DNA from: Microbacterium arborescens
GTDB taxonomy: Bacteria; Actinomycetota; Actinomycetes; Actinomycetales; Microbacteriaceae
Direction: 5' to 3'
Length of the DNA stretch: 64,000 bases
Assembly (NCBI RefSeq): GCF_030369635.1
Contig: NZ_CP128474.1
Coordinates: 124,001 to 188,000, forward strand
The notes beneath the pieces were generated by a model, which worked only from the letters and a program-made list of their open reading frames with translations, made no database searches and had not been told where the DNA came from. The position numbers and the translations under genes were made by a program. Shown one piece after another: positions 1 to 64,000 of this stretch (positions are counted from its first letter, which is position 1; each line of letters starts with the position of its first letter).

Positions 1-135
1 CCACGCGTCGGCGCCGGCCGGCAGGTGCGCTCGCCGGACCTCTGGGTCGATGAAGGAGCGGATGGCGTCGAGGTCGTGGCGGTTGCAGGCCTCGAGGTAC
101 TCGGCGTACCAGGCGTGCATCTCCCACGGTTCCAT
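1..135 (-). CDS. SnoaL-like / NTF2-fold protein, partial (5' end only)
   Basis: Only the first 45 residues are in the window; the gene runs off the left edge. They read MEPWEMHAWYAEYLEACNRH and continue with DLDAIRSFIDPEVR. An amphipathic helix followed by 'H-D-L-D-A-I-R-x-F-I-D-P-E-V' is the usual opening of SnoaL-like polyketide cyclase or ketosteroid isomerase-like NTF2-fold proteins. The ATG is chosen because a GATAAT -10 box lies exactly six bases upstream, predicting a leaderless message. The catalytic pocket is outside the window, so no substrate can be inferred. Confidence 0.55.
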   Translation of the reverse strand, partial: MEPWEMHAWYAEYLEACNRHDLDAIRSFIDPEVRRAHLPAGADAW

Positions 136-141
136 CCGCCC

Positions 142-147
142 ATTATC
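142..147 (-). promoter_or_regulatory. -10 box of leaderless promoter for the SnoaL-like gene
   Basis: GATAAT on the minus strand, six bases before the ATG at 135. Transcription should start at or within a base or two of the start codon. Same geometry as many other genes in this window. Confidence 0.5.
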
Positions 148-159
148 GGCGGTGCGGTG

Positions 160-582
160 TCAGCTGCCCGCGCGACGATCAGGCAGGGGTGATTCGTCCG
201 CCGCGACGACCTCGACCTTGAAGCCCGCCGCGTTCTCGAGCCAGCCGGCGTAGTGCTGGGGGCCGCCGGCGTGCGGGTAACGCTCCTGGTACAGCGGCAT
301 CCAACCTGCGGACGGGGCGTCGGCCATGATCGCGTCGACCTCGGCGGGGGAGCCGCCGCGGAAGGCCAGGTGGTTCAGGCCCGGGCGCCGACGGTCGTGC
401 TCGGTGCCGGCCGTGTTCGGGGAGGTGGTGAGCGTCAGGTACGCCCCGCCCGCGGCCCACGACTCGCCCTGCGGCCACGTGCTCTCGAGGTCGAAGCCGA
501 CCCGCCGAAGCAACCAGCCCCATTCCCGGCGGGCGGACTCGATGTCGCTGACCCAGAGCTCGACATGATGGAAACCTGCCAT
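160..582 (-). CDS. VOC (glyoxalase/bleomycin-resistance) family protein
   Basis: A 140-residue protein starting MAGFHHVELWVSDIESARREW, the first beta-alpha-beta-beta module of the vicinal oxygen chelate fold: 'HVEL' supplies a metal-ligand histidine and 'LNHLAFRG' in the middle a second. The length fits a single-domain VOC protein with two paired modules. The ATG at 582 is preferred over a codon ten residues earlier because the fold begins there. Members include glyoxalases, dioxygenases and antibiotic-binding proteins; the sequence does not decide between them. Followed after 24 bases by the start of the SnoaL-like gene on the same strand. Confidence 0.75.
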   Translation of the reverse strand: MAGFHHVELWVSDIESARREWGWLLRRVGFDLESTWPQGESWAAGGAYLTLTTSPNTAGTEHDRRRPGLNHLAFRGGSPAEVDAIMADAPSAGWMPLYQERYPHAGGPQHYAGWLENAAGFKVEVVAADESPLPDRRAGS

Positions 583-677
583 GGCTCCCAGTCTCGTGCA
601 GCAGCTCGGCATCCTTCTCCGGCGGTGGCTATGCTGCGGCGGGAGTGTCCGACCGTCCCCGGTGTGAAAGGTGTCCC

Positions 678-1880
678 ATGACCGGCCCGAGAGATGTGAC
701 CGATCAGCCGGCTGGTTCCGTCAGCGATTGGGGGTCGTATCGGCTCGACCTCACCGGTCCCGACAGTCATGTCCTCACGATCCAACCCGGACGAGGAGAC
801 CTCTCGCTCGGGCCCGCCGACGGGAAGCCGGTCGACCTGCAGATCGGGCCGGACGACGCGATCGACTGGTCGGCGTTCGATCCCTTCGCGACACCTGCAG
901 GTTCTCCGTGGCCCAGACACATCGTCTATCGCGGTAACGACGCCGGCTTCTTCGCCTGGGCACGGCGGCGCCCGATCGAGAACTTCTCGTGGACGCCCGA
1001 GTTCGCCGACGACCGCGACGTGGATGCCGCGGGTTCCGACATCCACAGCCTGTTCCTCCGTCTGGGCGAGCTGCGCGGATCGTTGCGTCTGACGATGCCG
1101 GCGGTCTACCACCTCAGCGTCGCGGGCGACCTCGCCCGGCTGCGGACGGACGGGGCGCTTCCGCGATCGCTCTCGCTGCTGCCGGCGCTCGGCCGCGCGA
1201 CGGGGGAGCCGGTCGTCGTCCCCGACCTGGGTCCGTTACGAGACGTCGAGTCGGTGACGCTGTCGGGCGCTCCGCTCGGTCGTCCGATCTCGCTGACGGC
1301 GCTCCGGCAGTTCACCCGGATCGAGAGCCTGTCGCTGCACGGGAGCTTCACCGACTGGGAAGCGCTGGGCGAGCTCGACGCGCTCCGCGGTCTCGAGATC
1401 CGCTTCGTGCCGAACCTCGACGGGATGCCGTCGCTCGACACGTGGCCGTCGCTCGAGCGGTTCATCGCATTCAACGTCGACGAGGCGGGCGGAAAGGTCC
1501 TCCGCTCGCAGATGCGTGCGCGCGCGAAGACGCGACCGTGGGACGACTACGCATCGGTCGTGAAGCTGCGAAAGCCCGAGTGGTGGCAGCAGGAGTACGG
1601 CCGCCCGTTCGCGGGCTGGGACGCCCGACGAGCGAAGATCGCCAATGCCGCCTACGACGCCGCGCTCGCGTCGCTCGCCGCGTCGCAGGACCTCGGCGAG
1701 GCTCGCGCCGCGATCGTCGCCTTCGTCGAACGCTTCAACAGTGTGCCCGGCATCGAGACGACCGAACGCGAGGACGTCGGCGACGCGGTGCTGCAGCTGC
1801 AGACCCAGGCGCGTCCCATCGCGCTGGGCGTCACCGCGGAGGACGCGCTGAGCTGGTTCGACGAGACGCGAGACTTCTGA
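678..1880 (+). CDS. Hypothetical protein with leucine-rich-repeat-like central region
   Basis: A 400-residue soluble protein without signal peptide or membrane segment. The ATG at 678 is chosen because AAAGG lies about eight bases upstream; an in-frame start further upstream lacks a comparable site. Residues about 170-270 show irregular leucine-rich periodicity, for example 'ISLTALRQFTRIESLSLHG' and 'ELDALRGLEIRFVPNLDGMPSLDTW', as in LRR-like bacterial proteins. The C-terminal 100 residues are helical and acidic and end EDALSWFDETRDF. LRR folds usually bind protein ligands. No enzyme motif is seen and the function is unknown. Confidence 0.6.
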   Translation: MTGPRDVTDQPAGSVSDWGSYRLDLTGPDSHVLTIQPGRGDLSLGPADGKPVDLQIGPDDAIDWSAFDPFATPAGSPWPRHIVYRGNDAGFFAWARRRPIENFSWTPEFADDRDVDAAGSDIHSLFLRLGELRGSLRLTMPAVYHLSVAGDLARLRTDGALPRSLSLLPALGRATGEPVVVPDLGPLRDVESVTLSGAPLGRPISLTALRQFTRIESLSLHGSFTDWEALGELDALRGLEIRFVPNLDGMPSLDTWPSLERFIAFNVDEAGGKVLRSQMRARAKTRPWDDYASVVKLRKPEWWQQEYGRPFAGWDARRAKIANAAYDAALASLAASQDLGEARAAIVAFVERFNSVPGIETTEREDVGDAVLQLQTQARPIALGVTAEDALSWFDETRDF

Positions 1881-1975
1881 CGGAGGCGGGTGCGACTTCG
1901 GGAGGAGCGTCCGACCTTCGGATGATCTCGTGCCGGAGCGGGCGAATCCGCTGCGAGCGAGCCGCGCCGGTGGCA

Positions 1976-1981
1976 TAGCCT
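1976..1981 (+). promoter_or_regulatory. -10 box of leaderless promoter for the LuxR-type gene
   Basis: TAGCCT, six bases before the ATG at 1988. No Shine-Dalgarno sequence fits between them. Confidence 0.5.
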
Positions 1982-1987
1982 CGCCCC

Positions 1988-2812
1988 ATGACACCCCTCG
2001 TTTCGCGGTTCCTCGCGCCGATCACCGGGCTCCTCGCGCTCGCGCTCTGGCTCGCGGTGGCGGGGCTGGATCGCCTCGACGTCGTACTCGTGCGCGACGA
2101 CACCTTCGCGACATCCGTTTACGGCCTCGCGGTCATGGTCGGCTTCGCTGCCGCCATGGCGCTGGCCGGCGTTCGTCCGACCTGGTCCGCGGTGCTGCTG
2201 GTTACCCTGCTCATCGTGCAGCTGTTGTTCTGGCCGGCCCGCTTCAGTCAGGTGAGCTGGGTCGGCTATGCGCTGCTGCTGCCGCTGCCCGCATTCCTCT
2301 CGCGGAGCACCCCTCCCGAGCGCCGTCGCCTCGTGCTGGCGTGGGTCCTCGTATGCGCGGTCGCTGTCGGTGCGTTGTTGACCGTTCCCGCGCTCTCGAT
2401 CTCCGGCCGGTGGGGCACCGTCAGTGGCAAGGACCTCGCCGGAGGTCTCGACGCCATCGCGCTCTGTACGACGCTCAGCGTTATGGGCGCGTGGCTCGGG
2501 TGGCGTCTGGGGCGGCCGCGCCTGACGCCTGCGGACCGCCGCCCCACTGCGAAGCGCCCGGCCGACGAAGCTGCGACGGCGTCCCTCCCGCTCTCGCACC
2601 GTGAGCGCGAGGTGTTCGATCTCGTCGCCCGGGGCCGGTCCAATGCGGAGGTAGCTGCCAACGCCTTCATCAGCGAGGCGACGGTGAAGTCGCATGTCGG
2701 CAGCATCCTGAAGAAGCTCGGACTGGCGTCGCGGAGCGAGCTCATCGCCTTCGCGTGGTCCAACCGCTTTCTCGAACCTGCCGTCGGCGCTGACCGCTCA
2801 GGCTCCGACTGA
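1988..2812 (+). CDS. Membrane-anchored LuxR-type transcriptional regulator
   Basis: A 274-residue protein with five to six hydrophobic segments in the first 180 residues, then a charged linker and a C-terminal LuxR (GerE) helix-turn-helix: 'LSHREREVFDLVARGRSNAEV', then 'ISEATVKSHVGSILKKLGLAS'. There is no receiver or PAS domain, so the membrane part is presumably the sensor. This architecture of integral membrane domain plus LuxR HTH is common in actinobacteria and the signals are mostly unknown. The gene starts six bases after a TAGCCT box, so the mRNA is probably leaderless. It ends ten bases from the convergent acetyltransferase gene. Confidence 0.8.
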   Translation: MTPLVSRFLAPITGLLALALWLAVAGLDRLDVVLVRDDTFATSVYGLAVMVGFAAAMALAGVRPTWSAVLLVTLLIVQLLFWPARFSQVSWVGYALLLPLPAFLSRSTPPERRRLVLAWVLVCAVAVGALLTVPALSISGRWGTVSGKDLAGGLDAIALCTTLSVMGAWLGWRLGRPRLTPADRRPTAKRPADEAATASLPLSHREREVFDLVARGRSNAEVAANAFISEATVKSHVGSILKKLGLASRSELIAFAWSNRFLEPAVGADRSGSD

Positions 2813-2821
2813 CGCGGCCGC

Positions 2822-3340
2822 TTACAGCTCCGCAGTCATCTGCACGCGAGGGCCGAGGGCGTCGAGTCCCATGCGCTTCTCGGTCTCGACGAGCATCAGC
2901 TCGAAGCCCGAACGAGGCTCGGTGACGGCGAAGCCGAGGCGCGCGTAGAACGGGGCATTCCAGGGCACGTCGGCGAACGTGCGCAGCGACATCCGGTCGT
3001 GCCCGCAGTCGCGGGCGTACCCCATCGCCGCCTCGACGAGCTTGCGGCCGTACCCGCGGCGGCCGTGCGCGGGCGACATCGACAATTGTTCGAGGTGGGC
3101 ATGACCATCGAGCTCGAGCACATGGACGAATCCGGCGATCACGCCGTGGTCGACGCCTTCGGGGCCAGACACGTCCGCGACGAGCAGGAAGCCCGGTTCC
3201 GCGGCGCGCTCCGCACCGGTCGGGGCGGGCCACCAGGTCGGCGGGTCGAGCAGGTCGCGCAGCAGCGCGTCGGCATCGTTCTCGATCCGCTCGAGGAGGC
3301 TCAGCTCGTCAGGTCTGGGCGGGCGGATGTCGAGGGGCAC
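2822..3340 (-). CDS. GNAT family N-acetyltransferase
   Basis: A 172-residue protein beginning at GTG with 'PLDIRPPRPDELSLLERIENDAD', the normal GNAT N-terminus. The acetyl-CoA binding loop is 'QLSMSPAHGRRGYGRKLVEAAM' (R/Q-x-x-G-x-G/A motif), followed by 'MSLRTFADVPWNAPFYARLGFAV', the C-terminal beta-bulge and helix. An open frame continues upstream in the same phase but lies within kdpE, so the GTG 23 bases after the kdpE stop is taken as the start. It is probably cotranscribed with kdpDE. Substrate unknown. Confidence 0.8.
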   Translation of the reverse strand: MPLDIRPPRPDELSLLERIENDADALLRDLLDPPTWWPAPTGAERAAEPGFLLVADVSGPEGVDHGVIAGFVHVLELDGHAHLEQLSMSPAHGRRGYGRKLVEAAMGYARDCGHDRMSLRTFADVPWNAPFYARLGFAVTEPRSGFELMLVETEKRMGLDALGPRVQMTAEL

Positions 3341-3363
3341 GGCCCGATCGTACCCAGCAGCAT

Positions 3364-4038
3364 TCAGTCGACGATGAGCCGGTAGCCCATGCCCGACTCC
3401 GTGATGAGGTGCTCGGGGCGGGCCGGGTCGGCCTCGAGCTTCTTGCGCAGCTGCGAGACGTAGAGCCGCAGGTAGCCGGTGTCGTTGACCTGCTCGGTGC
3501 CCCACAGCTCCTTCAGCAGATCCTGCCGGGTCACGAGCGCTCCTGGGCTGCGCGCGAGGAAGTCGAGCATCCGCCACTCGGTCGGAGTGAGGTGCACGCG
3601 CTCGCCGCCGCGGGTGACGGTCTTCGCTGCGCGGTCGATCTCGACATCCGCGAACCGCACGACGGCGACGGATGCGGCACCGCCGGCCCGCCGGGTCAGC
3701 GCGCGCAGTCTCGCGAGCAGCTCGTCGATCTGGAAGGGCTTGGTGACGTAGTCGTCGGCCCCCGCGTCGAGCGCCGCGACCTTGTCGGCCGACCCCGTGC
3801 GCCCCGACACGACGATGATGGGCACGGCGCTCCACCCCCGCACGGCCTCGATCACGGCGACGCCGTCGAGGCGCGGCATCCCGAGATCGAGCACGACCAC
3901 GTCGGGGTGCTCGGATGCCGCGGCGGCGATCGCGCCGGCTCCGTCGCCGGCCGAGACGACGTCGTACCCGTGCGCGGCGAGCGTGATGCGCAGCGCCCGC
4001 ACGAGCTGCGGGTCGTCGTCGGCGAGGAGGACCTTCAC
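3364..4038 (-). CDS. kdpE: KdpE, OmpR-family response regulator of potassium uptake
   Basis: A 224-residue response regulator. The receiver has the acidic pair at residues 7-9 (LLADDDP), phosphoacceptor Asp51 in 'VVVLDLGMPRLDG', the conserved Thr/Ser ('IIVVSGR') and Lys ('DYVTKPF'). A C-terminal winged helix follows, with 'HLTPTEWRMLDFLARSPG' and 'YLRLYVSQLRKKLE'. In the Kdp system phosphorylated KdpE activates kdpFABC when potassium or turgor is limiting. Its ATG overlaps the kdpD stop by four bases (ATGA), so the two are translationally coupled. Confidence 0.95.
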   Translation of the reverse strand: MKVLLADDDPQLVRALRITLAAHGYDVVSAGDGAGAIAAAASEHPDVVVLDLGMPRLDGVAVIEAVRGWSAVPIIVVSGRTGSADKVAALDAGADDYVTKPFQIDELLARLRALTRRAGGAASVAVVRFADVEIDRAAKTVTRGGERVHLTPTEWRMLDFLARSPGALVTRQDLLKELWGTEQVNDTGYLRLYVSQLRKKLEADPARPEHLITESGMGYRLIVD

Positions 4039-6554
4039 GCCTCGATCCTGCCCTCTTGCGCGGCCGACGACGCCAGCGGCAGCTCGATCACCATTGTCAG
4101 GCCGCCCCCGGGAGTCTGCTCGGGCATCAGCTGACCCTGCATCCCCTCGGTGAAACCCCGCGACAGCGCGAGCCCCAGCCCGAGCCCGGTCGTGTTGTCG
4201 GTGTCGCCGAGTCGCTGGAAGGGAGCGAACACATCGCCGTGACGTTCGAGCGGGATGCCGGGACCGTGGTCGATCACGCGGATCTGCGCCCGCCCGCCCA
4301 GCGAGCTCGTGCTGATGCGCACCGGCGTGTCTGCCGGTGAGTGACGGTGCGCGTTCGCCAGCACGTTCACGATCACCCGCTGCAACAGCACCGGATCGGC
4401 GAGTACGGGATCGATCGCCTCGTCGAGGGCCAGCTCGACGGCAGCCGGGCCCAGGCCGAGTTCGTCGACGGCGGCGAGCACGGCGTCGGCGGTGTCGACC
4501 GGCTGCAGCGCGACCGCGAGGGCACCGGCCTCGATGCGGCTGACGTCGAGCAGATCGGTGACGAGCGAGGTCAGGGTGCCCAGGCTCTCGTCGGCGGTGG
4601 CGAGGAGCTCGTAGCGGTCGGATTCGTCGAGCGCCGGGCCCGCCGCCCGGAGCCCGCCGAGGGCCGCGACGGCGGCGGCGAGGGGACGCCTCAGGTCGTG
4701 GCTCGCCGCCGAGAGGAGGGCGCTGCGCACCCGGTCGGTCTCCGCCAGCACCGAGGCCGAGCTCGCGGCCCGCTGCAGGTCGGCCTGCTCGAGGGCGGCG
4801 GCGAGCTGCGCGACGACGACATCCAGCAGCCGGCGTTCCGAGCCGTCGAGCTGCTCCGACTCGCTGCCGTGCAGCTCGAGCACGGCCTCGCGTCCGACGT
4901 TGACGCGCAGGTGGCGGTCGTCACGCACGGGCTCGCCGTCGGCGGCGATCACGGTTCCGTCCGCGGCGATCAGGCGGGCTCCCGACATCCCGAACGCCTC
5001 GCGCGCCCGGGCGACGAGCGCGGGGATCGAGCCGTCGCCGCGCAGGACGCTGCCCGCGACCGCGGCGAGCAGCTCGGCCTCGGCGGCGGCGCGTCGTGCG
5101 GCGCGGGTGCCCCGGGCAGCCCGGTCGACGATCACGCTCACGAGCAGGGCGATCACGACGTAGAGCGCGAGCGCCCAGGTGTGCAGAGGGTCGGCGACCG
5201 TCACCGTGTAGAGGGGTGCGACGAAGAAGAAGTCGAGCGTCACCCCCGACATCACCGCCGCGAAGACCGCGGGCCACAGGCCCCCCACGAGCGCGACCAC
5301 CACGACCAGCAGCTGATACGCCAGCACGTCGCTCGTGATCGACTCGGGACTCCGCAGTGCGACGAGCAGCCAGGTCAGCAGCGGGCCGCCGGTCAGCGCC
5401 ACCACGAATCCGAGCATCCGGCGGCGCACACTCAGCGCGCCACCGGCCACGCGGGGCAGCGTGAAGCGACCGCCGGCGGCGGCGTGGGTCACGACGTGCA
5501 CGTCGATGTCGCCCGATTCGCGGATCACGGTGGCACCGATGCCCGGGCCGCTGAGGGCCGCCGCGAGCCGGCCGCGACGGCTCACGCCGACGACGAGCTG
5601 CGACGCGTTGACCGACCGGGCGAACTCGACGAGGGCGGCGGGGATGTCGTCACCGACCACCTGGTGGTAGCTGCCGCCGAGCGATTCGACGAGGGCCCGC
5701 TGAGCGGCGAGGGCGGCCGGGTCGGCGGTGCGCAGCCCGTCTTGGCCCGACACGTGGACGGCCAGCAGCTCGCCGCCGGCCGAGCGGTCGACGATACGCG
5801 CGCCGCGCCGGATGAGCGTCTCACCCTCGGGGCCGCCGGTGAGCGCCACGACGACGCGCTCGCGCGCCTGCCAGGTGCCCCGGATGCCGTGCTCGGCGCG
5901 GTAGTCCTGCAGGGCGCTGTCGACCTCGTCGGCCAGCCACAGCAGCGCGAGCTCGCGCAGGGCGGTGAGGTTCCCCAGCCGGAAGTAGTTCGACAGGGCG
6001 GCGTCGATCCGCTCGGCGGGGTAGACGAGGCCGGCGGCCAGTCGGTCGCGCAGTGACGGCGGCGCGAGGTCGACGAGCTCGATCGGGTCGGCCGAGCGCA
6101 CGACGGCATCCGGCACCGTCTCGCGCTGCGCGACGCCGGTGATCTGCTCGACGACGTCGCCCAGCGACTCGATGTGCTGGACGTTGACGGTCGTGATGAC
6201 GTCGATGCCGGCATCCCGCAGCTCCTCGACATCCTGCCAGCGCTTCTCGTTGCGCGACCCGCCGACGTTGGTGTGGGCGAGCTCGTCGACGAGCGCGACG
6301 CGCGGAGCTCGGGCGAGGACGGCCTCGAGGTCCATCTCGTCGAGGGTGACGCCGCGGTGCTCGAGGCGCCGCCGCGGAACGATCGGCAGGCCCGCGGCCA
6401 TCGCCGCTGTCGCGGCCCGGCCGTGGGTCTCGACGATCGCGACGACGACGTCGACTCCGGCATCCTGCAGCCGGCGACCTTCCTCGAGCATCTCGTAGGT
6501 CTTGCCGACGCCCGGCGCCGCGCCCAGCAGCACCCGCAGTCGTCCCCGCTTCAC
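4035..6554 (-). CDS. kdpD: KdpD, potassium-sensing histidine kinase
   Basis: An 839-residue sensor kinase with the full KdpD layout. The N-terminal KdpD domain has the Walker A motif GAAPGVGKT at residues 11-19. A USP-like domain follows (about 225-350), then four transmembrane helices of the DUF4118 region (about 380-490), a GAF-like linker, the HisKA box with 'SAASHDLRRPLAA', and a HATPase domain with 'NVLANAHRHSPA', 'IRVIDHGPGIP' and 'TGLGLGLALSRG'. It phosphorylates KdpE. The GTG start sits six bases downstream of a TAGGGT box, so kdpDE has its own probable leaderless promoter although it lies just downstream of kdpC. Confidence 0.95.
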   Translation of the reverse strand: MKRGRLRVLLGAAPGVGKTYEMLEEGRRLQDAGVDVVVAIVETHGRAATAAMAAGLPIVPRRRLEHRGVTLDEMDLEAVLARAPRVALVDELAHTNVGGSRNEKRWQDVEELRDAGIDVITTVNVQHIESLGDVVEQITGVAQRETVPDAVVRSADPIELVDLAPPSLRDRLAAGLVYPAERIDAALSNYFRLGNLTALRELALLWLADEVDSALQDYRAEHGIRGTWQARERVVVALTGGPEGETLIRRGARIVDRSAGGELLAVHVSGQDGLRTADPAALAAQRALVESLGGSYHQVVGDDIPAALVEFARSVNASQLVVGVSRRGRLAAALSGPGIGATVIRESGDIDVHVVTHAAAGGRFTLPRVAGGALSVRRRMLGFVVALTGGPLLTWLLVALRSPESITSDVLAYQLLVVVVALVGGLWPAVFAAVMSGVTLDFFFVAPLYTVTVADPLHTWALALYVVIALLVSVIVDRAARGTRAARRAAAEAELLAAVAGSVLRGDGSIPALVARAREAFGMSGARLIAADGTVIAADGEPVRDDRHLRVNVGREAVLELHGSESEQLDGSERRLLDVVVAQLAAALEQADLQRAASSASVLAETDRVRSALLSAASHDLRRPLAAAVAALGGLRAAGPALDESDRYELLATADESLGTLTSLVTDLLDVSRIEAGALAVALQPVDTADAVLAAVDELGLGPAAVELALDEAIDPVLADPVLLQRVIVNVLANAHRHSPADTPVRISTSSLGGRAQIRVIDHGPGIPLERHGDVFAPFQRLGDTDNTTGLGLGLALSRGFTEGMQGQLMPEQTPGGGLTMVIELPLASSAAQEGRIEA

Positions 6555-6560
6555 GGCATC

Positions 6561-6566
6561 ACCCTA
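6561..6566 (-). promoter_or_regulatory. -10 box of leaderless promoter for kdpDE
   Basis: TAGGGT on the minus strand, six bases before the kdpD GTG. It implies independent transcription of the sensor-regulator pair from within the kdp locus. Confidence 0.5.
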
Positions 6567-6610
6567 GTTCTCCCGGGTCCGGATCGCCCGGCGCCCTCGC
6601 ACCCTCGAGC

Positions 6611-6691
6611 CGCGATGCAAGGGATCGGGCGCGACACCCCGTCGAACGGCATCCCGCCTCGGCGCGGCGCCCCGCATCCCTTGCATCCGCG
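6611..6691. repeat. Intergenic palindromic element, family 1 (copy in kdpC-kdpD gap)
   Basis: Arms GATGCAAGGGAT (6614-6625) and ATCCCTTGCATC (6676-6687) are perfectly complementary over 12 bp around a 50-base core. A second copy, in the opposite orientation, is at 20855-20932. It sits between kdpC and kdpD and has no U-tract on either side. Confidence 0.75.
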
Positions 6692-6718
6692 CCCGCCCGC
6701 CCTCGGGATCGGATGCCG

Positions 6719-7327
6719 TCACCGTGCGACACCGTCCAGCGCCAGGTTCAGTTCGACGACATTCACTCGCGGCTCGCCCAGAAACCCCAGGTCGCGGGCC
6801 GTCGTGTGCGCGGCGACGAGGTCGCGCACCTCCGCCGCCGAGAGCCCGCGCTCGGCCGCGACCCGTGCGACCTGCAGCTCGGCGTATGCCGGCGAGATGT
6901 GCGGGTCGAGGCCCGAGGCTGACGCGGTGACGGCATCCGCGGGGACGTCGGCGACGTCGACGCCCTCGCGGTCGGCGATCGTCGCCCGCCGCTCCTCGAC
7001 CGCGGCGACGAGGTCGGCGTTGTTCGGGCCGAGGTTCGATCCGCTCGACGCCGCGGCGTCGTAGCCGTCGCCGGCCGCCGAGGGGCGTGGCTGGAAGTAC
7101 TGCGGCAGCGCCTCGCCGTCGGCATCCGCGAACGACTGGCCGATGAGCGACGAGCCGACGACCTGGCCCTCGGCGTCGCGCAGCAGCGACCCGTTCGCCT
7201 GCGCCGGCAGCGCGAGACCGATCAGCGAGATGAGCAGGGTGTACCCGACTCCGAGCACGAGGGTGAGAACGATCATCGCGCGGACGGCGACGGCGGAGGT
7301 GCGCAGCGAGGCGCGAGCGGTGGACAT
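6719..7327 (-). CDS. kdpC: KdpC, potassium-transporting ATPase subunit C
   Basis: A 202-residue protein with one N-terminal membrane helix ('[21 protein letters not shown]') and an extracytoplasmic domain holding the family signatures '[18 protein letters not shown]', '[27 protein letters not shown]' and '[17 protein letters not shown]'. KdpC stabilises the complex and takes part in high-affinity ATP binding by the KdpFABC pump. It starts 20 bases after the kdpB stop and is the last structural gene of the operon before a 164-base gap that contains a palindromic element and the kdpD promoter. Confidence 0.95.
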
Positions 7328-7347
7328 GACAGGTCTCCAGACGGGGC

Positions 7348-9525
7348 TCAGAAGCCCGGGATGAGGCTGACGACGAGGTCGATCAGCTTGATGCCGACGA
7401 ACGGTGCGATGACGCCGCCGAGCCCGTACACGACGAGATTGCGGCTCAGGATCGACGAGGCGCTCGCCGCGCGGTAGGCCACTCCCCGCAGCGCGAGCGG
7501 GATGAGCACGATGATGACGATCGCGTTGAACACGATCGCGCTCGTGACGGCGGATGCCGGCGACGACAGCTGCATGATGTTGAGCGCGGCGAGCCCCGGG
7601 AACACGCCCATGAACATCGCCGGGATGATCGCGAAGTACTTGGCGATGTCGTTCGCGAGCGAGAACGTCGTGAGCGCCCCGCGCGTGATGAGCAGCTGCT
7701 TTCCGATGCGGACGATGTCGATGAGCTTGGTCGGATCCGAGTCGAGGTCGACCATGTTGCCGGCCTCCTTCGCCGCCGACGTGCCCGTGTTCATCGCCAC
7801 GCCGACGTCGGCCTGCGCCAGAGCCGGAGCGTCGTTCGTGCCGTCACCGGTCATCGCGACGAGGTGGCCGCCCTCCTGCTCCTTGCGGATCAGGGCGAGC
7901 TTGTCTTCGGGTGTCGCCTCGGCGAGGAAGTCGTCGACACCCGCCTCTCTCGCGATCGCGGCAGCGGTCAGCGGGTTGTCGCCCGTGATCATGACGGTGC
8001 GGATGCCCATCGAGCGCAGCTCCTCGAAGCGGTCGCGCAGCCCGTCCTTGACGACATCCTTCAGGTGGATGACGCCGAGCAGGGTTCCGGTTCCCGACGC
8101 GTCGAGGGTCGCGACGGCCAGCGGTGTGCCGCCGGACTGCGCGATCGCGTCGGCGTGGTGCAGCAGCTCTGCGCGGGCCTCGGTTGAGACCGGTCGCGCC
8201 GACGCGTCGAGCCAGGCGAGCACCGACCCCGACGCGCCCTTGCGCACCTGCGTGCCGTCGGGCAGGTCGACGCCGCTCATGCGCGTCTGCGCCGTGAAGG
8301 CCACCGCGACGGCGTCGCGAGGGAGCTCGGCGACGACATGCTGCGAGGCCGCGAGCTCGACGACCGAGGTGCCCTCGGGCGTCGGGTCGGATAGCGACGA
8401 GAGGGATGCCGCGCGGGCGAGGTCGGTCGCGTCGATGCCGGTCATCGCGACGAACTCCGACGCGCGCCGGTTGCCGTAGGTGATCGTGCCGGTCTTGTCG
8501 AGCAGCAGGGTCGTCACATCGCCGGCCGCCTCGACGGCACGACCCGACATCGCCAGGACGTTCCGCTGCACGAGGCGGTCCATGCCCGCGATGCCGATGG
8601 CCGACAGCAGCGCGCCGATCGTGGTGGGGATCAGGCAGACCAGCAGTGCGACGAGCACCGGAATGCTGACGGGGGAGGCGCTGTACGACGCGATCGGATT
8701 CATCGCCAGCACGACCACGACGAAGACGATCGACAGGCTCGCGAGCAGGATGTTGAGGGCGATCTCGTTTGGTGTGCGCTGCCGCGCAGCGCCCTCGACG
8801 AGGGCGATCATGCGGTCGACGAACGTCTCGCCGGGCTTCGACGTGATCCTCACGACGATGCGGTCGGAGAGCACCCGGGTGCCGCCCGTGACGGCGCTGC
8901 GGTCGCCGCCGGACTCCCGGACGACGGGAGCAGACTCGCCCGTGATCGCCGATTCGTCGACCGTTGCGATCCCGTCGACGATGTCTCCGTCGCCCGGGAT
9001 GAGCTCGCCCGCTTCGACGAGGACGACATCTCCGAGCCGGAGGTCGGCCGAGGGCACTTCCTCGGTCGCGGCGCCGCGGGCTGCGGCATCCGTCCGCTCG
9101 TCGTACGAGACGACCCGGCGCGCGGTCGTGGTCGTCCGCGTCTTGCGCAGCGCCTCTGCCTGCGCCTTGCCGCGGCCCTCGGCGACCGACTCCGCCACGT
9201 TCGCGAAGAACACCGTGAGCCACAGCCAGACCGCGATGCCCCACGTGAACCCGGTCGGCACGTCCGTGCCGCCCGAGGTCTCGGGGCCGCCCAGGAACGG
9301 CTCCGCGATCGCGATCGCCGTGGTGAGGGCCGCGCCGATCCAGACGAGGAACATCACGGGGTTCCGCCATTGCGCGGCGGGGTTGAGCTTGCGGAGGGCG
9401 CCGGGGAGGGCGGCGCCGACCTGCTCGAGGCTGAAGGCGCTGCGCCGGCGCGGTGCCGGACTGGCGTCCGGGTCCGCAGACGACGGGCCGGATGAGGGCC
9501 GGGTTTCGGTCAGAGGGGCAGACAT
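7348..9525 (-). CDS. kdpB: KdpB, P-type ATPase subunit of the potassium pump
   Basis: A 725-residue P-type ATPase. The start is the ATG of [16 protein letters not shown], overlapping the kdpA stop as ATGA; the much longer open frame upstream is a shadow of kdpA. Diagnostic motifs are the phosphorylation site '[13 protein letters not shown]', the actuator '[10 protein letters not shown]', the Kdp-type '[15 protein letters not shown]' in the membrane region, '[14 protein letters not shown]' and the hinge '[21 protein letters not shown]'. The 35-residue N-terminal extension rich in Ser, Pro and Ala is slightly longer than usual. Function: ATP hydrolysis driving K+ import through KdpA. Confidence 0.96.
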
Positions 9526-11207
9526 CAGGAGAGTCCTTCGGCGAGGGGGCCCAGGGTGAGGACCGGGAAGTAGGTGAGCGCGGTGATGATGACGACGACG
9601 CCGGCGAGCAGGCCCGCGAACTGCGGACGGTGCGTCGGCAGGGTGCCGGCGCTCGACGGCACGGTGTCTTGAGCGGCGAGCGATCCGGCGAGGGCGAGCA
9701 CGAGCACGATCGGGATGAACCGGCCGAGCAGCATCGCGACGCCGAGCGCCGTGTTGAGCCACGGGGTGTTGGCGGTGAGGCCGGCGAAGGCAGACCCGTT
9801 GTTGTTCGCCGCAGAGGTGAACGCGTAGAGGATCTCGCTCAGGCCGTGGACGCCCGGGTTCCAGATCGAGGTGCCCTCGACGTCGGCGCGGACGGCCGGG
9901 ATGGCGAAGCTCAGCGCGGTGCCGGCGAGCACGAGCGTCGGCGTCACGAGGATGTACAGACTCGCGAGCTTGATCTCGCGGGGCCCGATCTTCTTGCCGA
10001 GGTATTCGGGCGTGCGTCCGATCAGCAGGCCGCCGACGAACACCGCGAGGATCGCGAGCACCAGCATCCCGTACAGCCCCGAACCGACGCCGCCGGGCGC
10101 GATCTCGCCGAGCATCATGTTGAGCATCGGCATCATGCCTCCGAGTGGCGTGAAGCTGTCGTGCATCGCGTTGACCGCGCCCGTCGACGTGAGCGTGGAA
10201 GCGCCGCCGAACAGGGCCGACGCGGCGACGCCGAACCGCGTCTCCTTGCCCTCCATCGCGGCGCCCGCGAGCTGCGTCGCCGCGCCGCCGCCGGACGCCT
10301 CGGCCCACGAGCCGAGGGCGATCGAGGTGAGGAAGATCCCGCCCATGACCGCGACGATCGTGTAGCCCTGGCGATCGTCGCCGACGATGCGGCCGAAGGC
10401 GCGCGGCATGGCGAACGGGATGACGAGGAGCAGCAGGATCTCGAACAGGTTGGTCCACGGCGTCGGGTTCTCGAACGGGTGCGCGGAGTTCGCGTTGAAG
10501 AACCCGCCGCCGTTCGTGCCGAGCAGCTTGATGGCCTCCTGGCTCGCGACCGGCCCGCCCGGGATCGACTGCGCCCCGCCGGCGACGGTCTGCGCGTCGG
10601 TGAATCCGGCGAAGTTCTGGATGACGCCGCCCGCGAGCAGCACGACGGCCGCGACGATCGCCATCGGGAGGAGGATGCGGCCGAGCCCGCGCACGAGGTC
10701 GACCCAGAAGTTGCCGATCGTGCCGGAGCGGCGGTAGGCGAAGCCACGGACGAGGGCGATGGCGACGGCGATCCCGACCGCCGCCGAGACGAAGTTCTGC
10801 ACGGCGAGACCCGCGAACTGCACGGTGTAGCCGAGCGTCGCCTCGGGCGAGTACGACTGCCAGTTGGTGTTGGTCACGAACGAGATGGCGGTGTTGAACG
10901 CGAGGTGCTCGCTCGGTGCGGGCAGGCCGAGGCTGAACGGCAGAAGCGGCTGGATCCGCTGTAGCCCGTAGACGACCACGACGCCGACCAGGGAGAACAG
11001 CAGCACGCCGCGGGCGTAGGCCTGCCAGGTTTGCTCGGTGCGCGGGTCGACGCCGATCAGGCGGTAGACGCCCCGTTCGACGGCGAGGTCGCGCGGCGAT
11101 GTGTAGACGCGGGCGATGTAGTCGCCGACGGGCCGGTACAGCAGGACGAGGATGAGGACGAGGGTCGCGATCTGCAGCGACGCGAACCCGATCTGCGCGG
11201 CATCCAC
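9525..11207 (-). CDS. kdpA: KdpA, potassium-binding channel-like subunit
   Basis: A 560-residue polytopic protein with ten or more hydrophobic helices. The selectivity-filter regions are visible as '[14 protein letters not shown]', '[26 protein letters not shown]', '[15 protein letters not shown]' and '[13 protein letters not shown]', each with the conserved Gly or Asn residues of the KdpA pore loops. The start is GTG, one base after the kdpF stop, giving tight coupling. The length is normal for the family. Confidence 0.96.
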
Positions 11208-11208
11208 G

Positions 11209-11295
11209 TCAGAACCGTTCGGGCCGCACGAGGGCGACGACGAGGTAGACGATGGCGGCGACGGCCAGCACCGCCGCGAGGAGCGAGAAGACCAT
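11209..11295 (-). CDS. kdpF: KdpF, small membrane subunit of the potassium ATPase
   Basis: A 28-residue hydrophobic peptide, [20 protein letters not shown], ending in ALVRPERF. A single helix with a short 'R-P-E-R/K-F' tail is the hallmark of KdpF, which stabilises the KdpABC complex. It ends one base before the kdpA GTG, and its ATG overlaps the stop of another tiny open frame (TGATG). It is easily missed because of its size. Confidence 0.9.
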
Positions 11296-11378
11296 CACAG
11301 CTTCTCGACCCCCCGGGCGATGAGGCCGGCGACGGCGAAGAGCGCGAGGATCGCGGCGAGATAGATGAGGTCGAGCAC
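11295..11378 (-). CDS. 27-residue membrane peptide upstream of kdpF
   Basis: A GTG-initiated frame encoding VLDLIYLAAILALFAVAGLI followed by ARGVEKL: one hydrophobic helix with an acidic start and a basic tail. Its stop codon overlaps the kdpF ATG (TGATG), a junction typical of translational coupling. The position as first gene of the kdp transcript, the coupling and the strong hydrophobic bias support a real gene. I recognise a similar short frame ahead of kdpF in other actinobacteria only from memory. It could be a leader peptide or an additional Kdp subunit. No strong Shine-Dalgarno is seen. Confidence 0.6.
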   Translation of the reverse strand: MLDLIYLAAILALFAVAGLIARGVEKL

Positions 11379-11473
11379 GAGATCAGATGCAACACCCCGT
11401 CGGACGCCGCATCCGTCGTCCTCACGGAATTCATACGGCCTCGCGCCCGCTCCTCACGCCGCCCTCACGGTCT

Positions 11474-11568
11474 CTGGCGATACATCCGTCGGACGGCCGG
11501 AGCTGGTGTCGCCTGGAACGGGGTTCGACGCGTCACCAGCACCACCGGTCCTGCAGATGTATCGCCAG
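11474..11568. repeat. Intergenic palindromic element with 13-bp perfect arms
   Basis: CTGGCGATACATC (11474-11486) and GATGTATCGCCAG (11556-11568) are perfect inverted copies. Inside the 69-base core GCTGGTG and CACCAGC form a second stem. The core carries GGGGTTCGACGCG (11520-11532), also present in the core of the element at 54425, although the outer arms are unrelated. Confidence 0.75.
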
Positions 11569-11600
11569 GCCCGGGCCTCCGGTCGGATCAGGGGGCGGGG

Positions 11601-11816
11601 TCAGGGCGCGAGCGGCGAGGATTCGTCGTCGATGACCCCGATGCCGACGGCGTGGTGGCTCGGCTCCTCGTCCTTCTTCTCGGGAGCCTTGGGCTCTTCG
11701 CCCGGCTCTTTCGCGACGCTGGGCTCTTCGAGCTCCTCCGTCGAGGGCGTCTCGTCGGGTGCGTGCTGGGCGCCCTCGTCGGCGTGCTCGGCCTCGTTGT
11801 CGTGGTGATCGGTCAT
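11601..11816 (-). CDS. Small acidic hypothetical protein
   Basis: A 71-residue, very acidic, probably disordered protein. It starts MTDHHDNEAEHADEGAQHAP and is rich in Glu, Asp, His and Pro. The ATG is preceded by GGAAGGGAG at good distance. No domain is recognised. The short acidic composition resembles small stress or chaperone-associated proteins, but this is only resemblance. It lies on the minus strand 222 bases upstream of the kdp leader gene and divergent from the zinc-finger gene. Confidence 0.6.
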   Translation of the reverse strand: MTDHHDNEAEHADEGAQHAPDETPSTEELEEPSVAKEPGEEPKAPEKKDEEPSHHAVGIGVIDDESSPLAP

Positions 11817-11877
11817 GTCGTACTCCCTTCCACCCTCAGCGTGCGCCGATCCGGCCGTCGATGTCACCGGCTTGACG

Positions 11878-11883
11878 TAGGGT
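11878..11883 (+). promoter_or_regulatory. -10 box of leaderless promoter for the DksA-like gene
   Basis: TAGGGT, six bases before the ATG at 11890. Confidence 0.5.
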
Positions 11884-11889
11884 CGCGGG

Positions 11890-12225
11890 ATGGACCCGGA
11901 AGCGCGACTGCACGAGCGCGAGCGCGAGCTCACCGTGCAGCTCGACCGGCTGGATGCCGACGACGACAGCCTCCGTCACGACCGTGCCGACGCGACAGCC
12001 GATGACGAGCACGACCCCGAGGGCTCGACGCTGTCGGGGGAGTGGCAGCGGGTCGAGGCCCTGCGCCGCGCGGCGCGGGCCGAGCTCGCCGAGGTCGAAG
12101 CCTCGCTCGCCCGCGTCGCCGCCGGAACATACGGGGTGTGCGCGAGCTGCGGCCGCGACATCCCGGTCGAGCGCCTCGAGGTGCGCCCGCACGCGACGAT
12201 GTGCGTCGCGTGCGCTTCGCGCTGA
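11890..12225 (+). CDS. TraR/DksA-type C4 zinc-finger protein
   Basis: A 111-residue protein. The N-terminal half is a charged helical hairpin ('LHERERELTVQLDRLDADDD', then 'ALRRAARAELAEVEASLARV'). The C-terminus carries a four-cysteine zinc finger: Cys84-x2-Cys87 ('CASCGRDIP') and Cys105-x2-Cys108 ('CVAC'). This is the DksA/TraR layout. Family members enter the RNA polymerase secondary channel and modulate initiation, often with ppGpp. Actinobacterial members of this size are poorly characterised, so binding to polymerase is inferred. Probably leaderless. Confidence 0.85.
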   Translation: MDPEARLHERERELTVQLDRLDADDDSLRHDRADATADDEHDPEGSTLSGEWQRVEALRRAARAELAEVEASLARVAAGTYGVCASCGRDIPVERLEVRPHATMCVACASR

Positions 12226-12264
12226 CCCACGCGGGTAGGTGCCCGCGCCGCCCGCGTCCGCGTT

Positions 12265-12339
12265 GAACTTCGGAGAATCACGTGAGATTCGGACGGATGC
12301 GGCGGATCGGTCCGACTTTCGCGCCGATCTCCGAAGTTC
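12265..12339. repeat. Intergenic palindromic element with 12-bp perfect arms
   Basis: GAACTTCGGAGA (12265-12276) and TCTCCGAAGTTC (12328-12339) are perfect inverted copies. The 51-base core has an inner stem TCGGAC/GTCCGA (12289-12315). It lies 15 bases before the -35 box of the ArsR promoter and 40 bases after the zinc-finger gene. No U-tract follows. Confidence 0.75.
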
Positions 12340-12353
12340 GATCGGCCAGGGCA

Positions 12354-12382
12354 TTGACACCCGCCACCCGCACCCCTAACGT
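12354..12382 (+). promoter_or_regulatory. Sigma-A-type promoter of the arsR-SRPBCC operon
   Basis: A consensus -35 TTGACA (12354-12359), a 17-bp spacer and TAACGT (12377-12382). The expected start point falls at about 12389-12391, at the start codon, so the transcript is probably leaderless. Confidence 0.75.
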
Positions 12383-12383
12383 A

Positions 12384-12397
12384 CAACCAAATGGTTG
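12384..12397 (+). promoter_or_regulatory. ArsR-type operator overlapping the start codon
   Basis: CAACCA-AA-TGGTTG is a perfect 6-bp inverted repeat with a 2-bp centre. It overlaps the predicted +1 and the ATG (12391-12393). A regulator bound here would block initiation directly, consistent with autoregulation by the ArsR protein encoded from this ATG. Confidence 0.65.
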
Positions 12398-12756
12398 CAC
12401 GAAACGAACCCCGGCCGAGCGAGCGGAGCGAGCTGAGCGATGACGACATCGACCGCCTCTTCCACGCGCTCGCGACGGCGACGCGTCGCGACATCCTCCG
12501 CCGGACGATCGAGCACGAGCAGTCGGTGTCGGCGCTCGCAGCCGACTACGACATGTCGTTCGCCGCGGTGCAGAAGCACGTCGGCGTGCTCGAGACCGCC
12601 GGCCTCATCGTCAAGCGAGCCGAGGGGCGCGAGCGGCTCGTGCGCGCCGACCCCGCCATGATCGCCCGCGCCCGTGCGCTCCTCGCCCGCTACGAAGACC
12701 TCTGGCGGGCCCGCGTCGACCGCCTCGACGCGCTGCTCGCCGAGCCCGAAGACTGA
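12391..12756 (+). CDS. ArsR-family winged-helix regulator paired with SRPBCC protein
   Basis: A 121-residue winged-helix protein: 'RLFHALATATRRDILRRTIEHEQSVSALAADYDMSFAAVQKHVGVLETAGLI' covers helices 1-4 with the recognition helix 'SFAAVQKHVGVL', followed by the wing 'VKRAEGRERLVRADP'. There are no metal-binding cysteines in helix 3, so this belongs to the non-metal ArsR/SdpR-like group often encoded beside AHSA1/SRPBCC genes. The gene is followed after 63 bases by exactly such a gene. It is likely autoregulated through the palindrome at its own start codon. Confidence 0.88.
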   Translation: MVARNEPRPSERSELSDDDIDRLFHALATATRRDILRRTIEHEQSVSALAADYDMSFAAVQKHVGVLETAGLIVKRAEGRERLVRADPAMIARARALLARYEDLWRARVDRLDALLAEPED

Positions 12757-12819
12757 CCCCCGCAAACCCACAGAACCGCACCACACCGCACGCGCACCAT
12801 CTGTTCGAAGGAGAATCCG

Positions 12820-13797
12820 ATGCCCGTCACCGACATCACCACCGATGCCGACAACCTCACGATGACGCTCGTGGCGGATGTCGCCGCGCCCGTCGACCGC
12901 CTCTGGCGCGCGTTCACGCAGCCCGCGCAGCTCGAGCGCTTCTGGGGCCCTCCCGGCTGGCCCGCGACGTTCACGCGGTTCGACTTCACCCCGGGCGGAC
13001 GCGCGCAGTACGCCATGTCGAGCCCACAGGGCGAGAAGTCTCGGGGCACCTGGGAGTTCATCGCCATCGACGAGGGCCGCAGCTTCGAGGTCCTCGACGC
13101 CTTCGCCGATGAGAACGGCGAGCCGATGGAGCAGTTCCCGGCGATGCGGATGGTGTTCTCCTTCGATGCGACCGACACGGGCTCGCGGCTGACGAACGTC
13201 ACCTACTTCACCTCGGCCGAGGGCCTCGAGCAGGTCATCGCCATGGGCGCGATCGAGGGCTCGCGCCTCGCGATGGGACAGCTCGACGCTGTCGTGCAAG
13301 ACCTCCGCGCTTTCGCGCAGGGCCAGGGCACCCGCGTCGAGCTGCTCGACGACACCCACGTGCGCATCACGCGCTTCATCGACGGTCCGCGCGAGCTCGT
13401 GTGGCGTGCGCATCACGAGACCGAGCTGCTGAAGAAGTGGATGCTGGGTCCCGACGGCTGGACCATGACGGTCGCCGAACCCGCCACGGATGTCGGCAGC
13501 ACCTACCGCTACGCGTGGGAGCAGGACGACGCTCCCGAGACGGCGTTCGGATTCGAGGGCGAACTGCTGCAGCTCGACGCGCCCCGGCGCGAGGTCACGA
13601 CCGAGCGGATGTCGGGAGCCGACGGCCCCGGCACGATCAACGATCTGCAGCTGTACGAAGAAGACGGCGCCACCCTCCTCACGCTCCTCGTCGAGTACCC
13701 CGACAAGGAGACGCGCGACATGATTCTCGCTACCGGCATGGCCGACGGCATGGAGGACTCGTACGCCCGTCTCGAGACGGAGGTACTGACAAAATGA
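12820..13797 (+). CDS. Protein with two SRPBCC/AHSA1 domains
   Basis: A 325-residue protein with two tandem AHSA1-like SRPBCC domains. Domain 1 (about 8-155) has 'TLVADVAAPVDRLWRAFTQP', 'LERFWGPPGWPATF' and 'PGGRAQYAM'. Domain 2 (about 170-320) has 'VRITRFIDGPRELVWRAHHE' and 'LLKKWMLGPDGWTMTVAEP'. The fold encloses a deep hydrophobic ligand cavity; single-domain relatives are usual, so this looks like an internal duplication. AAGGAG lies at good distance before the ATG. Operonic with the upstream arsR. Ligand unknown. Confidence 0.88.
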   Translation: MPVTDITTDADNLTMTLVADVAAPVDRLWRAFTQPAQLERFWGPPGWPATFTRFDFTPGGRAQYAMSSPQGEKSRGTWEFIAIDEGRSFEVLDAFADENGEPMEQFPAMRMVFSFDATDTGSRLTNVTYFTSAEGLEQVIAMGAIEGSRLAMGQLDAVVQDLRAFAQGQGTRVELLDDTHVRITRFIDGPRELVWRAHHETELLKKWMLGPDGWTMTVAEPATDVGSTYRYAWEQDDAPETAFGFEGELLQLDAPRREVTTERMSGADGPGTINDLQLYEEDGATLLTLLVEYPDKETRDMILATGMADGMEDSYARLETEVLTK

Positions 13798-13801
13798 TGG
13801 G

Positions 13802-14836
13802 GTGACCGAACCCGTGATCGCCCTGCAGAATCATCCCGGCGACGTGGAGTTCCCCGTCCGCCCCCGGCGGCGGTACACGCGGATGCTGGACGCGCGGCGC
13901 AAGGCCGACCCCAAAGCCATGGGCAAGCGAGCCCTGCCCGTGACGGCGATCGCGGTGCCGATCGGCATCCTGGGCTTGGTGCTGTCCTACGTGTTGGTGG
14001 GCAGCGAGGATTTCGGGAACAACCTGTTCGGTCTCTTCCTGGGGATGTGCGCGGGCCTGCTCGTGGCGTCGATCGTCCTCGCCGCGCGCGACGCCCGCGC
14101 TCCGCGAGATGCGCAGCGGCAGTACCTCGCCCTCGCGGCGCGGAGCCCGCTCACGCCGCGACAGCAGCAGATCCTCGCCCTCGACGCCGCAAGCGACTTC
14201 GCGATGCGCGGCTGGAACTCGTCGCTCGCGTTCACGCCGACCTTCGCCGAGCTGCCGCAGGATCTGCGCTCGAAGCACCGCGACGGCGCCGACGGATCAC
14301 CGTGGTTCGCGCTTCCGCTGCCGGGCATGCAGCAGCTTCGTGCAGCACTCGACGAGCAGTTCAAGATCGTCTCGCGCTCCGACGCCGAGCTGCTGGTGGC
14401 TGACACGCTCGCGCGGGGCGTGCTCTCGACACGGTTCGCCGAAGTCGCGCAGAGCGATGCCGCGGAGCACATGATGTCGCGCATCGCGGCCCTCACCGAT
14501 CTGCCGGTCTTCGACATCCACGACCTCGCCCGTGGCGACGACGCTCGCCCGCCGCGACTGCTGCTCGCCGCCGACATCGAGCGCGCGATCGGCGGTGTCC
14601 GCTACGCGTACGTCGCCGGCTACCTGACGGCCGACGAGGCGTGGTCACTGCTCGAGCCGTTGGCGAGCCGGGCCTTCACCACGTACCGCGATCGCGACGA
14701 GTACTGGCGCGAGGTCGTCGTCGCCACGGCGTTCCGCACGGACTCGCTCGAGTCGGTGCAGCGCCAGCGCGAGACGCTCGCCGAGCTGCAGCGGTCGGAC
14801 TGGCCCGCGGCATCCGTCGGCTGGCCGTCGGCCTGA
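13802..14836 (+). CDS. Membrane protein with DUF1266-like C-terminal domain
   Basis: A 344-residue protein starting at GTG four bases after the SRPBCC stop. Two hydrophobic helices lie at about residues 40-90 ('VTAIAVPIGILGLVLSYVLV' and 'LFGLFLGMCAGLLVASIVLA'). The cytoplasmic remainder ends in a region resembling DUF1266: 'IGGVRYAYVAGYLTADEAWS', then 'RAFTTYRDRDEYWREVVVATAF'. DUF1266 has no known activity. The assignment is by memory of the family pattern and is moderately sure. It may be cotranscribed with arsR-SRPBCC. Confidence 0.65.
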   Translation: MTEPVIALQNHPGDVEFPVRPRRRYTRMLDARRKADPKAMGKRALPVTAIAVPIGILGLVLSYVLVGSEDFGNNLFGLFLGMCAGLLVASIVLAARDARAPRDAQRQYLALAARSPLTPRQQQILALDAASDFAMRGWNSSLAFTPTFAELPQDLRSKHRDGADGSPWFALPLPGMQQLRAALDEQFKIVSRSDAELLVADTLARGVLSTRFAEVAQSDAAEHMMSRIAALTDLPVFDIHDLARGDDARPPRLLLAADIERAIGGVRYAYVAGYLTADEAWSLLEPLASRAFTTYRDRDEYWREVVVATAFRTDSLESVQRQRETLAELQRSDWPAASVGWPSA

Positions 14837-14859
14837 ACGGTGCCTGGCCGTCGGCCTGA
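14821..14859 (+). repeat. 16-bp direct duplication spanning the stop of the DUF1266-like gene
   Basis: CTGGCCGTCGGCCTGA, which includes the stop codon, occurs at 14821-14836 and again at 14844-14859 with a 7-base spacer. It looks like a recent 23-bp tandem duplication that leaves the reading frame unaffected. Confidence 0.8.
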
Positions 14860-14875
14860 CCGGCCGCGACGCGGT

Positions 14876-15334
14876 TCAGGCGCGGCCGAGTCCGTCTTCG
14901 AGCGCGACCCAGGCGAGCATCGCGCACTTGACGCGAGCCGAGAACTTCGAGACGCCCGACAGCGCCGCGGCGTCGCCGAAGGTCTCCTCGTCGAGGGGAA
15001 TGGTGCCGCGCGAGCGCAGCGCCTCGCGGAAGCGCTCGATGAGCGCGACCGCGTCGGCCCGCGTCATCCCGTCGCCTTCGATCTCCTCTTCGACCAGCGA
15101 GGCCAGCATCGAGGCCGAGGCCTGCGAGATCGAGCAGCCGGTGCCCTCCCACGAGACCTCGGTGATGCGGTCGCCGTCGACGGCGACGCGCAGCGTGATC
15201 TCGTCGCCGCAGACGGGGTTCTTCTGGTGCGAGTCGGCATGCGCCGCGTCGCCGACGTCGTGAAGCGGGTTGCCGACCGGGTGCTTCGAGTGATCGAGGA
15301 TGAGCTCCTGGTACAGCGAGTCGAGCCCGGTCAT
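14876..15334 (-). CDS. sufU: SufU, iron-sulfur cluster assembly sulfur acceptor
   Basis: A 152-residue SufU/IscU-like protein. The ligand cysteines are Cys42 ('NPVCGDEITL', with Asp44 alongside), Cys67 ('GTGCSISQAS') and Cys137 ('VKCAMLAW'). The insertion between the second and third cysteines ('RFREALRSRGTIPLDEETFGDAAALSGVSKF') distinguishes SufU from IscU. SufU accepts sulfur from SufS in a zinc-dependent transfer. Its ATG overlaps the sufS stop (ATGA), so the pair is coupled. The rest of a suf operon is not in this window. Confidence 0.93.
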   Translation of the reverse strand: MTGLDSLYQELILDHSKHPVGNPLHDVGDAAHADSHQKNPVCGDEITLRVAVDGDRITEVSWEGTGCSISQASASMLASLVEEEIEGDGMTRADAVALIERFREALRSRGTIPLDEETFGDAAALSGVSKFSARVKCAMLAWVALEDGLGRA

Positions 15335-16659
15335 GCGTGTGCCCCTTCGGCCTCGTCGGTGACGCCGAAGAAGCCGCGGATGCCGCGCACCGCGTCGAGG
15401 AACAGGTCGACGTCGTCCTCGGTGTTGTACAGCGCCGTCGAGGCGCGGACGGATGCCGTCATCCCGAACTGCCGGTGCAGCGGCGCGGCGCAGTGGTGTC
15501 CGACCCGCACGGCGATGCCCTGGGCGTCGAGGAACTGTCCCGCGTCGTGCGCGTGCACACCGGCGACGTCGAACGACCACAGGCCGACGCGGTCGGTGCC
15601 CGGCGCATCGCCGAGCAGGCGGATGCCGGGGATCTCGCGCAGCCCCGCGCCCATGCGCTCGGCCAGCGCGACCTCGTGCGCGTGGATGTTCGCGGGCCCG
15701 ACATCCTGCAGGTAGCGGACGGCGGCGGCGAGGCCGATGGCGGGTCCGACGGCCTGCGTTCCGGCCTCGAACTTCTGCGGAGCCGGCAGGTACTCGGCGT
15801 GGTCGAGCGTGACGGTGGTGATCATCGACCCGCCGGTGAGGAACGGCGGCAGTGCGTCGAGCACCTCGGCGCGGCCGTACAGCCCGCCGATCGCGTAGGG
15901 GCCGAGCATCTTGTGGCCGCTGAAGACGGCGAGGTCGACGCCGAGCGCGGGGAGGTCGAGCGGCAGGTGCGGCGCCGACTGGCAGGCGTCGAGCACCGTC
16001 GTCGCGCCGACCGCTTGGGCGAGCGCGACGATCTCGGCGACCGGGTTGACGATGCCGAGCACGTTCGAGACGTGCGTGAAGGCGACGATCCGGGTGCGTT
16101 CGCCGATGATGGCTGCCGCGGCATCCAGGTCGAGCGTGCCGTCGGCCCGTGCGGGGATGTGGCGCAGCACGGCTCCCGTGCGGGCGGCGAGCTCCTGCCA
16201 GGGGATGAGGTTGGCGTGGTGCTCGATCGCCGTCGTGACGATCTCGTCGCCCGGGGAGAGCGCGTAGGGCGCTGATGCGGGTGCGCCCCGGCCGAGCGTG
16301 GCGTTGCCGATCGCGTAGGCGACGAGGTTGAGGCCCGCCGTCGCGCCGCTGGTCCAGACGAGCTGCTCGGGCTGCGCCCCGACGAAGCCGGCGACCGTGG
16401 CGCGGGCATCTTCGAACAGATCGGTCGCTTCGGCCGCGAGAGTGTGGGCGCCGCGGTGGACGGCGGAGTTGGCGTGCGTGAGGAAGTCGCGTTCGGCATC
16501 GAGGACCGCGGTGGGCTTCTGACTCGTCGCGGCGGAGTCGAGGTACACGAGCCGGTGCCCGTTGACGTGCTCCGACAGGATCGGGAAGTCGGCGCGCAAC
16601 GACACCGCGTCGAGCGGGCTGACGCGGGGCGAAGCGGCGGGAACGGCGGGAGAGCTCAC
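15331..16659 (-). CDS. sufS: SufS, group II cysteine desulfurase
   Basis: A 442-residue PLP enzyme. The start region 'LRADFPILSEHVNGHRLVYLDSAATSQKP' is typical. The PLP lysine is in 'SGHKMLGPYAIGGLYGR', upstream of it 'VSNVLGIVNPV', and the catalytic cysteine is in 'VRVGHHCAAPLHRQFG', the short active-site loop of group II enzymes. It removes sulfur from cysteine for Fe-S cluster assembly. The GTG start is six bases from a TAGCCT box. Transcribed divergently from the coiled-coil gene, with a palindromic element between. Confidence 0.94.
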   Translation of the reverse strand: MSSPAVPAASPRVSPLDAVSLRADFPILSEHVNGHRLVYLDSAATSQKPTAVLDAERDFLTHANSAVHRGAHTLAAEATDLFEDARATVAGFVGAQPEQLVWTSGATAGLNLVAYAIGNATLGRGAPASAPYALSPGDEIVTTAIEHHANLIPWQELAARTGAVLRHIPARADGTLDLDAAAAIIGERTRIVAFTHVSNVLGIVNPVAEIVALAQAVGATTVLDACQSAPHLPLDLPALGVDLAVFSGHKMLGPYAIGGLYGRAEVLDALPPFLTGGSMITTVTLDHAEYLPAPQKFEAGTQAVGPAIGLAAAVRYLQDVGPANIHAHEVALAERMGAGLREIPGIRLLGDAPGTDRVGLWSFDVAGVHAHDAGQFLDAQGIAVRVGHHCAAPLHRQFGMTASVRASTALYNTEDDVDLFLDAVRGIRGFFGVTDEAEGAHA

Positions 16660-16665
16660 CCCTCT

Positions 16666-16671
16666 AGGCTA
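16666..16671 (-). promoter_or_regulatory. -10 box of leaderless promoter for sufS-sufU
   Basis: TAGCCT on the minus strand, six bases before the sufS GTG at 16659. An alternative reading is that AGAGGG in the spacer acts as a ribosome site, but it abuts the GTG. Confidence 0.45.
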
Positions 16672-16715
16672 CGCCCGCCCGCCGACGCGAGCTCGGGCCG
16701 GGTCGAGCTGGATCG

Positions 16716-16785
16716 GCGAGAACGTACCCCCGCCGCGAGAACGCACCGTGTGGGGTACGCGCTCGCGGCACCGGTACGCGCTCGC
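16716..16785. repeat. 70-bp palindromic element, family 3 (left copy)
   Basis: Begins GCGAGAACGTACCC (16716-16729) and ends GGTACGCGCTCGC (16773-16785), with a nested near-palindrome inside. A related 70-bp element lies in inverted orientation at 17792-17861, on the other side of the coiled-coil gene. This copy sits between divergently transcribed genes, so it cannot be a shared terminator. Confidence 0.75.
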
Positions 16786-16821
16786 TGCGGACGAGCGCGG
16801 CGCGCTGGCACGATGAGGGGT

Positions 16822-17763
16822 ATGAGTGACACGACTTCCGGTGACCTGCACGATGCGGCGCGTGACCGCGCGCGGCGCGACCAGCTGACCGCGCACGCCG
16901 ACGCCGCCCGCGGCCTCGTCGCGCAGCGCGAGCGCGACCTCGCCGAGCTGCAGCAGAAGCTGCGGGTCGAGACCGCCGACGTGCGCCGTCTCGAGCGCTT
17001 CTCGCCGGCGCAGGTGTGGGGTCTCCTCCGCGGCGACATCGACGACAAGCTTGCGGTCGAGCGGGCGGAGCAGCAGGCGGCCGAGCATGCCGTCGACGGC
17101 GCGACCGAGCGGCTCGCGCACGCCCGGGTCGACCTGGCCCGGATCGAGGACGAGATCGCCGCGCTCGGCGACGTGGATGCCGCCTACGCGGCCGCCCTCG
17201 CCCGGCGCGAGCACGAACTGCGGGCCGCCGATCCGGATGCCGCGGCCGAGCTCACGCGGCTCGACTCCGAGGCCGGCGTGCTCAGCGCCGAGGCACGGGA
17301 GATCGCCGAGGCGCGGTCGGCGCTCGAGCGGGCCCAGGAGGCTCTCGGCGCTGCACAGCAGGCCCTCGACTCCGCGGGAGGCTGGTCGACCTATGACACC
17401 TTTTTCGGCGGCGGCATGGTCGCCGACTGGATGAAGCACGACCGCGTCGGACGGTCCGCCCGCGCCTTCACGGTCGTGAACCGGGCGCTCGAGACTCTGG
17501 CGACCGAACTCGCCGACATCGACGCGCCGCCCCTCGCGGGCGTGCAGATCTCGGATTCGCTCGCCGTCTTCGACGTGCTGTTCGACAACGTGATCGCGGA
17601 CTTCATGGTGCGCCAGCGCATCGCCGACGCGCAGGCCGCGGCATCCGATCTTCGCCTGCGTCTCGATGGCCTCGGCGACTACCTCGTCCAGCGGGCGGAT
17701 GCCGTCGAGACGCGCACCGCCGCCCTCCTCGCCCACCGCGAACGTCTCCTTCTCGACGCCTGA
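16822..17763 (+). CDS. Coiled-coil hypothetical protein flanked by inverted elements
   Basis: A 313-residue, Ala-, Arg- and Glu-rich protein. Residues about 10-190 are long coiled coil ('VAQRERDLAELQQKLRVETA', then 'LARIEDEIAAL' and 'REIAEARSALERAQEALGAA'). Then comes a Gly-rich turn 'GGWSTYDTFFGGGMVADWMKHD', followed by more helices with 'VFDVLFDNVIADFMVRQRIA'. GAGGGG precedes the ATG. There is no membrane segment or known domain. The 'W-S-T-Y-D-T-F-x-G-G-G' stretch is the best handle for a family search. Flanking 70-bp elements in inverted orientation are unusual. Confidence 0.65.
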   Translation: MSDTTSGDLHDAARDRARRDQLTAHADAARGLVAQRERDLAELQQKLRVETADVRRLERFSPAQVWGLLRGDIDDKLAVERAEQQAAEHAVDGATERLAHARVDLARIEDEIAALGDVDAAYAAALARREHELRAADPDAAAELTRLDSEAGVLSAEAREIAEARSALERAQEALGAAQQALDSAGGWSTYDTFFGGGMVADWMKHDRVGRSARAFTVVNRALETLATELADIDAPPLAGVQISDSLAVFDVLFDNVIADFMVRQRIADAQAAASDLRLRLDGLGDYLVQRADAVETRTAALLAHRERLLLDA

Positions 17764-17791
17764 CGGACGCCCGGCACCGGGCACGCAGTGC

Positions 17792-17861
17792 GCGAGAGCC
17801 TACCGTTCGCGCGAGAGGGCACCGTGGAGGGTGCGGTGTCGCGGCGAGGGTACGTTCTCGC
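17792..17861. repeat. 70-bp palindromic element, family 3 (right copy, inverted)
   Basis: Read on the minus strand it starts GCGAGAACGTACCC (17861-17848), identical to the left copy, continues with the similar CGCCGCGA and CGCACC blocks, and closes with GGTAGGCTCTCGC. Both copies are 70 bp. It lies between convergent genes. Confidence 0.75.
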
Positions 17862-17904
17862 ATCGACCCGGCCCGCGACGCCCGGCGCGGGCGCGGGCGC
17901 GGGC

Positions 17905-19968
17905 TCAGCGCTCGTCGGGCGAATCAGTGTGGGCCACGAGGCCGTAGGTCGCGGAGGCGCGGCCCGCGCGGTCATCGCCGGGCATGGGGCGCGAGCGCCG
18001 ACCGTAGACGATCTCCGACGAATCGAGCAACCAGGGCACAAGGGTGATCTGCACGCCGTGCACCATCATCAGCTGCTGCGCGATGCGGCGTGCGCGTCGG
18101 TTGTGCAGGAAGGTCTCCCACCAGTGGCCGACGATGTACTGCGGCAGGTAGACCGTCACGACCGCCGAGCCGTGCTTCTCACGGTATTTGCGGATGAAGG
18201 CGGCGAGCGGAGCCGCGTACTGGCGGTACGGCGACTCGATGATGACGAGCGGGACCGGCACTCCGTGCACCTCCCACTCGGTCTGCACGTCCTGCGCGGA
18301 CTCCTTCGACACCGCCACGTGCACGGCGATCGTCTTATCGTGCTTGGCCGACAGGGCGTAATCGATGGCCTTCGCGACCGGCTTCTGCAGGCGGTTCACC
18401 AGGACGAGGGCGACGTCCCCCGTCGACCCGAAGTGCACGTCGTCGTCCATCGCGATCTCGTGCTCGACGTCGCGGTAGTAGCGGCTCACGCCGACCATGA
18501 GGAAAGCCAGGATCGGGATGGCGATGAACACGAGCCACGCGCCGTGGGTGAACTTCGTCACCGTGACGATCAGGAGGACCGCCACGGTGAAGGTCGCTCC
18601 GATTCCGTTGATCACGAGACCGCGTCGGGCCTCCGCGCGGTCGGCGGTGGCAGTCGGATGCAGCAGCCGCAGCTCGCGCCTCCAGTGCTTGACCATGCCG
18701 ACCTGGCCCAGCGAGAACGAGACGAACACGCCGATGATGTACAGCTGGATGAGCGTCGTCAGGTCGGCCTGGAAGACCACGAGCACGAGGATCGCGGCGA
18801 GCCCCAGGATGATCATGCCGTTGGAGAAGACGAGACGGTCGCCGCGGGTGTTGAGCGACTTCGGCGCGTATCCGTCGCGGGCCAGCACCGCCCCCAGCAG
18901 CGGGAACCCGTTGAACGCGGTGTTCGCGGCCAGCAGCAGCACGCACGCGGTCGCCGCCTGGATGATGAAGAACGGGATCGAGCCCATGCCGAACGTCGCG
19001 GCGGCGATCTGCGCCATGAGACTCGGCTGCGGCTGGTTGACGCAATCGAAGCCGACGAGGGCGCACGGATCCTCGGCGTAGTGCACGCCGGTGATGAGGC
19101 CGAGTGCCGTCAGCCCCGAGAACAGCAGGATGGCGATCGTGCCCATCATGACGAGGGTCTTCTGCGCGTTCTCGACCTTCGGGGCGCGGAAGGCCGGCAC
19201 GCCGTTCGACACCGCTTCGACGCCGGTCAGCGCGGAGCAGCCGCTCGAGAACGCCCGCAGGATCAGCAGGATGAGCGCGACCTGGCTGAGGCTCTCGGCT
19301 TCCATCGCGAACTGCGCGCTCGACGCCACGGGCGCATCGCCGAGGAACGTGCGGATGAGTCCCGTCGCCACCATGACGCCGACCGAACCGATGAAGATGT
19401 AGGTCGGCACGGCGAACGCCGACGAGGCCTCACGCACGCCGCGGAGGTTGACGATGATGATGAGGACGACGAAGCCGACCGCCAACTCGACCCGCCACGG
19501 CGCAAGCCCGGGCAGCGCCGAGATGATGTTGTCGACACCGGAGGCTACTGACACCGCCACCGTCAGGATGTAGTCGACCAGCAGCGCGGCCGCGACGACG
19601 ACGCCCGCCTTCTCGCCGAGGTTCGTGCGTGCGACCTCGTAGTCGCCGCCGCCCGAGGGGTAGGCCTTGATCAGCTGCCGGTAGCTGAGGACGACGACGA
19701 CGAGCAGGGCCACGACCGCGAGCGCGACCCACGGGCTGAAAGCGAGCATCGCCGTGCCGCCGATCGCCAGGATCATCAGCAGTTCCTGCGGCGCGTAGGC
19801 GACCGACGACAGGGCGTCTGAGGCGAAGATCGGCAGCGCCCGGCGCTTGGGCAGGAGCTGCTCGTCGAGCTTCTCGGAGTCGAGCGGATCGCCGATGAGG
19901 ATGCGCTTGGCGATGGGCGTCGAATCCTCGCCCGGCTCGCGACTGTCAGTGGTCACGGCGGGCGACAT
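17905..19968 (-). CDS. kimA: KimA-like potassium importer (APC superfamily)
   Basis: A 687-residue permease with about 12 membrane helices and a C-terminal cytoplasmic domain. It matches what I know of Bacillus subtilis KimA (YdaO): 'RILIGDPLDSEKLDEQLLPKRRAL', 'SSDALSSVAY', 'YPSGGGDYEVA', 'LLVDYILTVAVSVASGVD', 'AFSSGCSALTGVEAVSNGVPAF' and 'TVYLPQYIVGHWWE' all have counterparts. KimA is a proton-coupled high-affinity K+ importer; the soluble tail resembles a UspA-like domain. An alternative GTG start at 19956 would lie 8 bases after TAATGT (with TTGCGC 18 bp upstream), a possible leaderless promoter. No riboswitch is seen upstream. Confidence 0.85.
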   Translation of the reverse strand: MSPAVTTDSREPGEDSTPIAKRILIGDPLDSEKLDEQLLPKRRALPIFASDALSSVAYAPQELLMILAIGGTAMLAFSPWVALAVVALLVVVVLSYRQLIKAYPSGGGDYEVARTNLGEKAGVVVAAALLVDYILTVAVSVASGVDNIISALPGLAPWRVELAVGFVVLIIIVNLRGVREASSAFAVPTYIFIGSVGVMVATGLIRTFLGDAPVASSAQFAMEAESLSQVALILLILRAFSSGCSALTGVEAVSNGVPAFRAPKVENAQKTLVMMGTIAILLFSGLTALGLITGVHYAEDPCALVGFDCVNQPQPSLMAQIAAATFGMGSIPFFIIQAATACVLLLAANTAFNGFPLLGAVLARDGYAPKSLNTRGDRLVFSNGMIILGLAAILVLVVFQADLTTLIQLYIIGVFVSFSLGQVGMVKHWRRELRLLHPTATADRAEARRGLVINGIGATFTVAVLLIVTVTKFTHGAWLVFIAIPILAFLMVGVSRYYRDVEHEIAMDDDVHFGSTGDVALVLVNRLQKPVAKAIDYALSAKHDKTIAVHVAVSKESAQDVQTEWEVHGVPVPLVIIESPYRQYAAPLAAFIRKYREKHGSAVVTVYLPQYIVGHWWETFLHNRRARRIAQQLMMVHGVQITLVPWLLDSSEIVYGRRSRPMPGDDRAGRASATYGLVAHTDSPDER

Positions 19969-20048
19969 TACGCCTGGCGCGGCATCCTGCGCAATCTCGC
20001 CGCGCCGAGCGTCACCAGAGTGTTGCCGAACCGCCCCTTTTCGATTCT

Positions 20049-20813
20049 CTAGAGCCGCGAGAACGGGGCGTAGTCGATGGCGGTCACATGGGTCGTGTCA
20101 GGGTCTGAGTCAACGAAGACGCTGTAGGTGAGGTCGTCGGTCGACCCCTCTTCCGGCCAGCGGCCGGTGCGCTCGATCTCAAAGGAGAACCTCAGCCCGC
20201 CGTCCCTGAACTCCGACTCCTCATCCGGACCGGCCGCACGTACAGCCTCGAGGTCCATCCCGATCGCAAGACCGAACTCTGGCGTGAGGGCGACACCGCC
20301 GACCGCATTGGCGGTGATCGCCGCTCGAGTCGGGATGCCGTACTCGTCCCGCGGCTTGTCGCCTGGGGCCACCACCATGTCGTACAGGGTGAATCCGGCC
20401 CAGTCGTAGATCGTGTAGTCGGGAAAGTGATTCCCATCACCCGGGTAAACGCCGAGCCCGGGCTCCATTCCGAACGCCTCGGTCAGAGCGGCGACGGCGG
20501 GCCCGACCTCATCGCGCCAGCGGAACTCGAGCAGCGTCGACCCGTCGTCGGCGACGATCGTGAAACCTGTCGCCGCCATGACGATCTCGGCCGCGAGGGG
20601 AGCGGCATCTGTCGGCGTCGTTGTCGGCGTGGGTGTTGGGGTAGGCGCCGGTGTCGCGCTGGTCGGAGCCGGTGACGACGGCGCCGCCGCGGGCGCGCTA
20701 TCGCGCTGCGTGAGCAGGAACACGACCACCGCCGCCACGACCAGCAGCACCCCCGCCACGATCGAGAGCACGATGAGGGGCCGCCGCGATGTCGCTGTGG
20801 TCATACTCGCCAT
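20049..20813 (-). CDS. Membrane-anchored protein, paralogue of the gene at 20966
   Basis: A 254-residue protein. One N-terminal helix ('PLIVLSIVAGVLLVVAAVVVFLL') is followed by a low-complexity Ala/Pro/Thr/Ser linker (about 35-70) and an extracytoplasmic domain with 'ATGFTIVADDGSTLLEFRWRDEVGPAVAALTEAFG', 'YTIYDWAGFTLYDMV' and 'GLAIGMDLEAVRAAG'. The same elements in the same order occur in the protein encoded at 20966-21940, so the two are tandem duplicates. A second possible start lies three codons later. No known domain is recognised. The linker may span the cell wall. Confidence 0.7.
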   Translation of the reverse strand: MASMTTATSRRPLIVLSIVAGVLLVVAAVVVFLLTQRDSAPAAAPSSPAPTSATPAPTPTPTPTTTPTDAAPLAAEIVMAATGFTIVADDGSTLLEFRWRDEVGPAVAALTEAFGMEPGLGVYPGDGNHFPDYTIYDWAGFTLYDMVVAPGDKPRDEYGIPTRAAITANAVGGVALTPEFGLAIGMDLEAVRAAGPDEESEFRDGGLRFSFEIERTGRWPEEGSTDDLTYSVFVDSDPDTTHVTAIDYAPFSRL

Positions 20814-20854
20814 CCTGGCAGGGCAGTCACCGCCGGCGGCATCCCGGGGCGGTA

Positions 20855-20932
20855 CGCGGATGCAACGAATCGGTCACAACGCGCCGCGTGCGGATGCCGC
20901 GCCGCGGCGTGTCGGTGACGGACCCTTGCATC
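20855..20932. repeat. Intergenic palindromic element, family 1 (second copy)
   Basis: On the plus strand it opens CGCGGATGCAA (20855-20865) and closes CCCTTGCATC (20923-20932). On the minus strand it aligns along its length with the element at 6611-6691, sharing GATGCAAGGG, CGACAC, CGGCATCC, CGGCGCG and TTGCATCCGCG in order. It lies between the tandem paralogues. Confidence 0.75.
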
Positions 20933-20965
20933 GGCGTCCCCGGCACCCGGCACCGGGGCTCCGGA

Positions 20966-21940
20966 TCAGCGACCGGCGCGGAAGGTGTAGGTGACGGTGA
21001 CCTTGCTGCCCTCGACCGTGACGGCTGCCCCGAAGCGGCGCTGACCGTCCTGGTAGAACGTGTTGCGGTCCGAGCCGAACACGAACGACCCGCCCTGCCC
21101 GGAGTCGGGACCGAGCGCGGCGACCTCGTCGGCCGACATGTCGAGCTCGACGCCGAAGTCGTCGGTCACCGGGACGTCGATGTCGGAGTCGTACGAGATG
21201 AACGTCGGTGCGGGAACCTCGGCACGCGGACGGTTGCCCTCGCTCAGGAAGACGTCGTGCAGGCGGAAGCCCTCCCAGGCGTAGATCTTGTACGCGTAGT
21301 TCTCGGCGTCGCCGTTCTGGAAGTCCTCGGTCGGCGCGGCACCGAAGAGCTCGGTGAGGGCAGCCACGGCGGGAGCCGCGTCATCCGCCCATGCGTGGGT
21401 GAAGACGGTCGAACCGCTCGCGTCGGCGATCGTGAACCCGTCGGCGGTCACCGCGACGCCCGACGTCGCCGCGGGGGCGCTCGGGCTCTCCGATGGCACC
21501 GGGGTGTCCGACGGCTGCGGAATCGACTGCGTCGCCGGAGCGGTCGGCACCGGATCGGCCGCGGGCTCCTGGCGCTGCGACTGCTGCGTCAGGTAGATCA
21601 CGAAGACCACGACGACCGCGACGACCAGCAGCCCCGCGATGCTCGAGAGGATGACGAGCAGACGGCGGTCGCCGCCGCCTCCGTCGTCGTTCTGATCGGC
21701 CAGACGCGGCGCGAGGGGCTCGTCGGGCCAGCCCGCCATGACCGGCGGCATCCCCGACGCCTTCTCGCGCTTGGGTCCGGGCTCACGCGACGCGCGGGGC
21801 TTCTTCTCGCGAGGCTCGCGCTGCTCGCGAGGCGCCTTCTCACGAGGCTCGCGCGGCGTCTTCTCGCGCTTCGCGCGCCCGGGCTTTTCCGGGGGCTCGT
21901 ACGGCTCGAAATCGGCGAACGGGTCGTTGGGGTCGCTCAT
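20966..21940 (-). CDS. Membrane-anchored protein with basic N-terminal tail, paralogue of 20049 gene
   Basis: A 324-residue protein. The cytoplasmic N-terminus is very basic and repetitive: after 'DPFADFEPYEPPEKPGRAKR' come several 'REPREK'-like units to about residue 60. One membrane helix follows ('LLVILSSIAGLLVVAVVVVFVIYL'), then a Pro/Ser/Thr linker and a domain shared with its neighbour ('VTADGFTIADASGSTVFTHAWADDAAPAVAALTELFG', 'YKIYAWEGFRLHDVF'). The ATG overlaps the amidohydrolase stop (ATGA), implying cotranscription. Function unknown. The charged repeats may bind nucleic acid or acidic lipid heads. Confidence 0.72.
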   Translation of the reverse strand: MSDPNDPFADFEPYEPPEKPGRAKREKTPREPREKAPREQREPREKKPRASREPGPKREKASGMPPVMAGWPDEPLAPRLADQNDDGGGGDRRLLVILSSIAGLLVVAVVVVFVIYLTQQSQRQEPAADPVPTAPATQSIPQPSDTPVPSESPSAPAATSGVAVTADGFTIADASGSTVFTHAWADDAAPAVAALTELFGAAPTEDFQNGDAENYAYKIYAWEGFRLHDVFLSEGNRPRAEVPAPTFISYDSDIDVPVTDDFGVELDMSADEVAALGPDSGQGGSFVFGSDRNTFYQDGQRRFGAAVTVEGSKVTVTYTFRAGR

Positions 21941-23151
21941 GCGAGGAACTCCTTGGCTGCCACGACGAGGTTCTCGACACCGCGCTCGATCGTGGGGTGC
22001 ATGACCGGCGCGAAGAACGGGGAGTGGTTTGTGGGGATGTCGCGCTCGACGGTCCCCGCCGCGACGGCATCCGCGAACTTCTGCGGGTCGACGCCGCCCC
22101 AGAACCAGAACACGAGGGGAACGCCGGCCTCGCGCGCGAACCACGAGACGTCCTCGCTGCCGGTGAACATGCCCGGGTCGACGACGCTCCCCTCGCCGAA
22201 GGCGCGCTCGAACGCGGCGCTCAGGCGGGCTGTCGCCGTGTGGTCGTTGATCGTCGGGGGCAGGGTGTGGTCGACGGTGATGGTGGGCTCGGTCTCCGCG
22301 CCCGACGCCGCCGCTTCGGCCCGCACGATGCGTTCGACCTTCGCCATGACGCGCTCGCGCGCGGCGTCGTCGGGGTAGCGCAGGCTGAGCTCGAGCTTCG
22401 CCTCGGCCGGGATGATGTTGTTCTTCAGGCCGGCGTGGATCGAGCCGACCGTCACGACGGCCACATCGCGAGGGTCGACCTCGCGCGAGACGATCGTCTG
22501 CAGGCGCATGACGGTCGCTGCCGCCATGACGACGGGATCGATTGTCGAGTGCGGGCGCGAGCCGTGTCCGCCGCGGCCGTGGAGCACGACACTGAGGCCG
22601 TCGGATGCCGCCATCTGCGTGCCGGGTCGCACACCGATGACACCCGCGGGGAGGGGCGTGACGTGCTGGCCCAGCACGATGTCGGGCTTCGGGAAGCGCT
22701 CGAGCACGCCGTCGGAGATCATCGCCTGCGAGCCGGCACCGTACTCTTCGGCGGGCTGGAAGACCGCGACGACGGTGCCCGACCACTCGTTCTGCGTGGC
22801 GATGAGCTGTTCGAGGGCGCCGAGGAGCGCGGTGACGTGCATGTCGTGGCCGCACGCGTGCATGACGGGCACGTCGTTGCCGGCGGGGTCGACGCCGCGT
22901 GCCGTCGAGGCGTACTCGAGGCCGGTCTGCTCGGGCACCGGGAGGCCATCCATGTCGGCGCGCAGCCAGACGACCGGGCCGTCGCCGTTGCGGATGGCGG
23001 TGGCGACACCGGTGCGACCGATGCCTTCCTCGTACTCGAGGCCGAGCTCGCTCAACCGGGCCGCGATGACAGCGGCCGTCCGCGTCTCCTGGAACGACAG
23101 TTCCGGGTGCCGGTGCAGGTCCGTGTACAGGGCGTCGAGGTCCAAAGCCAT
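21937..23151 (-). CDS. M20-family amidohydrolase
   Basis: A 404-residue zinc-dependent hydrolase of the M20D type (hippurate, N-acyl amino acid and indole-acetyl conjugate hydrolases). Metal-site motifs are 'VWLRADMDGLPVPEQTGLEYAS', 'VMHACGHDMHVTALLGA' and 'VAVFQPAEEYGAGSQAMI', then 'VLGQHVTPLPAGVIGVRPG' and a C-terminal 'FWFWGGVDP' and 'HSPFFAPVM' with the last histidine. It probably acts in the cytosol on N-acylated amino acids; the substrate is not evident. The ATG is six bases from a TAGGCT box. The downstream anchored paralogue genes are coupled to it. Confidence 0.88.
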   Translation of the reverse strand: MALDLDALYTDLHRHPELSFQETRTAAVIAARLSELGLEYEEGIGRTGVATAIRNGDGPVVWLRADMDGLPVPEQTGLEYASTARGVDPAGNDVPVMHACGHDMHVTALLGALEQLIATQNEWSGTVVAVFQPAEEYGAGSQAMISDGVLERFPKPDIVLGQHVTPLPAGVIGVRPGTQMAASDGLSVVLHGRGGHGSRPHSTIDPVVMAAATVMRLQTIVSREVDPRDVAVVTVGSIHAGLKNNIIPAEAKLELSLRYPDDAARERVMAKVERIVRAEAAASGAETEPTITVDHTLPPTINDHTATARLSAAFERAFGEGSVVDPGMFTGSEDVSWFAREAGVPLVFWFWGGVDPQKFADAVAAGTVERDIPTNHSPFFAPVMHPTIERGVENLVVAAKEFLA

Positions 23152-23157
23152 ACATCG

Positions 23158-23163
23158 AGCCTA
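23158..23163 (-). promoter_or_regulatory. -10 box of leaderless promoter for the M20 amidohydrolase
   Basis: TAGGCT on the minus strand, six bases before the ATG at 23151. Confidence 0.5.
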
Positions 23164-23204
23164 CGGGAGCGCACCTGCGCGCTGCCCGGGATGCCACGGC
23201 GGTT

Positions 23205-24209
23205 TCAGGCGGGCGGTGCGGTGCTCGACCGCTCCACGAGCGCGAAGTCGAGGTCGGCGGGGGGTTCGGATGCTGCCCCGCGCAGCCCCGCGATCATCGC
23301 CGAGGCCACGCGCTCGCCCTGTCGTCCCGGAAACTGATCGACCGTGGTGAGGCCGAAGAACCCGCCGAGGTCGTGGCCGTCGACCCCGATCACCGACAGG
23401 TCCTCCGGAACGCGCAGCCCGAGCTCGCGCGCGGCGAGCATCGCGCCGATCGCCATCTCGTCCGAGGCCGCGAAGATCGCGGTCGGGCGGGTCTCGGCGC
23501 CACGGAGCAGCCGCGTCGCGGCCTCGTGGCCGCCGGCCATCGTGAAATCGGCAGCCGCGAACCGGTCGCCACGCGCGGGCAGGCCGGCCTCGGCCAGTGC
23601 GGCCTCGAACCCGCGTCGCCGCTGCGACGGGATGTGGAAGTCGCCCTCGAACTGCGGATGCAGGCCGATGTGGGCGATGTCGCGGTGCCCGAGGTCGAGG
23701 AGATGCTCGGTCGCCGTCCGGGCGACCTCGATCTCATCGACGGTGAGCGAGCGCAGGCCGGCGAGCTGCCCGCCCATGGCGATCACCGGCAGGCCCAGGT
23801 CGCCCAGCTGCGCGATCTCGTCGCGGGCGAGGGCCATCGACACCACGATGACCCCGTCGACCCGCTGGCGTCGCAGCGAGGTGGCGAACACCCGGCGGCG
23901 CTCGTCGGCCTCGGCGGTCAGGGCGTACAGCGCGACGTCGTAGTCGTCACGCTGGAGGGTCGCGGCAATGCCTGTGAGCACGCGCGAGAAGAACCACCGG
24001 TCGAGCATCGGCACGAGTACGCCGATGTTGCGGGTGCGCCCGGATGCGAGACTCGACGCCGCCGACGAGACGACGTAGCCCAGGTCGGATGCCGCTCGCA
24101 GCACGCGCTCGCGCGTCGTGGGTGACACCGGGCCCCGGCCGCTGAGGGTGCGGGAGACGGTCGCCGTCGAGACCTCCGCGCGTCGCGCGACGTCGTCGAT
24201 GCCGACCAT
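23205..24209 (-). CDS. LacI-family repressor of the alpha-glucosidase gene
   Basis: A 334-residue LacI/GalR regulator. The HTH is '[35 protein letters not shown]', followed by the hinge '[20 protein letters not shown]' and a periplasmic-binding-protein-like effector domain ('[14 protein letters not shown]', '[16 protein letters not shown]', '[22 protein letters not shown]', '[21 protein letters not shown]'). It lies 15 bases downstream of the GH13 gene on the same strand. The perfect LacI-type palindrome upstream of that gene is its likely operator, making the operon self-regulated and probably induced by an alpha-glucoside. Confidence 0.9.
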
Positions 24210-24224
24210 CTCCCGCTCCTTCCG

Positions 24225-25949
24225 TCAGCTCGTGCGGATCCAGACCGCCGCGTCGACGGGCAGCTCGGAGCTTCCCGAGGTCGTCCCGGTGAGCCCCGCG
24301 ACGCTCGAGACCAGGATCTCACCGGCGGGGAGCGTCACCGCGCTCGTGCCGGTGTTGGCGACGACGAGCACGTCGCCGTTGCGGAACGCCACGACGTCGT
24401 CGCCGAGCTGCAGGTCGACCCACTCGAGCGTGCCGGCGCCGAGGTCGTGCTGGCGACGAGCGGCGAGCAGTTCGCGGTAGAGGGTCAGGGTCGAGGCGGG
24501 GTCGCCGTCCTGGACCGAACGCGCGAGGTCGTGCCATTCCTCGGGCTGCGGCAGCCACGAGGCGCCCGTCGGGCTGAACCCGTAACCGGGGGCGTCGGCC
24601 TCCCACGGGATCGGCACGCGGCATCCGTCACGGCCGTAGCGCTCGCCGTCGGTACGGAACCAGGTCGGGTCCTGACGGGCGTCGTCGGGCAGGTGCACGA
24701 CCTCGGGAAGCCCGAGCTCCTCGCCCTGGTAGAGGTAGGCCGAGCCGGGGAGGGCGAGCATGAGCGTCGTCGCGGCGCGGGCGCGGGCGAGTCCCACGAC
24801 GGCATCCGGCTGGCCGGGGGAGTCGGGTCCGAGCCCGTGGCCCTGGGGGTTCTCCGCCGTGAGAGCCAGGCGCGAGGCGTGTCGGACGACGTCGTGGTTG
24901 GAGAGTACCCAGGTGGCGGGCGCGCCGACGGCGGGGAACGCGCGCAGCGACTCGGAGATCACCTCGGTGAGGTGATCGGCGTCCCACTCGGTCTGCAGGT
25001 AGGGGAAGTTGAACGCCTGGTGCATCTCGTCCTGGCGGACCCACAGGGCGGTCTCGTCGACGGTCGGCAGCCACGCTTCGGCGCACAGGGCGCGGTCGCC
25101 CTCGTACTCGGCGAGGATGCGGTTCCAGCGGCGGTAGATGTCGTGCACGCCCTCCTGGCCCCAGTAGGGGACGTCGAGGCTGTCGCCGCCCATCGATCCG
25201 GCGTCCTCGGCCGGCACGAAGTCGGGCAGGCCGTCGGACTTGACGAGGCCGTGGGCGACGTCGACACGGAACCCGTCGACGCCGCGGTCGAGCCAGAACC
25301 GGAGGATGCGCTCGAACTCGTCGCCCACCTCGGGGTTGGCCCAGTCGAAGTCGGGCTGCGTCGAGTCGAACAGGTGCAGGTACCACTGGCCCGGTGTGCC
25401 GTCGGGGTTCGTGGTGCGGGTCCACGCGGGGCCGCCGAAGACCGACTCCCAGTTGTTGGGCGCTTCGTCGCCGTTAGCGCCCTTGCCGTCGCGGAAGATG
25501 TAGCGCGCGCGCTCGGGGCTGCCGGGCTCGGCGGCGAGAGCATCCTGGAACCAGGCGTGCTGGTCGGATGAGTGGTTGGGGACGAGGTCGACGATGACCC
25601 GGATGCCGCGGTCGTGCGCTTCGTCGAGCATGGCGTCGAAGTCGGCGAGGGTGCCGAACAGCGGGTCGACGTCGCAGTAGTCGGAGACGTCGTAACCGGC
25701 ATCCTTCTGCGGCGAACGGAAGAAGGGGCTCAGCCACACGGCGTCGACGCCGAGCTCGGCGAGGTCGCCCAGACGCGACGTGATGCCGGCGAGGTCGCCG
25801 ATGCCGTCTCCCGAGGCGTCGGCGAACGAGCGGGGGTAGATCTGATAGATGACGGCGGTGCGCCACCACTCGGCGCCGGGCCGGGAGATCCCGATCGGGG
25901 CGAGGGTGGATGCCGCCGTGTCCACGGAGGAGGAGGTCATGGCGCTCAC
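24225..25949 (-). CDS. GH13 alpha-glucosidase
   Basis: A 574-residue alpha-amylase-superfamily enzyme, with '[29 protein letters not shown]' and '[25 protein letters not shown]'. The catalytic nucleophile is Asp230 in 'GFRVDVAHG', the acid/base Glu lies in 'ALCAEAWL', and the transition-state Asp in '[10 protein letters not shown]'. This is the oligo-1,6-glucosidase/maltase-type subfamily. There is no signal peptide, so it acts in the cytosol on imported short alpha-glucosides. The first start is GTG at 25949; an ATG three codons later (25940) is equally possible. No transporter gene accompanies it here. Confidence 0.92.
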
Positions 25950-25954
25950 TCTAG

Positions 25955-25968
25955 TGCAAGCGCTTGCA
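25955..25968 (-). promoter_or_regulatory. LacI-type operator upstream of the alpha-glucosidase
   Basis: TGCAAGCGCTTGCA is a perfect 14-bp palindrome with the central CG typical of LacI/GalR operators. It lies five bases before the GTG at 25949, where a bound repressor would block initiation. The adjacent LacI protein is the obvious ligand. Confidence 0.85.
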
Positions 25969-26006
25969 GTCGCGGTTCCGCCGTCGGCGGCCCCTCGAAA
26001 CGGGCC

Positions 26007-26012
26007 TAGGGT
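26007..26012 (+). promoter_or_regulatory. -10 box of leaderless promoter for apt
   Basis: TAGGGT, six bases before the GTG at 26019. Confidence 0.5.
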
Positions 26013-26018
26013 GGTTCG

Positions 26019-26537
26019 GTGACTTCAGACCCCCTCGAGCACGCCGAGTCGCTCATCGCGCTCATCCCGGACTTTCCCGAGCCGGGCATCCTCTTCCGCG
26101 ACATCTCGCCGCTGCTCGCCGACGCGACCGCATTGCGCACCGTCATCGACGCCATCATCGCCCCGTTCGCGCGCGAGTTCGACGTCGTCGCCGGCGTCGA
26201 GGCACGCGGCTTCCTCATCGCCGGAGCCGTCGCGGCGGCGAGCGGTGTCGGCATGGTGCCGATCCGCAAGGTGGGCAAGCTGCCGCGCCCGGCGGCATCC
26301 GTCTCGTACGACCTCGAGTACGGTCAGGCGACCATCGAGATGGCGGACGACCTGCCCCGCGGCACCCGCGTGCTGCTCGTTGACGATGTGCTGGCCACGG
26401 GCGGAACCCTGCGTGCGGCCCAGCGCCTGCTCGAGGGTCTCGGGCACCGGACCGTCGGGACCGCCGTGCTCATGGAGCTCACCGACCTCGGCGGCCAGGA
26501 CGTCTGCGGCCCGGTCCACACGATCTTCCGCGTCTGA
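26019..26537 (+). CDS. apt: Adenine phosphoribosyltransferase
   Basis: A 172-residue type I phosphoribosyltransferase. It has the APRT opening 'LIALIPDFPEPGILFRDISPLLAD', the base-site region 'VVAGVEARGFLIAGAVAA' and 'IRKVGKLP', and the PRPP loop 'RVLLVDDVLATGGTLRAA'. It converts adenine and PRPP to AMP for purine salvage. In many actinobacteria apt sits beside secD/F and relA; here it stands alone between the alpha-glucosidase and the purQS region. The GTG start follows a TAGGGT box by six bases. Confidence 0.95.
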   Translation: MTSDPLEHAESLIALIPDFPEPGILFRDISPLLADATALRTVIDAIIAPFAREFDVVAGVEARGFLIAGAVAAASGVGMVPIRKVGKLPRPAASVSYDLEYGQATIEMADDLPRGTRVLLVDDVLATGGTLRAAQRLLEGLGHRTVGTAVLMELTDLGGQDVCGPVHTIFRV

Positions 26538-26559
26538 TCCGGTCCGGTCCCGTGCACCT

Positions 26560-26806
26560 GTGCCGTGCGCAGGTTGAGTGTCGCGCGGAGGCTCCTCGCG
26601 GCGGGTCCGGGACGTTCATCCTGTAGACGGGACGCGCAAGCCCCGAGCCCGACCCGGTGTGATGGCCGAGCGCGAGACGCAGCTCGGTGTCGAATCCGGG
26701 CCGCCGGGGTCGCGTGAACAGGCTCTTAAGCAGGCCGGCTTCAGGCTGAGCGTGCCGTGAGCGGGGCGACGGTGCCGTCCGACGGCTTTCAGCCTGCGTA
26801 CGGCAC
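26560..26806. repeat. Palindromic region between apt and the dehydrogenase (diverged family 2 element)
   Basis: The 335-base gap holds no convincing gene. GTGCCGTGCGCAGGTTGA (26560-26577) pairs with TCAGCCTGCGTACGGCAC (26789-26806) at 16 of 18 positions. CAGGCTGA at 26742-26749 can pair with the same right arm, and GACGG/CCGTC forms a small inner hairpin near 26770. The arm pattern GTGCCG...CAGGCTG resembles the elements at 54425 and 54588. Confidence 0.55.
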
Positions 26807-26824
26807 CCGGGACCGCGGGCCGAG

Positions 26825-26845
26825 CCGTGCCCGAGACCGGCACGG
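26825..26845. terminator. Hairpin between convergent apt and dehydrogenase genes
   Basis: CCGTGCC-(7)-GGCACGG with a perfect 7-bp stem, followed by tandem GGCACGGGCCC units. There is no U-tract, so termination is inferred from its position 27 bases after the convergent dehydrogenase stop. Confidence 0.4.
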
Positions 26846-26872
26846 GCCCGGCACGGGCCCGGCAGCGGCGGC

Positions 26873-27802
26873 TTAACCCTCGACGATGTTGATCGACTCC
26901 TCGCCGGCGGCGAGGCGCTCGATCTGCGTGCGGACGAGCTTCGCGATGCGCGGGCGCATGGCGTCGGCGGCGCCACCCACGTGGGGCACGACGAGGGCGC
27001 CGGGCGCGCGCCAGAGCGGGTGATCCTCGGGCAGCGGCTCGGGGTCGACGACGTCGAGGGCGGCGCGCAGTCGCTCGGACTGCAGCTCGGCCACCAGTGC
27101 GTCGGTGTCGAGCACGGTGCCGCGACCGACGTTGACGACGAGCGCGCCGTCGGGGAGGAGCGCGAGCTCGCGCGCGCCGATCAGGCCCTTCGTCGGCTCG
27201 CCGCCCGGCAGCGTGATCATGAGGATGTCGGTGCTCGGCAGCAGCTCGTCGAGCTCGTCGATGCCGTGGATGTGCACCCCGTCCTCGTCGCGTGCGCGGG
27301 ATGCGACCGGCACGATCGTCGTCTCGAAGGGCAGCAGGCGGGATGCCACGGCCTTGCCCACGCCGCCATAGCCGAGCACCAGCACCGTGCGGTCGGCGAC
27401 GCTCCGGCCGAACTGCGGCGCCCACCGCGACGACTCCTGATTGCGGACGTAGTCGGCGAGGTCGCGCTGCGCGGCGATGGCGAGGCCGACGGCGATCTCG
27501 GCCGTCGCGGTCTCGTGAACGCTCGACGCGTTCGCGAGCCTCGTGCCCTCGGGCAGATACGCGCCCATGCCCTCGTAGCCGATGGACTGGCTCTGGAGAA
27601 GCCCGACCTTCACGCCGCCGAGTGCGCTGAGCAGTCGCTTGCCCGACATATAGGGCGGGACCACCATGTCGAACGCGTCGCGGGGCGCGGGGGAGCGGAG
27701 GTCCCAGACGACCAGCTCGACACCGTCGGGAACGGCCCCGATGTCGGCTGCCAGCTCATCGGTGGGAACGCTGACGACGACGCTGCGGGGGGATTCGCTC
27801 AT
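26873..27802 (-). CDS. D-isomer-specific 2-hydroxyacid dehydrogenase
   Basis: A 309-residue NAD(P)-dependent dehydrogenase. The Rossmann motif is 'VLVLGYGGVGKAVASRLL'. The substrate Arg is in 'LVVNVGRGTVLDTDAL', the catalytic Glu in 'LDVVDPEPLPEDHPLW' and the catalytic His in 'VVPHVGGAADAMRP'. It probably interconverts a 2-keto and a D-2-hydroxy acid (glyoxylate, hydroxypyruvate or lactate type), which cannot be narrowed from sequence. The ATG is six bases from TAGCGT. Confidence 0.9.
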   Translation of the reverse strand: MSESPRSVVVSVPTDELAADIGAVPDGVELVVWDLRSPAPRDAFDMVVPPYMSGKRLLSALGGVKVGLLQSQSIGYEGMGAYLPEGTRLANASSVHETATAEIAVGLAIAAQRDLADYVRNQESSRWAPQFGRSVADRTVLVLGYGGVGKAVASRLLPFETTIVPVASRARDEDGVHIHGIDELDELLPSTDILMITLPGGEPTKGLIGARELALLPDGALVVNVGRGTVLDTDALVAELQSERLRAALDVVDPEPLPEDHPLWRAPGALVVPHVGGAADAMRPRIAKLVRTQIERLAAGEESINIVEG

Positions 27803-27808
27803 GCCCCC

Positions 27809-27814
27809 ACGCTA
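27809..27814 (-). promoter_or_regulatory. -10 box of leaderless promoter for the dehydrogenase
   Basis: TAGCGT on the minus strand, six bases before the ATG at 27802. Confidence 0.5.
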
Positions 27815-27848
27815 CCGACCCGGAACGACGCCTCGGCCCGCGCCGGCG

Positions 27849-28549
<701 letters not shown>

Positions 28550-28553
<4 letters not shown>

Positions 28554-28795
28554 TCCACGACCTCGATGTTCACGACGTCCTCGATGACCGAGTTCGACAG
28601 GATCTCGTCGGCGATGCGGCGAGCGGTCTCGAGAGTCGCCTCGTCGGCGCGGTCGACCGTGAGCTCGAAGCGCTTGCCGATGCGGACGTCGGAGAAGCCG
28701 GCCACGCCGAGGCGGGTCAGGGCGCCCGATACCGCCTTGCCCTGCGGATCCAGCAGCTCGGCCTTGGGCATGACGTCGACGACGATGGTGGGCAT
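28550..28795 (-). CDS. purS: PurS, small subunit of FGAM synthase
   Basis: An 81-residue protein, '[21 protein letters not shown]', then '[21 protein letters not shown]' and the C-terminal '[18 protein letters not shown]', all typical of PurS. It bridges PurQ and PurL in the FGAM synthase complex. CGGAG precedes the ATG. A TAGACT box about 40 bases upstream on the minus strand may be the promoter of purSQ. Confidence 0.95.
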
Positions 28796-28905
28796 TGCTC
28801 GCTCCGGAGGTCGCGGGATGGGTGCGCGACCAGTCTACGGGTGGGATGCCGCGCCCCGTTGCCGCATCTGGCCGGCCTCGTGACCGGATCGTGACCATCG
28901 TCTTT

Positions 28906-28917
28906 GGGAGCGCTCCC
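28906..28917. promoter_or_regulatory. CebR-type operator 1
   Basis: GGGAGCGCTCCC, a perfect 12-bp palindrome matching the core of the TGGGAGCGCTCCCA CebR box known from Streptomyces. It lies just upstream of the -35 box. Confidence 0.85.
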
Positions 28918-28946
28918 TTGTGATCCTGGGAGCGCTCCCGTATGGT
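28918..28946 (+). promoter_or_regulatory. Promoter of the cellobiose operon
   Basis: TTGTGA (28918-28923), a 17-bp spacer and TATGGT (28941-28946). The spacer is almost filled by operator 2, so repressor and RNA polymerase cannot bind together. The predicted start point is near 28953. Confidence 0.7.
28928..28939. promoter_or_regulatory. CebR-type operator 2, within the promoter spacer
   Basis: GGGAGCGCTCCC, identical to operator 1 and 22 bp downstream of it (two helical turns), between the -35 and -10 boxes. Confidence 0.85.
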
Positions 28947-28960
28947 CATGGTCAATCGGT

Positions 28961-28972
28961 GAGAGCGCTCCC
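28961..28972. promoter_or_regulatory. CebR-type operator 3, downstream of the start point
   Basis: GAGAGCGCTCCC, one mismatch from the other two and 33 bp (about three turns) beyond operator 2, in the early transcribed region. Confidence 0.8.
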
Positions 28973-29028
28973 ACAGTCGGGTGCGCAGCACCGCGCACCA
29001 GATACCCGCAATCACGAAGGAGTGACAC

Positions 29029-30291
29029 GTGAATTCACGCGCACTGCGGCGGATCGGCCTCGTGGCCGGCGTCGCAACCACCTCGGCCATCGTCCTCGCC
29101 GGATGTTCGGGCGGAGGTGACCAGGCCGCATCCGGTGGCGACTCCGACACCGTCACCCTCGCGACGTTCAACGACTTCGGCTACACCGACGAACTGCTCG
29201 CGGAGTTCACCGAGGAGACCGGCATCAAGGTCGTCCACACCAAGGCGGCGACCTCGAACGACGCCCGCACCAACTTCTTCCAGAAGCTCGGCAAGACCGG
29301 ACTCGCCGACGTCGAGGGCGTCGAGGTCGACTGGTTCCCCGAGATGATGCAGTACTCCGACCTCGTCGCGCCGGTGCCCGACGAGCTCGCGGGCCGCTGG
29401 CTCGACTGGAAGGAGAAGGCTGCGACCGACGCCGAGGGCAACCTCGTCGCGTACGGCACCGACGTCGGACCCCAGGCCATCTGCTACCGTGCCGACCTCT
29501 TCGAGGCCGCCGGACTGCCCACCGACCGTGAAGAGGTCGCTCAGCTCTTCCCGACGTGGGACGCGTTCTTCCAGGTCGGCAGCGACTACGTCGCCAAGAC
29601 GGGTGAGCCCTTCATCGACTCGGCGAACTCCGTCCTCCAGGGCGTCGTGAACCAGCTCGAGGTCGCTTACGAGGAGCCGGACGGCACGGTCATCGCGACC
29701 GAGAACCCCGACATCCGCGAGGCCTACGACACCGTCGTCGACAAGGCGATCCCGATCTCGGCCTACGCCGGCCAGTGGTCCGACGACTGGTACGCCTCGA
29801 TGGCGAGCGGTAAGTTCGCCGCGATGCTGTGCCCGCCGTGGATGCACGGCATCATCGAGGGCGAAGCACCCGACATCGCCGGCTGGGACATCGCCAACGC
29901 GTTCCCCGAGGGCGGCGGCAACTGGGGCGGTTCGTACCTCGTGGTCCCCGCGAACGGCAAGAACCTCACCAACGCGCAGAAGCTCGCCGACTGGCTGACG
30001 TCGCCTGAGACGCAGATCAAGGCCTTCAACAACGCCGGCACCTTCCCGAGCCAGCCCGAGGCGCAGTCGAGCCCCGACCTGACCGGGTTCGTCAACGAAT
30101 ACTTCAACAACGCTCCTTCGGGTCAGATCGGCATCGACCGCGCCAACGCGATCACCGTCACGACCTTCAAGGGTCCGAAGTACTTCCAGTTCCACGACGC
30201 CCTCGGCAACGCGATCACGCGCGTCTTCGACGGCATCGAGGACAAGGAGACCTCCTGGAAGACCTGGGAGACCGAGGTCGGAAGCTTCTGA
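29029..30291 (+). CDS. cebE: CebE-like sugar-binding lipoprotein of a cello-oligosaccharide ABC importer
   Basis: A 420-residue extracytoplasmic solute-binding protein of the carbohydrate (CUT1) type. A lipoprotein signal peptide ends at the lipobox 'VLAGC' (Cys near residue 26) followed by a Gly/Ser/Asp-rich spacer. The body shows '[27 protein letters not shown]' and many aromatic residues suited to stacking on glucosyl rings. AAGGAG precedes the GTG start. First gene of the operon behind three CebR-type operators. Cellobiose or longer beta-glucans are the inferred ligands, from the operator type and the downstream GH1 gene. Confidence 0.85.
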
Positions 30292-30302
30292 CCCGCCCTG
30301 TC

Positions 30303-30330
30303 GGGGCGCACCCCACCACCGGTGCGCCCC
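30303..30330 (+). other. Intercistronic hairpin cebE-cebF
   Basis: GGGGCGCACC and GGTGCGCCCC form a perfect 10-bp stem with an 8-base loop in the 71-base gap. Such hairpins after binding-protein genes commonly stabilise or partly terminate the message, giving more CebE than permease. There is no U-tract. Confidence 0.7.
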
Positions 30331-30362
30331 GGCGCTCCCCCTCTCGCACCCGAAGGACGATC

Positions 30363-31418
30363 GTGACCACGACTCAGCAGCGCCCGGCGACGCGCTCCCC
30401 CCGAAACGACGACGGCGGTCGTCCTCCGCGAGTCATCTCTTTCTCGCAGAAGCTCAGCAAGTGGGACATCCGCTTCTCGCCCTACCTCTACATCTCGCCC
30501 TTCTTCATCATGTTCGCGATCGTGGGGCTCTTCCCCATCGCGTACACCGCGGTGATCTCGTTCATGGACTGGGACCTCATCCGCGGCGAGGGTGAGTTCA
30601 TCGGATTCGACCAGTACATCTGGATCCTGTCGCAGCCTCACTTCTGGACGGCGCTGCGCAACACCTTCAGCATCTTCCTGCTCTCGAGCGTTCCGCAGCT
30701 CGTGCTCGCGATCTTCATCGCCGCCGTGCTCGACCGGAACATCCGCGCCAAGACCTTCTGGCGCATGGCGGTTCTCGTTCCCTACGTCGTCGCGCCCATC
30801 GCCGTCGGCCTCATCTTCAACGCGATGTTCGCCGACCAGTCGGGCTTCATCAACGGCATCCTGCAGGCGATCGGCATCGGAGCCATCCCCTGGCACGTCG
30901 AGCCGTTCTGGAGCCACGTCGCGATCGCGACGATGGTGAACTACCGCTGGATGGGCTACAACACCCTCATCCTGCTCGCGGCCATGCAGGCCGTGAACCG
31001 CGACTTCTACGAGGCCGCCACCGTCGATGGCGCCGGTCCCGTACGGCAGTTCTTCTCGATCACGCTGCCGTCGCTGAAGCCGACCCTCATCTTCGTCATC
31101 ATCACGGCCACGATCGGCGGCCTGCAGATCTTCGACGAGCCGCGCGTGTTCGACCAGTTCGGCCGCGGTGGATCCGCTCAGCAGTGGCTGACCATCACGC
31201 TCTACCTCTACGACGTCGGCTGGGGCCAGTGGAACTTCGGCCGCGCCGCGGCGATGGCGTGGATCCTGTTCATCATCATCGTGCTGATCGGTCTGGTGAA
31301 CCTCGTGGTGACCCGCACCCTCGTCCGAGACGAGGGGCTGCGCCGGGAGCTCAGCAAACGGGAGCAGAAGAAGCAGGCCAAGCAGGCGCAGCGCGCGCTG
31401 AAGGAGAACCAGGCATGA
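30363..31418 (+). CDS. cebF: CebF-like ABC permease
   Basis: A 351-residue CUT1 permease with six membrane helices after a 40-residue cytoplasmic N-terminus, starting at GTG. The ATPase-contact EAA loop is 'EAATVDGAGPVRQFFSITLPSLKPT'. The C-terminus is a basic tail ('LRRELSKREQKKQAKQAQRALKE'). It pairs with CebG. The stop overlaps the cebG ATG. No ATPase gene lies in the operon; in Streptomyces the ceb importer is driven by the shared MsiK ATPase encoded elsewhere, which probably applies here. Confidence 0.88.
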   Translation: MTTTQQRPATRSPRNDDGGRPPRVISFSQKLSKWDIRFSPYLYISPFFIMFAIVGLFPIAYTAVISFMDWDLIRGEGEFIGFDQYIWILSQPHFWTALRNTFSIFLLSSVPQLVLAIFIAAVLDRNIRAKTFWRMAVLVPYVVAPIAVGLIFNAMFADQSGFINGILQAIGIGAIPWHVEPFWSHVAIATMVNYRWMGYNTLILLAAMQAVNRDFYEAATVDGAGPVRQFFSITLPSLKPTLIFVIITATIGGLQIFDEPRVFDQFGRGGSAQQWLTITLYLYDVGWGQWNFGRAAAMAWILFIIIVLIGLVNLVVTRTLVRDEGLRRELSKREQKKQAKQAQRALKENQA

Positions 31419-32332
31419 GCACCATCGGCACTCCCGTCCCCCTCGCCACGGTGGAAGAGGGCATCCCGACCGCGGACAAGCAGCGTCGCGGTGCGCGCGC
31501 CCGCCGCATCCGAGGCAGCCGCCCCGGCTTCTGGACCTACGGCATCCTCGGCGCGGTCTTCCTCTCGGCGGTGTTCCCCCTGTACTGGTCGTTCGTGATC
31601 GGCTCGGGTGACTCCTCCACACTGCGCGGCGATTTCCCATGGATCCCCGGAGGCAACTTCATCGAGAACGCCCTCTCGGTCATCTCCAACCCGGCCGTCA
31701 ACTTCTGGCCGGCGCTGTGGAACTCCATCTACAGCTCGTTCCTCATCGCCGCCGCCGTCGTGATCACCTCGACGCTCGCGGGCTGGGCCTTCGCGAAGCT
31801 GCGCTTCCACGGCGGGCCCGGGCTGCTGATCTTCGTCGTGGCGACCATGGCCGTGCCGCAGCAGCTCGGCGTCGTGCCGCTGTACATCCTGTTCTCCGAG
31901 CTCGGGTGGACGGGGCAGATCGGTGCCATCATCATCCCGGCGCTCACGAGCGCGTTCGGGGTGTTCTGGATGACGCAGTACCTGCGTCAGGCGGTGCCCG
32001 ACGAGCTGATCGAGGCCGCGCGCGTCGACGGCGCCTCGATGATCCGCACGTTCTGGACGGTCGGCATGACCGCGGCGCGTCCCGCGGCGGCGATGCTGTT
32101 CCTCTTCACCTTCGTCGGAGCCTGGAACAACTTCTTCTGGCCGTTCATCGTGCTCGACCGGCAGAACCCGACGCTCCCCGTGGCGCTGTCGCTGCTGCAG
32201 TCGAACTACTTCGTCGACTACTCCATCGTGCTCGCCGGCGTCATCCTCGCGACCATCCCGCTGCTGCTGCTGTTCATCTTCGCGGGCAAGCAGCTCGTCA
32301 GTGGCATCATGGCCGGGGCGGTGAAGGGATGA
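31415..32332 (+). CDS. cebG: CebG-like ABC permease
   Basis: A 305-residue CUT1 permease (MalG type) with six helices. The EAA loop is 'EAARVDGASMIRTFWTVGMTAARPA', and the C-terminus 'FAGKQLVSGIMAGAVKG' is nearly invariant in this family. The ATG overlaps the cebF stop (ATGA), and the stop overlaps the first start of the beta-glucosidase gene in the same way. Confidence 0.9.
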   Translation: MSTIGTPVPLATVEEGIPTADKQRRGARARRIRGSRPGFWTYGILGAVFLSAVFPLYWSFVIGSGDSSTLRGDFPWIPGGNFIENALSVISNPAVNFWPALWNSIYSSFLIAAAVVITSTLAGWAFAKLRFHGGPGLLIFVVATMAVPQQLGVVPLYILFSELGWTGQIGAIIIPALTSAFGVFWMTQYLRQAVPDELIEAARVDGASMIRTFWTVGMTAARPAAAMLFLFTFVGAWNNFFWPFIVLDRQNPTLPVALSLLQSNYFVDYSIVLAGVILATIPLLLLFIFAGKQLVSGIMAGAVKG

Positions 32333-33846
32333 CCCTGAACCTCGACCGCATTCAGCAGGAGAACATGAACGCTTCGCGCAGCTTTCCCACCGGCTTCCTC
32401 TTCGGAGCGGCCACCGCGGCGTACCAGATCGAGGGCGCGGCCTTCGAAGACGGACGCACCGCGTCGATCTGGGATGCGTTCGCCCGTGTGCCCGGTGCCG
32501 TCATCAACGCCGACAACGGTGACGTCGCGTGCGACCACTACCACCGCTACCGCGACGACGTCGCGCTCATGAAGGAACTCGGTCTCGACACCTACCGGTT
32601 CTCGACGTCGTGGTCGCGCGTGCGTCCCGACGGCGGACCGCTCAACCCGCAGGGCGTCGACTTCTACGAGCGTCTCGTCGACGAGCTGCTCGGCGCCGGC
32701 ATCATCCCGTGGCTGACGCTCTACCACTGGGATCTGCCGCAGGCCATCGAGGAGCGGGGTGGCTGGACCCTTCGCGAGACGGCCGATCGCTTCACCGAGT
32801 ACGCCCTCGACATGCACGACGCCCTCGGCGACCGCGTCCACCACTGGACGACGCTCAACGAGCCGTGGTGCTCGTCGTTCCTCAGCTACACCGCCGGCAT
32901 CCACGCGCCGGGGCGGTTCGACATCGGCGACGGCATGCTCGCCGCCCACCACCTGCTGCTCGGCCACGGCCAGACCGTCGCCGCGCTGCGGGAGCGCGAC
33001 GCGTCGCTGTCGCTCGGCATCACGCTGAACCTGACGGTCGCCGAGCCCGCCGACCCGACCGACGCCGCCGACGTCGACGCGGCGCGACGGATCGACGGAC
33101 AGTTCAACCGCTGGTTCCTCGACCCGATCTTCCGGGCCGCGTACCCCGGCGACATCGTCGCCGACATCGAGAGAGTGGATGCCGCGGCGGTCGAGCGCTG
33201 GCGCGACGCCGTGCGCCCGGGCGACGCGGCGATCATCGCGCAGCCCCTCGATGCTCTCGGGGTGAACTACTACCACGGCGAGTTCGTGGGCGGTCGTCCC
33301 GACCCGAACCCGCCGGCCCCGGGCGACGCGCCGACCGATCGCGAGACCGGCTCGCCGTGGCCCGCCGGTCACGACATCTACTGGCACGAGCGGGGCCTGC
33401 CCCGCACGTCGATGCACTGGGAGGTGCAGCCCGCGGGGCTGACGCAGCTGCTCGAGCGCGTGTGGACCGAGTACGCGCAGCCCGTGGGCACGATCCTCTA
33501 CGTCACCGAGAACGGCGCCGCGTACGACGACGAGCTCGTCGAGGTCGACGGCGAGAAGACGGTGCCCGACACCGAGCGCGCCGAGTTCCTGCGGGTGCAC
33601 CTGGGCGCGATCCTCGACGCGCAGGATGCCGGTGTCGACGTCCGCGGCTACTTCTACTGGTCGCTGCTCGACAACTTCGAATGGGCCTGGGGGTACGAGA
33701 AGCGTTTCGGCATCGTGCACGTGGATTACCACACTCAGGAGCGGACGTTGAAGGACAGCGCGAAGGAGTATCGTCGGGTCATCGCAGATCGTGCGATCGA
33801 CGTTCCCGCTGCGGCGGACGCCGCCCGGACCGCCGTCCCGAGGTAG
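32329..33846 (+). CDS. bglC: GH1 beta-glucosidase
   Basis: A 505-residue family 1 glycosidase. The fold starts 'FPTGFLFGAATAAYQIEGAAFEDGRTASIWDAF'. The acid/base is Glu178 in 'TTLNEPW', the nucleophile Glu394 in 'LYVTENGAA', and the aglycone region 'FEWAWGYEKRFGIVHVDY'. There is no signal peptide, so it acts in the cytosol on imported cellobiose. The start is uncertain: 32329 overlaps the cebG stop (ATGA), but an ATG at 32365 has AGGAG just ahead and would give 493 residues. The operon context matches bglC of Streptomyces. Confidence 0.93.
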   Translation: MTLNLDRIQQENMNASRSFPTGFLFGAATAAYQIEGAAFEDGRTASIWDAFARVPGAVINADNGDVACDHYHRYRDDVALMKELGLDTYRFSTSWSRVRPDGGPLNPQGVDFYERLVDELLGAGIIPWLTLYHWDLPQAIEERGGWTLRETADRFTEYALDMHDALGDRVHHWTTLNEPWCSSFLSYTAGIHAPGRFDIGDGMLAAHHLLLGHGQTVAALRERDASLSLGITLNLTVAEPADPTDAADVDAARRIDGQFNRWFLDPIFRAAYPGDIVADIERVDAAAVERWRDAVRPGDAAIIAQPLDALGVNYYHGEFVGGRPDPNPPAPGDAPTDRETGSPWPAGHDIYWHERGLPRTSMHWEVQPAGLTQLLERVWTEYAQPVGTILYVTENGAAYDDELVEVDGEKTVPDTERAEFLRVHLGAILDAQDAGVDVRGYFYWSLLDNFEWAWGYEKRFGIVHVDYHTQERTLKDSAKEYRRVIADRAIDVPAAADAARTAVPR

Positions 33847-33853
33847 CCCACCT

Positions 33854-34867
33854 GTGATCTCCGATCAGACCCGGACGGCCGCGACCATCGAAGAGGTCGC
33901 GGCCGTCGCCGGTGTGTCGCGCTCCACCGTCTCGCGCGTCGTCAACGGCTCGACCGCCGTCAGCCCCGCCGCTCTCGAGTCGGTGCGACGCGCGATAGCC
34001 GAGCTCAATTACGTCCCCAACCGTGCGGCGCGTTCGCTCGCCAGCCGATCGACGCTGGCGATCGCGCTCGTCGTGCCCGAAGACACCAACCGGGTGTTCG
34101 GCGACCCCTTCTTCGCTTCGGTCGTGTCGGGCATCAACTCGCGCATCAGCCGCAGCGACTATGTGCTGAACCTGATCATGGCCAGCGCCGACCCCGGCGA
34201 CAAGACCGCCCAGTACGTGCGCAGCGGCGCCGTCGACGGTGCGATCATCGTGTCTCACCACACGAGCGACACCTTCATCGAACGCATCGCCGCCGCGGTC
34301 CCCGTCGTCTACGGCGGCCGCCCGGTGCGGTCCCGTGGGGGCGACTACTACATCGACGTCGACAACGTCGCCGGCGCACGCGACGCCACCGCCTACCTCA
34401 TCGGGCGGGGCTGCCGTCACATCGGCGCCATCACCGGTCCGCCGTCGATGCCCGCTGGCGTCGACCGCGCCGAGGGGTACCGTGTCGCCCTTGCCGAGTC
34501 GGGCCTCACGTCCGCTCCCGTCGTGCAGGGCGACTTCACGACCGAGTCCGGCGCCGCGGCGATGCGTGCCATCCTCGCGGCGGGCGAGCCGCTGGACGGG
34601 CTCTTCGTCGCGAGCGATCTCATGGCGCGCGGCGCCATGCAGGTGCTCGCGGCCGAGGGCATCCGCATCCCCGACGAGGTCGCCGTCATGGGCTTCGACG
34701 ATTCGCCGGTAGCGCTGACCACCGAGCCGCAGCTGACGACGATGCGGCAGCCCTCGTTCACGCAGGGCGAGTGCATGGCCGATGTCCTGCTCGCCCGGCT
34801 CGCGGGGATGTCGCCGCCCGAAGTGACGATCCTCGACACGGAGCTCATCGTGCGCGGCTCGGCCTGA
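33854..34867 (+). CDS. cebR: CebR-like LacI-family repressor
   Basis: A 337-residue LacI regulator. The HTH 'ATIEEVAAVAGVSRSTVSRVVNGSTAVSPAALESVRRAI' is followed by the hinge 'YVPNRAARSLASRSTLAIALVVPE' and a ligand domain with 'GDPFFASVVSGI', 'GLFVASDLMARGAMQVLAAEGIRIP' and 'VAVMGFDDSPVALTTEPQLTTMRQP'. The GTG start is eight bases after the bglC stop, the last gene of the operon it presumably represses. In Streptomyces CebR is released from its box by cellobiose. The operators at 28906-28972 are its predicted sites. Confidence 0.9.
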   Translation: MISDQTRTAATIEEVAAVAGVSRSTVSRVVNGSTAVSPAALESVRRAIAELNYVPNRAARSLASRSTLAIALVVPEDTNRVFGDPFFASVVSGINSRISRSDYVLNLIMASADPGDKTAQYVRSGAVDGAIIVSHHTSDTFIERIAAAVPVVYGGRPVRSRGGDYYIDVDNVAGARDATAYLIGRGCRHIGAITGPPSMPAGVDRAEGYRVALAESGLTSAPVVQGDFTTESGAAAMRAILAAGEPLDGLFVASDLMARGAMQVLAAEGIRIPDEVAVMGFDDSPVALTTEPQLTTMRQPSFTQGECMADVLLARLAGMSPPEVTILDTELIVRGSA

Positions 34868-34879
34868 CGCGCGCTGCGC

Positions 34880-35761
34880 TCAGGCTACGGCGGCGTAGAG
34901 CGTGTTGTTCCACGGGTCGTCGAACGCGACCGTGCGGCCGTCGTCGCGAACGGCGACGCCGTGGTGGCGGAGGCGTTCGGCGAGAGCGCCGAGGTCGTCG
35001 GGCGTCGGCAGGGCGAGATCGACGCGGCCGAGGCCGAGCGCCGGCATGCGGGGCCCTGCGCCCCGAGAGTTCCAGACATTCATCGCCATGTGGTGGTGGT
35101 AGCCGCCGGCGCTGACGAAGAGGGCCTGATCGCCGAGCGCCGCGGTCGTGTCGAAGCCGAGGGCGCCGATGTAGAACGCCCGGGCCGTCGCCACGTCGCC
35201 GACGGAGAGGTGCACGTGCCCGACGCGGGCAGGATCGGACGGTGCGGAGCCGGCGCTGCCCGCGCCGTCGAGCGCCGCGGGGTCGAGGTGCTCGCGCAGG
35301 AAGGCGTTGGGGTCGAGGTAGAGCGTGTCCATCTCGACCTGCCCATGGGTCCACGACCAGGTGCTGCGATCGCGGTCCCAGTAGAGCTCGATGCCGTTGC
35401 CCTCGGGGTCGGTGAAGTAGAACGCCTGGCTGACGAGGTGGTCGGCGCTGCCGGTGAAGGTCGTCGGGGCGTGTCGGGCGACGCTGTAGAGCGCCGCGGC
35501 GAGGGCCGACTGCGTCTCGAAGAGGATGGCGGTGTGGAAGAGGCCCGCCGATCCGGCGGCCGCGTGGCGGAGCGCGGGCTCGTGGCGCAGGATCACGACC
35601 GGCCGGCGGGCGCGCCCGAGCGTGACGGTGTCGCCGTCGGCGGCGAGGACCTGCAGGGTCACGACGTCACGGTAGTAGCGCGTCATGCCGTCGAGGTTGC
35701 CGACCAGCAGGGTGACGGCGCCCATCGTCGTGGCATCTGCGAGCTTCTCATTCATACGCAT
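34880..35761 (-). CDS. Two-domain VOC family (catechol-dioxygenase-like) protein
   Basis: A 293-residue protein with two VOC domains: 'MGAVTLLVGNLDGMTRYYRDVVTLQVLA', then 'ARVGHVHLSVGDVATARAFYIGALGFDTT'. Metal-ligand candidates are His in 'GLFHTAILFE', Glu in 'DPEGNGIELYWDR' and His in 'HVHLSV'. The 'GGYHHHMAMNVWNSRGAG' stretch is typical of proteins often named catechol-2,3-dioxygenase-like. Two starts are possible, 35761 and 35755; the first is nearer to a G-rich stretch. Its role is unknown, and it is not obviously linked to the ceb operon, which converges on it. Confidence 0.82.
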   Translation of the reverse strand: MRMNEKLADATTMGAVTLLVGNLDGMTRYYRDVVTLQVLAADGDTVTLGRARRPVVILRHEPALRHAAAGSAGLFHTAILFETQSALAAALYSVARHAPTTFTGSADHLVSQAFYFTDPEGNGIELYWDRDRSTWSWTHGQVEMDTLYLDPNAFLREHLDPAALDGAGSAGSAPSDPARVGHVHLSVGDVATARAFYIGALGFDTTAALGDQALFVSAGGYHHHMAMNVWNSRGAGPRMPALGLGRVDLALPTPDDLGALAERLRHHGVAVRDDGRTVAFDDPWNNTLYAAVA

Positions 35762-35821
35762 ACACAACCCCCGCCCCCCCAATGTCATTCCCCCCGCCGC
35801 GTGGCCGCGAGTGCACGACAC

Positions 35822-35890
35822 AACGCCGAGTGCACGACATCCTCGCGTCTGAAAGTCGGACAGTCGACGGGATGCCGTGCACTCGGCGTT
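35822..35890. repeat. Intergenic palindromic element with 21-bp arms
   Basis: The left arm 35822-35842 (AACGCCGAGTGCACG...) and the right arm 35870-35890 are complementary at 20 of 21 positions around a 27-base core. A further direct copy of GAGTGCACGACA precedes the left arm at 35809. It lies between the NCS2 permease gene and the VOC gene, both on the minus strand. No U-tract. Confidence 0.75.
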
Positions 35891-35895
35891 ACGGA

Positions 35896-37236
35896 TTACT
35901 GGGGGTCGCCGCCCAGGGGGCCCACCGCGGGGATGGGCCCACCGTCGTCGGCGCCGGTCTTGCGCCAGCGCGCGATCGCGTTGCCCGCGTGGTAGATGAC
36001 GAGGGCGGCGATGGTGCCGAGCACGATCGCGCCGAACTGCAGCGAGCCGAGGTTCATCGCGAAGCCGGCGATCGCGATGACGAACGACACCGCGACGGTG
36101 TATTGGTTGACGGGGCGGGAGAAGTCGACGCGGTTGTCGACCCAGATCTTGATGCCGATCACGCCGATGAGGCCGTAGAGGGCGGTGGTGACGCCGCCGA
36201 GCACTCCCGCCGGGATCGTGTTGAACACGGCCCCGACCTTGGGCGAGAACGCGAGCAGGATCGCGACGATGCCCGCCACCCAGTACGCGGCCGTGGAGTA
36301 GACGCGGGTCGCGGCCATGACGCCGATGTTCTCGCCGTAGGTCGTGGTGCCCGAGCCGCCGAAGCCGCCGGCGAGGGTCGTCGCGACGCCGTCGGCGATG
36401 AGCGCGCGGCCGGTGTGCTTGTTGATCGACGGGTCGTCGGTCATGGTGGCGACACCGCGCACGTGGCCGACGTTCTCGGCGATCAGGACGAGCACGACCG
36501 GCAGGAACATCGGCACGATCGACCAGGCCGCGGCATCCCCGATGGCCACGAGGTGGAAGTCGGGAAGGCCGAACCAGTCGGCGGCCTCGACGGCCTCGAA
36601 CTTCACCTGACCGGTGACGGCGGCCACGATGTAGCCGACGATCACGCCGAGGAAGATCGAGATCCGGCCGAGGAAACCGCGGAACAGCACGCTGAACAGG
36701 ATGACGGCGCACAGGGTGACCGTGGCGATCTCTGGCTGGAGCTGGAAGTTGTTCCACGCCGCGGGCGCGAGGTTGAAGCCGATCAGCGCGACGATCGCGC
36801 CGGCGACCACGGGCGGCATGAGCTTTTCGATCCAGCCCGTGCCGAAGGCCTGCACGATGAAGCCGACCGCCGCGAGCAGGAGGCCCGCGACGACGACGCC
36901 GAGGAGCGCCTGCGTGATCTGCTCGCCGGTCTCGAGGCGGTTCCCGCCGTTGAGCGCCGTGATGGGCGCGATGAAGGCGAACGACGAGCCCAGGTAGCTG
37001 GGCAGCTTGTTGCGCGTGATCAGCAGGAAGACGAGGGTGCCGAGACCGGAGAAGAGCAGGGTCGTCGACACGGGGAAGCCGGTGATGATCGGCACGAGGA
37101 ACGTCGCACCGAACATCGCGACGACGTGCTGCGCGCCGATGGCGATCGTGCCGGGCCAGTTCAGGCGCTCGCCGGGCTTGACGACGGCGCCGCGCGCGAC
37201 GGTGCGACCGTCGCCGTGGAGGGACCAGATGGGCAT
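35896..37236 (-). CDS. NCS2-family nucleobase (uracil/xanthine) permease
   Basis: A 446-residue permease with about 14 hydrophobic segments. Signatures are 'AIGAQHVVAMFGATFLVPIITGFPVSTTLLFSGLGTLVFLL', 'LPSYLGSSFAFIAPITAL', 'GAIVALIGFNLAP' and the substrate-helix 'GGFGGSGTTTYGENIGVMAATRVYS', whose Glu-Asn-Ile-Gly block is the UraA-type binding motif. This favours uracil or a related pyrimidine over xanthine. AGGAG precedes the ATG. A lone gene among purine-biosynthesis genes; a TAGGGT box lies about 50 bases upstream. Confidence 0.9.
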   Translation of the reverse strand: MPIWSLHGDGRTVARGAVVKPGERLNWPGTIAIGAQHVVAMFGATFLVPIITGFPVSTTLLFSGLGTLVFLLITRNKLPSYLGSSFAFIAPITALNGGNRLETGEQITQALLGVVVAGLLLAAVGFIVQAFGTGWIEKLMPPVVAGAIVALIGFNLAPAAWNNFQLQPEIATVTLCAVILFSVLFRGFLGRISIFLGVIVGYIVAAVTGQVKFEAVEAADWFGLPDFHLVAIGDAAAWSIVPMFLPVVLVLIAENVGHVRGVATMTDDPSINKHTGRALIADGVATTLAGGFGGSGTTTYGENIGVMAATRVYSTAAYWVAGIVAILLAFSPKVGAVFNTIPAGVLGGVTTALYGLIGVIGIKIWVDNRVDFSRPVNQYTVAVSFVIAIAGFAMNLGSLQFGAIVLGTIAALVIYHAGNAIARWRKTGADDGGPIPAVGPLGGDPQ

Positions 37237-37313
37237 GGGACTCCTCGGAAGGATGAGGGATTCGGGATGGAGCGCGAGAGCGGCCCTACCCTACCTGTGA
37301 GATCCCTGGATGC

Positions 37314-37348
37314 CCGGTTGGCGCTCCGCGGAACGCGCGGGCAACCGG
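37314..37348 (-). terminator. Hairpin downstream of purC
   Basis: CCGGTTG (37314-37320) and CAACCGG (37342-37348) form a perfect 7-bp stem around a 21-base core, 22 bases after the purC stop in the direction of transcription. Terminator-like by position, but without a U-tract. Confidence 0.4.
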
Positions 37349-37369
37349 TCGTCCCGACGCGTCGCGGGG

Positions 37370-38248
37370 TCAGCCGGCGAGCGTCTCGAGCAGCTCGCGG
37401 TACTTCGCCGCGGTGCGCTCGACGATCTCGGCAGGCAGCGCCGGGGGAGTGCCGGTCTTGTCCCAATTGGCGCCCAGCCAGTCGCGCACGATCTGCTTGT
37501 CGTAGCTCGCCATGCGCTCGGCGGGCGTCGTGCCGGTGCGCCAGGCCTCGGCATCCCAGTAGCGCGACGAGTCGCTCGTGAGCACCTCGTCGGCGAGGGT
37601 CAGCACGCCGTCGGCATCGAGCCCGAACTCGAACTTCGTGTCGGCGAGGATGAGCCCCTTGCTCTCGGCGAGGGCGGCGGCCCGTCGATAGATCTCGAGC
37701 GACGCGTCGCGCAGCGCGGCGGCGGTCTCGGCTCCGACGAGCTCGACGGTGCGCTCGAACGAGATGTTCTCATCGTGCTCGCCGAGCGGGGCCTTGTAGG
37801 CCGGTGTGTAGATCGGCTCGGGCAGGCGGTCGCCGTTCTCGAGGCCGGCGGGCAGCGGGATGCCGCACACCGTGCCGTTCTCGGAGTACTCGGCCCAGCC
37901 CGTGCCGGTCAGGTACCCGCGCACGATGCACTCGATCGGCTGCATGTCGAGTTCGCGGACGATCATGGCGCGCGCGGCGACGACTGCCGGGGGCTGAAGC
38001 CCGAGCACATGGTTGGGGATCGGCCGGCCGCCGTCACGGCCGGCGAGCTGGGCGAACCACCACAGGCTCAGTCGAGTGAGCAGCTCGCCCTTGCCGGGGA
38101 TGCCGGGATCGAGCACCTGGTCGAACGCGCTCACGCGGTCGCTGGCAACGACCAGCATCCGACCGTGCGCTCCGTCGTCGGGGCGGTACAGGTCGCGGAC
38201 CTTGCCGGAGTACACGTGCTTCCAGCCGGGCAGATCGAGGGCGCTCAC
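37370..38248 (-). CDS. purC: PurC, SAICAR synthase
   Basis: A 292-residue enzyme with 'HVYSGKVRDLYRPDDG', 'MLVVASDRVSAFDQVLDPGIPGKGELLTRLSLWWF', the signature 'MQPIECIVRGYLTGTGWAEY' and 'LILADTKFEFGLDADG', then 'DEVLTSDSSRYWD'. It joins CAIR and aspartate to SAICAR. It is the longer, single-domain type common in actinobacteria. The GTG start lies six bases after a GATAAT box, so its mRNA is probably leaderless and independent of other pur genes. Confidence 0.96.
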   Translation of the reverse strand: MSALDLPGWKHVYSGKVRDLYRPDDGAHGRMLVVASDRVSAFDQVLDPGIPGKGELLTRLSLWWFAQLAGRDGGRPIPNHVLGLQPPAVVAARAMIVRELDMQPIECIVRGYLTGTGWAEYSENGTVCGIPLPAGLENGDRLPEPIYTPAYKAPLGEHDENISFERTVELVGAETAAALRDASLEIYRRAAALAESKGLILADTKFEFGLDADGVLTLADEVLTSDSSRYWDAEAWRTGTTPAERMASYDKQIVRDWLGANWDKTGTPPALPAEIVERTAAKYRELLETLAG

Positions 38249-38254
38249 CCGGCC

Positions 38255-38260
38255 ATTATC
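38255..38260 (-). promoter_or_regulatory. -10 box of leaderless promoter for purC
   Basis: GATAAT on the minus strand, six bases before the GTG at 38248. Confidence 0.55.
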
Positions 38261-38302
38261 CCGGAGCGGGACCGGTTGCGATCACCCGTGAAAAAAGGCG
38301 TA

Positions 38303-38318
38303 TAGTCCACATGGACTA
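38303..38318. promoter_or_regulatory. PadR operator overlapping the padR-MFS promoter
   Basis: TAGTCCACATGGACTA is an inverted repeat with perfect 7-bp arms. It overlaps the TATAGT -10 box (38301-38306), so a bound repressor would block polymerase. GAGAGGGGG before the ATG is the ribosome site. The only -35 candidate (TTGCGA at 38276) is 19 bp away. Confidence 0.75.
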
Positions 38319-38334
38319 ATCGAGAGGGGGTGCC

Positions 38335-38958
38335 ATGCCGGATGCCGTCGACCGACTCACCCCGCTGGGGCTGATGCTGCTCGCGCTGCTGCACGAGGAC
38401 GACATGCACGCCTACGAGATGGTCCGTCTGCTGCGCGAGCGCAAGGCCGACCGCCTCGTCGCCCTGACGCACGGCACGATCTATCACACGGTCGCACGCC
38501 TTGAGCGGCAGGGACTCATCGCCGAGGTCGGCACCGATCGTGACGGCAACCGTCCGGAGCGGACGACGTACACGCTGACCGGGGCCGGCGCCGACATGCT
38601 GATCGCGTGGGTGCGGCGCGAGCTCCCCGCCGTCGACCGGCCCGAGCGTTTTCGCGTCGCGCTGGCCGAGTCGCATAACCTCGACCGCGCCGAAGTGGTG
38701 GCGCTCCTCAGCGAGCGACGCGACGCCCTGGCGGCATCCCTCGACGCGCACCGCCAGGCGCGCGACCACGCGATCGAACGCGGCTCCTACCCCCAGTTCT
38801 GGATCGAGGTGCATCGCGAGACGGCTCTGCTGTCGGCGGATGTCGCCTGGCTCGACGAAGCGGTCGAGTACATCCGTCGCCCCGACACCGTGTGGGGGGT
38901 CACCGACCTCGCACCGACCGACCGCTATCTGGCACAGAGAGAAGCCGCACGCGCATGA
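38335..38958 (+). CDS. PadR-family repressor
   Basis: A 207-residue PadR (subfamily 2) regulator. The winged helix is 'LMLLALLHEDDMHAYEMVRLLRERKADRLVALTHGTIYHTVARLERQGLIAEV', followed by the wing 'RPERTTYTLTGAGADML' and a helical C-terminal dimerisation region with 'ETALLSADVAWLDEAVEYI'. It overlaps the MFS exporter gene (ATGA) and is preceded by a palindrome on its own promoter. This is the classic arrangement of a drug-responsive PadR repressor with its efflux pump. Confidence 0.9.
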   Translation: MPDAVDRLTPLGLMLLALLHEDDMHAYEMVRLLRERKADRLVALTHGTIYHTVARLERQGLIAEVGTDRDGNRPERTTYTLTGAGADMLIAWVRRELPAVDRPERFRVALAESHNLDRAEVVALLSERRDALAASLDAHRQARDHAIERGSYPQFWIEVHRETALLSADVAWLDEAVEYIRRPDTVWGVTDLAPTDRYLAQREAARA

Positions 38959-40448
38959 GCGAGAAGACCGACACCGTCCGCGCCCCCGGAGGCGCCCCAT
39001 CCGCCGTCAACCCGTGGCCCGCCCTGTGGGCGATGGTCATCGGATTCTTCATGATCCTCGTCGACACGACGATCGTCTCGGTCGCGAATCCTGCGATCAA
39101 GGCCGCGCTCGACCCGTCGACGGGCAACCTCGACAACGTCGTGTGGGTCACGTCGTCGTACCTGCTCGCGTACGCCGTGCCGCTGCTGGTCACGGGCCGT
39201 CTCGGCGACCGGTTCGGGCCGAAGAACATCTACCTGATCGGGCTCGCGATCTTCACGGTCGCCTCCCTCGCTTGCGGGCTGTCGGGCTCCCTCGCCGTTC
39301 TCATCGTCGCCCGCGCCGTGCAGGGCCTCGGCGCAGCCCTCATGACTCCGCAGACGATGGCGGTCATCACCCGCACCTTCCCCGCCGAACGCCGAGGCGC
39401 CGCCATGGGCCTGTGGGGCGCCACCGCCGGTGTCGCCACCCTCGTCGGCCCCCTCGCGGGCGGCCTGCTCGTCGACGGTTTCGGCTGGGAGTGGATCTTC
39501 TTCGTCAACATCCCCGTCGGCGTCGTGGCGTTCGTGCTGGCGTGGCGCCTCGTGCCCCAGCTCGAGACGCACCCCCACCGCTTCGATGTCGTGGGCGTCG
39601 TGCTGAGCGCGATCGGACTCTTCCTCATCGTCTTCGGCCTGCAGGAGGGCGAGCACTATGACTGGGCCGCCGGCATCTGGGCGATGATCGCCGCGGGCGT
39701 CGTCGTCATGGCGGTCTTCGTCTGGACACAGGGACGCACCAAGAGCGAGCCGCTCGTGCCGCTCGAGCTCTTCCGCGACCGCAACTTCGCGATCTCCAAC
39801 ATCGCGATCGCGGCCGTCGGGTTCACCGTGACGAGCATGGCTCTGCCGATGGCTTTCTTCACGCAGCTCGCGCGCGGCCTCACGCCGACGCAGTCGGCGC
39901 TGCTGCTGGTGCCGATGGCGATCCTCTCGGGTGCGCTCGCGCCGCTGGCCGGCCGCATCCTCGATCGGGTCGACCCGCGTCTGCTGCTCGTCCCCGGTCT
40001 GACGCTGATGGTGGTGGGCCTGGTCGGCTACGCGCTGCTGATGAACACCGAGGCGCCGGTGCTGCTGCTCCTCATCCCCGCCGCCATCATCGGTGTCGCC
40101 AACGCCGGCATGTGGGGACCCCTCGCCACGACGGCGACCCGCAACCTGCCGCCGCGCCAGGCCGGCGCGGGCTCGGGCATCTACAACACGACCCGAACGG
40201 TCGGCTCGGTGATCGGCTCGGCGGCGATCGCGGCGTACATGCAGTCGCGGCTCACCGCGAACCTCCCCGGTGCGGGGGATGCCGCGGGCGGCGACTTCGG
40301 CGGTGGCGGCGGCTCGATGCCTCCCGCGATCGCCGAGGGGTTCTCGGCCGCGATGGCTCAGGCGATGGTGCTGCCGGCCGTCGTCATCGGGGTCGCCGTG
40401 ATCGTCGTGATCTTCCTGAAGCGTCCCGCGCACCTCGCGCAGCGCTGA
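38955..40448 (+). CDS. MFS multidrug exporter, DHA2 (EmrB/QacA) type
   Basis: A 497-residue transporter with about 14 membrane helices. Helix 1 is 'MVIGFFMILVDTTIVSVANPAI' with the DHA2 acidic residue, motif A is 'GRLGDRFGPKN', motif B lies in 'LIVARAVQGLGAALMTPQTMAVI', and motif C is 'GATAGVATLVGPLAGGLLVDGFGWEWIFFVNIPVG'. A Gly-rich cytosolic insertion lies near residue 445 ('GDAAGGDFGGGGGSMPP'). It exports lipophilic cations or antibiotics by proton antiport; the substrate is unknown. Translationally coupled to padR. Confidence 0.92.
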   Translation: MSEKTDTVRAPGGAPSAVNPWPALWAMVIGFFMILVDTTIVSVANPAIKAALDPSTGNLDNVVWVTSSYLLAYAVPLLVTGRLGDRFGPKNIYLIGLAIFTVASLACGLSGSLAVLIVARAVQGLGAALMTPQTMAVITRTFPAERRGAAMGLWGATAGVATLVGPLAGGLLVDGFGWEWIFFVNIPVGVVAFVLAWRLVPQLETHPHRFDVVGVVLSAIGLFLIVFGLQEGEHYDWAAGIWAMIAAGVVVMAVFVWTQGRTKSEPLVPLELFRDRNFAISNIAIAAVGFTVTSMALPMAFFTQLARGLTPTQSALLLVPMAILSGALAPLAGRILDRVDPRLLLVPGLTLMVVGLVGYALLMNTEAPVLLLLIPAAIIGVANAGMWGPLATTATRNLPPRQAGAGSGIYNTTRTVGSVIGSAAIAAYMQSRLTANLPGAGDAAGGDFGGGGGSMPPAIAEGFSAAMAQAMVLPAVVIGVAVIVVIFLKRPAHLAQR

Positions 40449-40460
40449 GCTGGTTGACCC

Positions 40461-40560
40461 GCGGCCTGCCGTAACTCCTCAAGAACACGTCCAGCTCGGA
40501 CGTCGCAGCCGACGTCAGGCTGGAGACGGCCCGAAATCGAGGAGTTGCGGCGGGCCGCGC
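40461..40560. repeat. Intergenic palindromic element with 21-bp arms
   Basis: Arms 40461-40481 and 40540-40560 are complementary at 19 of 21 positions; the inner part is AACTCCTC/GAGGAGTT. The 58-base core forms its own nested stem through TCCAGC/GCTGGA and GACGTC/GACGTC. It lies between convergent genes, so termination in both directions is possible, but no U-tract is present. Confidence 0.75.
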
Positions 40561-40571
40561 CCCGCTGCGGG

Positions 40572-41843
40572 CTAGTCCGCGACGCGGGCGGCGATGTCGG
40601 TGCGGTGGTGCGAGCCCTCGAGCGTGATCTCGGACAGTGCGCGGTAGGCGCGGTCTCGGGCCTCGGCGAAGTCGGTGCCGACCGCGACGACGTTCAGCAC
40701 CCGCCCGCCGGTGGCGACGAGCCCGTCGATCGTCTCGGCGGTCGCAGCGTGAGCGAGGTGCACGCCCTCGACGGATGCTGCGGCGTCGAGCCCCGCGAGA
40801 GGCCGCCCGGTGACGGGCTGCTCGGGGTAGCCCTCGCTCGCGAGCACGACGGTGACGGCGGCGTCGCTCGAGAACGTCGGGTCGGGCTCGGACTCGAGTC
40901 GGCCGCTCGCGGCGGCCATCAGCAGCTCCGACAGCGATGACGTCAGCCGGGCGAGCACGACCTGCGTCTCGGGGTCACCGAAGCGCGCGTTGAACTCGAT
41001 GACCTTGATTCCCGCGTCGGTGAGGATGAGGCCCGCGTAGAGGAGGCCGATGAAGGGGGTGCCCTCGGCGTCGAGGTGGCGGATGACGGGCTCGGCCACG
41101 TCGCGCGTGACCTCGGCGACGAACTCCGCCTCGCTGCCGAACCGGTCGGCGAGCCACGGCAGCGGCGAGTAGGCGCCCATGCCGCCGGTGTTCGGGCCGG
41201 CGTCGCCGTCGTAGGCGCGCTTGTAGTCCTGCGCGGGGCTGAGGGCGCGCACGGTGTCGCCGTCCGAGACGAAGAAGAGCGAGACCTCGGGGCCGGCGAG
41301 GAACTCCTCGATCAGCACCGGGCCGCCGGGCAGATACGTGTCGGCGTGGGCGAGCGCTGCCTCGCGGTCGTCGGTGACGATGACGCCCTTACCGGCTGCC
41401 AGGCCGTCGGCCTTGACCACGTGGGGTGCGCCGAGCTCGTCGAGCGCGGACTCGACCTCGGCTCGGCTGCGTGCCCGAACCGCGCGACCGGTCGGCACCC
41501 CGGCCTCGTCCATGACCCGCTTGGCGAAGGCCTTCGACCCTTCGAGCTGGGCAGCGACCTTGCCGGGGCCGAAGACCGGGATGCCGCGCTCGCGCAGCGC
41601 GTCGGCGACGCCGGCGATGAGCGGCGCCTCGGGGCCGACGACGACGAGGTCGACGTTCGCGCTGCCCGCGAACTCGGTCACCGCGACCGGGTCGTTCTGA
41701 TCGAGGCCCGCGATGATCTGGGCATCGCGGGCGATGCCGGCGTTGCCGGGGGCCGCGAGCAGTTCGTGGCCGGCGCCCTCCGCGGCGAGAGCGAGGATGA
41801 TGGCGTGCTCGCGCGCGCCCGAGCCGAGGACCAGGATCTTCAC
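40572..41843 (-). CDS. purD: PurD, GAR synthetase
   Basis: A 423-residue ATP-grasp enzyme with 'MKILVLGSGAREHAI' (start GTG), 'LLAAPGNAGIARDAQ', 'VVVGPEAPLIAGVADAL', 'FGPGKVAAQLEGSKAFAKRVM', the ATP loop 'VKADGLAAGKGVIV' and 'NTGGMGAYSP', and the metal site 'FNARFGDPETQVVL'. It makes glycinamide ribonucleotide from phosphoribosylamine. The GTG is six bases from a TAGGCT box whose region overlaps the divergent promoter of the SCP-like gene. Confidence 0.96.
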   Translation of the reverse strand: MKILVLGSGAREHAIILALAAEGAGHELLAAPGNAGIARDAQIIAGLDQNDPVAVTEFAGSANVDLVVVGPEAPLIAGVADALRERGIPVFGPGKVAAQLEGSKAFAKRVMDEAGVPTGRAVRARSRAEVESALDELGAPHVVKADGLAAGKGVIVTDDREAALAHADTYLPGGPVLIEEFLAGPEVSLFFVSDGDTVRALSPAQDYKRAYDGDAGPNTGGMGAYSPLPWLADRFGSEAEFVAEVTRDVAEPVIRHLDAEGTPFIGLLYAGLILTDAGIKVIEFNARFGDPETQVVLARLTSSLSELLMAAASGRLESEPDPTFSSDAAVTVVLASEGYPEQPVTGRPLAGLDAAASVEGVHLAHAATAETIDGLVATGGRVLNVVAVGTDFAEARDRAYRALSEITLEGSHHRTDIAARVAD

Positions 41844-41849
41844 CCGGCC

Positions 41850-41871
41850 AGCCTACCGACCGGGCTAGCGT
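41850..41871. promoter_or_regulatory. Back-to-back leaderless promoters of purD and the SCP-like gene
   Basis: TAGGCT (minus, 41855-41850) lies six bases before the purD GTG, and TAGCGT (plus, 41866-41871) seven bases before the ATG at 41879. The two start codons are only 35 bases apart, so the promoters overlap and the polymerases should exclude each other. Confidence 0.55.
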
Positions 41872-41878
41872 GGAACCC

Positions 41879-42247
41879 ATGGCCCGCAGCATCCTCACCG
41901 CCGATGGCCGTGCCGCGCTCGCCGCGGTCGCGGCCGCCGACTCCGCGGGCGAGAAGCCCGCTCGCCCCGACCTGGCGACGGCTGTGCGCTACCTGCTGCA
42001 GCTGCTCGTCGAGAAGGCGCCCGGCAACTCCGTCGAGATGCGCGTTCCGCCGTTCGGCGCCGTTCAGGTCGTCGAGGGTCCGCGTCATACCCGCGGCACG
42101 CCGCCCAACGTCGTCGAGACCGACGCGGCCACCTGGATCGCGCTGGCGCTGGGCGAGCTGGCGTGGGCGGATGCCGCGGCCGCGGGTCGACTGCGCGCCT
42201 CGGGCACGCGCGCCGATCTCGACGCGCTGCTTCCGCTTCGGCCCTGA
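41879..42247 (+). CDS. Sterol-carrier-family-like small protein
   Basis: A 122-residue protein. It contains 'DLATAVRYLLQLLVEKAPGNSVEMRVPPFGAVQVVEGPRHTRGTPPNVVETDAATWIALALGELAWADAAAAGRL', which matches the short actinobacterial 'sterol carrier family' proteins related to the SCP2/MDMPI C-terminal domain ('V-E-T-D-x-x-T-W-x-x-L-A-x-G'). The fold has a hydrophobic groove. No sterol function is expected in this host and the real ligand is unknown. Divergent from purD. Confidence 0.7.
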   Translation: MARSILTADGRAALAAVAAADSAGEKPARPDLATAVRYLLQLLVEKAPGNSVEMRVPPFGAVQVVEGPRHTRGTPPNVVETDAATWIALALGELAWADAAAAGRLRASGTRADLDALLPLRP

Positions 42248-42259
42248 CGTCGACTCCGA

Positions 42260-42283
42260 TAAGGTTAGGCAAGCCTGACCTTA
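42260..42283 (+). promoter_or_regulatory. Iron box (DtxR/IdeR type) upstream of htaA-hmuTUV
   Basis: TAAGGTTAGGC followed by a 2-bp centre and GCCTGACCTTA. The two halves are complementary except at one pair, matching the TTAGGTTAGSCTAACCTAA-type DtxR box of actinobacteria. It lies 16-39 bases before the htaA GTG, so iron-loaded DtxR should repress the operon. Confidence 0.85.
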
Positions 42284-42298
42284 CTTCTGGAGTCTGCT

Positions 42299-43213
42299 GT
42301 GCGCTCTTTCCTTCTGACTGGGGCGTCCCTGGGGACGCTCGCCGCCGCGTCGATCGTCCTCGGCGCCGCCGCACCCGCCTTCGCGATCGGCGATGTCACG
42401 TCCATGCGCTCCGAGCGCCCCGCCGCATCCGCCTCGCCATCCGGCTGCACCATCACCGACGCGACCGTCACGTGGGGCTTCAAGGAGTCGTTCCGGTCGT
42501 ACATCTCCGGTTCCATCGCCAAGGGCGCCTGGGAGCCGTTCGGCGGCGTCGGCTACGAGACGCCCGCGTTCACGTGGAGCGGCGGCACGGGCAGTTACGA
42601 CCCCGAGGCCGGCGCCGGCACGATCTCGTTCCCCGGCGGCATCCGCTTCACCGGCCATGGCGGACTCCTCGATTCGACGGTGCAGAACGCCGTGCTCGAC
42701 CTCGCGCCGGCATCGGGCCGGGTCGTCGTCGACCTCGCCGGGGTGTCGATGGAGAGCGCGCTGGCCGGAGACGACACCGTCGTCACCACCCCTCAGGTGC
42801 CGCTCGTGACCGTCGACCTCGCGGGTCTCGAGAGCACGGTGGCGGGCGATGTCCTCACTCTCGCCGCGACCGATGCCGCCACCGCGATCACCGAGGAGGG
42901 GTACGCCGCCTTCGGCAACTACGAGACCGGAACCGCCTTCGACCCGCTCTCGTTCACCGCCAGCGGGGTGTGCGCGGCCCCGACGCCGACGGTAGAGCCC
43001 GCGCCCGCCGTCGAGGCGTCACCCGCCGCGGATGCCGCAGAATCCGGCGATGACGAGAGCGGATCGGGCGGCGCGCTCCCCGTCGCGCTCTTCGCCGCCA
43101 TCGGTGGCGCGCTCGTCGCGACGATCGGCGGGACGACCGCCGCGGTCGTCGCCTCGCGCCGCAGGCGCCGTGAGGCGCCTGCCGATGGCGCCGACGACGG
43201 GTCCGCCGCGTGA
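42299..43213 (+). CDS. htaA: HtaA-domain haem-binding surface protein
   Basis: A 304-residue protein with a Sec signal peptide ending AAPAFA, one HtaA (conserved region) domain at about 50-220 and a C-terminal membrane anchor ('LPVALFAAIGGALVATIGGTTAAVV') with a five-Arg stop-transfer. The domain opens 'ATVTWGFKESFRSYISGSIAKGAW' and has 'IRFTGHGGLLDST'. The Tyr of RSYI and the His of TGHGG correspond to residues known to bind haem in corynebacterial HtaA. It captures haem at the surface and passes it to HmuT. The start is GTG. Its stop overlaps the hmuT start. Confidence 0.9.
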   Translation: MRSFLLTGASLGTLAAASIVLGAAAPAFAIGDVTSMRSERPAASASPSGCTITDATVTWGFKESFRSYISGSIAKGAWEPFGGVGYETPAFTWSGGTGSYDPEAGAGTISFPGGIRFTGHGGLLDSTVQNAVLDLAPASGRVVVDLAGVSMESALAGDDTVVTTPQVPLVTVDLAGLESTVAGDVLTLAATDAATAITEEGYAAFGNYETGTAFDPLSFTASGVCAAPTPTVEPAPAVEASPAADAAESGDDESGSGGALPVALFAAIGGALVATIGGTTAAVVASRRRRREAPADGADDGSAA

Positions 43214-44319
43214 GGATGCGACGGCTCGCTGTCGCAGCGCTCGCCGCGGCCGCCCTCTCGCTGACCGCCTGCATGCCGGCGGCGACCTCAGGTGCCGAGG
43301 CTGGTGTCGAGGTCGCGATCGACCGGCCCCCGCTGAGCGAGCTCACGCCGGTGAGTGATCCGCGCTCGCTCGAGGGGCCGTCGACAGCCGTCCTCGCCGA
43401 CGCCGAGGTCGACCCCGTCGGCGCGGATCCCGTGCAGAGCCTGCCGGTCACCGTGACCTCGCACGACCTCACGGGCGACGTCGAGGTGACGGTGACGGAC
43501 GCCTCGCGCATCATCGCGATGGACCTCTCCGGGTCGCTGGCGGCGACCGTGTGGGGCCTGGGGCTCGGTGGCGACCTCGTCGGCCGCGACGTCTCGACGA
43601 CCTTTCCCGGCGCGGCCGACCTTCCGGTGGTCACCGGCAGCGGCCACACGGTCAACGCCGAGTCGATCATCGGCCTCGCGCCGACCCTCGTCATCACCGA
43701 CGGCAGCATCGGGCCGGTCGACGTCGTGCAGCAGCTGCGGGACGTCGGCATCACGGTGGTCTTCGTCGAGCGCTCCGCGTCGTTCGAGGGCGCCGCCGAT
43801 CTCGCGCGATCGGTGGGTGAGGTGCTCGGTGTCGTCGAGGCGGGGGATCGGCTGGCTCAGCGCATCGCGGATGACGTCGATGCGACGCGGGCGCAGATCG
43901 CCGCGCTCGCGCCGGAGGCAGCCGACGACCGTCTGCGCATGGTCTTCCTCTACCTGCGCGGGTCGGCGGGGGTCTACTACCTGTTCGGGTCGGAGTCTGG
44001 TGCCGACCAGCTCATCACCGCGCTCGGTGGGGTCGACGTCGCCGGTGAGCTCGGCTGGAGCGGGATGCAGCCCCTCACGGACGAAGCGATGGTGGCCGCC
44101 GACCCCGACCTCATCCTCGTGATGACCGGCGGCCTGGAATCGGTCGGGGGCGTCGACGGCCTGCTCGCCGACAAGCCCGCGATCGCGCTCACCGCGGCCG
44201 GTCAGCACCGCCGCTTCGTCGACATGGCCGACGGGCAGATCCTGTCGTTCGGGCCGCGCAGCGCGGGGGTGCTCGACGCGCTGGCGCGGGCCGTCTACGC
44301 CCCGGCTCCGGCCTCATGA
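43210..44319 (+). CDS. hmuT: HmuT, haem-binding lipoprotein
   Basis: A 369-residue class III (helical backbone) substrate-binding lipoprotein. The signal ends at the lipobox 'LTAC' (Cys near residue 21). The body has 'TDASRIIAMDLSGSLAATVWGLGLGGDLVGRDVSTTFPGAADLPVVTGSGHTVNAESIIGLAPTLVIT', 'LLADKPAIALTAAGQHRRFVDMADGQILSFGPRS' and the long linker helix. It accepts haem from HtaA proteins and delivers it to HmuUV. The GTG overlaps the htaA stop. Confidence 0.9.
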   Translation: MRMRRLAVAALAAAALSLTACMPAATSGAEAGVEVAIDRPPLSELTPVSDPRSLEGPSTAVLADAEVDPVGADPVQSLPVTVTSHDLTGDVEVTVTDASRIIAMDLSGSLAATVWGLGLGGDLVGRDVSTTFPGAADLPVVTGSGHTVNAESIIGLAPTLVITDGSIGPVDVVQQLRDVGITVVFVERSASFEGAADLARSVGEVLGVVEAGDRLAQRIADDVDATRAQIAALAPEAADDRLRMVFLYLRGSAGVYYLFGSESGADQLITALGGVDVAGELGWSGMQPLTDEAMVAADPDLILVMTGGLESVGGVDGLLADKPAIALTAAGQHRRFVDMADGQILSFGPRSAGVLDALARAVYAPAPAS

Positions 44320-45365
44320 CCTCGGTTGCCGCGAGGCGCCGTGTCGTCATCGTCGCCGGCGTGACCGTGACCCTGCTGGCGGTGGGTGTCGTGCTCTCCG
44401 CAGGGCTCGGCCAGCTGCCCATCGGACCCGCCGAGGTCATCGGCTCCCTGCTGCGGTCGGTCGGCGTCCCCCTTCCGTGGGCACCGACCGAGCCGCTGAT
44501 CGAGCAGACGCTGTGGCAGATCCGGTTCCCGCGCGTCGCGATGTCGTTGCTGGTCGGTGCCCTGCTCGCGGTCGCCGGCGCCGTCATGCAGGCGATCTTC
44601 GCCAACCCGCTCGCCGAGCCGGGCGTCGTCGGCGTCTCGTCGGGCGCAGCCGTGGGGGCCGCCGCCGCCATCACGCTCGGCTTGTCGTTCCTCGGTCCCT
44701 GGTCGATCGCCGTCTGCGCCTTCACGGGCGGACTCATCGCCACCCTGGTCGTCTACGCCGCCGCGCGCGCCCAGGGCCGCACCGAGTCGATCACGCTCAT
44801 CCTCACGGGCATCGCTGTCAACGCGTTCGCGGGAGCCGGGCTGGCGCTGCTGATGTTCGTCGGCGACACGGCCTCTCGCGAGCAGATCGTCTTCTGGCAG
44901 CTCGGCTCGATGAACGGCTCGCGCTGGACCGAGGTCGCTGTGGTCGCGCTCGTCGGGGCACTCGGCACGGCGGCATCCCTGGCTCTCGCGCGTCGCTACG
45001 ACCTCTTGGCGCTCGGTGATCGCACGGCCGCACATCTCGGCGTGCGCGTCGAGGCGCTTCGGATCGGGTCGATCGTCCTCGTCGCCCTGCTCACGGGGGT
45101 CGCCGTCGCGTTCGTCGGCATCATCGCCTTCGTCGGACTCGTGGTTCCCCACATCGTCCGCATGCTGCTCGGGCCCGCCCATCGCCCGCTCATCGTTCTC
45201 TCGGCCCTTGGCGGCGCGGTTGTGCTCGTCTTCGCCGACCTCCTGGCGCGGACGGTGGTGGTCTCGGCCGACCTGCCGATCGGCATCCTGACGTCGCTCG
45301 TGGGCGGCCCGTTCTTCTTCTGGCTCATCCGCCGCACGCGGCGCACCGCCGGGGGTTGGTCGTGA
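44316..45365 (+). CDS. hmuU: HmuU, haem ABC permease (FecCD family)
   Basis: A 349-residue FecCD-type permease with about ten helices: 'IRFPRVAMSLLVGALLAVAGAVMQAIFANPLAEPGVVGVSSGAAVGAA', 'LTGIAVNAFAGAGLALLMF', 'FWQLGSMNGSRW' and 'AVAFVGIIAFVGLVVPHIVRMLLGPAHR', all family hallmarks. The ATG overlaps the hmuT stop, and the stop overlaps the GTG of hmuV. Confidence 0.95.
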   Translation: MTSVAARRRVVIVAGVTVTLLAVGVVLSAGLGQLPIGPAEVIGSLLRSVGVPLPWAPTEPLIEQTLWQIRFPRVAMSLLVGALLAVAGAVMQAIFANPLAEPGVVGVSSGAAVGAAAAITLGLSFLGPWSIAVCAFTGGLIATLVVYAAARAQGRTESITLILTGIAVNAFAGAGLALLMFVGDTASREQIVFWQLGSMNGSRWTEVAVVALVGALGTAASLALARRYDLLALGDRTAAHLGVRVEALRIGSIVLVALLTGVAVAFVGIIAFVGLVVPHIVRMLLGPAHRPLIVLSALGGAVVLVFADLLARTVVVSADLPIGILTSLVGGPFFFWLIRRTRRTAGGWS

Positions 45366-46147
45366 CGGGCGTCGCGGTCGAGGTGCAGCACGCGAGCCTG
45401 CGGCTGGGAGATGCGACGATCCTCGACGATGTGACGATGGATGTCGGCTACGGCCGGCTGCTCGCGCTCGTCGGGCCCAACGGCGCCGGCAAGTCGAGCC
45501 TGCTGTCGCTGCTGACGGGCGACCGTGCGCCGTCCACGGGCGCCGTGCGTCTCGACGGGCGTCCGGTGGGCGACTGGTCCGCACGTGAGCTGTCGCGGCG
45601 GCGCTCGGTGCTGCTGCAGTCGAACCAGGTCGCCTTCTCGTTCTCGGCGGGCCAGGTCGTCGCGATGGGGCGGACCCCCTGGATCGGCACGCAGCACGCG
45701 GACGACGATGACGCGCGCATCGCCGAAGCGGTGGACCGCGCGGACGTCGCGCACCTGGTCCATCGCGCCTACCCGTCGCTCTCCGGCGGTGAGAAGGCGC
45801 GCGTGTCGCTCGCTCGGGTTCTCGCACAGGACACCCCCGTCGTGCTGCTCGACGAGCCGACCGCGGCCCTGGATCTCCGGCACCAGGAGGACGTCCTCCG
45901 TGTCGCACGCGGGCTGGCTCGCGAGGGGCGAGCCGTGGTCGTCGTGCTGCACGACCTGTCGCTCGCCGCGGCCTACGCCGATGAGGTCGCGATGATCGAC
46001 GGCGGCCGGCTCGTCGCCCGCGGTGATGCCCGCGCCGTGCTGACCGCCGAGCGGGTCGCGACGGTTTACGGCACGCCGGTCCGGGTGCTCGACGACCCTG
46101 ACACCGGACGTCCGGTCATCCTCCCGCGCCGTCACGCCGACCTCTGA
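45362..46147 (+). CDS. hmuV: HmuV, haem ABC transporter ATPase
   Basis: A 261-residue ATPase. Walker A is GPNGAGKSS at residues 38-46, the Q-loop 'VLLQSNQVAFSFSAGQVVAMGRTPW', the signature 'LSGGEKARVSLARVLAQ', Walker B 'VVLLDEPTAALDL' and the switch His in 'VVVLHDLSLAAAYAD'. The GTG overlapping the hmuU stop (GTGA) is chosen over a TTG two codons earlier. Drives haem import with HmuU. Confidence 0.95.
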   Translation: MTGVAVEVQHASLRLGDATILDDVTMDVGYGRLLALVGPNGAGKSSLLSLLTGDRAPSTGAVRLDGRPVGDWSARELSRRRSVLLQSNQVAFSFSAGQVVAMGRTPWIGTQHADDDDARIAEAVDRADVAHLVHRAYPSLSGGEKARVSLARVLAQDTPVVLLDEPTAALDLRHQEDVLRVARGLAREGRAVVVVLHDLSLAAAYADEVAMIDGGRLVARGDARAVLTAERVATVYGTPVRVLDDPDTGRPVILPRRHADL

Positions 46148-46172
46148 CTGTCAGCATCTTCACAAAAGCTGA

Positions 46173-46191
46173 TTAGGTAAGGCTAAGCTAA
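46173..46191 (+). promoter_or_regulatory. Iron box (DtxR/IdeR type) upstream of the large HtaA protein
   Basis: TTAGGTAAGGCTAAGCTAA matches the 19-bp DtxR consensus at most positions. It lies 57 bases before the ATG at 46249, giving the gene its own iron-regulated promoter in addition to any read-through from hmuV. Confidence 0.85.
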
Positions 46192-46248
46192 CTCGCGTCG
46201 CGTGCCCGGCGCGCGAGCTTCACCCGCATCGAGATTCGGAGGGTTCCC

Positions 46249-49134
46249 ATGATGAGAACCAGGAGGGCGGCGCTGCAGCGTCCGCTCGCAAGCGTGCTGA
46301 CCGGCGCGCTCATAGCCATGGCCGCCGTCGTCGGCGTCGCCGCCCCGGCATCCGCCGCCGGGCCCACCCTGACGACGTCGACCACCGTCGTGGCGAACGA
46401 GAGGATCACGGTCTCCATCGCCGGCACCGGCTTCGAGGTCGCCCCGCAGTACCCCGGCCAGCCGAGCCGGCACGCCTACGTCGCGCTCGTCGAGAAGGGC
46501 GACCTGACGGTCGACCAGTCGAGCACGCCCAACGCCTCGCTCGACGTCTCCGCCGCGGGCGAGATCAGCGGAAGCCTCGAGCAGGTCGCAGCGGAACTCG
46601 ACCGCACGAAGGCTTACGAGATCATCTCGTGGCCGTCGCGCTCGTTCCCCACCGAGGCGAACCTCCTCGCTCGCGCCGACGTCTCGATCGACTGGGCCGC
46701 GCTGTTCCCCGCCGTCGCCGAAGCGACCACGATGAACCTGTCGGCCTCGCCCGAGGGCACGGCCGTCGAAGGCGCGGACGTCACGCTGACGGCGACCGTC
46801 TCGCCCGCGGCATCCGGGTCGGTCTCGTTCACGGCCGGCGACGCATCGCTCGGTTCGGCTCCGGTCGACGGCGGCGTCGCGAGCATCGTCGCCTCGTCGC
46901 TGGCCGTCGGCACGCACAGCATCGCGGCCGCGTTCACCCCGGCCGACGCTACGGCCTACTCCGCCTCGACGGCACCGGCGCTGAGCTACGCAGTCACCGC
47001 GACGGCGACCGAGCCCGAGACCCCGGTGCGGGTCCCCACCCTCACGCTGTCGACGTCGACGGGGCTCGACCCCGCAGGCGAGGAGATCACCGTCACGGGT
47101 ACGGGCTACGACCCCGCCCAGCCGATCTACCTCACGACGTGCACCGACCGGCCGCTCTCGGAGGTCGACTTCGCCTTCATCTCGGCGGGCTGCACCGCCG
47201 GCGCCAAGCTCGTCACCTCGACGCCTCGCACCGACACGATGGTGAAGTTCGCGGCCGACGGCTCGTTCGAGACGACGCTGCGGGTCGCGCCGAAGGGCGA
47301 CACCACGGCGGTCTACACGATCGCCGACCACACCGGCATGACCAACCGATCGCAGGACGCGAAGGCGGTGGTGTCGTTCGCGACCGCCCCGGCCGAGCCG
47401 CTCCCCGCGCCGACGCTCACGGTCACCCCGAACACGGATGTCGACCCGAGCGGTGCCACGCTGACCGTCGAGGGACGCAACTACCGCCAGAGTGAGGTCG
47501 GTGCCGGATTCGCGCTGCGCTTCGGCTGGGTCGCCGAGACGTGGAAGCCCACCGACGGGGCAGCGGATGCGGCGCGTCCGTCGATCTCGTACGTCCGGGT
47601 CTCCGACGCGCCGACCGGCGGTACCAACCTCCAGTGGAGCGAGAACGCCGACGGCACGGTCGACTTCTCGTGGAGTGTCGAGGTCGACCAGAAGTCCGCG
47701 AACGACAAGCGCCCCGGCGATGACTACCGACTCGGCGTGTTCACCTTCGGCAACAAGGTGTCGCAGGGCCTGCAGCCCGACAACGAGATCTTCGTCCCCG
47801 TGACGTGGGCCGAGGTCGCACCCCAGCCCGAGCCGACGAAGAGCCCGAGAATCACGGTGACCCCGAACGCGGACCTCGACCCGGCCGTGTCCAACACGCT
47901 CACGGTCTCGGGCACCGGTTTCGTCGGCGACAGCGCCGCCAACGGCGCGTACGTCGTCTTCGGCGAGAAGTCGCTCTGGGCAGGCGCGGGACCGCTGCCC
48001 GCTGAGGGCTGGGTGCAGCTGGCCTGGGTGCGCCCGGGCTCGATCGTGGGCGGCGCGTTCACCGTCGAGCTGACGGTGCCCGCGGGCTCGCTCGACCCGA
48101 CGAAGAGCTACCACGTCGCGACCTCCGCAGCGCACGCGCTGTCGATCACCGACCGGACGCTCGACACCTTCGCCGACGTCACCGTCGCTCAGCCGACGGC
48201 CCCGTTCGTCGCGTTCGCAGGCTCGGCGACGGTCGCCCAGGGTGGAGTGCTCGAATTCGCCGGCGGCGGCTTCGCGCCCGGTGACGTCGTCACGGCCGTC
48301 GCGCACTCCGAGCCGGTCATGATCGGCACGGCGACGGCGGATGCCGGCGGACGCGTGTCGTTCTCGTGGGCGGTCCCGGCCGGATTCGCGACGGGCGACC
48401 ACACGCTCGAGCTCAGCGTCGGCGGCGCCGTCGCGGCATCCGCGCCCTTCCGTGTCACGGCTGCCGCCGTCGCCGCAGCCGTCGAGTCGCCCGCCGAACC
48501 GTCGTGCGTCGCCCGGTCGGTCTCGGGCGCGACGATCGAGTGGGGTGTGAAGGAGTCGTACCGCTCGTACATCACCGGCCCGATCGCCAAGGGCGAGATC
48601 TCGGGCGGCTGGGGCAGCGGTTCGGGTGCGTACAGCCCCGAGAACGACCGCGGTCGCGTCAGCTTCGGCGGATCGGTGCACTACACCGGGCACAACGGCC
48701 TGCTCGACATGACCCTCTCGAACCCGCGGGTGCAGATCACCGGCGCGAACACGGCCTCGCTGATCGTGAACGTGCAGTCGAAGGGCTACAACGGCTCGCC
48801 CGACGTGAACGCGAACGGCGTCGTCTTCGCGACGCTCTCGCTTCCCGCCGCCACGACGACGGCGAATCGGATCAGCTGGACGGGTGCATCGGCCACGCTG
48901 ACGGCTGCCGGGGCCGAGGCCTTCGCGGGCTTCTACTCGGCCGGCGAAGCACTCGATTCCGTGAACATCACGTTCCCGCTCGGGGCCGAGGTGCCGTGCG
49001 ACGCCTCGACCGACGCGACCCTCGCCGCGACCGGTGGACAGGCTCCCGTCGACACCCTGTGGCTGGGTGCCGGGATGCTGCTGATCGGCGCGCTCGCCGT
49101 GTCGTTCACGCGTCGCCGTCGCAGCGCGCTCTGA
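46249..49134 (+). CDS. Large multidomain HtaA surface protein with LAXTG sorting signal
   Basis: A 961-residue secreted protein. A signal peptide (cut after AAPASA) is followed by an Ig-like domain (about 160-250, 'SASPEGTAVEGADVTLTATVSPAASGSVSF'). Three repeats follow with 'TPNxDxDPxxxTLTVxGxxY/F' (about 262, 385 and 535), resembling neocarzinostatin-type Ig folds. Next is another beta domain ('LEFAGGGFAPGDVVTAV'), then an HtaA domain from about 753 ('IEWGVKESYRSYITGPIAKG', 'VHYTGHNGLLDMT'). The C-terminus is a sorting signal: LAATG at 925-929, a hydrophobic helix and RRRRSAL. It is probably cell-wall anchored by a class E sortase and acts as the outermost haem receptor. Confidence 0.9.
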   Translation: MMRTRRAALQRPLASVLTGALIAMAAVVGVAAPASAAGPTLTTSTTVVANERITVSIAGTGFEVAPQYPGQPSRHAYVALVEKGDLTVDQSSTPNASLDVSAAGEISGSLEQVAAELDRTKAYEIISWPSRSFPTEANLLARADVSIDWAALFPAVAEATTMNLSASPEGTAVEGADVTLTATVSPAASGSVSFTAGDASLGSAPVDGGVASIVASSLAVGTHSIAAAFTPADATAYSASTAPALSYAVTATATEPETPVRVPTLTLSTSTGLDPAGEEITVTGTGYDPAQPIYLTTCTDRPLSEVDFAFISAGCTAGAKLVTSTPRTDTMVKFAADGSFETTLRVAPKGDTTAVYTIADHTGMTNRSQDAKAVVSFATAPAEPLPAPTLTVTPNTDVDPSGATLTVEGRNYRQSEVGAGFALRFGWVAETWKPTDGAADAARPSISYVRVSDAPTGGTNLQWSENADGTVDFSWSVEVDQKSANDKRPGDDYRLGVFTFGNKVSQGLQPDNEIFVPVTWAEVAPQPEPTKSPRITVTPNADLDPAVSNTLTVSGTGFVGDSAANGAYVVFGEKSLWAGAGPLPAEGWVQLAWVRPGSIVGGAFTVELTVPAGSLDPTKSYHVATSAAHALSITDRTLDTFADVTVAQPTAPFVAFAGSATVAQGGVLEFAGGGFAPGDVVTAVAHSEPVMIGTATADAGGRVSFSWAVPAGFATGDHTLELSVGGAVAASAPFRVTAAAVAAAVESPAEPSCVARSVSGATIEWGVKESYRSYITGPIAKGEISGGWGSGSGAYSPENDRGRVSFGGSVHYTGHNGLLDMTLSNPRVQITGANTASLIVNVQSKGYNGSPDVNANGVVFATLSLPAATTTANRISWTGASATLTAAGAEAFAGFYSAGEALDSVNITFPLGAEVPCDASTDATLAATGGQAPVDTLWLGAGMLLIGALAVSFTRRRRSAL

Positions 49135-49185
49135 CGATGCCCTGAGCCCTCTCGTCGCACCGCCCGGGCATGGCTCGGGCGGTGC

Positions 49186-49191
49186 GACAAT
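49186..49191 (+). promoter_or_regulatory. -10 box of leaderless promoter for the 107-residue membrane protein
   Basis: GACAAT, six bases before the ATG at 49198. Confidence 0.4.
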
Positions 49192-49197
49192 GGACTC

Positions 49198-49521
49198 ATG
49201 GCTGAGGAGATCACCGAACGGGTCGAGTCGGCGCACGTGCGTCGGGTGCCCAAGTACAGCGTGTTCCTCCTGCTCGGCGTCGCTGCGGGCATCATCGTCG
49301 CGCTGGCTCTGACGTTCGGCATCCCCGATGAGGGAGTCAGCACCAACACCGGCCTGCAGTACTCCGCGGGTCAGGTCTTCGGGTTCATCGCGCTCGGCGC
49401 CATCCCGATCTGCATGGCGATCGCGGGCGTCATCGCCCTCGTGCTCGACCGCGCTGCGCGTCGCCGCACGCGCGAGGTGCGCATCCTGCACGAGCGCGTG
49501 CGCACCCTCGACGACGCCTGA
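49198..49521 (+). CDS. Small two-helix membrane protein
   Basis: A 107-residue protein with two membrane helices ('VFLLLGVAAGIIVALALTF' and 'GFIALGAIPICMAIAGVIALVL') and a basic C-terminal coiled segment 'RRTREVRILHERVRTLDDA'. Similar proteins are widespread in this bacterial family and are sometimes loosely labelled as potassium transporter components; the size makes that unlikely. Function unknown. Downstream of the haem locus, but with its own promoter. Confidence 0.7.
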   Translation: MAEEITERVESAHVRRVPKYSVFLLLGVAAGIIVALALTFGIPDEGVSTNTGLQYSAGQVFGFIALGAIPICMAIAGVIALVLDRAARRRTREVRILHERVRTLDDA

Positions 49522-49554
49522 CCTCGGCTCGGCCCGCCCGGTGTTCGGGCTTCG

Positions 49555-49612
49555 GGCGCACTTTCGCGCTTCGGCCGCAGTTCGAACTGCGCCTCATCCA
49601 TGCAAGTGCGCC
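49555..49612. repeat. Intergenic palindromic element with inner perfect palindrome
   Basis: Outer arms GGCGCACTT (49555-49563) and AAGTGCGCC (49604-49612) are perfectly complementary. Centred between them is GCAGTTCGAACTGC (49577-49590), a perfect 14-bp palindrome. It lies between convergent genes. Confidence 0.7.
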
Positions 49613-49657
49613 TCACGCGCCGGCGCGGGCGCGGCGGGCGGCGGGGGATGCCGCGGG

Positions 49658-50269
49658 TCAGGCGATCTCGGCGATGATCGGGGCGATCGCCGCGTCGAAG
49701 GCCACCACGTCGCTGCGCAGCCCGTCGGTGACCGCGATCGTCAGTGCGCCGATCCACCACACGCCACGCTGGCTCAGGGGAAGCACCTGCACGTTCAGCT
49801 CGAACGAGTGCGCCCGCCGGCCGATGCGGCGCTCGTGCTGGGCGAGCGCCCCGGCGTAGGCGCGGTAGGCCACGGCGCCGGCACCTGACGAACGCGCCGT
49901 GTACCGCGCGTGCACGTCTCGCGCGAACGCGACCGCCTCGGCGGCGTGCGGGCGCATCTCGAGCTCGAGCCGCTCGAATCCCTCCGTGGGCAACGCGACG
50001 AGCGTGTCGAACCCGTCGACCAGGTCGAGCGGCACGGGCGACGTGTGCGCGAGCGGCTCGACCGTCATCTCCCAGTACGCCCGCCACTGCCGTTCGAGCT
50101 CGGCTTGCGTCTCAGGGTCGCGTTCGATCGGGGCTGCCTCGACACCGCGCAGGTGCGGCAGCTCGTCGGGGGTGCGGATGCCGAGCACCTGACGCAGGTA
50201 CAGCGCGACGACGACCGAGGGCGCAGCATCCTCCCGCACCACCCACTCGGGAGTCTTGGCCGCACTCAT
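49658..50269 (-). CDS. Hypothetical protein, zinc-protease-like absent motifs
   Basis: A 203-residue cytosolic protein: 'SAAKTPEWVVREDAAPSVVVALYLRQVLGIRTPDELPHLRGVEAAPIERDP', 'RQWRAYWEMTVEPLAHTSPVPLDLVDGF', 'AFARDVHARYTARSSG' and 'SFELNVQVLPLSQRGVWWIGALTIAVTDGLRSDVVAFDAAIAPIIAEIA'. I do not recognise the family and see no catalytic motif. Conserved-looking tryptophans and the regular beta-rich C-terminus suggest a compact fold. The ATG lies six bases from TAAACT, suggesting leaderless expression. Confidence 0.6.
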   Translation of the reverse strand: MSAAKTPEWVVREDAAPSVVVALYLRQVLGIRTPDELPHLRGVEAAPIERDPETQAELERQWRAYWEMTVEPLAHTSPVPLDLVDGFDTLVALPTEGFERLELEMRPHAAEAVAFARDVHARYTARSSGAGAVAYRAYAGALAQHERRIGRRAHSFELNVQVLPLSQRGVWWIGALTIAVTDGLRSDVVAFDAAIAPIIAEIA

Positions 50270-50275
50270 GGCGCC

Positions 50276-50281
50276 AGTTTA
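50276..50281 (-). promoter_or_regulatory. -10 box of leaderless promoter for the 203-residue protein
   Basis: TAAACT on the minus strand, six bases before the ATG at 50269. Confidence 0.5.
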
Positions 50282-50300
50282 GAGCGGGGGTGGCCGGGTG

Positions 50301-50337
50301 CGGCCGGTGCCGAGGCGACGACCCCCGGCACCGGCCG
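50301..50337 (-). terminator. Strong hairpin downstream of nagE
   Basis: CGGCCGGTGCCG (50301-50312) and CGGCACCGGCCG (50326-50337) form a perfect 12-bp stem with a 13-base loop, six bases after the nagE stop. There is no U-tract; GC-rich actinobacterial terminators often lack one. Confidence 0.7.
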
Positions 50338-50342
50338 AGGCG

Positions 50343-52262
50343 TCACTCGAACTCGACCGACGCGTGCTCGTTGTTCAGCACGATGACCGGGGTGATGGGG
50401 GAGTAGCCCGCCCCGCGGATCACGCCGGTGTCGATGCGCAGCAGCGGGTGTCCCGCGTGTACTCCTTCGCCCTGCTGCACGAGCGCCTGGAAGCCGCGGC
50501 CCTTGAGGTCGACGGTGTCGATGCCCACGTGGATCAGCAGCTCGGTGCCGTCGTCGAGCGTCATTCCCACGGCGTGACCGGTCGGGAACACCGTGGTCAC
50601 GGTGCCGTCGGCGGGCGCGACGACGGTGTCTCCGGTCGGGTCGATCGCCAGGCCAGGCCCCATCGTCCCCTGCGAGAACATCGGGTCGGGAACCTCCGCG
50701 AGCGGCACGACCCTGCCGGCGATGGGCTGGCGCAGCCGCACGACCGCGGGGGCGCTGGTCGTCACCGTGCCCGCGCCCTGGGGTGCCGAGGATGCCGCGG
50801 GCGGCTCGACCTCGCGGCCGGCGAGCACGTCGTCCATCGCGTCCTTCACGAACTGCACGTTCAGCCCGTAGACCACCTGTACCGACTTGGCTCCGGAGAT
50901 CATGGTTCCGGCGGCGCCGGCGCGCTTGAGCGCATCGCTGTCGACGCGCGACGTGTCGGCGACCTCGAGCCGCAGGCGGGTGGCGCAGTTGTCGAGCTGG
51001 ACGATGTTGTCCTTGCCGCCGAGGCCCGCGATCATCTTCTCCGCGGTCGGGCCGTAGCCTGCGTCGCGGCCCGAGGTCGCGGCATCCGCGTCGAGCGCGT
51101 CGTCGTCTTCGCGCCCCGGCGTCTTGAGGCGGAACTTCAGGATGAGGAAGCGGAACACGACGAAGTAGATCACGAACCAGAACACGCCCATCACGGGGAT
51201 CATCCAGGGGTTCTGCGCCAGCGGGTTGAACCACCCCAAGACGAGATCGATGAAGCCCGCCGAGAACCCGAAGCCCATGCGGGTGGGGAGGAGAGCTGCG
51301 ATGAAGACCGAGATGCCGGTGAAGACGGCGTGGACGAGGTAGAGCCACGGCGCCAGGAACATGAAGGAGAACTCGAGCGGCTCGGTGATCCCGACGAAGA
51401 ACGCGGCGACGGCCGACGAGAGCAGGATGCCGGCGACGACCTTCTTGCGCTTGTCCTTCGCGGTCACGTACATCGCCAGGGCGGCGCCCGGCAGGCCGAA
51501 CATCATGATCGGGAAGAATCCGGTCATGTACTGGCCGGTCACCCCGTAGACGCCGTCGCCGTTCGCGCCGCCGAGGAAGTTGTTGAGGTCGTTGATGCCG
51601 GCGACATCGAACCAGAACACCGAGTTGAGGGCGTGATGGAGCCCGAACGGGATGAGCAGGCGGTTGAGGAACCCGTAAAGGCCGGCGCCGACGGGGCCGA
51701 GGGTGGCGATCCACTCACCGAAGGTCACCAGGCCGCCGTACACGAAGGGCCAGACGAACAGCAGCACGACGGCGACGACGAGGGAGATGCCTGCCGTGAC
51801 GATCGCGACGGAGCGCTTGCCGGAGAAGAACGAGAGGGCGTCCGGCAGCTTGACGTCCTTGAAGCGGTTGTACGCCCAGGCGCCGATGAGGCCGCAGATG
51901 ATCCCGACGAAGACGTTCTTGATGTTGGTGAACGCGGGATCGACCTCGGCGACATCCTCGATGCCGAAGAACTGAGCGACGGTGGCGGGCGCGAGGAGGG
52001 TCGTGACGGTGAGCCACGAAACGAGGCCGGCGAGGGCCGAGGTGCCGTCGGACTTGTTGGCCATGCCGATCGAGATGCCGATGGCGAAGAGAAGCGCCAT
52101 GTTGTCGAGGACCGCACCGCCCGCTGCGAGGAGGAACGTCGAGGCGATGTTCTCGCCGGCGGCGGCGGCGATCCAGTTGCCGATGCCCATGAGGATGGCG
52201 GCGACGGGAAGCACGGCGACCGGCAGCATGATCGACCGGCCGAGTCGTTGGAAGAATTTCAC
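50343..52262 (-). CDS. nagE: NagE-type PTS permease (EIICBA, N-acetylglucosamine/glucose family)
   Basis: A 639-residue fused PTS enzyme. The IIC membrane domain (1-380) has 'RLGRSIMLPVAVLPVAAILMGIGNW', 'IPFGLHHALNSVFWF' and 'ITEPLEFSFMFLAPWLYLVHAVFTGIS'. IIB (about 400-475) has the phosphocysteine in 'LDNCATRLRLEV'. IIA (about 510-639) has the phospho-His in 'TELLIHVGIDTVDLKGRGF'. The order C-B-A and the neighbouring nagB and ROK genes support N-acetylglucosamine over glucose. The start is GTG with GGAG eight bases upstream. nagA is not in the window. Confidence 0.92.
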   Translation of the reverse strand: MKFFQRLGRSIMLPVAVLPVAAILMGIGNWIAAAAGENIASTFLLAAGGAVLDNMALLFAIGISIGMANKSDGTSALAGLVSWLTVTTLLAPATVAQFFGIEDVAEVDPAFTNIKNVFVGIICGLIGAWAYNRFKDVKLPDALSFFSGKRSVAIVTAGISLVVAVVLLFVWPFVYGGLVTFGEWIATLGPVGAGLYGFLNRLLIPFGLHHALNSVFWFDVAGINDLNNFLGGANGDGVYGVTGQYMTGFFPIMMFGLPGAALAMYVTAKDKRKKVVAGILLSSAVAAFFVGITEPLEFSFMFLAPWLYLVHAVFTGISVFIAALLPTRMGFGFSAGFIDLVLGWFNPLAQNPWMIPVMGVFWFVIYFVVFRFLILKFRLKTPGREDDDALDADAATSGRDAGYGPTAEKMIAGLGGKDNIVQLDNCATRLRLEVADTSRVDSDALKRAGAAGTMISGAKSVQVVYGLNVQFVKDAMDDVLAGREVEPPAASSAPQGAGTVTTSAPAVVRLRQPIAGRVVPLAEVPDPMFSQGTMGPGLAIDPTGDTVVAPADGTVTTVFPTGHAVGMTLDDGTELLIHVGIDTVDLKGRGFQALVQQGEGVHAGHPLLRIDTGVIRGAGYSPITPVIVLNNEHASVEFE

Positions 52263-52360
52263 GGGTCACTCCGATGTGCGCGAGGGGACGGGGTTCTGTC
52301 AGTATTGGTTAAGAACGTTTCCGAATTATTTCTCGGGAACTGTACTCGATCGGGGAACGC
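52263..52360. promoter_or_regulatory. Divergent nagE / ROK regulator control region
   Basis: A 98-base gap, AT-richer than its surroundings, between the divergent GTG of nagE and the ATG of the ROK gene. It contains AAGAACGTTTCC (52310-52321), close to the palindrome GGAAACGTTTCC, and CCGAATTATTTCTCGG (52321-52336), an imperfect inverted repeat. These are the best candidates for ROK operators and the promoters must overlap them. Confidence 0.5.
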
Positions 52361-53506
52361 ATGACTACGACGTCAACGGAAGGCGCTGCCTCGCGGAGGA
52401 CGCGCGGACGCCGCATCCGTCCCGAAGATGCGCGCAGCAACAACCGCCGCCTCGTCCTGCAGGCGCTCCATCGTGAGGACGGTCTGTCGCGCGCCGACAT
52501 CGCACGCGCCACCGGACTGTCGCGCGTGACGATCTCCGATCTGGTCGGTGAGCTGGTGGACGAGCAGCTCGTCGTCGAGAGCGGCCCTGGCCATCGGTCG
52601 GGTCCGGGCGCGCCCTCTCGGGCTCTCGCGCTGTCACGGTCGTCGCGCAACGTCGTCGCCGTGTCGATATCGAGCGGCGACACGATCGAGGGCGCCGTCG
52701 TCGACCTCGGTGGTGCCGTGATCGCCCGCGAGGTCGTCGAGCGGGGTGGGGCGACCGGGCCGGAGGCGCTCGAGGTGCTCGGCGACCTCATCGATCGGCT
52801 CGTGCGCTCCGCGGCGGCTCCGATCCTCGGAATCGGCGTCTCGACGCCGGGCGTCGTCGACGGCGCCGGCGTGGTGCGCGAGTCGTCGCACCTCGACTGG
52901 CACGACGTCGCCCTCCGCGGCATCCTGTTCGACCGCACCGGTGTGCCGGTCTCGGTCACCAACGGCCTCAACGCCGCCGGTATGGGAGAGCTGAGCTTCG
53001 GAAAGGTCGACCACGATCTGCTGCTGGTGCGGATCGGCGCGGGCGTCGGAGCCGCGGTCATCATCAACGGCGCGGTCGTCCACGGTCGCAACTGGGCGGC
53101 GGGCGAGATCGGCCACGTCGTCGTGACCGCGGGCGAGGGCCCCGTCTGCGCGTGCGGGCGTACCGGATGCCTCGAGGCCTGGCTGTCTGTGCCGAAGCTC
53201 GAGGCGCGGCTCGCCGGAGCGCCCGACGAGAGCGCCGCGTCTGACATTCGCCGCGAGGCGGGACGATGCCTGGGCATCGCGCTGTCACCGCTGGTCGCGA
53301 CGCTCGGACTGACGGATGTCGTGCTGAGCGGGCCGGCCGAGCTGATCGAGGGAGAGCTCATCGAGGCGGCGCGCGAAGCCATCGCGGTCCGCGTGCTGCC
53401 GATCCTCTTCGACGATCTGACCGTGCGCCTCGCCGAGACCCACGGCGACCTCCGGCTACGGGGAGCGGCGGCCCTCGTGCTGTCGGAGACCCTGGGCCTC
53501 ACCTGA
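52361..53506 (+). CDS. ROK-family transcriptional regulator of the nag genes
   Basis: A 381-residue ROK protein with an N-terminal winged helix ('NNRRLVLQALHREDGLSRADIARATGLSRVTISDLVGELVDEQLVVE') and a sugar-kinase-like domain: 'ILGIGVSTPGVVDGAGVV', 'SVTNGLNAAGMGELSFG', 'LLLVRIGAGVGAAVIINGAV', 'GEIGHVVV' and the zinc motif 'CACGRTGCLEAW'. Such NagC/Mlc-like regulators bind GlcNAc-6-P or similar sugars through the kinase fold. The position between nagE and nagB makes it their likely repressor. Confidence 0.9.
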   Translation: MTTTSTEGAASRRTRGRRIRPEDARSNNRRLVLQALHREDGLSRADIARATGLSRVTISDLVGELVDEQLVVESGPGHRSGPGAPSRALALSRSSRNVVAVSISSGDTIEGAVVDLGGAVIAREVVERGGATGPEALEVLGDLIDRLVRSAAAPILGIGVSTPGVVDGAGVVRESSHLDWHDVALRGILFDRTGVPVSVTNGLNAAGMGELSFGKVDHDLLLVRIGAGVGAAVIINGAVVHGRNWAAGEIGHVVVTAGEGPVCACGRTGCLEAWLSVPKLEARLAGAPDESAASDIRREAGRCLGIALSPLVATLGLTDVVLSGPAELIEGELIEAAREAIAVRVLPILFDDLTVRLAETHGDLRLRGAAALVLSETLGLT

Positions 53507-53533
53507 TCCACGCCGCGTCATCCGTCGTCCAGG

Positions 53534-53583
53534 CCACACTCGAAAGCCAGACCACACTCGAAAGCCAGACCGCACTCGAAAGA
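53534..53583 (+). repeat. 18-bp tandem repeat upstream of nagB
   Basis: CCACACTCGAAAGCCAGA occurs twice head to tail (53534-53551, 53552-53569), followed by a partial third unit starting CCGCACTCGAAAG (53570-53582), directly before the nagB ribosome site. An array of 2.7 units in the 87-base gap may be regulatory or a recent slippage product. Confidence 0.85.
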
Positions 53584-53593
53584 AGGAAGAGCC

Positions 53594-54379
53594 ATGGCCG
53601 AAGTCGTCATCGTCCCGAGCGAGCAGGAGGCGGGCCGACTCGTCGGTGACGCGATCGTGGACCTCATCCGTCACCGTCCCGACGCCGTGCTCGGGCTGGC
53701 GACCGGGTCAACCCCGCTCGCGGTCTACAAGCATCTCGCCGCACGCGTGCGCGGTGAGAACATCGACGTGTCGAGCGTGCGCGGATTCGCCCTCGACGAG
53801 TACGTCGGACTGCCCGCCGGTCACCCGGAGAGCTACCGAAGCGTCATCGAGCGCGAGGTCGTCGAGCCGGTCGGCTTCGACCCGGCGCGCATCGAGGTGC
53901 CGCACGGCGACCTCGACGGCATCGAGACGGCCGGTGAGCAGTACGAGGCCGCGATCCGCGCGGCGGGCGGGGTCGATCTGCAGATCCTCGGCATCGGCCG
54001 CACCGGGCACATCGGGTTCAACGAGCCGGGCAGCTCGCTCGCCTCGCTGACGCGCGTCAAGACCCTCACCGAGGAGACGCGGGCCGACAACGCCCGCTTC
54101 TTCGACTCGCCCGATGACGTCCCGATGCACTGCATCACCCAGGGCATCGGCACCATCCTGCGCGCCCGCCACCTCGTGCTGCTGGCCTTCGGTGAAGCGA
54201 AGGCGGATGCCGTCGCCGCCGCCGTCGAGGGGCCGGTCAGCACCTCGGCGCCGGGCTCGGCCGTGCAGCTGCATCCGCATGTCACGGTCGTCGTCGACGA
54301 GGCCGCCGCGAGCGCGCTCGCCCAGACGCGGTACTACCGCCACGCGTGGGCGAACAAGCCCACCTGGCAGGGCATCTGA
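53594..54379 (+). CDS. nagB: NagB, glucosamine-6-phosphate deaminase
   Basis: A 261-residue isomerase/deaminase with 'VIVPSEQEAGRLVGDAIVDLI', the phosphate loop 'VLGLATGSTPLAVYKHLA', 'FALDEYVGLPAGHPESYRS', the catalytic region 'LQILGIGRTGHIGFNEPGSSLAS' and 'AVQLHPHVTVVVDEAAAS'. It converts glucosamine-6-P to fructose-6-P and ammonia. It lacks the C-terminal allosteric segment of E. coli NagB, as do most Gram-positive enzymes. GAAGGAAG precedes the ATG. Confidence 0.96.
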   Translation: MAEVVIVPSEQEAGRLVGDAIVDLIRHRPDAVLGLATGSTPLAVYKHLAARVRGENIDVSSVRGFALDEYVGLPAGHPESYRSVIEREVVEPVGFDPARIEVPHGDLDGIETAGEQYEAAIRAAGGVDLQILGIGRTGHIGFNEPGSSLASLTRVKTLTEETRADNARFFDSPDDVPMHCITQGIGTILRARHLVLLAFGEAKADAVAAAVEGPVSTSAPGSAVQLHPHVTVVVDEAAASALAQTRYYRHAWANKPTWQGI

Positions 54380-54424
54380 CCCGGGGTCTCTGTCGACCCG
54401 CGCCCCGCCGGTAGGAGCGCTCTT

Positions 54425-54499
54425 GTGCCGCGAACAGGCTGGGCGGTGCGACCCCGCCCTCCAGGTGGGGTTCGACGCGGCTGAGCCTGTTTGCGGCAC
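54425..54499. repeat. 75-bp palindromic element, family 2, copy 1
   Basis: Arms GTGCCGCGAACAGGCT (54425-54440) and AGCCTGTTTGCGGCAC (54484-54499) pair at 15 of 16 positions around a 43-base core containing GGGGTTCGACGCG (54467-54479). A second copy, same length and same orientation, starts 163 bases on. The surrounding 468-base gap between nagB and purM shows no gene. Confidence 0.85.
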
Positions 54500-54587
54500 G
54501 CCTGGACGCGGGACGGGCGGCGGGGGAGAGGCGTCGGTGGGCCGCTGGCGTGTGGTTCGGTATAACCCCTGGTCCGGCCCGCTCGCT

Positions 54588-54662
54588 GTTCCGCGAACAG
54601 GCTGGGCTGTGTCGCCGCGCCTTGCTGGCGACCGTTGATCCAGCTGAGCCTGTTTACGGCAC
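54588..54662. repeat. 75-bp palindromic element, family 2, copy 2
   Basis: Arms GTTCCGCGAACAGGCT (54588-54603) and AGCCTGTTTACGGCAC (54647-54662) pair at 13 of 16 positions, again with a 43-base core. The ends are nearly identical to copy 1 while the cores have diverged, apart from a GTG(T/C)CG-like block. Confidence 0.85.
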
Positions 54663-54680
54663 GGTCCGCGGGCTCCCCCG

Positions 54681-54767
54681 CGCCCCGCCCCACCGCGCGG
54701 CCCGTCCGCCCCACCCCGCCCCACCCGCCCCGCGGCCCGCCCCGCCCCACCGCGCGGCCCGTCCGCC
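54681..54767 (+). repeat. 30-bp direct repeat in C-rich tract
   Basis: A perfect 30-bp repeat starting CGCCCCGCCCCACCGCGCGG at 54681-54710 and 54738-54767, separated by a 27-base C-rich spacer. The plus strand here is extremely C-rich. No coding potential is apparent. Confidence 0.85.
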
Positions 54768-54834
54768 GCGACCGCGTACCGGCTGAATCGGGCCTCGCGA
54801 GACACGCCCGGCGCTCGGGCGCTCCGCGGGCCGG

Positions 54835-54840
54835 TACTCT
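54835..54840 (+). promoter_or_regulatory. -10 box of leaderless promoter for purM
   Basis: TACTCT, seven bases before the GTG at 54848. Confidence 0.45.
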
Positions 54841-54847
54841 GGATGCC

Positions 54848-55966
54848 GTGGCCTCGAGTCCCACTGATCCCTATACCCAAGCCGGCGTCGACACCGCGGC
54901 GGGAGACCTCGCCGTCGAACTGATGAAGTCGGCGGTCCGGCGAACCCACGGCGACGAAGTCCTCGGGGGTGTCGGCGGCTTCGCCGGCCTCTTCGATGCG
55001 AGCGCGCTGCTCGGCTACACGAAGCCGCTGCTGGCGACCTCGACCGACGGCGTCGGCACGAAGGTCGCGATCGCGCAGGCCATCGACAAGCACGACACGA
55101 TCGGGCAGGACCTGGTCGGCATGGTCGTCGACGACATCGTCGTGGTCGGCGCGAAGCCGCTGTTCATGACCGACTACATCGCGTGCGGCAAGGTCGTGCC
55201 CGAGCGCATCGCCGACATCGTGCGCGGCATCGCCGACGGCTGCTCCGCGACGGGCACGGCGCTCGTCGGCGGCGAGACGGCCGAGCACCCCGGCCTGCTG
55301 GGCGTGAACGACTACGACGTCGCGGGTGCCGCGACCGGTGTCGTCGAGTCGGCGCAGGTGCTGGGCGCCGACCGGGTCCGGGACGGCGACGTCGTGCTCG
55401 CCCTCGCCTCGAGCGGTCCGCATTCCAACGGCTACTCGCTCATCCGCCACATCATCACGGGCGCGGGGATCGGCTACGGCGACCAGGCCGCCGACTTCGG
55501 TCGCACGTGGGGCGAGCAGCTGCTCGAGCCCACGCGCCTGTACACATCGCCGCTGCTGCGCCTGATCGCCGAGCTCGGCGACGGCATCCACTCCCTCAGC
55601 CACGTCACAGGCGGTGGCATCGCGGCGAACCTCGCGCGCGTCCTGCCGAAGGACACCTGGGTCGACGTCGATCGCGCCACCTGGTCGCCTTCTCCGGTCT
55701 TCCGTGTGCTCGCCGACCTCGGCGGTCTCGAGATCGAGCGCACCGAGGGCACCTGGAACCTCGGCATCGGCTTCTTCGCCGTCGTGTCGCCGGCCGCAGC
55801 GGATGCCGCCATCGCGGCGCTTCGCGCGGACGGCATCGACAGCTGGCAGGTCGGTGTCGTCTCGACCGGTCCACGACCGGCGGGCGATTACGAACAGGGC
55901 GCCAAGGGCGTCGACGGCGGAGCCGTGCGTCTCGTCGGCGGTTACCGCGAATCAGGAGCGAACTGA
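54848..55966 (+). CDS. purM: PurM, AIR synthetase
   Basis: A 372-residue PurM-type enzyme. Start GTG, then 'SPTDPYTQAGVDTAAGDLAVELMK' (the YxxAGVD motif), 'LLATSTDGVGTKVAIAQ', 'DLVGMVVDDIVVVGAKPLFMTDYIACGKV', 'GTALVGGETAEHPGL', 'LALASSGPHSNGYSLIRH' and 'SLSHVTGGGIAANLARVLP'. It closes FGAM to AIR using ATP. An open frame continues upstream through the repeat region but carries no family homology. purF follows after six bases. Confidence 0.96.
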   Translation: MASSPTDPYTQAGVDTAAGDLAVELMKSAVRRTHGDEVLGGVGGFAGLFDASALLGYTKPLLATSTDGVGTKVAIAQAIDKHDTIGQDLVGMVVDDIVVVGAKPLFMTDYIACGKVVPERIADIVRGIADGCSATGTALVGGETAEHPGLLGVNDYDVAGAATGVVESAQVLGADRVRDGDVVLALASSGPHSNGYSLIRHIITGAGIGYGDQAADFGRTWGEQLLEPTRLYTSPLLRLIAELGDGIHSLSHVTGGGIAANLARVLPKDTWVDVDRATWSPSPVFRVLADLGGLEIERTEGTWNLGIGFFAVVSPAAADAAIAALRADGIDSWQVGVVSTGPRPAGDYEQGAKGVDGGAVRLVGGYRESGAN

Positions 55967-55972
55967 CCCCCT

Positions 55973-57433
55973 ATGTGCGGAATCGTCGGAATCGTCGGGC
56001 AGTCGCCGGCGAACCAGGAGATCTACGACGCCCTCCTGCTGCTGCAGCACCGCGGCCAGGACTCGACGGGAATCGCGACCGCTGAGGACAGCGGCGTCTT
56101 CCACATCTTCAAGGCCAACGGCCAGGTCCGCGAGGCGGTCCGTACGCGCGACATGCGTTCGCTGCTCGGCAACATCGGGCTCGGTCACGTGCGCTACGCC
56201 ACGAAGGGCACCGCGTCGAGCGAAGAAGAGGCTCAGCCCTTCTACGTCAACGCACCGTATGGCATCGTGCTCGTGCACAACGGCAACCTGACGAACACCC
56301 GCGAGCTGACCGACGAGCTGTTCAGCAAGGACCGCCGCCACCTCAACACCAGCTCCGACACCGAGCTGCTGGTCAACGTGCTCGCCAACGAGCTGCAGAC
56401 CACGATCTCGGGTCTCGATCTCGACCCCGATCAGGTGTTCCAGGCCGTCGAGCGCGTGCACGAGCGCGTCGAGGGCTCGTACGCCGCCATCGCGCTGATC
56501 GCCGGTCACGGCCTGCTCGCTTTCCGCGACCCGTTCGGCATCCGTCCCCTCATCCTCGGTACGCGCCGGGCTGAGAACGGCCGCGACGAGTGGACGGTCG
56601 CCTCCGAGTCGCTCGTGCTCGAGAACGGCGGCTTCGAGGTCGTGCGCGACGTCGAGCCCGGCGAAGCCGTCTTCATCGACGCCGACGGCACCCTGCACAC
56701 GCGCCAGTGCGCGCAGCAGACGCAGCTCGCGCCGTGCTCGTTCGAGTACGTGTACCTCGCTCGTCCCGACTCGATCATGAACGGCATCTCGGTGTACGAG
56801 GCTCGTCTGCGCATGGGTGAGCGTCTCGCCGACACGATCGCCAAGTACACGCCCCAGGGTGCGATCGACGTCGTGATGCCGATCCCCGACTCGTCGCGTC
56901 CGGCGGCCATGCAGGTCGCGCGCAAGCTCGGCATCGAGTACCGCGAGGGCTTCTACAAGAACCGCTACGTCGGCCGCACGTTCATCATGCCCGGCCAGGC
57001 TGTGCGCAAGAAGAGCGTGCGCCAGAAGCTCAACGCGATGTCGAGCGAGTTCAAGGGCAAGAACGTGCTCCTCATCGACGACTCGATCGTGCGTGGCACG
57101 ACGTCGAAGGAGATCATCCAGATGGCTCGGGATGCCGGGGCCAAGAGCGTGACGTTCGCGTCGGCCGCGCCGCCGGTGCGCTACCCGCACGTGTACGGCA
57201 TCAACATGCCCTCGCGTCATGAGCTGATCGCGCACGACCGGACGATCCCCGAGATCGCCGAGGAACTCGGCTGCGATTACCTTGTGTACCAGGAGATCGA
57301 CGACCTCAAGGCAGCGATCGTCGAGGGCACGGACATCGTCGACCTCGACATGAGCTGCTTCGACGGCCGCTACGTCACCGGAACTGTGAGCGACGAGTAT
57401 CTGAACTGGGTCGAGGGCACCCAGCAGTCGTGA
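55973..57433 (+). CDS. purF: PurF, amidophosphoribosyltransferase
   Basis: A 486-residue enzyme. The N-terminal nucleophile is Cys2 (MCGIVGIVGQ), exposed after methionine removal, so there is no propeptide as in the Bacillus type. The glutaminase domain shows 'LLLLQHRGQDSTGIATAE', 'GLGHVRYATKGTAS' and 'VLVHNGNLTN'. The PRTase domain shows 'DVVMPIPDSSRPAAMQVARKLGI', 'FYKNRYVGRTFIMP' and the PRPP loop 'VLLIDDSIVRGTTSKEII'. First committed step of purine synthesis. It forms an operon with purM; its stop overlaps the following MFS gene (GTGA). Confidence 0.97.
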   Translation: MCGIVGIVGQSPANQEIYDALLLLQHRGQDSTGIATAEDSGVFHIFKANGQVREAVRTRDMRSLLGNIGLGHVRYATKGTASSEEEAQPFYVNAPYGIVLVHNGNLTNTRELTDELFSKDRRHLNTSSDTELLVNVLANELQTTISGLDLDPDQVFQAVERVHERVEGSYAAIALIAGHGLLAFRDPFGIRPLILGTRRAENGRDEWTVASESLVLENGGFEVVRDVEPGEAVFIDADGTLHTRQCAQQTQLAPCSFEYVYLARPDSIMNGISVYEARLRMGERLADTIAKYTPQGAIDVVMPIPDSSRPAAMQVARKLGIEYREGFYKNRYVGRTFIMPGQAVRKKSVRQKLNAMSSEFKGKNVLLIDDSIVRGTTSKEIIQMARDAGAKSVTFASAAPPVRYPHVYGINMPSRHELIAHDRTIPEIAEELGCDYLVYQEIDDLKAAIVEGTDIVDLDMSCFDGRYVTGTVSDEYLNWVEGTQQS

Positions 57434-58653
57434 CGTCACTCTGGCGCGGACGCGTCCTCGCTTTCCTCGGCGTCATCCTCGTCGCCTTCTCGCTGCGCTC
57501 TGCCGTCGCGTCACTGTCGCCGATCCTCACCGAGATCGACGCCGATCTGGGCGTGCCGTCGTGGGTGGCCGGGCTCATCGGGGCGGCGCCGCCGGTGTGT
57601 TTCGCGGTGTTCGGCGTCGTCACCCCTATTCTCGAGCGTCGGTTCGGCCTGCAGCGGCTCGCGGTCGCGGCGATGGTCGTCGCCGCGGCGGCCCTCCTCG
57701 GCCGTGCGCTGGCACCGGATGCCGGCACCCTGTTGGTCGCCACGACCGTCCTGTTCGCCGCCATCAGCACCGGAAACGTCGTGCTGCCGCCGCTGATCAA
57801 GACGTACTTCCCCGACCGCGTCGGGACCATGACGGCGGTCTACTCGACGATGCTCGCCGTCGCCGCGTTCGTGCCCCCGCTCGTCGCGGTGCCGATCGCC
57901 GACACGGCGGGTTGGCGGTTCTCGCTCGGCCTGTGGTCGGTCTTCGCCGTGCTGGCGGTCGTTCCCTGGCTCGTGACGCTCCGCCGGTCGCGCATCGCCG
58001 CAGCGGCCGCGGATGCCGCGGTGCCTCCCCCTCCGTCTCCGAACGTGCTCGGCCGGCTGGTGCGGCTGCCGATGGCGTGGGCGATCGCGATCACGTTCGC
58101 GGTGTCGGCATCCAGCGTCTACGCGTCGTTCGCGTGGCTGCCGATCATCCTCGTCGACCTCGCGGGTGTGTCGCACGCCGCCGCCGGGTCGCTCCTCGCG
58201 CTCTTCGGCGCCATGGGGCTGCCGTGGTCGATCCTCGTGCCGCTGGTCATCACGCGCTGGCAGCGGCTCGGCGCGATCTACGCGATCGCGGCGTCGGCCG
58301 GGCTCGTCGCCGTCGCAGGACTGCTCATCGCTCCGGGGTCAGCCGTCGTGCTGTGGGTCGTGCTGCTGGGCACGCCTCAGATGCTGTTTCCGGCGGCGCT
58401 GGTGTTCATCCAGCGCAAGACGAGGACCCACGAGGGCACGGTCGCCCTCAGCGGATTCGCCCAGAGCGTCGGCTATGCCGTGGCCGCCGTGTTCCCCATC
58501 TCGTTCGCGCTGCTGCACGAAGCGACGGGCGACTGGACGGCCCCGCTCATCATGGTCGGTGTGCTGATGCTCGCGGCGATCCCTGCGGGGATCGTCGTCA
58601 CACGTCCCCACACGATCGAGGACGAGTGGGAGCAGCGCCACGGCGCATGGTGA
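57430..58653 (+). CDS. MFS transporter of the CynX/NimT type
   Basis: A 407-residue transporter with 12 helices: 'FLGVILVAFSLRSAVASLSPILTEIDADLGVPSWVAGLIGAAPPVCFAVFG' (CynX/NimT opening), 'FAAISTGNVVLPPLIKTYFPDRVGTMTAVYSTML' and 'ALSGFAQSVGYAVAAVFPISFALLHEATGDW'. Relatives carry cyanate, 2-nitroimidazole or purine-related compounds. Its GTG overlaps the purF stop, so it is cotranslated with purine genes, which makes a nucleobase or purine precursor a reasonable but untested guess. Confidence 0.85.
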   Translation: MTSLWRGRVLAFLGVILVAFSLRSAVASLSPILTEIDADLGVPSWVAGLIGAAPPVCFAVFGVVTPILERRFGLQRLAVAAMVVAAAALLGRALAPDAGTLLVATTVLFAAISTGNVVLPPLIKTYFPDRVGTMTAVYSTMLAVAAFVPPLVAVPIADTAGWRFSLGLWSVFAVLAVVPWLVTLRRSRIAAAAADAAVPPPPSPNVLGRLVRLPMAWAIAITFAVSASSVYASFAWLPIILVDLAGVSHAAAGSLLALFGAMGLPWSILVPLVITRWQRLGAIYAIAASAGLVAVAGLLIAPGSAVVLWVVLLGTPQMLFPAALVFIQRKTRTHEGTVALSGFAQSVGYAVAAVFPISFALLHEATGDWTAPLIMVGVLMLAAIPAGIVVTRPHTIEDEWEQRHGAW

Positions 58654-58662
58654 TGAGCCCGG

Positions 58663-58839
58663 TCAGGCCTTCTCGTCCTCGTACTCGTCGGAGTACTGGT
58701 CAGCCCACTTGTCGACGTACTGATCGTCGTCGGAATGAGCGAGCTCCTTCTCGAGCGAGGAGAAGTTGACATTGTAGGTGTCGTACTTCAGCTCACGTGC
58801 GATCTTGGTGTGCTTCGCCTTTTGACGGCCACGCCCCAT
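58663..58839 (-). CDS. DUF3073 protein
   Basis: A 58-residue protein, MGRGRQKAKHTKIARELKYD, followed by 'TYNVNFSSLEKELAHSDDDQYVDKWADQYSDEYEDEKA'. The basic 'GRGRQKAKxTKIARELKY' head and acidic tail define DUF3073, found across actinobacteria, of unknown function. GAGGGGG at good distance selects the ATG at 58839 over one five codons earlier. Convergent with the MFS gene and divergent from the universal stress gene. The basic head suggests nucleic-acid or ribosome binding. Confidence 0.92.
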   Translation of the reverse strand: MGRGRQKAKHTKIARELKYDTYNVNFSSLEKELAHSDDDQYVDKWADQYSDEYEDEKA

Positions 58840-58987
58840 GCGAGACCCCCTCATTTCTGAGTCACGGGCTGTTCAGCGGTGCCCGGAGCATTTCACGATC
58901 CGGCGATGTGCCGGGGAAGAGTAGCATTAAGACTAACACGGGGGCCCCGCGCCATCGCCGGTGCCGCCGCTCAGACAGGGGGCGACC

Positions 58988-59518
58988 ATGGCCGATCAGC
59001 ACTCCGCGGGCGACGAGAGCCGCCTTCCGCCTACGCCGGTCATCGTGGGGGTCATCCCCGGGCAGTCGCCTCGCGTCATCATCGAGGCCGCTCGATACGC
59101 GTCGATGCTCGGGGTCGGACTCATCGTGGTCCACGTCGACGTCACGCGGTTCGTGACCTACGAAGACCCCGACGGTTACGTCCACACCGCACCCATCGAT
59201 CTCGGGGTGGTTTCCAGCGCGGCGCAGCTCGAGCAGATCCGCGCCTCGGCGGCGGAAGCGCTGGCATCGTCGTCGGTCGAGTGGACGGTGCATCAGCTCG
59301 TCGGCGACCCGGCGCTCGCGATCAAGCACCTCGCCGACCGCCTCGACGCGAAGCTGCTCGTGGTCGGGACGCGTCGCCGCGGCATCGGCGAGTCGATCCG
59401 TGAGTTCTTCACCGGATCGGTGGCTGCGCGGCTCGCGCATCGTCAGCAGCGCCCGATCCTCGTGGTGCCGCAGGGGCAGACCGCCGCAGACGACGAAGAC
59501 CTCTGGCCCGAGCCCTGA
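58988..59518 (+). CDS. Universal stress protein (UspA family)
   Basis: A 176-residue single-domain Usp: 'PVIVGVIPGQSPRVIIEAARYASMLGVGLIVVHVDV', 'IKHLADRLDAKLLVVGTRRRGIGESIREFFTGSVAARLAHRQQRPILVVPQG'. The G-x-x-x-x-G...G-S stretch is the ATP-binding signature, so this is the nucleotide-binding type. AGGGGG precedes the ATG. It is transcribed divergently from the DUF3073 gene across a 148-base gap that holds only a small CCGGC/GCCGG hairpin at 58900-58914. Confidence 0.92.
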   Translation: MADQHSAGDESRLPPTPVIVGVIPGQSPRVIIEAARYASMLGVGLIVVHVDVTRFVTYEDPDGYVHTAPIDLGVVSSAAQLEQIRASAAEALASSSVEWTVHQLVGDPALAIKHLADRLDAKLLVVGTRRRGIGESIREFFTGSVAARLAHRQQRPILVVPQGQTAADDEDLWPEP

Positions 59519-59562
59519 GGCGGGCGGGCAGAGGTCCTCGTCGCGGGGTGGCGCTGCGCGGG

Positions 59563-60171
59563 TCAACCTCGCAGAGCCTGCAGCAGGTCCGTGCGAGCGC
59601 GGGTCAGCGTGTCGATGAGATCGTCGACGACGGATGCTGCGACGTCGCCCTCTCGCGCGACGTGCGACCGCAGGTCGGCTTTCACGTTCGCCCGGAACTC
59701 GGCGATCGCGGCATCCGCGCGCTGCGCTTGGGCCCGGGCCTCGGCGCGCGGGTTCTCGGGCGCCGAGGGACGCGTGGCCGTCTCGTGGTCGACGTTCGCC
59801 GCGGCGGCGAGGTCGGCTTGCAGGCTCTTCATGGCGGCGCGGACGCTGCCGCGCACTTCGTCGGCGATGAGACGGATGCTGTCGGCCAGGCCTGCCTGGA
59901 TGCCGTCCAGATCGTGCCGCCGGGCTGAGAGCTCGTCGCGGCCGGCGTCCGTGATCTCGTAGACGGTCTTGCGGCCGTCGACGGTCTTGGTCACGAGTCC
60001 CTCGTCTTCGAGCTTCGCGAGGCGGGGGTAGATCGTGCCGGCGCTCGGAGAGTAGGTGCCGCCGGTGCGTTCGGTGAGAGCCTGCATGAGGTCGTAGCCG
60101 TGCCTCGGCGACTCGTCGAGCAGCGACAGCAGGTAGAGGCGCAGGTCGCCGTGGGAGAAGACGGGCGGCAT
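59563..60171 (-). CDS. PadR-family repressor paired with DUF4097 protein
   Basis: A 202-residue PadR regulator: 'FSHGDLRLYLLSLLDESPRHGYDLMQALTERTGGTYSPSAGTIYPRLAKLEDEGLVTKTVDGRKTVYEITDAGRDELSAR', the full PadR winged helix, followed by a long Ala-rich helical C-terminus. It starts two bases after the DUF4097 stop and is cotranscribed. It probably represses the pair through the twin palindromes upstream of the DUF4097 gene. PadR-DUF4097 pairs are usually linked to envelope stress. Confidence 0.9.
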   Translation of the reverse strand: MPPVFSHGDLRLYLLSLLDESPRHGYDLMQALTERTGGTYSPSAGTIYPRLAKLEDEGLVTKTVDGRKTVYEITDAGRDELSARRHDLDGIQAGLADSIRLIADEVRGSVRAAMKSLQADLAAAANVDHETATRPSAPENPRAEARAQAQRADAAIAEFRANVKADLRSHVAREGDVAASVVDDLIDTLTRARTDLLQALRG

Positions 60172-60173
60172 GG

Positions 60174-61133
60174 TCAGCGCTCCTCGTGGCGCTGCACGTC
60201 GTCTTCGGTCACCGGGGCGGCGACGGCCGTCGGCGGCGCGGAGTCTGCCGGCGTCGCGGTATCCGTTTCGCCCGAAACCGCCGGTGCGGTCGTTGAGGTG
60301 ACATCGGCGGGCGCGGCGGCGGACCGACGCAGGACCGTCAGGTCGCCGGAGACCGAGTTGGTCCGGACATCGACGAACGAACCGCTGAGCTCGCCGGTCG
60401 AACCGGTGAAGCTCGTGAGCGGACCGGCGCCCTGGCCCGAGCGCACGACCCCGTCGATGAGCACGCGCCCGCTGACGCTCCGCACCTGGTAGTTCGCGGG
60501 CAGGCTCTCGTCGAGACGCACGGTCGCGTCGCCGCCGACGGTGTGAAGCGTGATCGACTGGATCGGTCCCGATGAGTCGACGAGCATGGCACCGGACACG
60601 GTGTCGACGTCCGCGGCCCGAAGGGCGCCGATCGCTGCGACGTCGCCCGACACCGATTTCGCGGTCAGTGCTCCGGTCAGCTCGCGGATCTGCACGTCGC
60701 CCGAGACCGCGTTGGCGTTCACGTCGCCGGTGATGCCGTCGACGATGATGTCGCCGGAGACGGTGTTGATGCGGGCGTCGGCCTCGAGCCCGGAAACGAG
60801 CGCGCTCGCACTGACGACGCCGAGCGTGAGGTCGGTGCCGCGGGGGACGGCGACGCTGATCTCGGCCTTCGGCCCGGACGATCCGAAGTTGCGGAACACC
60901 TGCGTGAAGTTGTCCCACCGCAGCTGCGGGTGGTCGATCTCGACGACGTCGCCCGTCGCCTCGATGCGCAGATCCTTGCCGGTGACGGCGTGCACCTCGA
61001 TGCGGACGCCGGGTTCGTCGTGGGCGACGATGTCGATCTGCCCGCCGACCATGCTCACCTTGAGCTTGCGGATGTCGTCGATGTCGATCACCCGCGTCTC
61101 GTCGGGGTGGACGATCCATTTCTGCAGTGTCAT
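60174..61133 (-). CDS. DUF4097 beta-solenoid-like protein
   Basis: A 319-residue protein dominated by short beta repeats: 'INTVSGDIIVDGITGDVNANAVSGDVQIRELTGALTAKSVSGDVAAI', 'VDTVSGAMLVDSS', 'VRSVSGRVLIDG' and 'TNSVSGDLTVL'. The recurring 'x-V-S-G-D-x' turn is typical of DUF4097/adhesin-like beta-helices. There is no signal peptide or membrane helix, so it is cytosolic unless partner-bound. The C-terminal 50 residues are low-complexity Ala/Thr/Pro. AGAGGG precedes the ATG. Confidence 0.85.
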   Translation of the reverse strand: MTLQKWIVHPDETRVIDIDDIRKLKVSMVGGQIDIVAHDEPGVRIEVHAVTGKDLRIEATGDVVEIDHPQLRWDNFTQVFRNFGSSGPKAEISVAVPRGTDLTLGVVSASALVSGLEADARINTVSGDIIVDGITGDVNANAVSGDVQIRELTGALTAKSVSGDVAAIGALRAADVDTVSGAMLVDSSGPIQSITLHTVGGDATVRLDESLPANYQVRSVSGRVLIDGVVRSGQGAGPLTSFTGSTGELSGSFVDVRTNSVSGDLTVLRRSAAAPADVTSTTAPAVSGETDTATPADSAPPTAVAAPVTEDDVQRHEER

Positions 61134-61173
61134 GGCGTTCCCTCTTGTCAGGCGACGGTTGCCGCGAATGGTT

Positions 61174-61215
61174 CGCGATATATCGCGTGTGGCGAAGATA
61201 ACACGATATATCGCG
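61174..61215 (-). promoter_or_regulatory. Twin PadR operators upstream of DUF4097-padR
   Basis: CGCGATATATCGCG (61174-61187) is a perfect 14-bp palindrome. A second copy with one mismatch (CACGATATATCGCG) lies at 61202-61215, 28 bp centre to centre. TTATCT between them on the minus strand may be part of the promoter. The AT core stands out in this GC-rich sequence. Confidence 0.85.
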
Positions 61216-61295
61216 ATTCGTCCAGGGGTGCCGAGCCGCGTCGGAGGGTTCGGGGGCTTCTCGCAGGGAGGGCGGGCGCCTCCCCGGGAAAAGCA

Positions 61296-61325
61296 GAACG
61301 CCCCCACCCGCAGGTGGAGGCGTTC
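61296..61325 (-). terminator. Intrinsic terminator of the 54-residue membrane protein gene
   Basis: GAACGCC-CCACC/GGTGG-GGCGTTC stem (12 pairs, one mismatch, 4-base loop), followed on the minus strand by CTGCTTTTC. One of the few hairpins in the window with a short U-tract. Confidence 0.75.
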
Positions 61326-61339
61326 GCGCAGCGCGGCGG

Positions 61340-61504
61340 TCAGACGCGCTTGTTGCCGCTGATCACTCGGAAGAGGAACGCGATGAGCGCGATCACACCG
61401 ACGATCAGGGCAACCCAGAGCAGCCAGCTCAGGGCGCTGTTCAGGCCACTGACGATCGCGAGCACGATCGCAACGACGATGATGATGATGAGGAAGATGT
61501 TCAT
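61340..61504 (-). CDS. Small two-helix membrane protein
   Basis: A 54-residue protein, 'NIFLIIIIVVAIVLAIVSGLNSALSWLLWVALIVGVIALIAFLF', ending RVISGNKRV: two membrane helices with a short loop. AGGAG at ideal distance selects the ATG at 61504, twelve codons inside the longest open frame. It resembles the small DUF-type membrane proteins (YtxH/lmo0937-like) often induced by stress, but no domain is certain. It has its own terminator. Confidence 0.75.
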   Translation of the reverse strand: MNIFLIIIIVVAIVLAIVSGLNSALSWLLWVALIVGVIALIAFLFRVISGNKRV

Positions 61505-61667
61505 GGGGGCTCCTTGTCTGTCTCCCAATGTCCGTCCCACTGCGAGACGTTCCGGCCCCGTGAAGGGCTGAAGGCAACGTTAGAGAATGCCGAGCGTGAG
61601 CGCCGAGGCCTTGACGCAGCATCCGCCCCGGTGGTATCCGCGTCTGCACCCCTGCCCGCCCGCTGAC

Positions 61668-61716
61668 CCGACGCGAATGGTCGTTTCAGCGCCGGGTGTG
61701 GTGCCATTCGCGTCGG
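61668..61716. repeat. Intergenic palindromic element with 13-bp perfect arms
   Basis: CCGACGCGAATGG (61668-61680) and CCATTCGCGTCGG (61704-61716) are perfect inverted copies around a 23-base core. The 317-base gap between the divergent genes at 61504 and 61822 shows no gene. Because the genes diverge, this element is not a terminator for either. Confidence 0.75.
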
Positions 61717-61821
61717 CTCGCGCTTGGGGACCGGCTACGCCCTCGCGCGAACCCCTGTCAAGCACGTGCGAGGAGCTTCGCGGCGGTCGTAATCTCGGCC
61801 TGACGAAGAGGGGAGACCGCC

Positions 61822-62091
61822 ATGCCACAAGGACGCGGATCGAACAGTCTCAAAGACCCCGAACTGTACGAGGAGCTGCGCGAAGACGGCGCCTCGAAAG
61901 AGAAGGCCGCGCGCATCTCGAACGCCGCAGCCCGAGACGGCCGCAAGAAGGTCGGCAGTCGGGGCGGTCAGTCCGGCGACTACGAGGACTGGACCGTCGA
62001 CGATCTGAAGAAGCGCGCCAAGGAACTCGGCATCTCGGGCTACTCCGGCAAGAAGAAGGCGCAGATCATCTCGATGCTGCGCAACCACTGA
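61822..62091 (+). CDS. Small Rho-N/SAP-like DNA-associated protein
   Basis: An 89-residue basic protein. The N-terminal half 'SLKDPELYEELREDGASKEKAARISNAAAR' matches the short 'plasmid-stabilisation/DUF7218-like' region common in actinobacteria. The C-terminal half 'DWTVDDLKKRAKELGISGYSGKKKAQIISMLRNH' is a Rho-N/SAP-like helix-extended-helix motif that binds nucleic acid. GAGGGGAG precedes the ATG. The stop is one base before the topoisomerase GTG, so the two form an operon. Confidence 0.82.
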   Translation: MPQGRGSNSLKDPELYEELREDGASKEKAARISNAAARDGRKKVGSRGGQSGDYEDWTVDDLKKRAKELGISGYSGKKKAQIISMLRNH

Positions 62092-62092
62092 G

Positions 62093-63055
62093 GTGGCGCG
62101 GCTCGTCCGGGTCCGGCCCGACGTCGATGCCGGCATCCGCCGCATCCGCGCGGGCAAGGGGTTCCGATACACGGATGCCGCGGGCGCGGCCATCGGCCGG
62201 CGCGACCTCGCCCGCATCCGGACGATCGTCATCCCGCCGGCCTGGCAGGACGTGTGGATCTGCGCGGATCCGCAGGGCCACATCCAGGTCGTCGGCACCG
62301 ACGACGCGGGACGCCGTCAGTACATCTACCACCCGGACTGGACACGCAGCCGCGACAAGGGCAAGTACGCTCGAGCGCTCCAGCTCGCGGAGTCGCTGCC
62401 GCGCGCCCGGTCGCGGGCGACCGCGTCGTTGCGGCGGTCCGACCTCGACCGCGAGCGCGTCCTGGCGGCGGCGTTCCGACTGCTCGACCGCTCGGCGCTT
62501 CGGATCGGGTCGCAGCGCTACCTCCTTCAGCACGGCAGCCGCGGACTGACGACGCTTCGACGTCGCGACGCTTCGGTGGCCGACGCCGTCGTCAGCCTGG
62601 CCTTCTCGGGCAAGAGCGGGCAGCGGCAGGCGCTCGAGATCCCCGACCCCGATCTCGCCACGGCGATCATGCTCCTGATCGAGGGGCGGCCGTCGTCGCC
62701 GCTGCTGGCATGGCAGCGGCAGCGGCGGCGGGTGCCGCTCACCCCGAACGACGTCAACGCGTATGTGCGTGCGCTGACGGGCGGTCCTTTCACCGCGAAG
62801 GACTTCCGCACCCTCCGCGGCACCGTCGTCGCGGCGGAGGCTCTCGCTCGCATGGGCATCGCCGAGACCGCTCGCGCTGTCCATCAGGCTGAAGTCGAAG
62901 CGGTGCGCGCCGCCGCGACGGCGCTGGGGAACACTCCCGCTGTTGCCCGCAGCTCGTACATCGACCCCCGCGTGTTCGAGCGCTACCGGTCGGGGATGCT
63001 GCTCGACACGACGGTCTCGCCCGAGTCCGCCATCCGTTCGCTCGTCCTCGGCTGA
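62093..63055 (+). CDS. Type IB DNA topoisomerase
   Basis: A 320-residue poxvirus-like topoisomerase IB. The N-terminal domain has 'GKGFRYTDAAGAAIGRRDLARIRTIVIPPAWQDVWICADPQGHIQVVGTDDAGRRQYIYHPDW'. Catalytic residues appear in 'LRIGSQRYLLQHGSRGLTTLRRRD' (Arg), 'FTAKDFRTLRGT' (Lys/Arg) and the nucleophile Tyr289 in 'PAVARSSYIDPRVF'. It relaxes supercoils by nicking one strand. Start GTG. Coupling to a Rho-N/SAP-like DNA-binding protein is of interest. Confidence 0.94.
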   Translation: MARLVRVRPDVDAGIRRIRAGKGFRYTDAAGAAIGRRDLARIRTIVIPPAWQDVWICADPQGHIQVVGTDDAGRRQYIYHPDWTRSRDKGKYARALQLAESLPRARSRATASLRRSDLDRERVLAAAFRLLDRSALRIGSQRYLLQHGSRGLTTLRRRDASVADAVVSLAFSGKSGQRQALEIPDPDLATAIMLLIEGRPSSPLLAWQRQRRRVPLTPNDVNAYVRALTGGPFTAKDFRTLRGTVVAAEALARMGIAETARAVHQAEVEAVRAAATALGNTPAVARSSYIDPRVFERYRSGMLLDTTVSPESAIRSLVLG

Positions 63056-63080
63056 CCGTACAGCCTCGGCGCAACGCCGA

Positions 63081-63116
63081 AACGGCCCGGGTCGCACGAG
63101 GCGACGCCGGGCCGTT
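63081..63116. terminator. Bidirectional hairpin between topoisomerase and MFS genes
   Basis: AACGGCCCGG (63081-63090) pairs with CCGGGCCGTT (63107-63116), extended inward by GTCGC/GCGAC with one bulge and a 5-base loop. It lies between convergent genes, 26 bases after the topoisomerase stop. No U-tract. Confidence 0.8.
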
Positions 63117-63133
63117 CGAGAGAGCGCGACGCG

Positions 63134-64000
63134 TCAGCGGCGCGTGGTCTCTCCCGAGGTCAGGAGCGCGTCGGCCTTCGAGCTGAAGAACCGGGTCGCC
63201 CACATCATGACGGCGGCGAGGAACGCGAACAGTCCGAGCGACACCACGCCCCATGCTCCGCTCTCGGTCGGGACGGCCTCGTTGATCCCCGTGCGCATGA
63301 TCGGGGCGACGAAGCCGCCGAGGTTGCCGAGGGAGTTGATGAGGCCGATGCCGGCCGCGGCCGCGGCGCCGGTGAGGAACGAGGTCGGGAACGACCACGT
63401 GATGGGGCCCGTCGACAGGAACGCCGCGACCGCGACGGTGATCGCGATGATGCCGAGCAGGCCCTGGCCGTTGGCCCCGGCCCACGCCGACACGAGGATG
63501 GCCGATCCCGTCACGAGGAAGAACAGCGCACCCCAGACGCGACGGCGGCGCACGGTGTCGGCGTGCTTGCCGACGTAGTAGCAGGCGAACAGGCCGACCG
63601 CCCACGGGATGGCCGACACCAGACCGACCTGCCAGCCGACCGACTGGCCGATCAGGTTCGACACCTGCTGCGGCAGGTAGAACGTCGTGCCGTACACCGC
63701 GATCTGCAGGCAGAAGTAGATGACGGTGAAGTACCAGACCTTCCAGTTGATGAGCGCCGCGCCGATGCCGCGGGGACCATCCGACTCCTTCACGCTGTCT
63801 TCGTGCTCCATCACCGCCTTCAGCGCGGCCTTCTCCTCGTCGTCGAGGAACTTCGCCTTCTGCGGCGAATCGACGAGGAAGAACAGCGCGGCGATACCGG
63901 CGACGACGGCCATCATGCCCTCGACGAAGAACATCACCTGCCACCCGGCCCACGGGGTGACCTGGTCGCCGATGCTGATCAGGCCGCCCGAGAGGGGAGC
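63134..64000 (-). CDS. MFS transporter, ACS family, partial (5' end missing)
   Basis: The last 288 residues of a transporter; the frame is open to the window edge and begins 'APLSGGLISIGDQVTPWAGWQ'. About eight helices are visible, with 'WQVMFFVEGMMAVVAGIAALFFLVDSPQKAKFLDDEEKAAL', a central loop, and 'ITWSFPTSFLTGAAAAAGIGLINSLGNLGGFVAPIMRTGINEA'. The 'G-W-Q-x-x-F-x-x-E-G' start of the second half and the 'L-x-x-x-E-K' loop are typical of the anion:cation symporter (ACS) group, which imports organic anions such as glucarate, phthalate or tartrate. Substrate unknown. Confidence 0.85.
   Translation of the reverse strand, partial: APLSGGLISIGDQVTPWAGWQVMFFVEGMMAVVAGIAALFFLVDSPQKAKFLDDEEKAALKAVMEHEDSVKESDGPRGIGAALINWKVWYFTVIYFCLQIAVYGTTFYLPQQVSNLIGQSVGWQVGLVSAIPWAVGLFACYYVGKHADTVRRRRVWGALFFLVTGSAILVSAWAGANGQGLLGIIAITVAVAAFLSTGPITWSFPTSFLTGAAAAAGIGLINSLGNLGGFVAPIMRTGINEAVPTESGAWGVVSLGLFAFLAAVMMWATRFFSSKADALLTSGETTRR

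Follow-up and report, generated by a model that had tools for sequence, protein, structure and literature searches.

Introduction

REP-type repeats are usually linked to a RAYT transposase, MITEs are small non-coding elements with inverted ends, and the ends of Tn7-, Mu-, Tn5053- and IS21-type transposons are inward-facing arrays of sites of roughly 19–22 bp. The attC sites of integrons keep their structure, vary in sequence and adjoin accessory genes. REP, REPIN and BIME sequences have been described as short intergenic palindromes present in many copies, species-specific and arranged in clusters and dimers of both orientations (PMC3733652, PMC3116915). The main text of the first of these contains none of the strings 'actinobacteri', 'arthrobacter' and 'mycobacteri', and a literature search with subscription papers outside its scope returned no account of such elements in Microbacterium.

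The window analysed here is a 64,000-nucleotide stretch (positions 124,001–188,000) of a Microbacterium genome (a single contig of 3.37 Mb) in which an earlier note had marked thirteen compact palindromes, named below by their starting positions. The genus assignment follows from a window protein that has 99% identity to its counterpart in Microbacterium sp. AG238 and 83% to that in M. arborescens. Like REP, REPIN and BIME sequences, the families in the window are short intergenic palindromes, species-specific and present in many copies; unlike them, they occur in a genome in which no Y1 transposase was found, some form direct and inverted arrays with a 19–20 bp pitch, and their arms are wholly different from one family to the next. 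They resemble MITEs in being small, non-coding and bounded by inverted ends, but vary in unit number, and a non-systematic comparison of 12 gaps with up to five relatives revealed no target duplication. Their inward-facing arrays recall the ends of Tn7-, Mu-, Tn5053- and IS21-type transposons; unlike in those systems, the Mu-type transposase PF09299 was matched in one of 14 genomes (G042), and neither in the source genome (G000) nor in G116, so that Mu/Tn7-type ends are not supported (the search gave no match in its 14 control genomes). As with attC sites, structure outlasts sequence and accessory genes lie adjacent; unlike attC sites, matching elements do not flank seven of eight inserted segments. 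We propose that the elements are probably REP/MITE-like: small palindromic repeats, dispersed and belonging to several families, with an unusual unit design.

Results

Genes were predicted with a simple codon model, and all 13 element coordinates fall within predicted gaps, as the earlier note had said. For each element, the gap holding it was shuffled 200 times with dinucleotide content kept, and the hairpin scores were compared; no shuffle reached the score of 6611, 11474, 12265, 20855, 35822, 40461 or 61668, whereas scores at least as high arose in 5 shuffles for 54425, 11 for 16716, 21 for 17792, 71 for 54588, 111 for 49555 and all 200 for 26560. Because homologues exist elsewhere, we count 16716, 17792, 54588 and 49555 as real repeats despite their weak hairpin scores; at 26560 we reject the hairpin and accept a chance reading.

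The set as a whole is far from random. The 5.2 kb of window gaps contain 8 arm pairs that match exactly over 12 bp or more, against 0.10 after shuffling (58.7 kb of coding DNA holds 2), and stems scoring at least 40 number 48 in 464 kb of the source genome against 0.8 after shuffling. A few of these 48 stems are ordinary terminators. The window is denser than other stretches, with 1.53 against 0.47 12-bp arms per kb of gap. Chance palindromes in GC-rich gaps would fit 26560, where all shuffles equal the element; for the set this reading is refuted by the counts of arm pairs, stems and shuffles and by the 9-mer repeats at offset 19 described below, and we give it almost no credence. Most of the marked palindromes are real: seven were never equalled, 54425 was equalled in 5 of 200 shuffles, and the hairpin fails at 26560. 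Gaps of 19 other genera hold scored palindromes too, at 22 in 82.6 kb; the corresponding counts are 37 in 93.7 kb for 40 species of Microbacterium and 30 in 54.0 kb for the source genome. Palindromes as such are therefore not special to Microbacterium. A CGAG/TGAG tag at the outer ends, suspected by eye, was not enriched (15 of 73 palindromes against 18 of 105 coding palindromes).

Classified by gap type, 44 stems comprise 25 in tandem, 15 in convergent and 4 in divergent gaps, the last type making up 18.5 of 47.3 kb. Elements 16716 and 61668 do lie between divergent genes, as first described. The near-absence of a U-tract was likewise borne out: the nine tabulated elements of the 13 have 0–4 T per 12 bases on each side, and 45 of the 48 stems have at most 4 T per 12 bases on either side, short of the T-run of an intrinsic terminator. 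The relative richness of convergent and tandem gaps in stems, and the position of many elements a few bases past stop codons, would suit transcript-end hairpins, that is, bidirectional terminators or 3' stabilisers of a GC-rich actinobacterium that work without U-tracts and are kept for their pairing. The absent U-tract itself speaks against this reading, which, on all the evidence given here and below, we regard as rather unlikely.

Several unrelated families had been proposed, and this was upheld: local BLAST groups 16716 with 17792, 6611 with 20855 and 54425 with 54588, which leaves about nine families. Family A is a 95-bp palindrome (11474..11568) found at about nine loci in the genome, eight at E up to 0.0014 and one by local BLAST, the locus at 3031 kb being degenerate. 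Family B, with about two dozen loci, comprises 16716..16785, in which the motif GCGAGAACGTACC or a variant stands twice in each arm at 19 bp spacing, and 17792..17861, 77% identical on the opposite strand. With at most 2 mismatches allowed, the B unit matches 108 times forward and 98 times reverse; the reversed control matches 35 and 18 times. Family C comprises 6611..6691, whose arms read GATGCAAGGGAT and which adjoins kdpC, and its kin at 20855..20940; family D comprises 54425..54499 and 54588..54662, which are 75% identical. The remaining families are represented once each in the window: E at 12265..12339, with weak copies in stretches L034 and L031; F at 35808..35890 (35822), with three copies of CGAGTGCACG, the first two 19 bp apart; G at 40460..40559 (40461), with arms AACTCCTCA in a convergent gap; H at 49555..49612, in which the 9-mer TGCGCCTCA is repeated at 19 bp (49588, 49607) and which has a homologue in L034; and I at 61665..61719 (61668), in the divergent gap. 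The gap at 26560..26660, an insertion hot spot, holds diverged family D-like pieces, their resemblance to 54425 and 54588 being judged by eye. In 400 kb of other stretches, local BLAST found copies of A, B, D, E (weak), F and H; there 40461 and 61668 matched only themselves, and arms resembling those of 40461 are visible in L050. The recurrence of the same sequence families at unrelated loci is a further point against transcript-end hairpins.

To examine the pitch of the arrays, exact 9-mer direct repeats were counted for all offsets 9–45. The gaps searched belong to 65 stretches and total 172.6 kb, a sample that includes orthologous stretches of close relatives, so that one element may count several times. 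In gaps, offset 19 has 34 repeats and offset 20 has 17. Elsewhere the counts are 0 to 9 where the offset is not divisible by 3 and 2 to 17 where it is, the latter probably owing to missed genes. In coding DNA the count at offset 19 is 9, and neighbouring offsets not divisible by 3 have 5 to 15. When the sample is limited to the 40 other species, offset 19 yields 17 repeats (7 stretches) and offset 20 yields 14 (3 stretches). Scored palindromes contain 22 of the 33 listed offset-19 repeats as against 3 of 16 at offset 18, and 20 of the 33 have an inverted copy at most 110 bp away (chance 312 of 1,320); among the 17 offset-20 repeats, 5 lie within scored palindromes and 12 come from a single G116 stretch. 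All 11 spacings below 100 bp between B units are 19 (among 96 listed of the 108 forward units). Stretches of 19 other genera, which are contig starts with gene calls trained on the source genome, have no 19-bp peak (3 repeats at offset 19). An exact 9-mer repeat at offset 19 occurs in 9 of 73 palindromes of the combined sample; in many families, therefore, each arm has a single unit or the units have diverged, and the unit design does not hold for all of them. An array design of one to five copies of a short motif per arm, facing inward at a pitch of 19 or 20 bp, is seen in B, F, H and some families of other species.

Across genomes, motifs differ between species and come in bursts. The F pattern is present in 18 of 119 Microbacterium genomes, with 1 to 23 forward matches each (overlaps counted apart; the reversed control gave zero in all but one of the 119), and in none of 196 genomes from other genera of the family. 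The motif CGAGTGAGTATTCG has 168 forward matches in G116 against 0 to 2 in six relatives, whose matches do not exceed both-strand controls except in G229 (6 against 3). The variable-gap pattern itself probably produces the apparent strand bias of G116 (168 forward and 510 reverse matches), the sampled arrays being 21 forward and 15 reverse. These 36 arrays lie in 21 stretches, 11 of them chosen at known matches, and one array is inside a predicted gene. All units face inward (10 of 10) in the G116 gaps that hold both orientations, and the other gaps hold a single orientation; the many single-orientation arrays are awkward for hairpins at transcript ends. Unit number differs as well: at two compared gaps the arrays count 5+4 and 5+3 units in G116 but about 1+1 in its sister G283. 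G283 carries four-unit arrays elsewhere (L227, L229).

A fixed pitch of 19–20 bp, close to two helical turns, and a conserved motif with variable spacers are what arrays bound by a protein for the benefit of the cell, such as operators or sites that organise the chromosome, duplicated into many gaps, would be expected to show. Such sites would not readily vary in motif between related species, occur as several families per genome or be lost as rapidly as described next, and we consider this reading improbable.

Orthologous window gaps were compared with up to five relatives (G229, G331, G148, G163 and G212). G229, of the same species, lacks 11474 and has an extra family D copy in the gap of 54425. 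G163 lacks 6611, 20855, 40461, 49555, the D pair and both B elements; G212 lacks 6611, 40461 and 49555; G331 lacks 49555 and 61668; and G148 lacks 17792, 40461, 49555 and the D pair. Thus 49555 is restricted to the window's species among the six genomes. Other elements persist in altered form: the arms of 12265 are part-decayed in G163 and G212, 20855 is halved in G148, though retained by G212 and G331, 61668 has diverged in G163, and 40461 is diverged yet paired in G331, its gap in G212 containing 3.4 kb of other DNA. G163 and G212 keep 11474, and 35822 is retained in all five relatives. The comparison of orthologous gaps that the earlier note had proposed therefore gave a mixed answer, several relatives' gaps having no element and 35822 being kept throughout.

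Conservation relative to flanking DNA is also uneven. Element and flank identities are 0.91 and 0.69 for 35822 and 0.70 and 0.45 for 40461, both in G331, and 0.88 and 0.76–0.78 for 12265 in G163 and G212. The better conservation of these three retained elements is consistent with a function at transcript ends; 11474, by contrast, is no better conserved than its flanks (0.65 against 0.89 in G163, 0.86 against 0.86 in G212), and many orthologous gaps have no such hairpin at all. Alignments broke in 9 of 12 element gaps against 3 of 24 others in G163 (p 0.0004) and 9 of 12 against 2 of 24 in G212 (p 0.0001), although they break more easily in longer gaps; in G229 the counts, 2 of 12 against 0 of 24, do not differ significantly (p 0.10). 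A non-systematic look at the 12 window gaps in up to five relatives with both anchors gave no clean filled/empty site with target duplication. Filled gaps differ from the relatives' gaps in their flanking bases as well. Elements are, in sum, lost and gained between close relatives at sites where genes still align well.

Some same-family pairs enclose genes that relatives lack. B loci cluster, 15 of 24 having a neighbour within 15 kb against 4.45 expected (4 of 20,000 simulations were as high, with a hand-picked locus list and uniform placement). Between the two window B elements lies an accessory gene on the forward strand (16822..17763; 313 aa, no Pfam family) that is missing at this site from G163 and G212, 17792 being the element downstream of it. 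The single B element of G212 reads as left copy then right copy at 17 of 18 informative sites, and as left then right of the M. arborescens B pair at 15 of 16; with flanks included, the crossover fits 34 of 50 sites when the window pair is the reference and 58 of 65 when it is the M. arborescens pair. Among 17 examined loci with homologues of the gene, a B element on each side is confined to L131 (AG238, the window's species) and L132 (M. arborescens). Similarly, two A elements at 471–482 kb enclose a 10.2-kb operon encoding a peptide-type ABC transporter, a LacI regulator, an FAD oxidoreductase and a GH5 cellulase; at this site G163 has neither genes nor element and G212 has one A element. 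A single crossover accounts for 50 of 55 sites of the G212 element and its flanks, and rests mainly on the flanks: inside the element it fits 21 of 22 informative sites and the right copy by itself fits 20, with 2 of the 22 left-type, one of them at the left end. B is therefore the sole clear hybrid. In G148 the gene at 34880–35755 is flanked on each side by F elements; G163 and G212 lack the gene and have one F element each.

These three cases are what would be expected if the palindromes were integron-like recombination sites between which gene cassettes move: a gene between B copies and a hybrid B element in G212, an operon between A copies and a single A element in G212, and an F-flanked gene that is missing where a relative has one F element. 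Matching elements at both borders were found for none of the seven other inserted segments checked, and ordinary recombination between repeats accounts for the hybrid. We accordingly reject a general cassette system, seven of eight inserted segments being without matching borders, and judge integron-like sites very improbable. The genes between same-family pairs are ordinary ones.

Selection for pairing itself, suggested in the earlier note, was addressed in families F and A. Among 40 distinct 59-bp F elements from nine genomes, drawn from the F-pattern matches listed, the middle motif, which the pattern does not require, is conserved at 0.90–1.00 at eight positions and at 0.70 and 0.62 at two. 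The F spacers of these 40 elements have no covariation (z from −1.8 to 2.0); the spacers of two direct units resemble each other slightly more than after shuffling (z 2.2), and facing units show no such excess (z 0.0). Covariation in 11 copies of family A is 0.165, against 0.106 and at most 0.100 in the controls, above all 500 shuffles and all slid controls. This excess is modest, and kinship among copies can yield such an excess without selection. Transcript-end hairpins would explain the family A excess and would not explain F spacers free of covariation. Selection for pairing thus keeps some standing in A, loses it in F with its fixed motif, and is not a general rule, F spacers being without covariation and A showing only a modest excess. 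As to the idea of a family of structured RNAs, no Rfam family matched at gathering score.

Candidate agents of spread fared as follows. A search for the RAYT-like transposase that had been suggested (Y1_Tnp, PF01797) gave no match in the genome up to E 10, and at E 0.001 one match among 119 Microbacterium genomes. REPINs spread by a RAYT share with our elements the general likeness of short, intergenic, palindromic sequences in many copies; with Y1_Tnp at zero in the genome and in 1 of 119 in the genus, that reading is contradicted unless the agent has been lost or is too diverged for PF01797, and we hold it to be extremely unlikely. What remains of the proposed REPIN-like nature is the kind of element (dispersed, intergenic, of fast turnover and patchy between species) and not the named agent. 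Phages gave no match for F or the G116 array and only E 0.4 matches for A, in tail genes, and plasmids gave one F match at E 0.9; phage or plasmid carriers of A, F and the G116 array are thus not supported.

Discussion

The original description of these palindromes was confirmed in part, and its interpretation is supported in part. If the elements are, as seems probable, REP/MITE-like dispersed repeats, each motif would be, or would have been, read as sequence by a DNA-processing or DNA-binding protein, and this protein may spread or hold the family. Unit number might shift by slippage between adjacent units. Copies would persist in the short gaps that follow genes, where their cost is small, and selection may have retained some in place. 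Recombination between two copies of one family could then remove, or admit, the genes between them. The element at 35822 is better conserved than its flanks, more than a purely selfish repeat would require.

More tentatively, the arrays may constitute an element class of Microbacterium, built of inward-facing motifs of 10–14 bp at a pitch of 19–20 bp, with a motif replaced from lineage to lineage under a constant pitch and inward layout, spread by a novel DNA-processing protein and serving as exchange points for accessory genes; we see this as possible but by no means the likelier outcome.

The pair G116 and G283, with differing unit number at the same sites, makes array growth or shrinkage directly testable. 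The sampled Microbacterium genomes present a REP-like life style almost without RAYT, with a design whose sequence seems to vary more than its spacing, and the elements mark sites of gene gain and loss.

Gap-by-gap comparison between relatives shows that the intergenic gap at 26538-26872 is a hot spot for insertions: in G331 and G148 the matching gap spans 25.6 and 25.0 kb, respectively, that of G212 measures 9.1 kb, and G163 has 30 bp at this place. Elsewhere in the window, a tandem repeat with an 18-bp period lies at 53534-53590, around CCACACTCGAAAGCCAGA, and an AT-rich palindrome, TCGCGATATATCGCG...CGATATATCGCGA, occupies 61173-61216. This palindrome looks like an operator; similar ones are present in G148 and G212.

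Sampled stretches from other Microbacteriaceae genera contain further palindromic families (L248 at 7316 and 9386, L262 at 886-1104 and L259 at 8677; for example, GGGTTGAGGAGG...GTCTCGAAACCC), and the 19-bp peak, the excess of exact 9-mer direct repeats at that offset in Microbacterium gaps, was not found in such stretches. In G148, one arm of an element resembling the dispersed palindromic family F (stretch L116, 16898-17015) consists of four tandem units of an altered motif, CGAGCGGACGG, facing unaltered CGAGTGCACGG; here motif replacement is perhaps under way.
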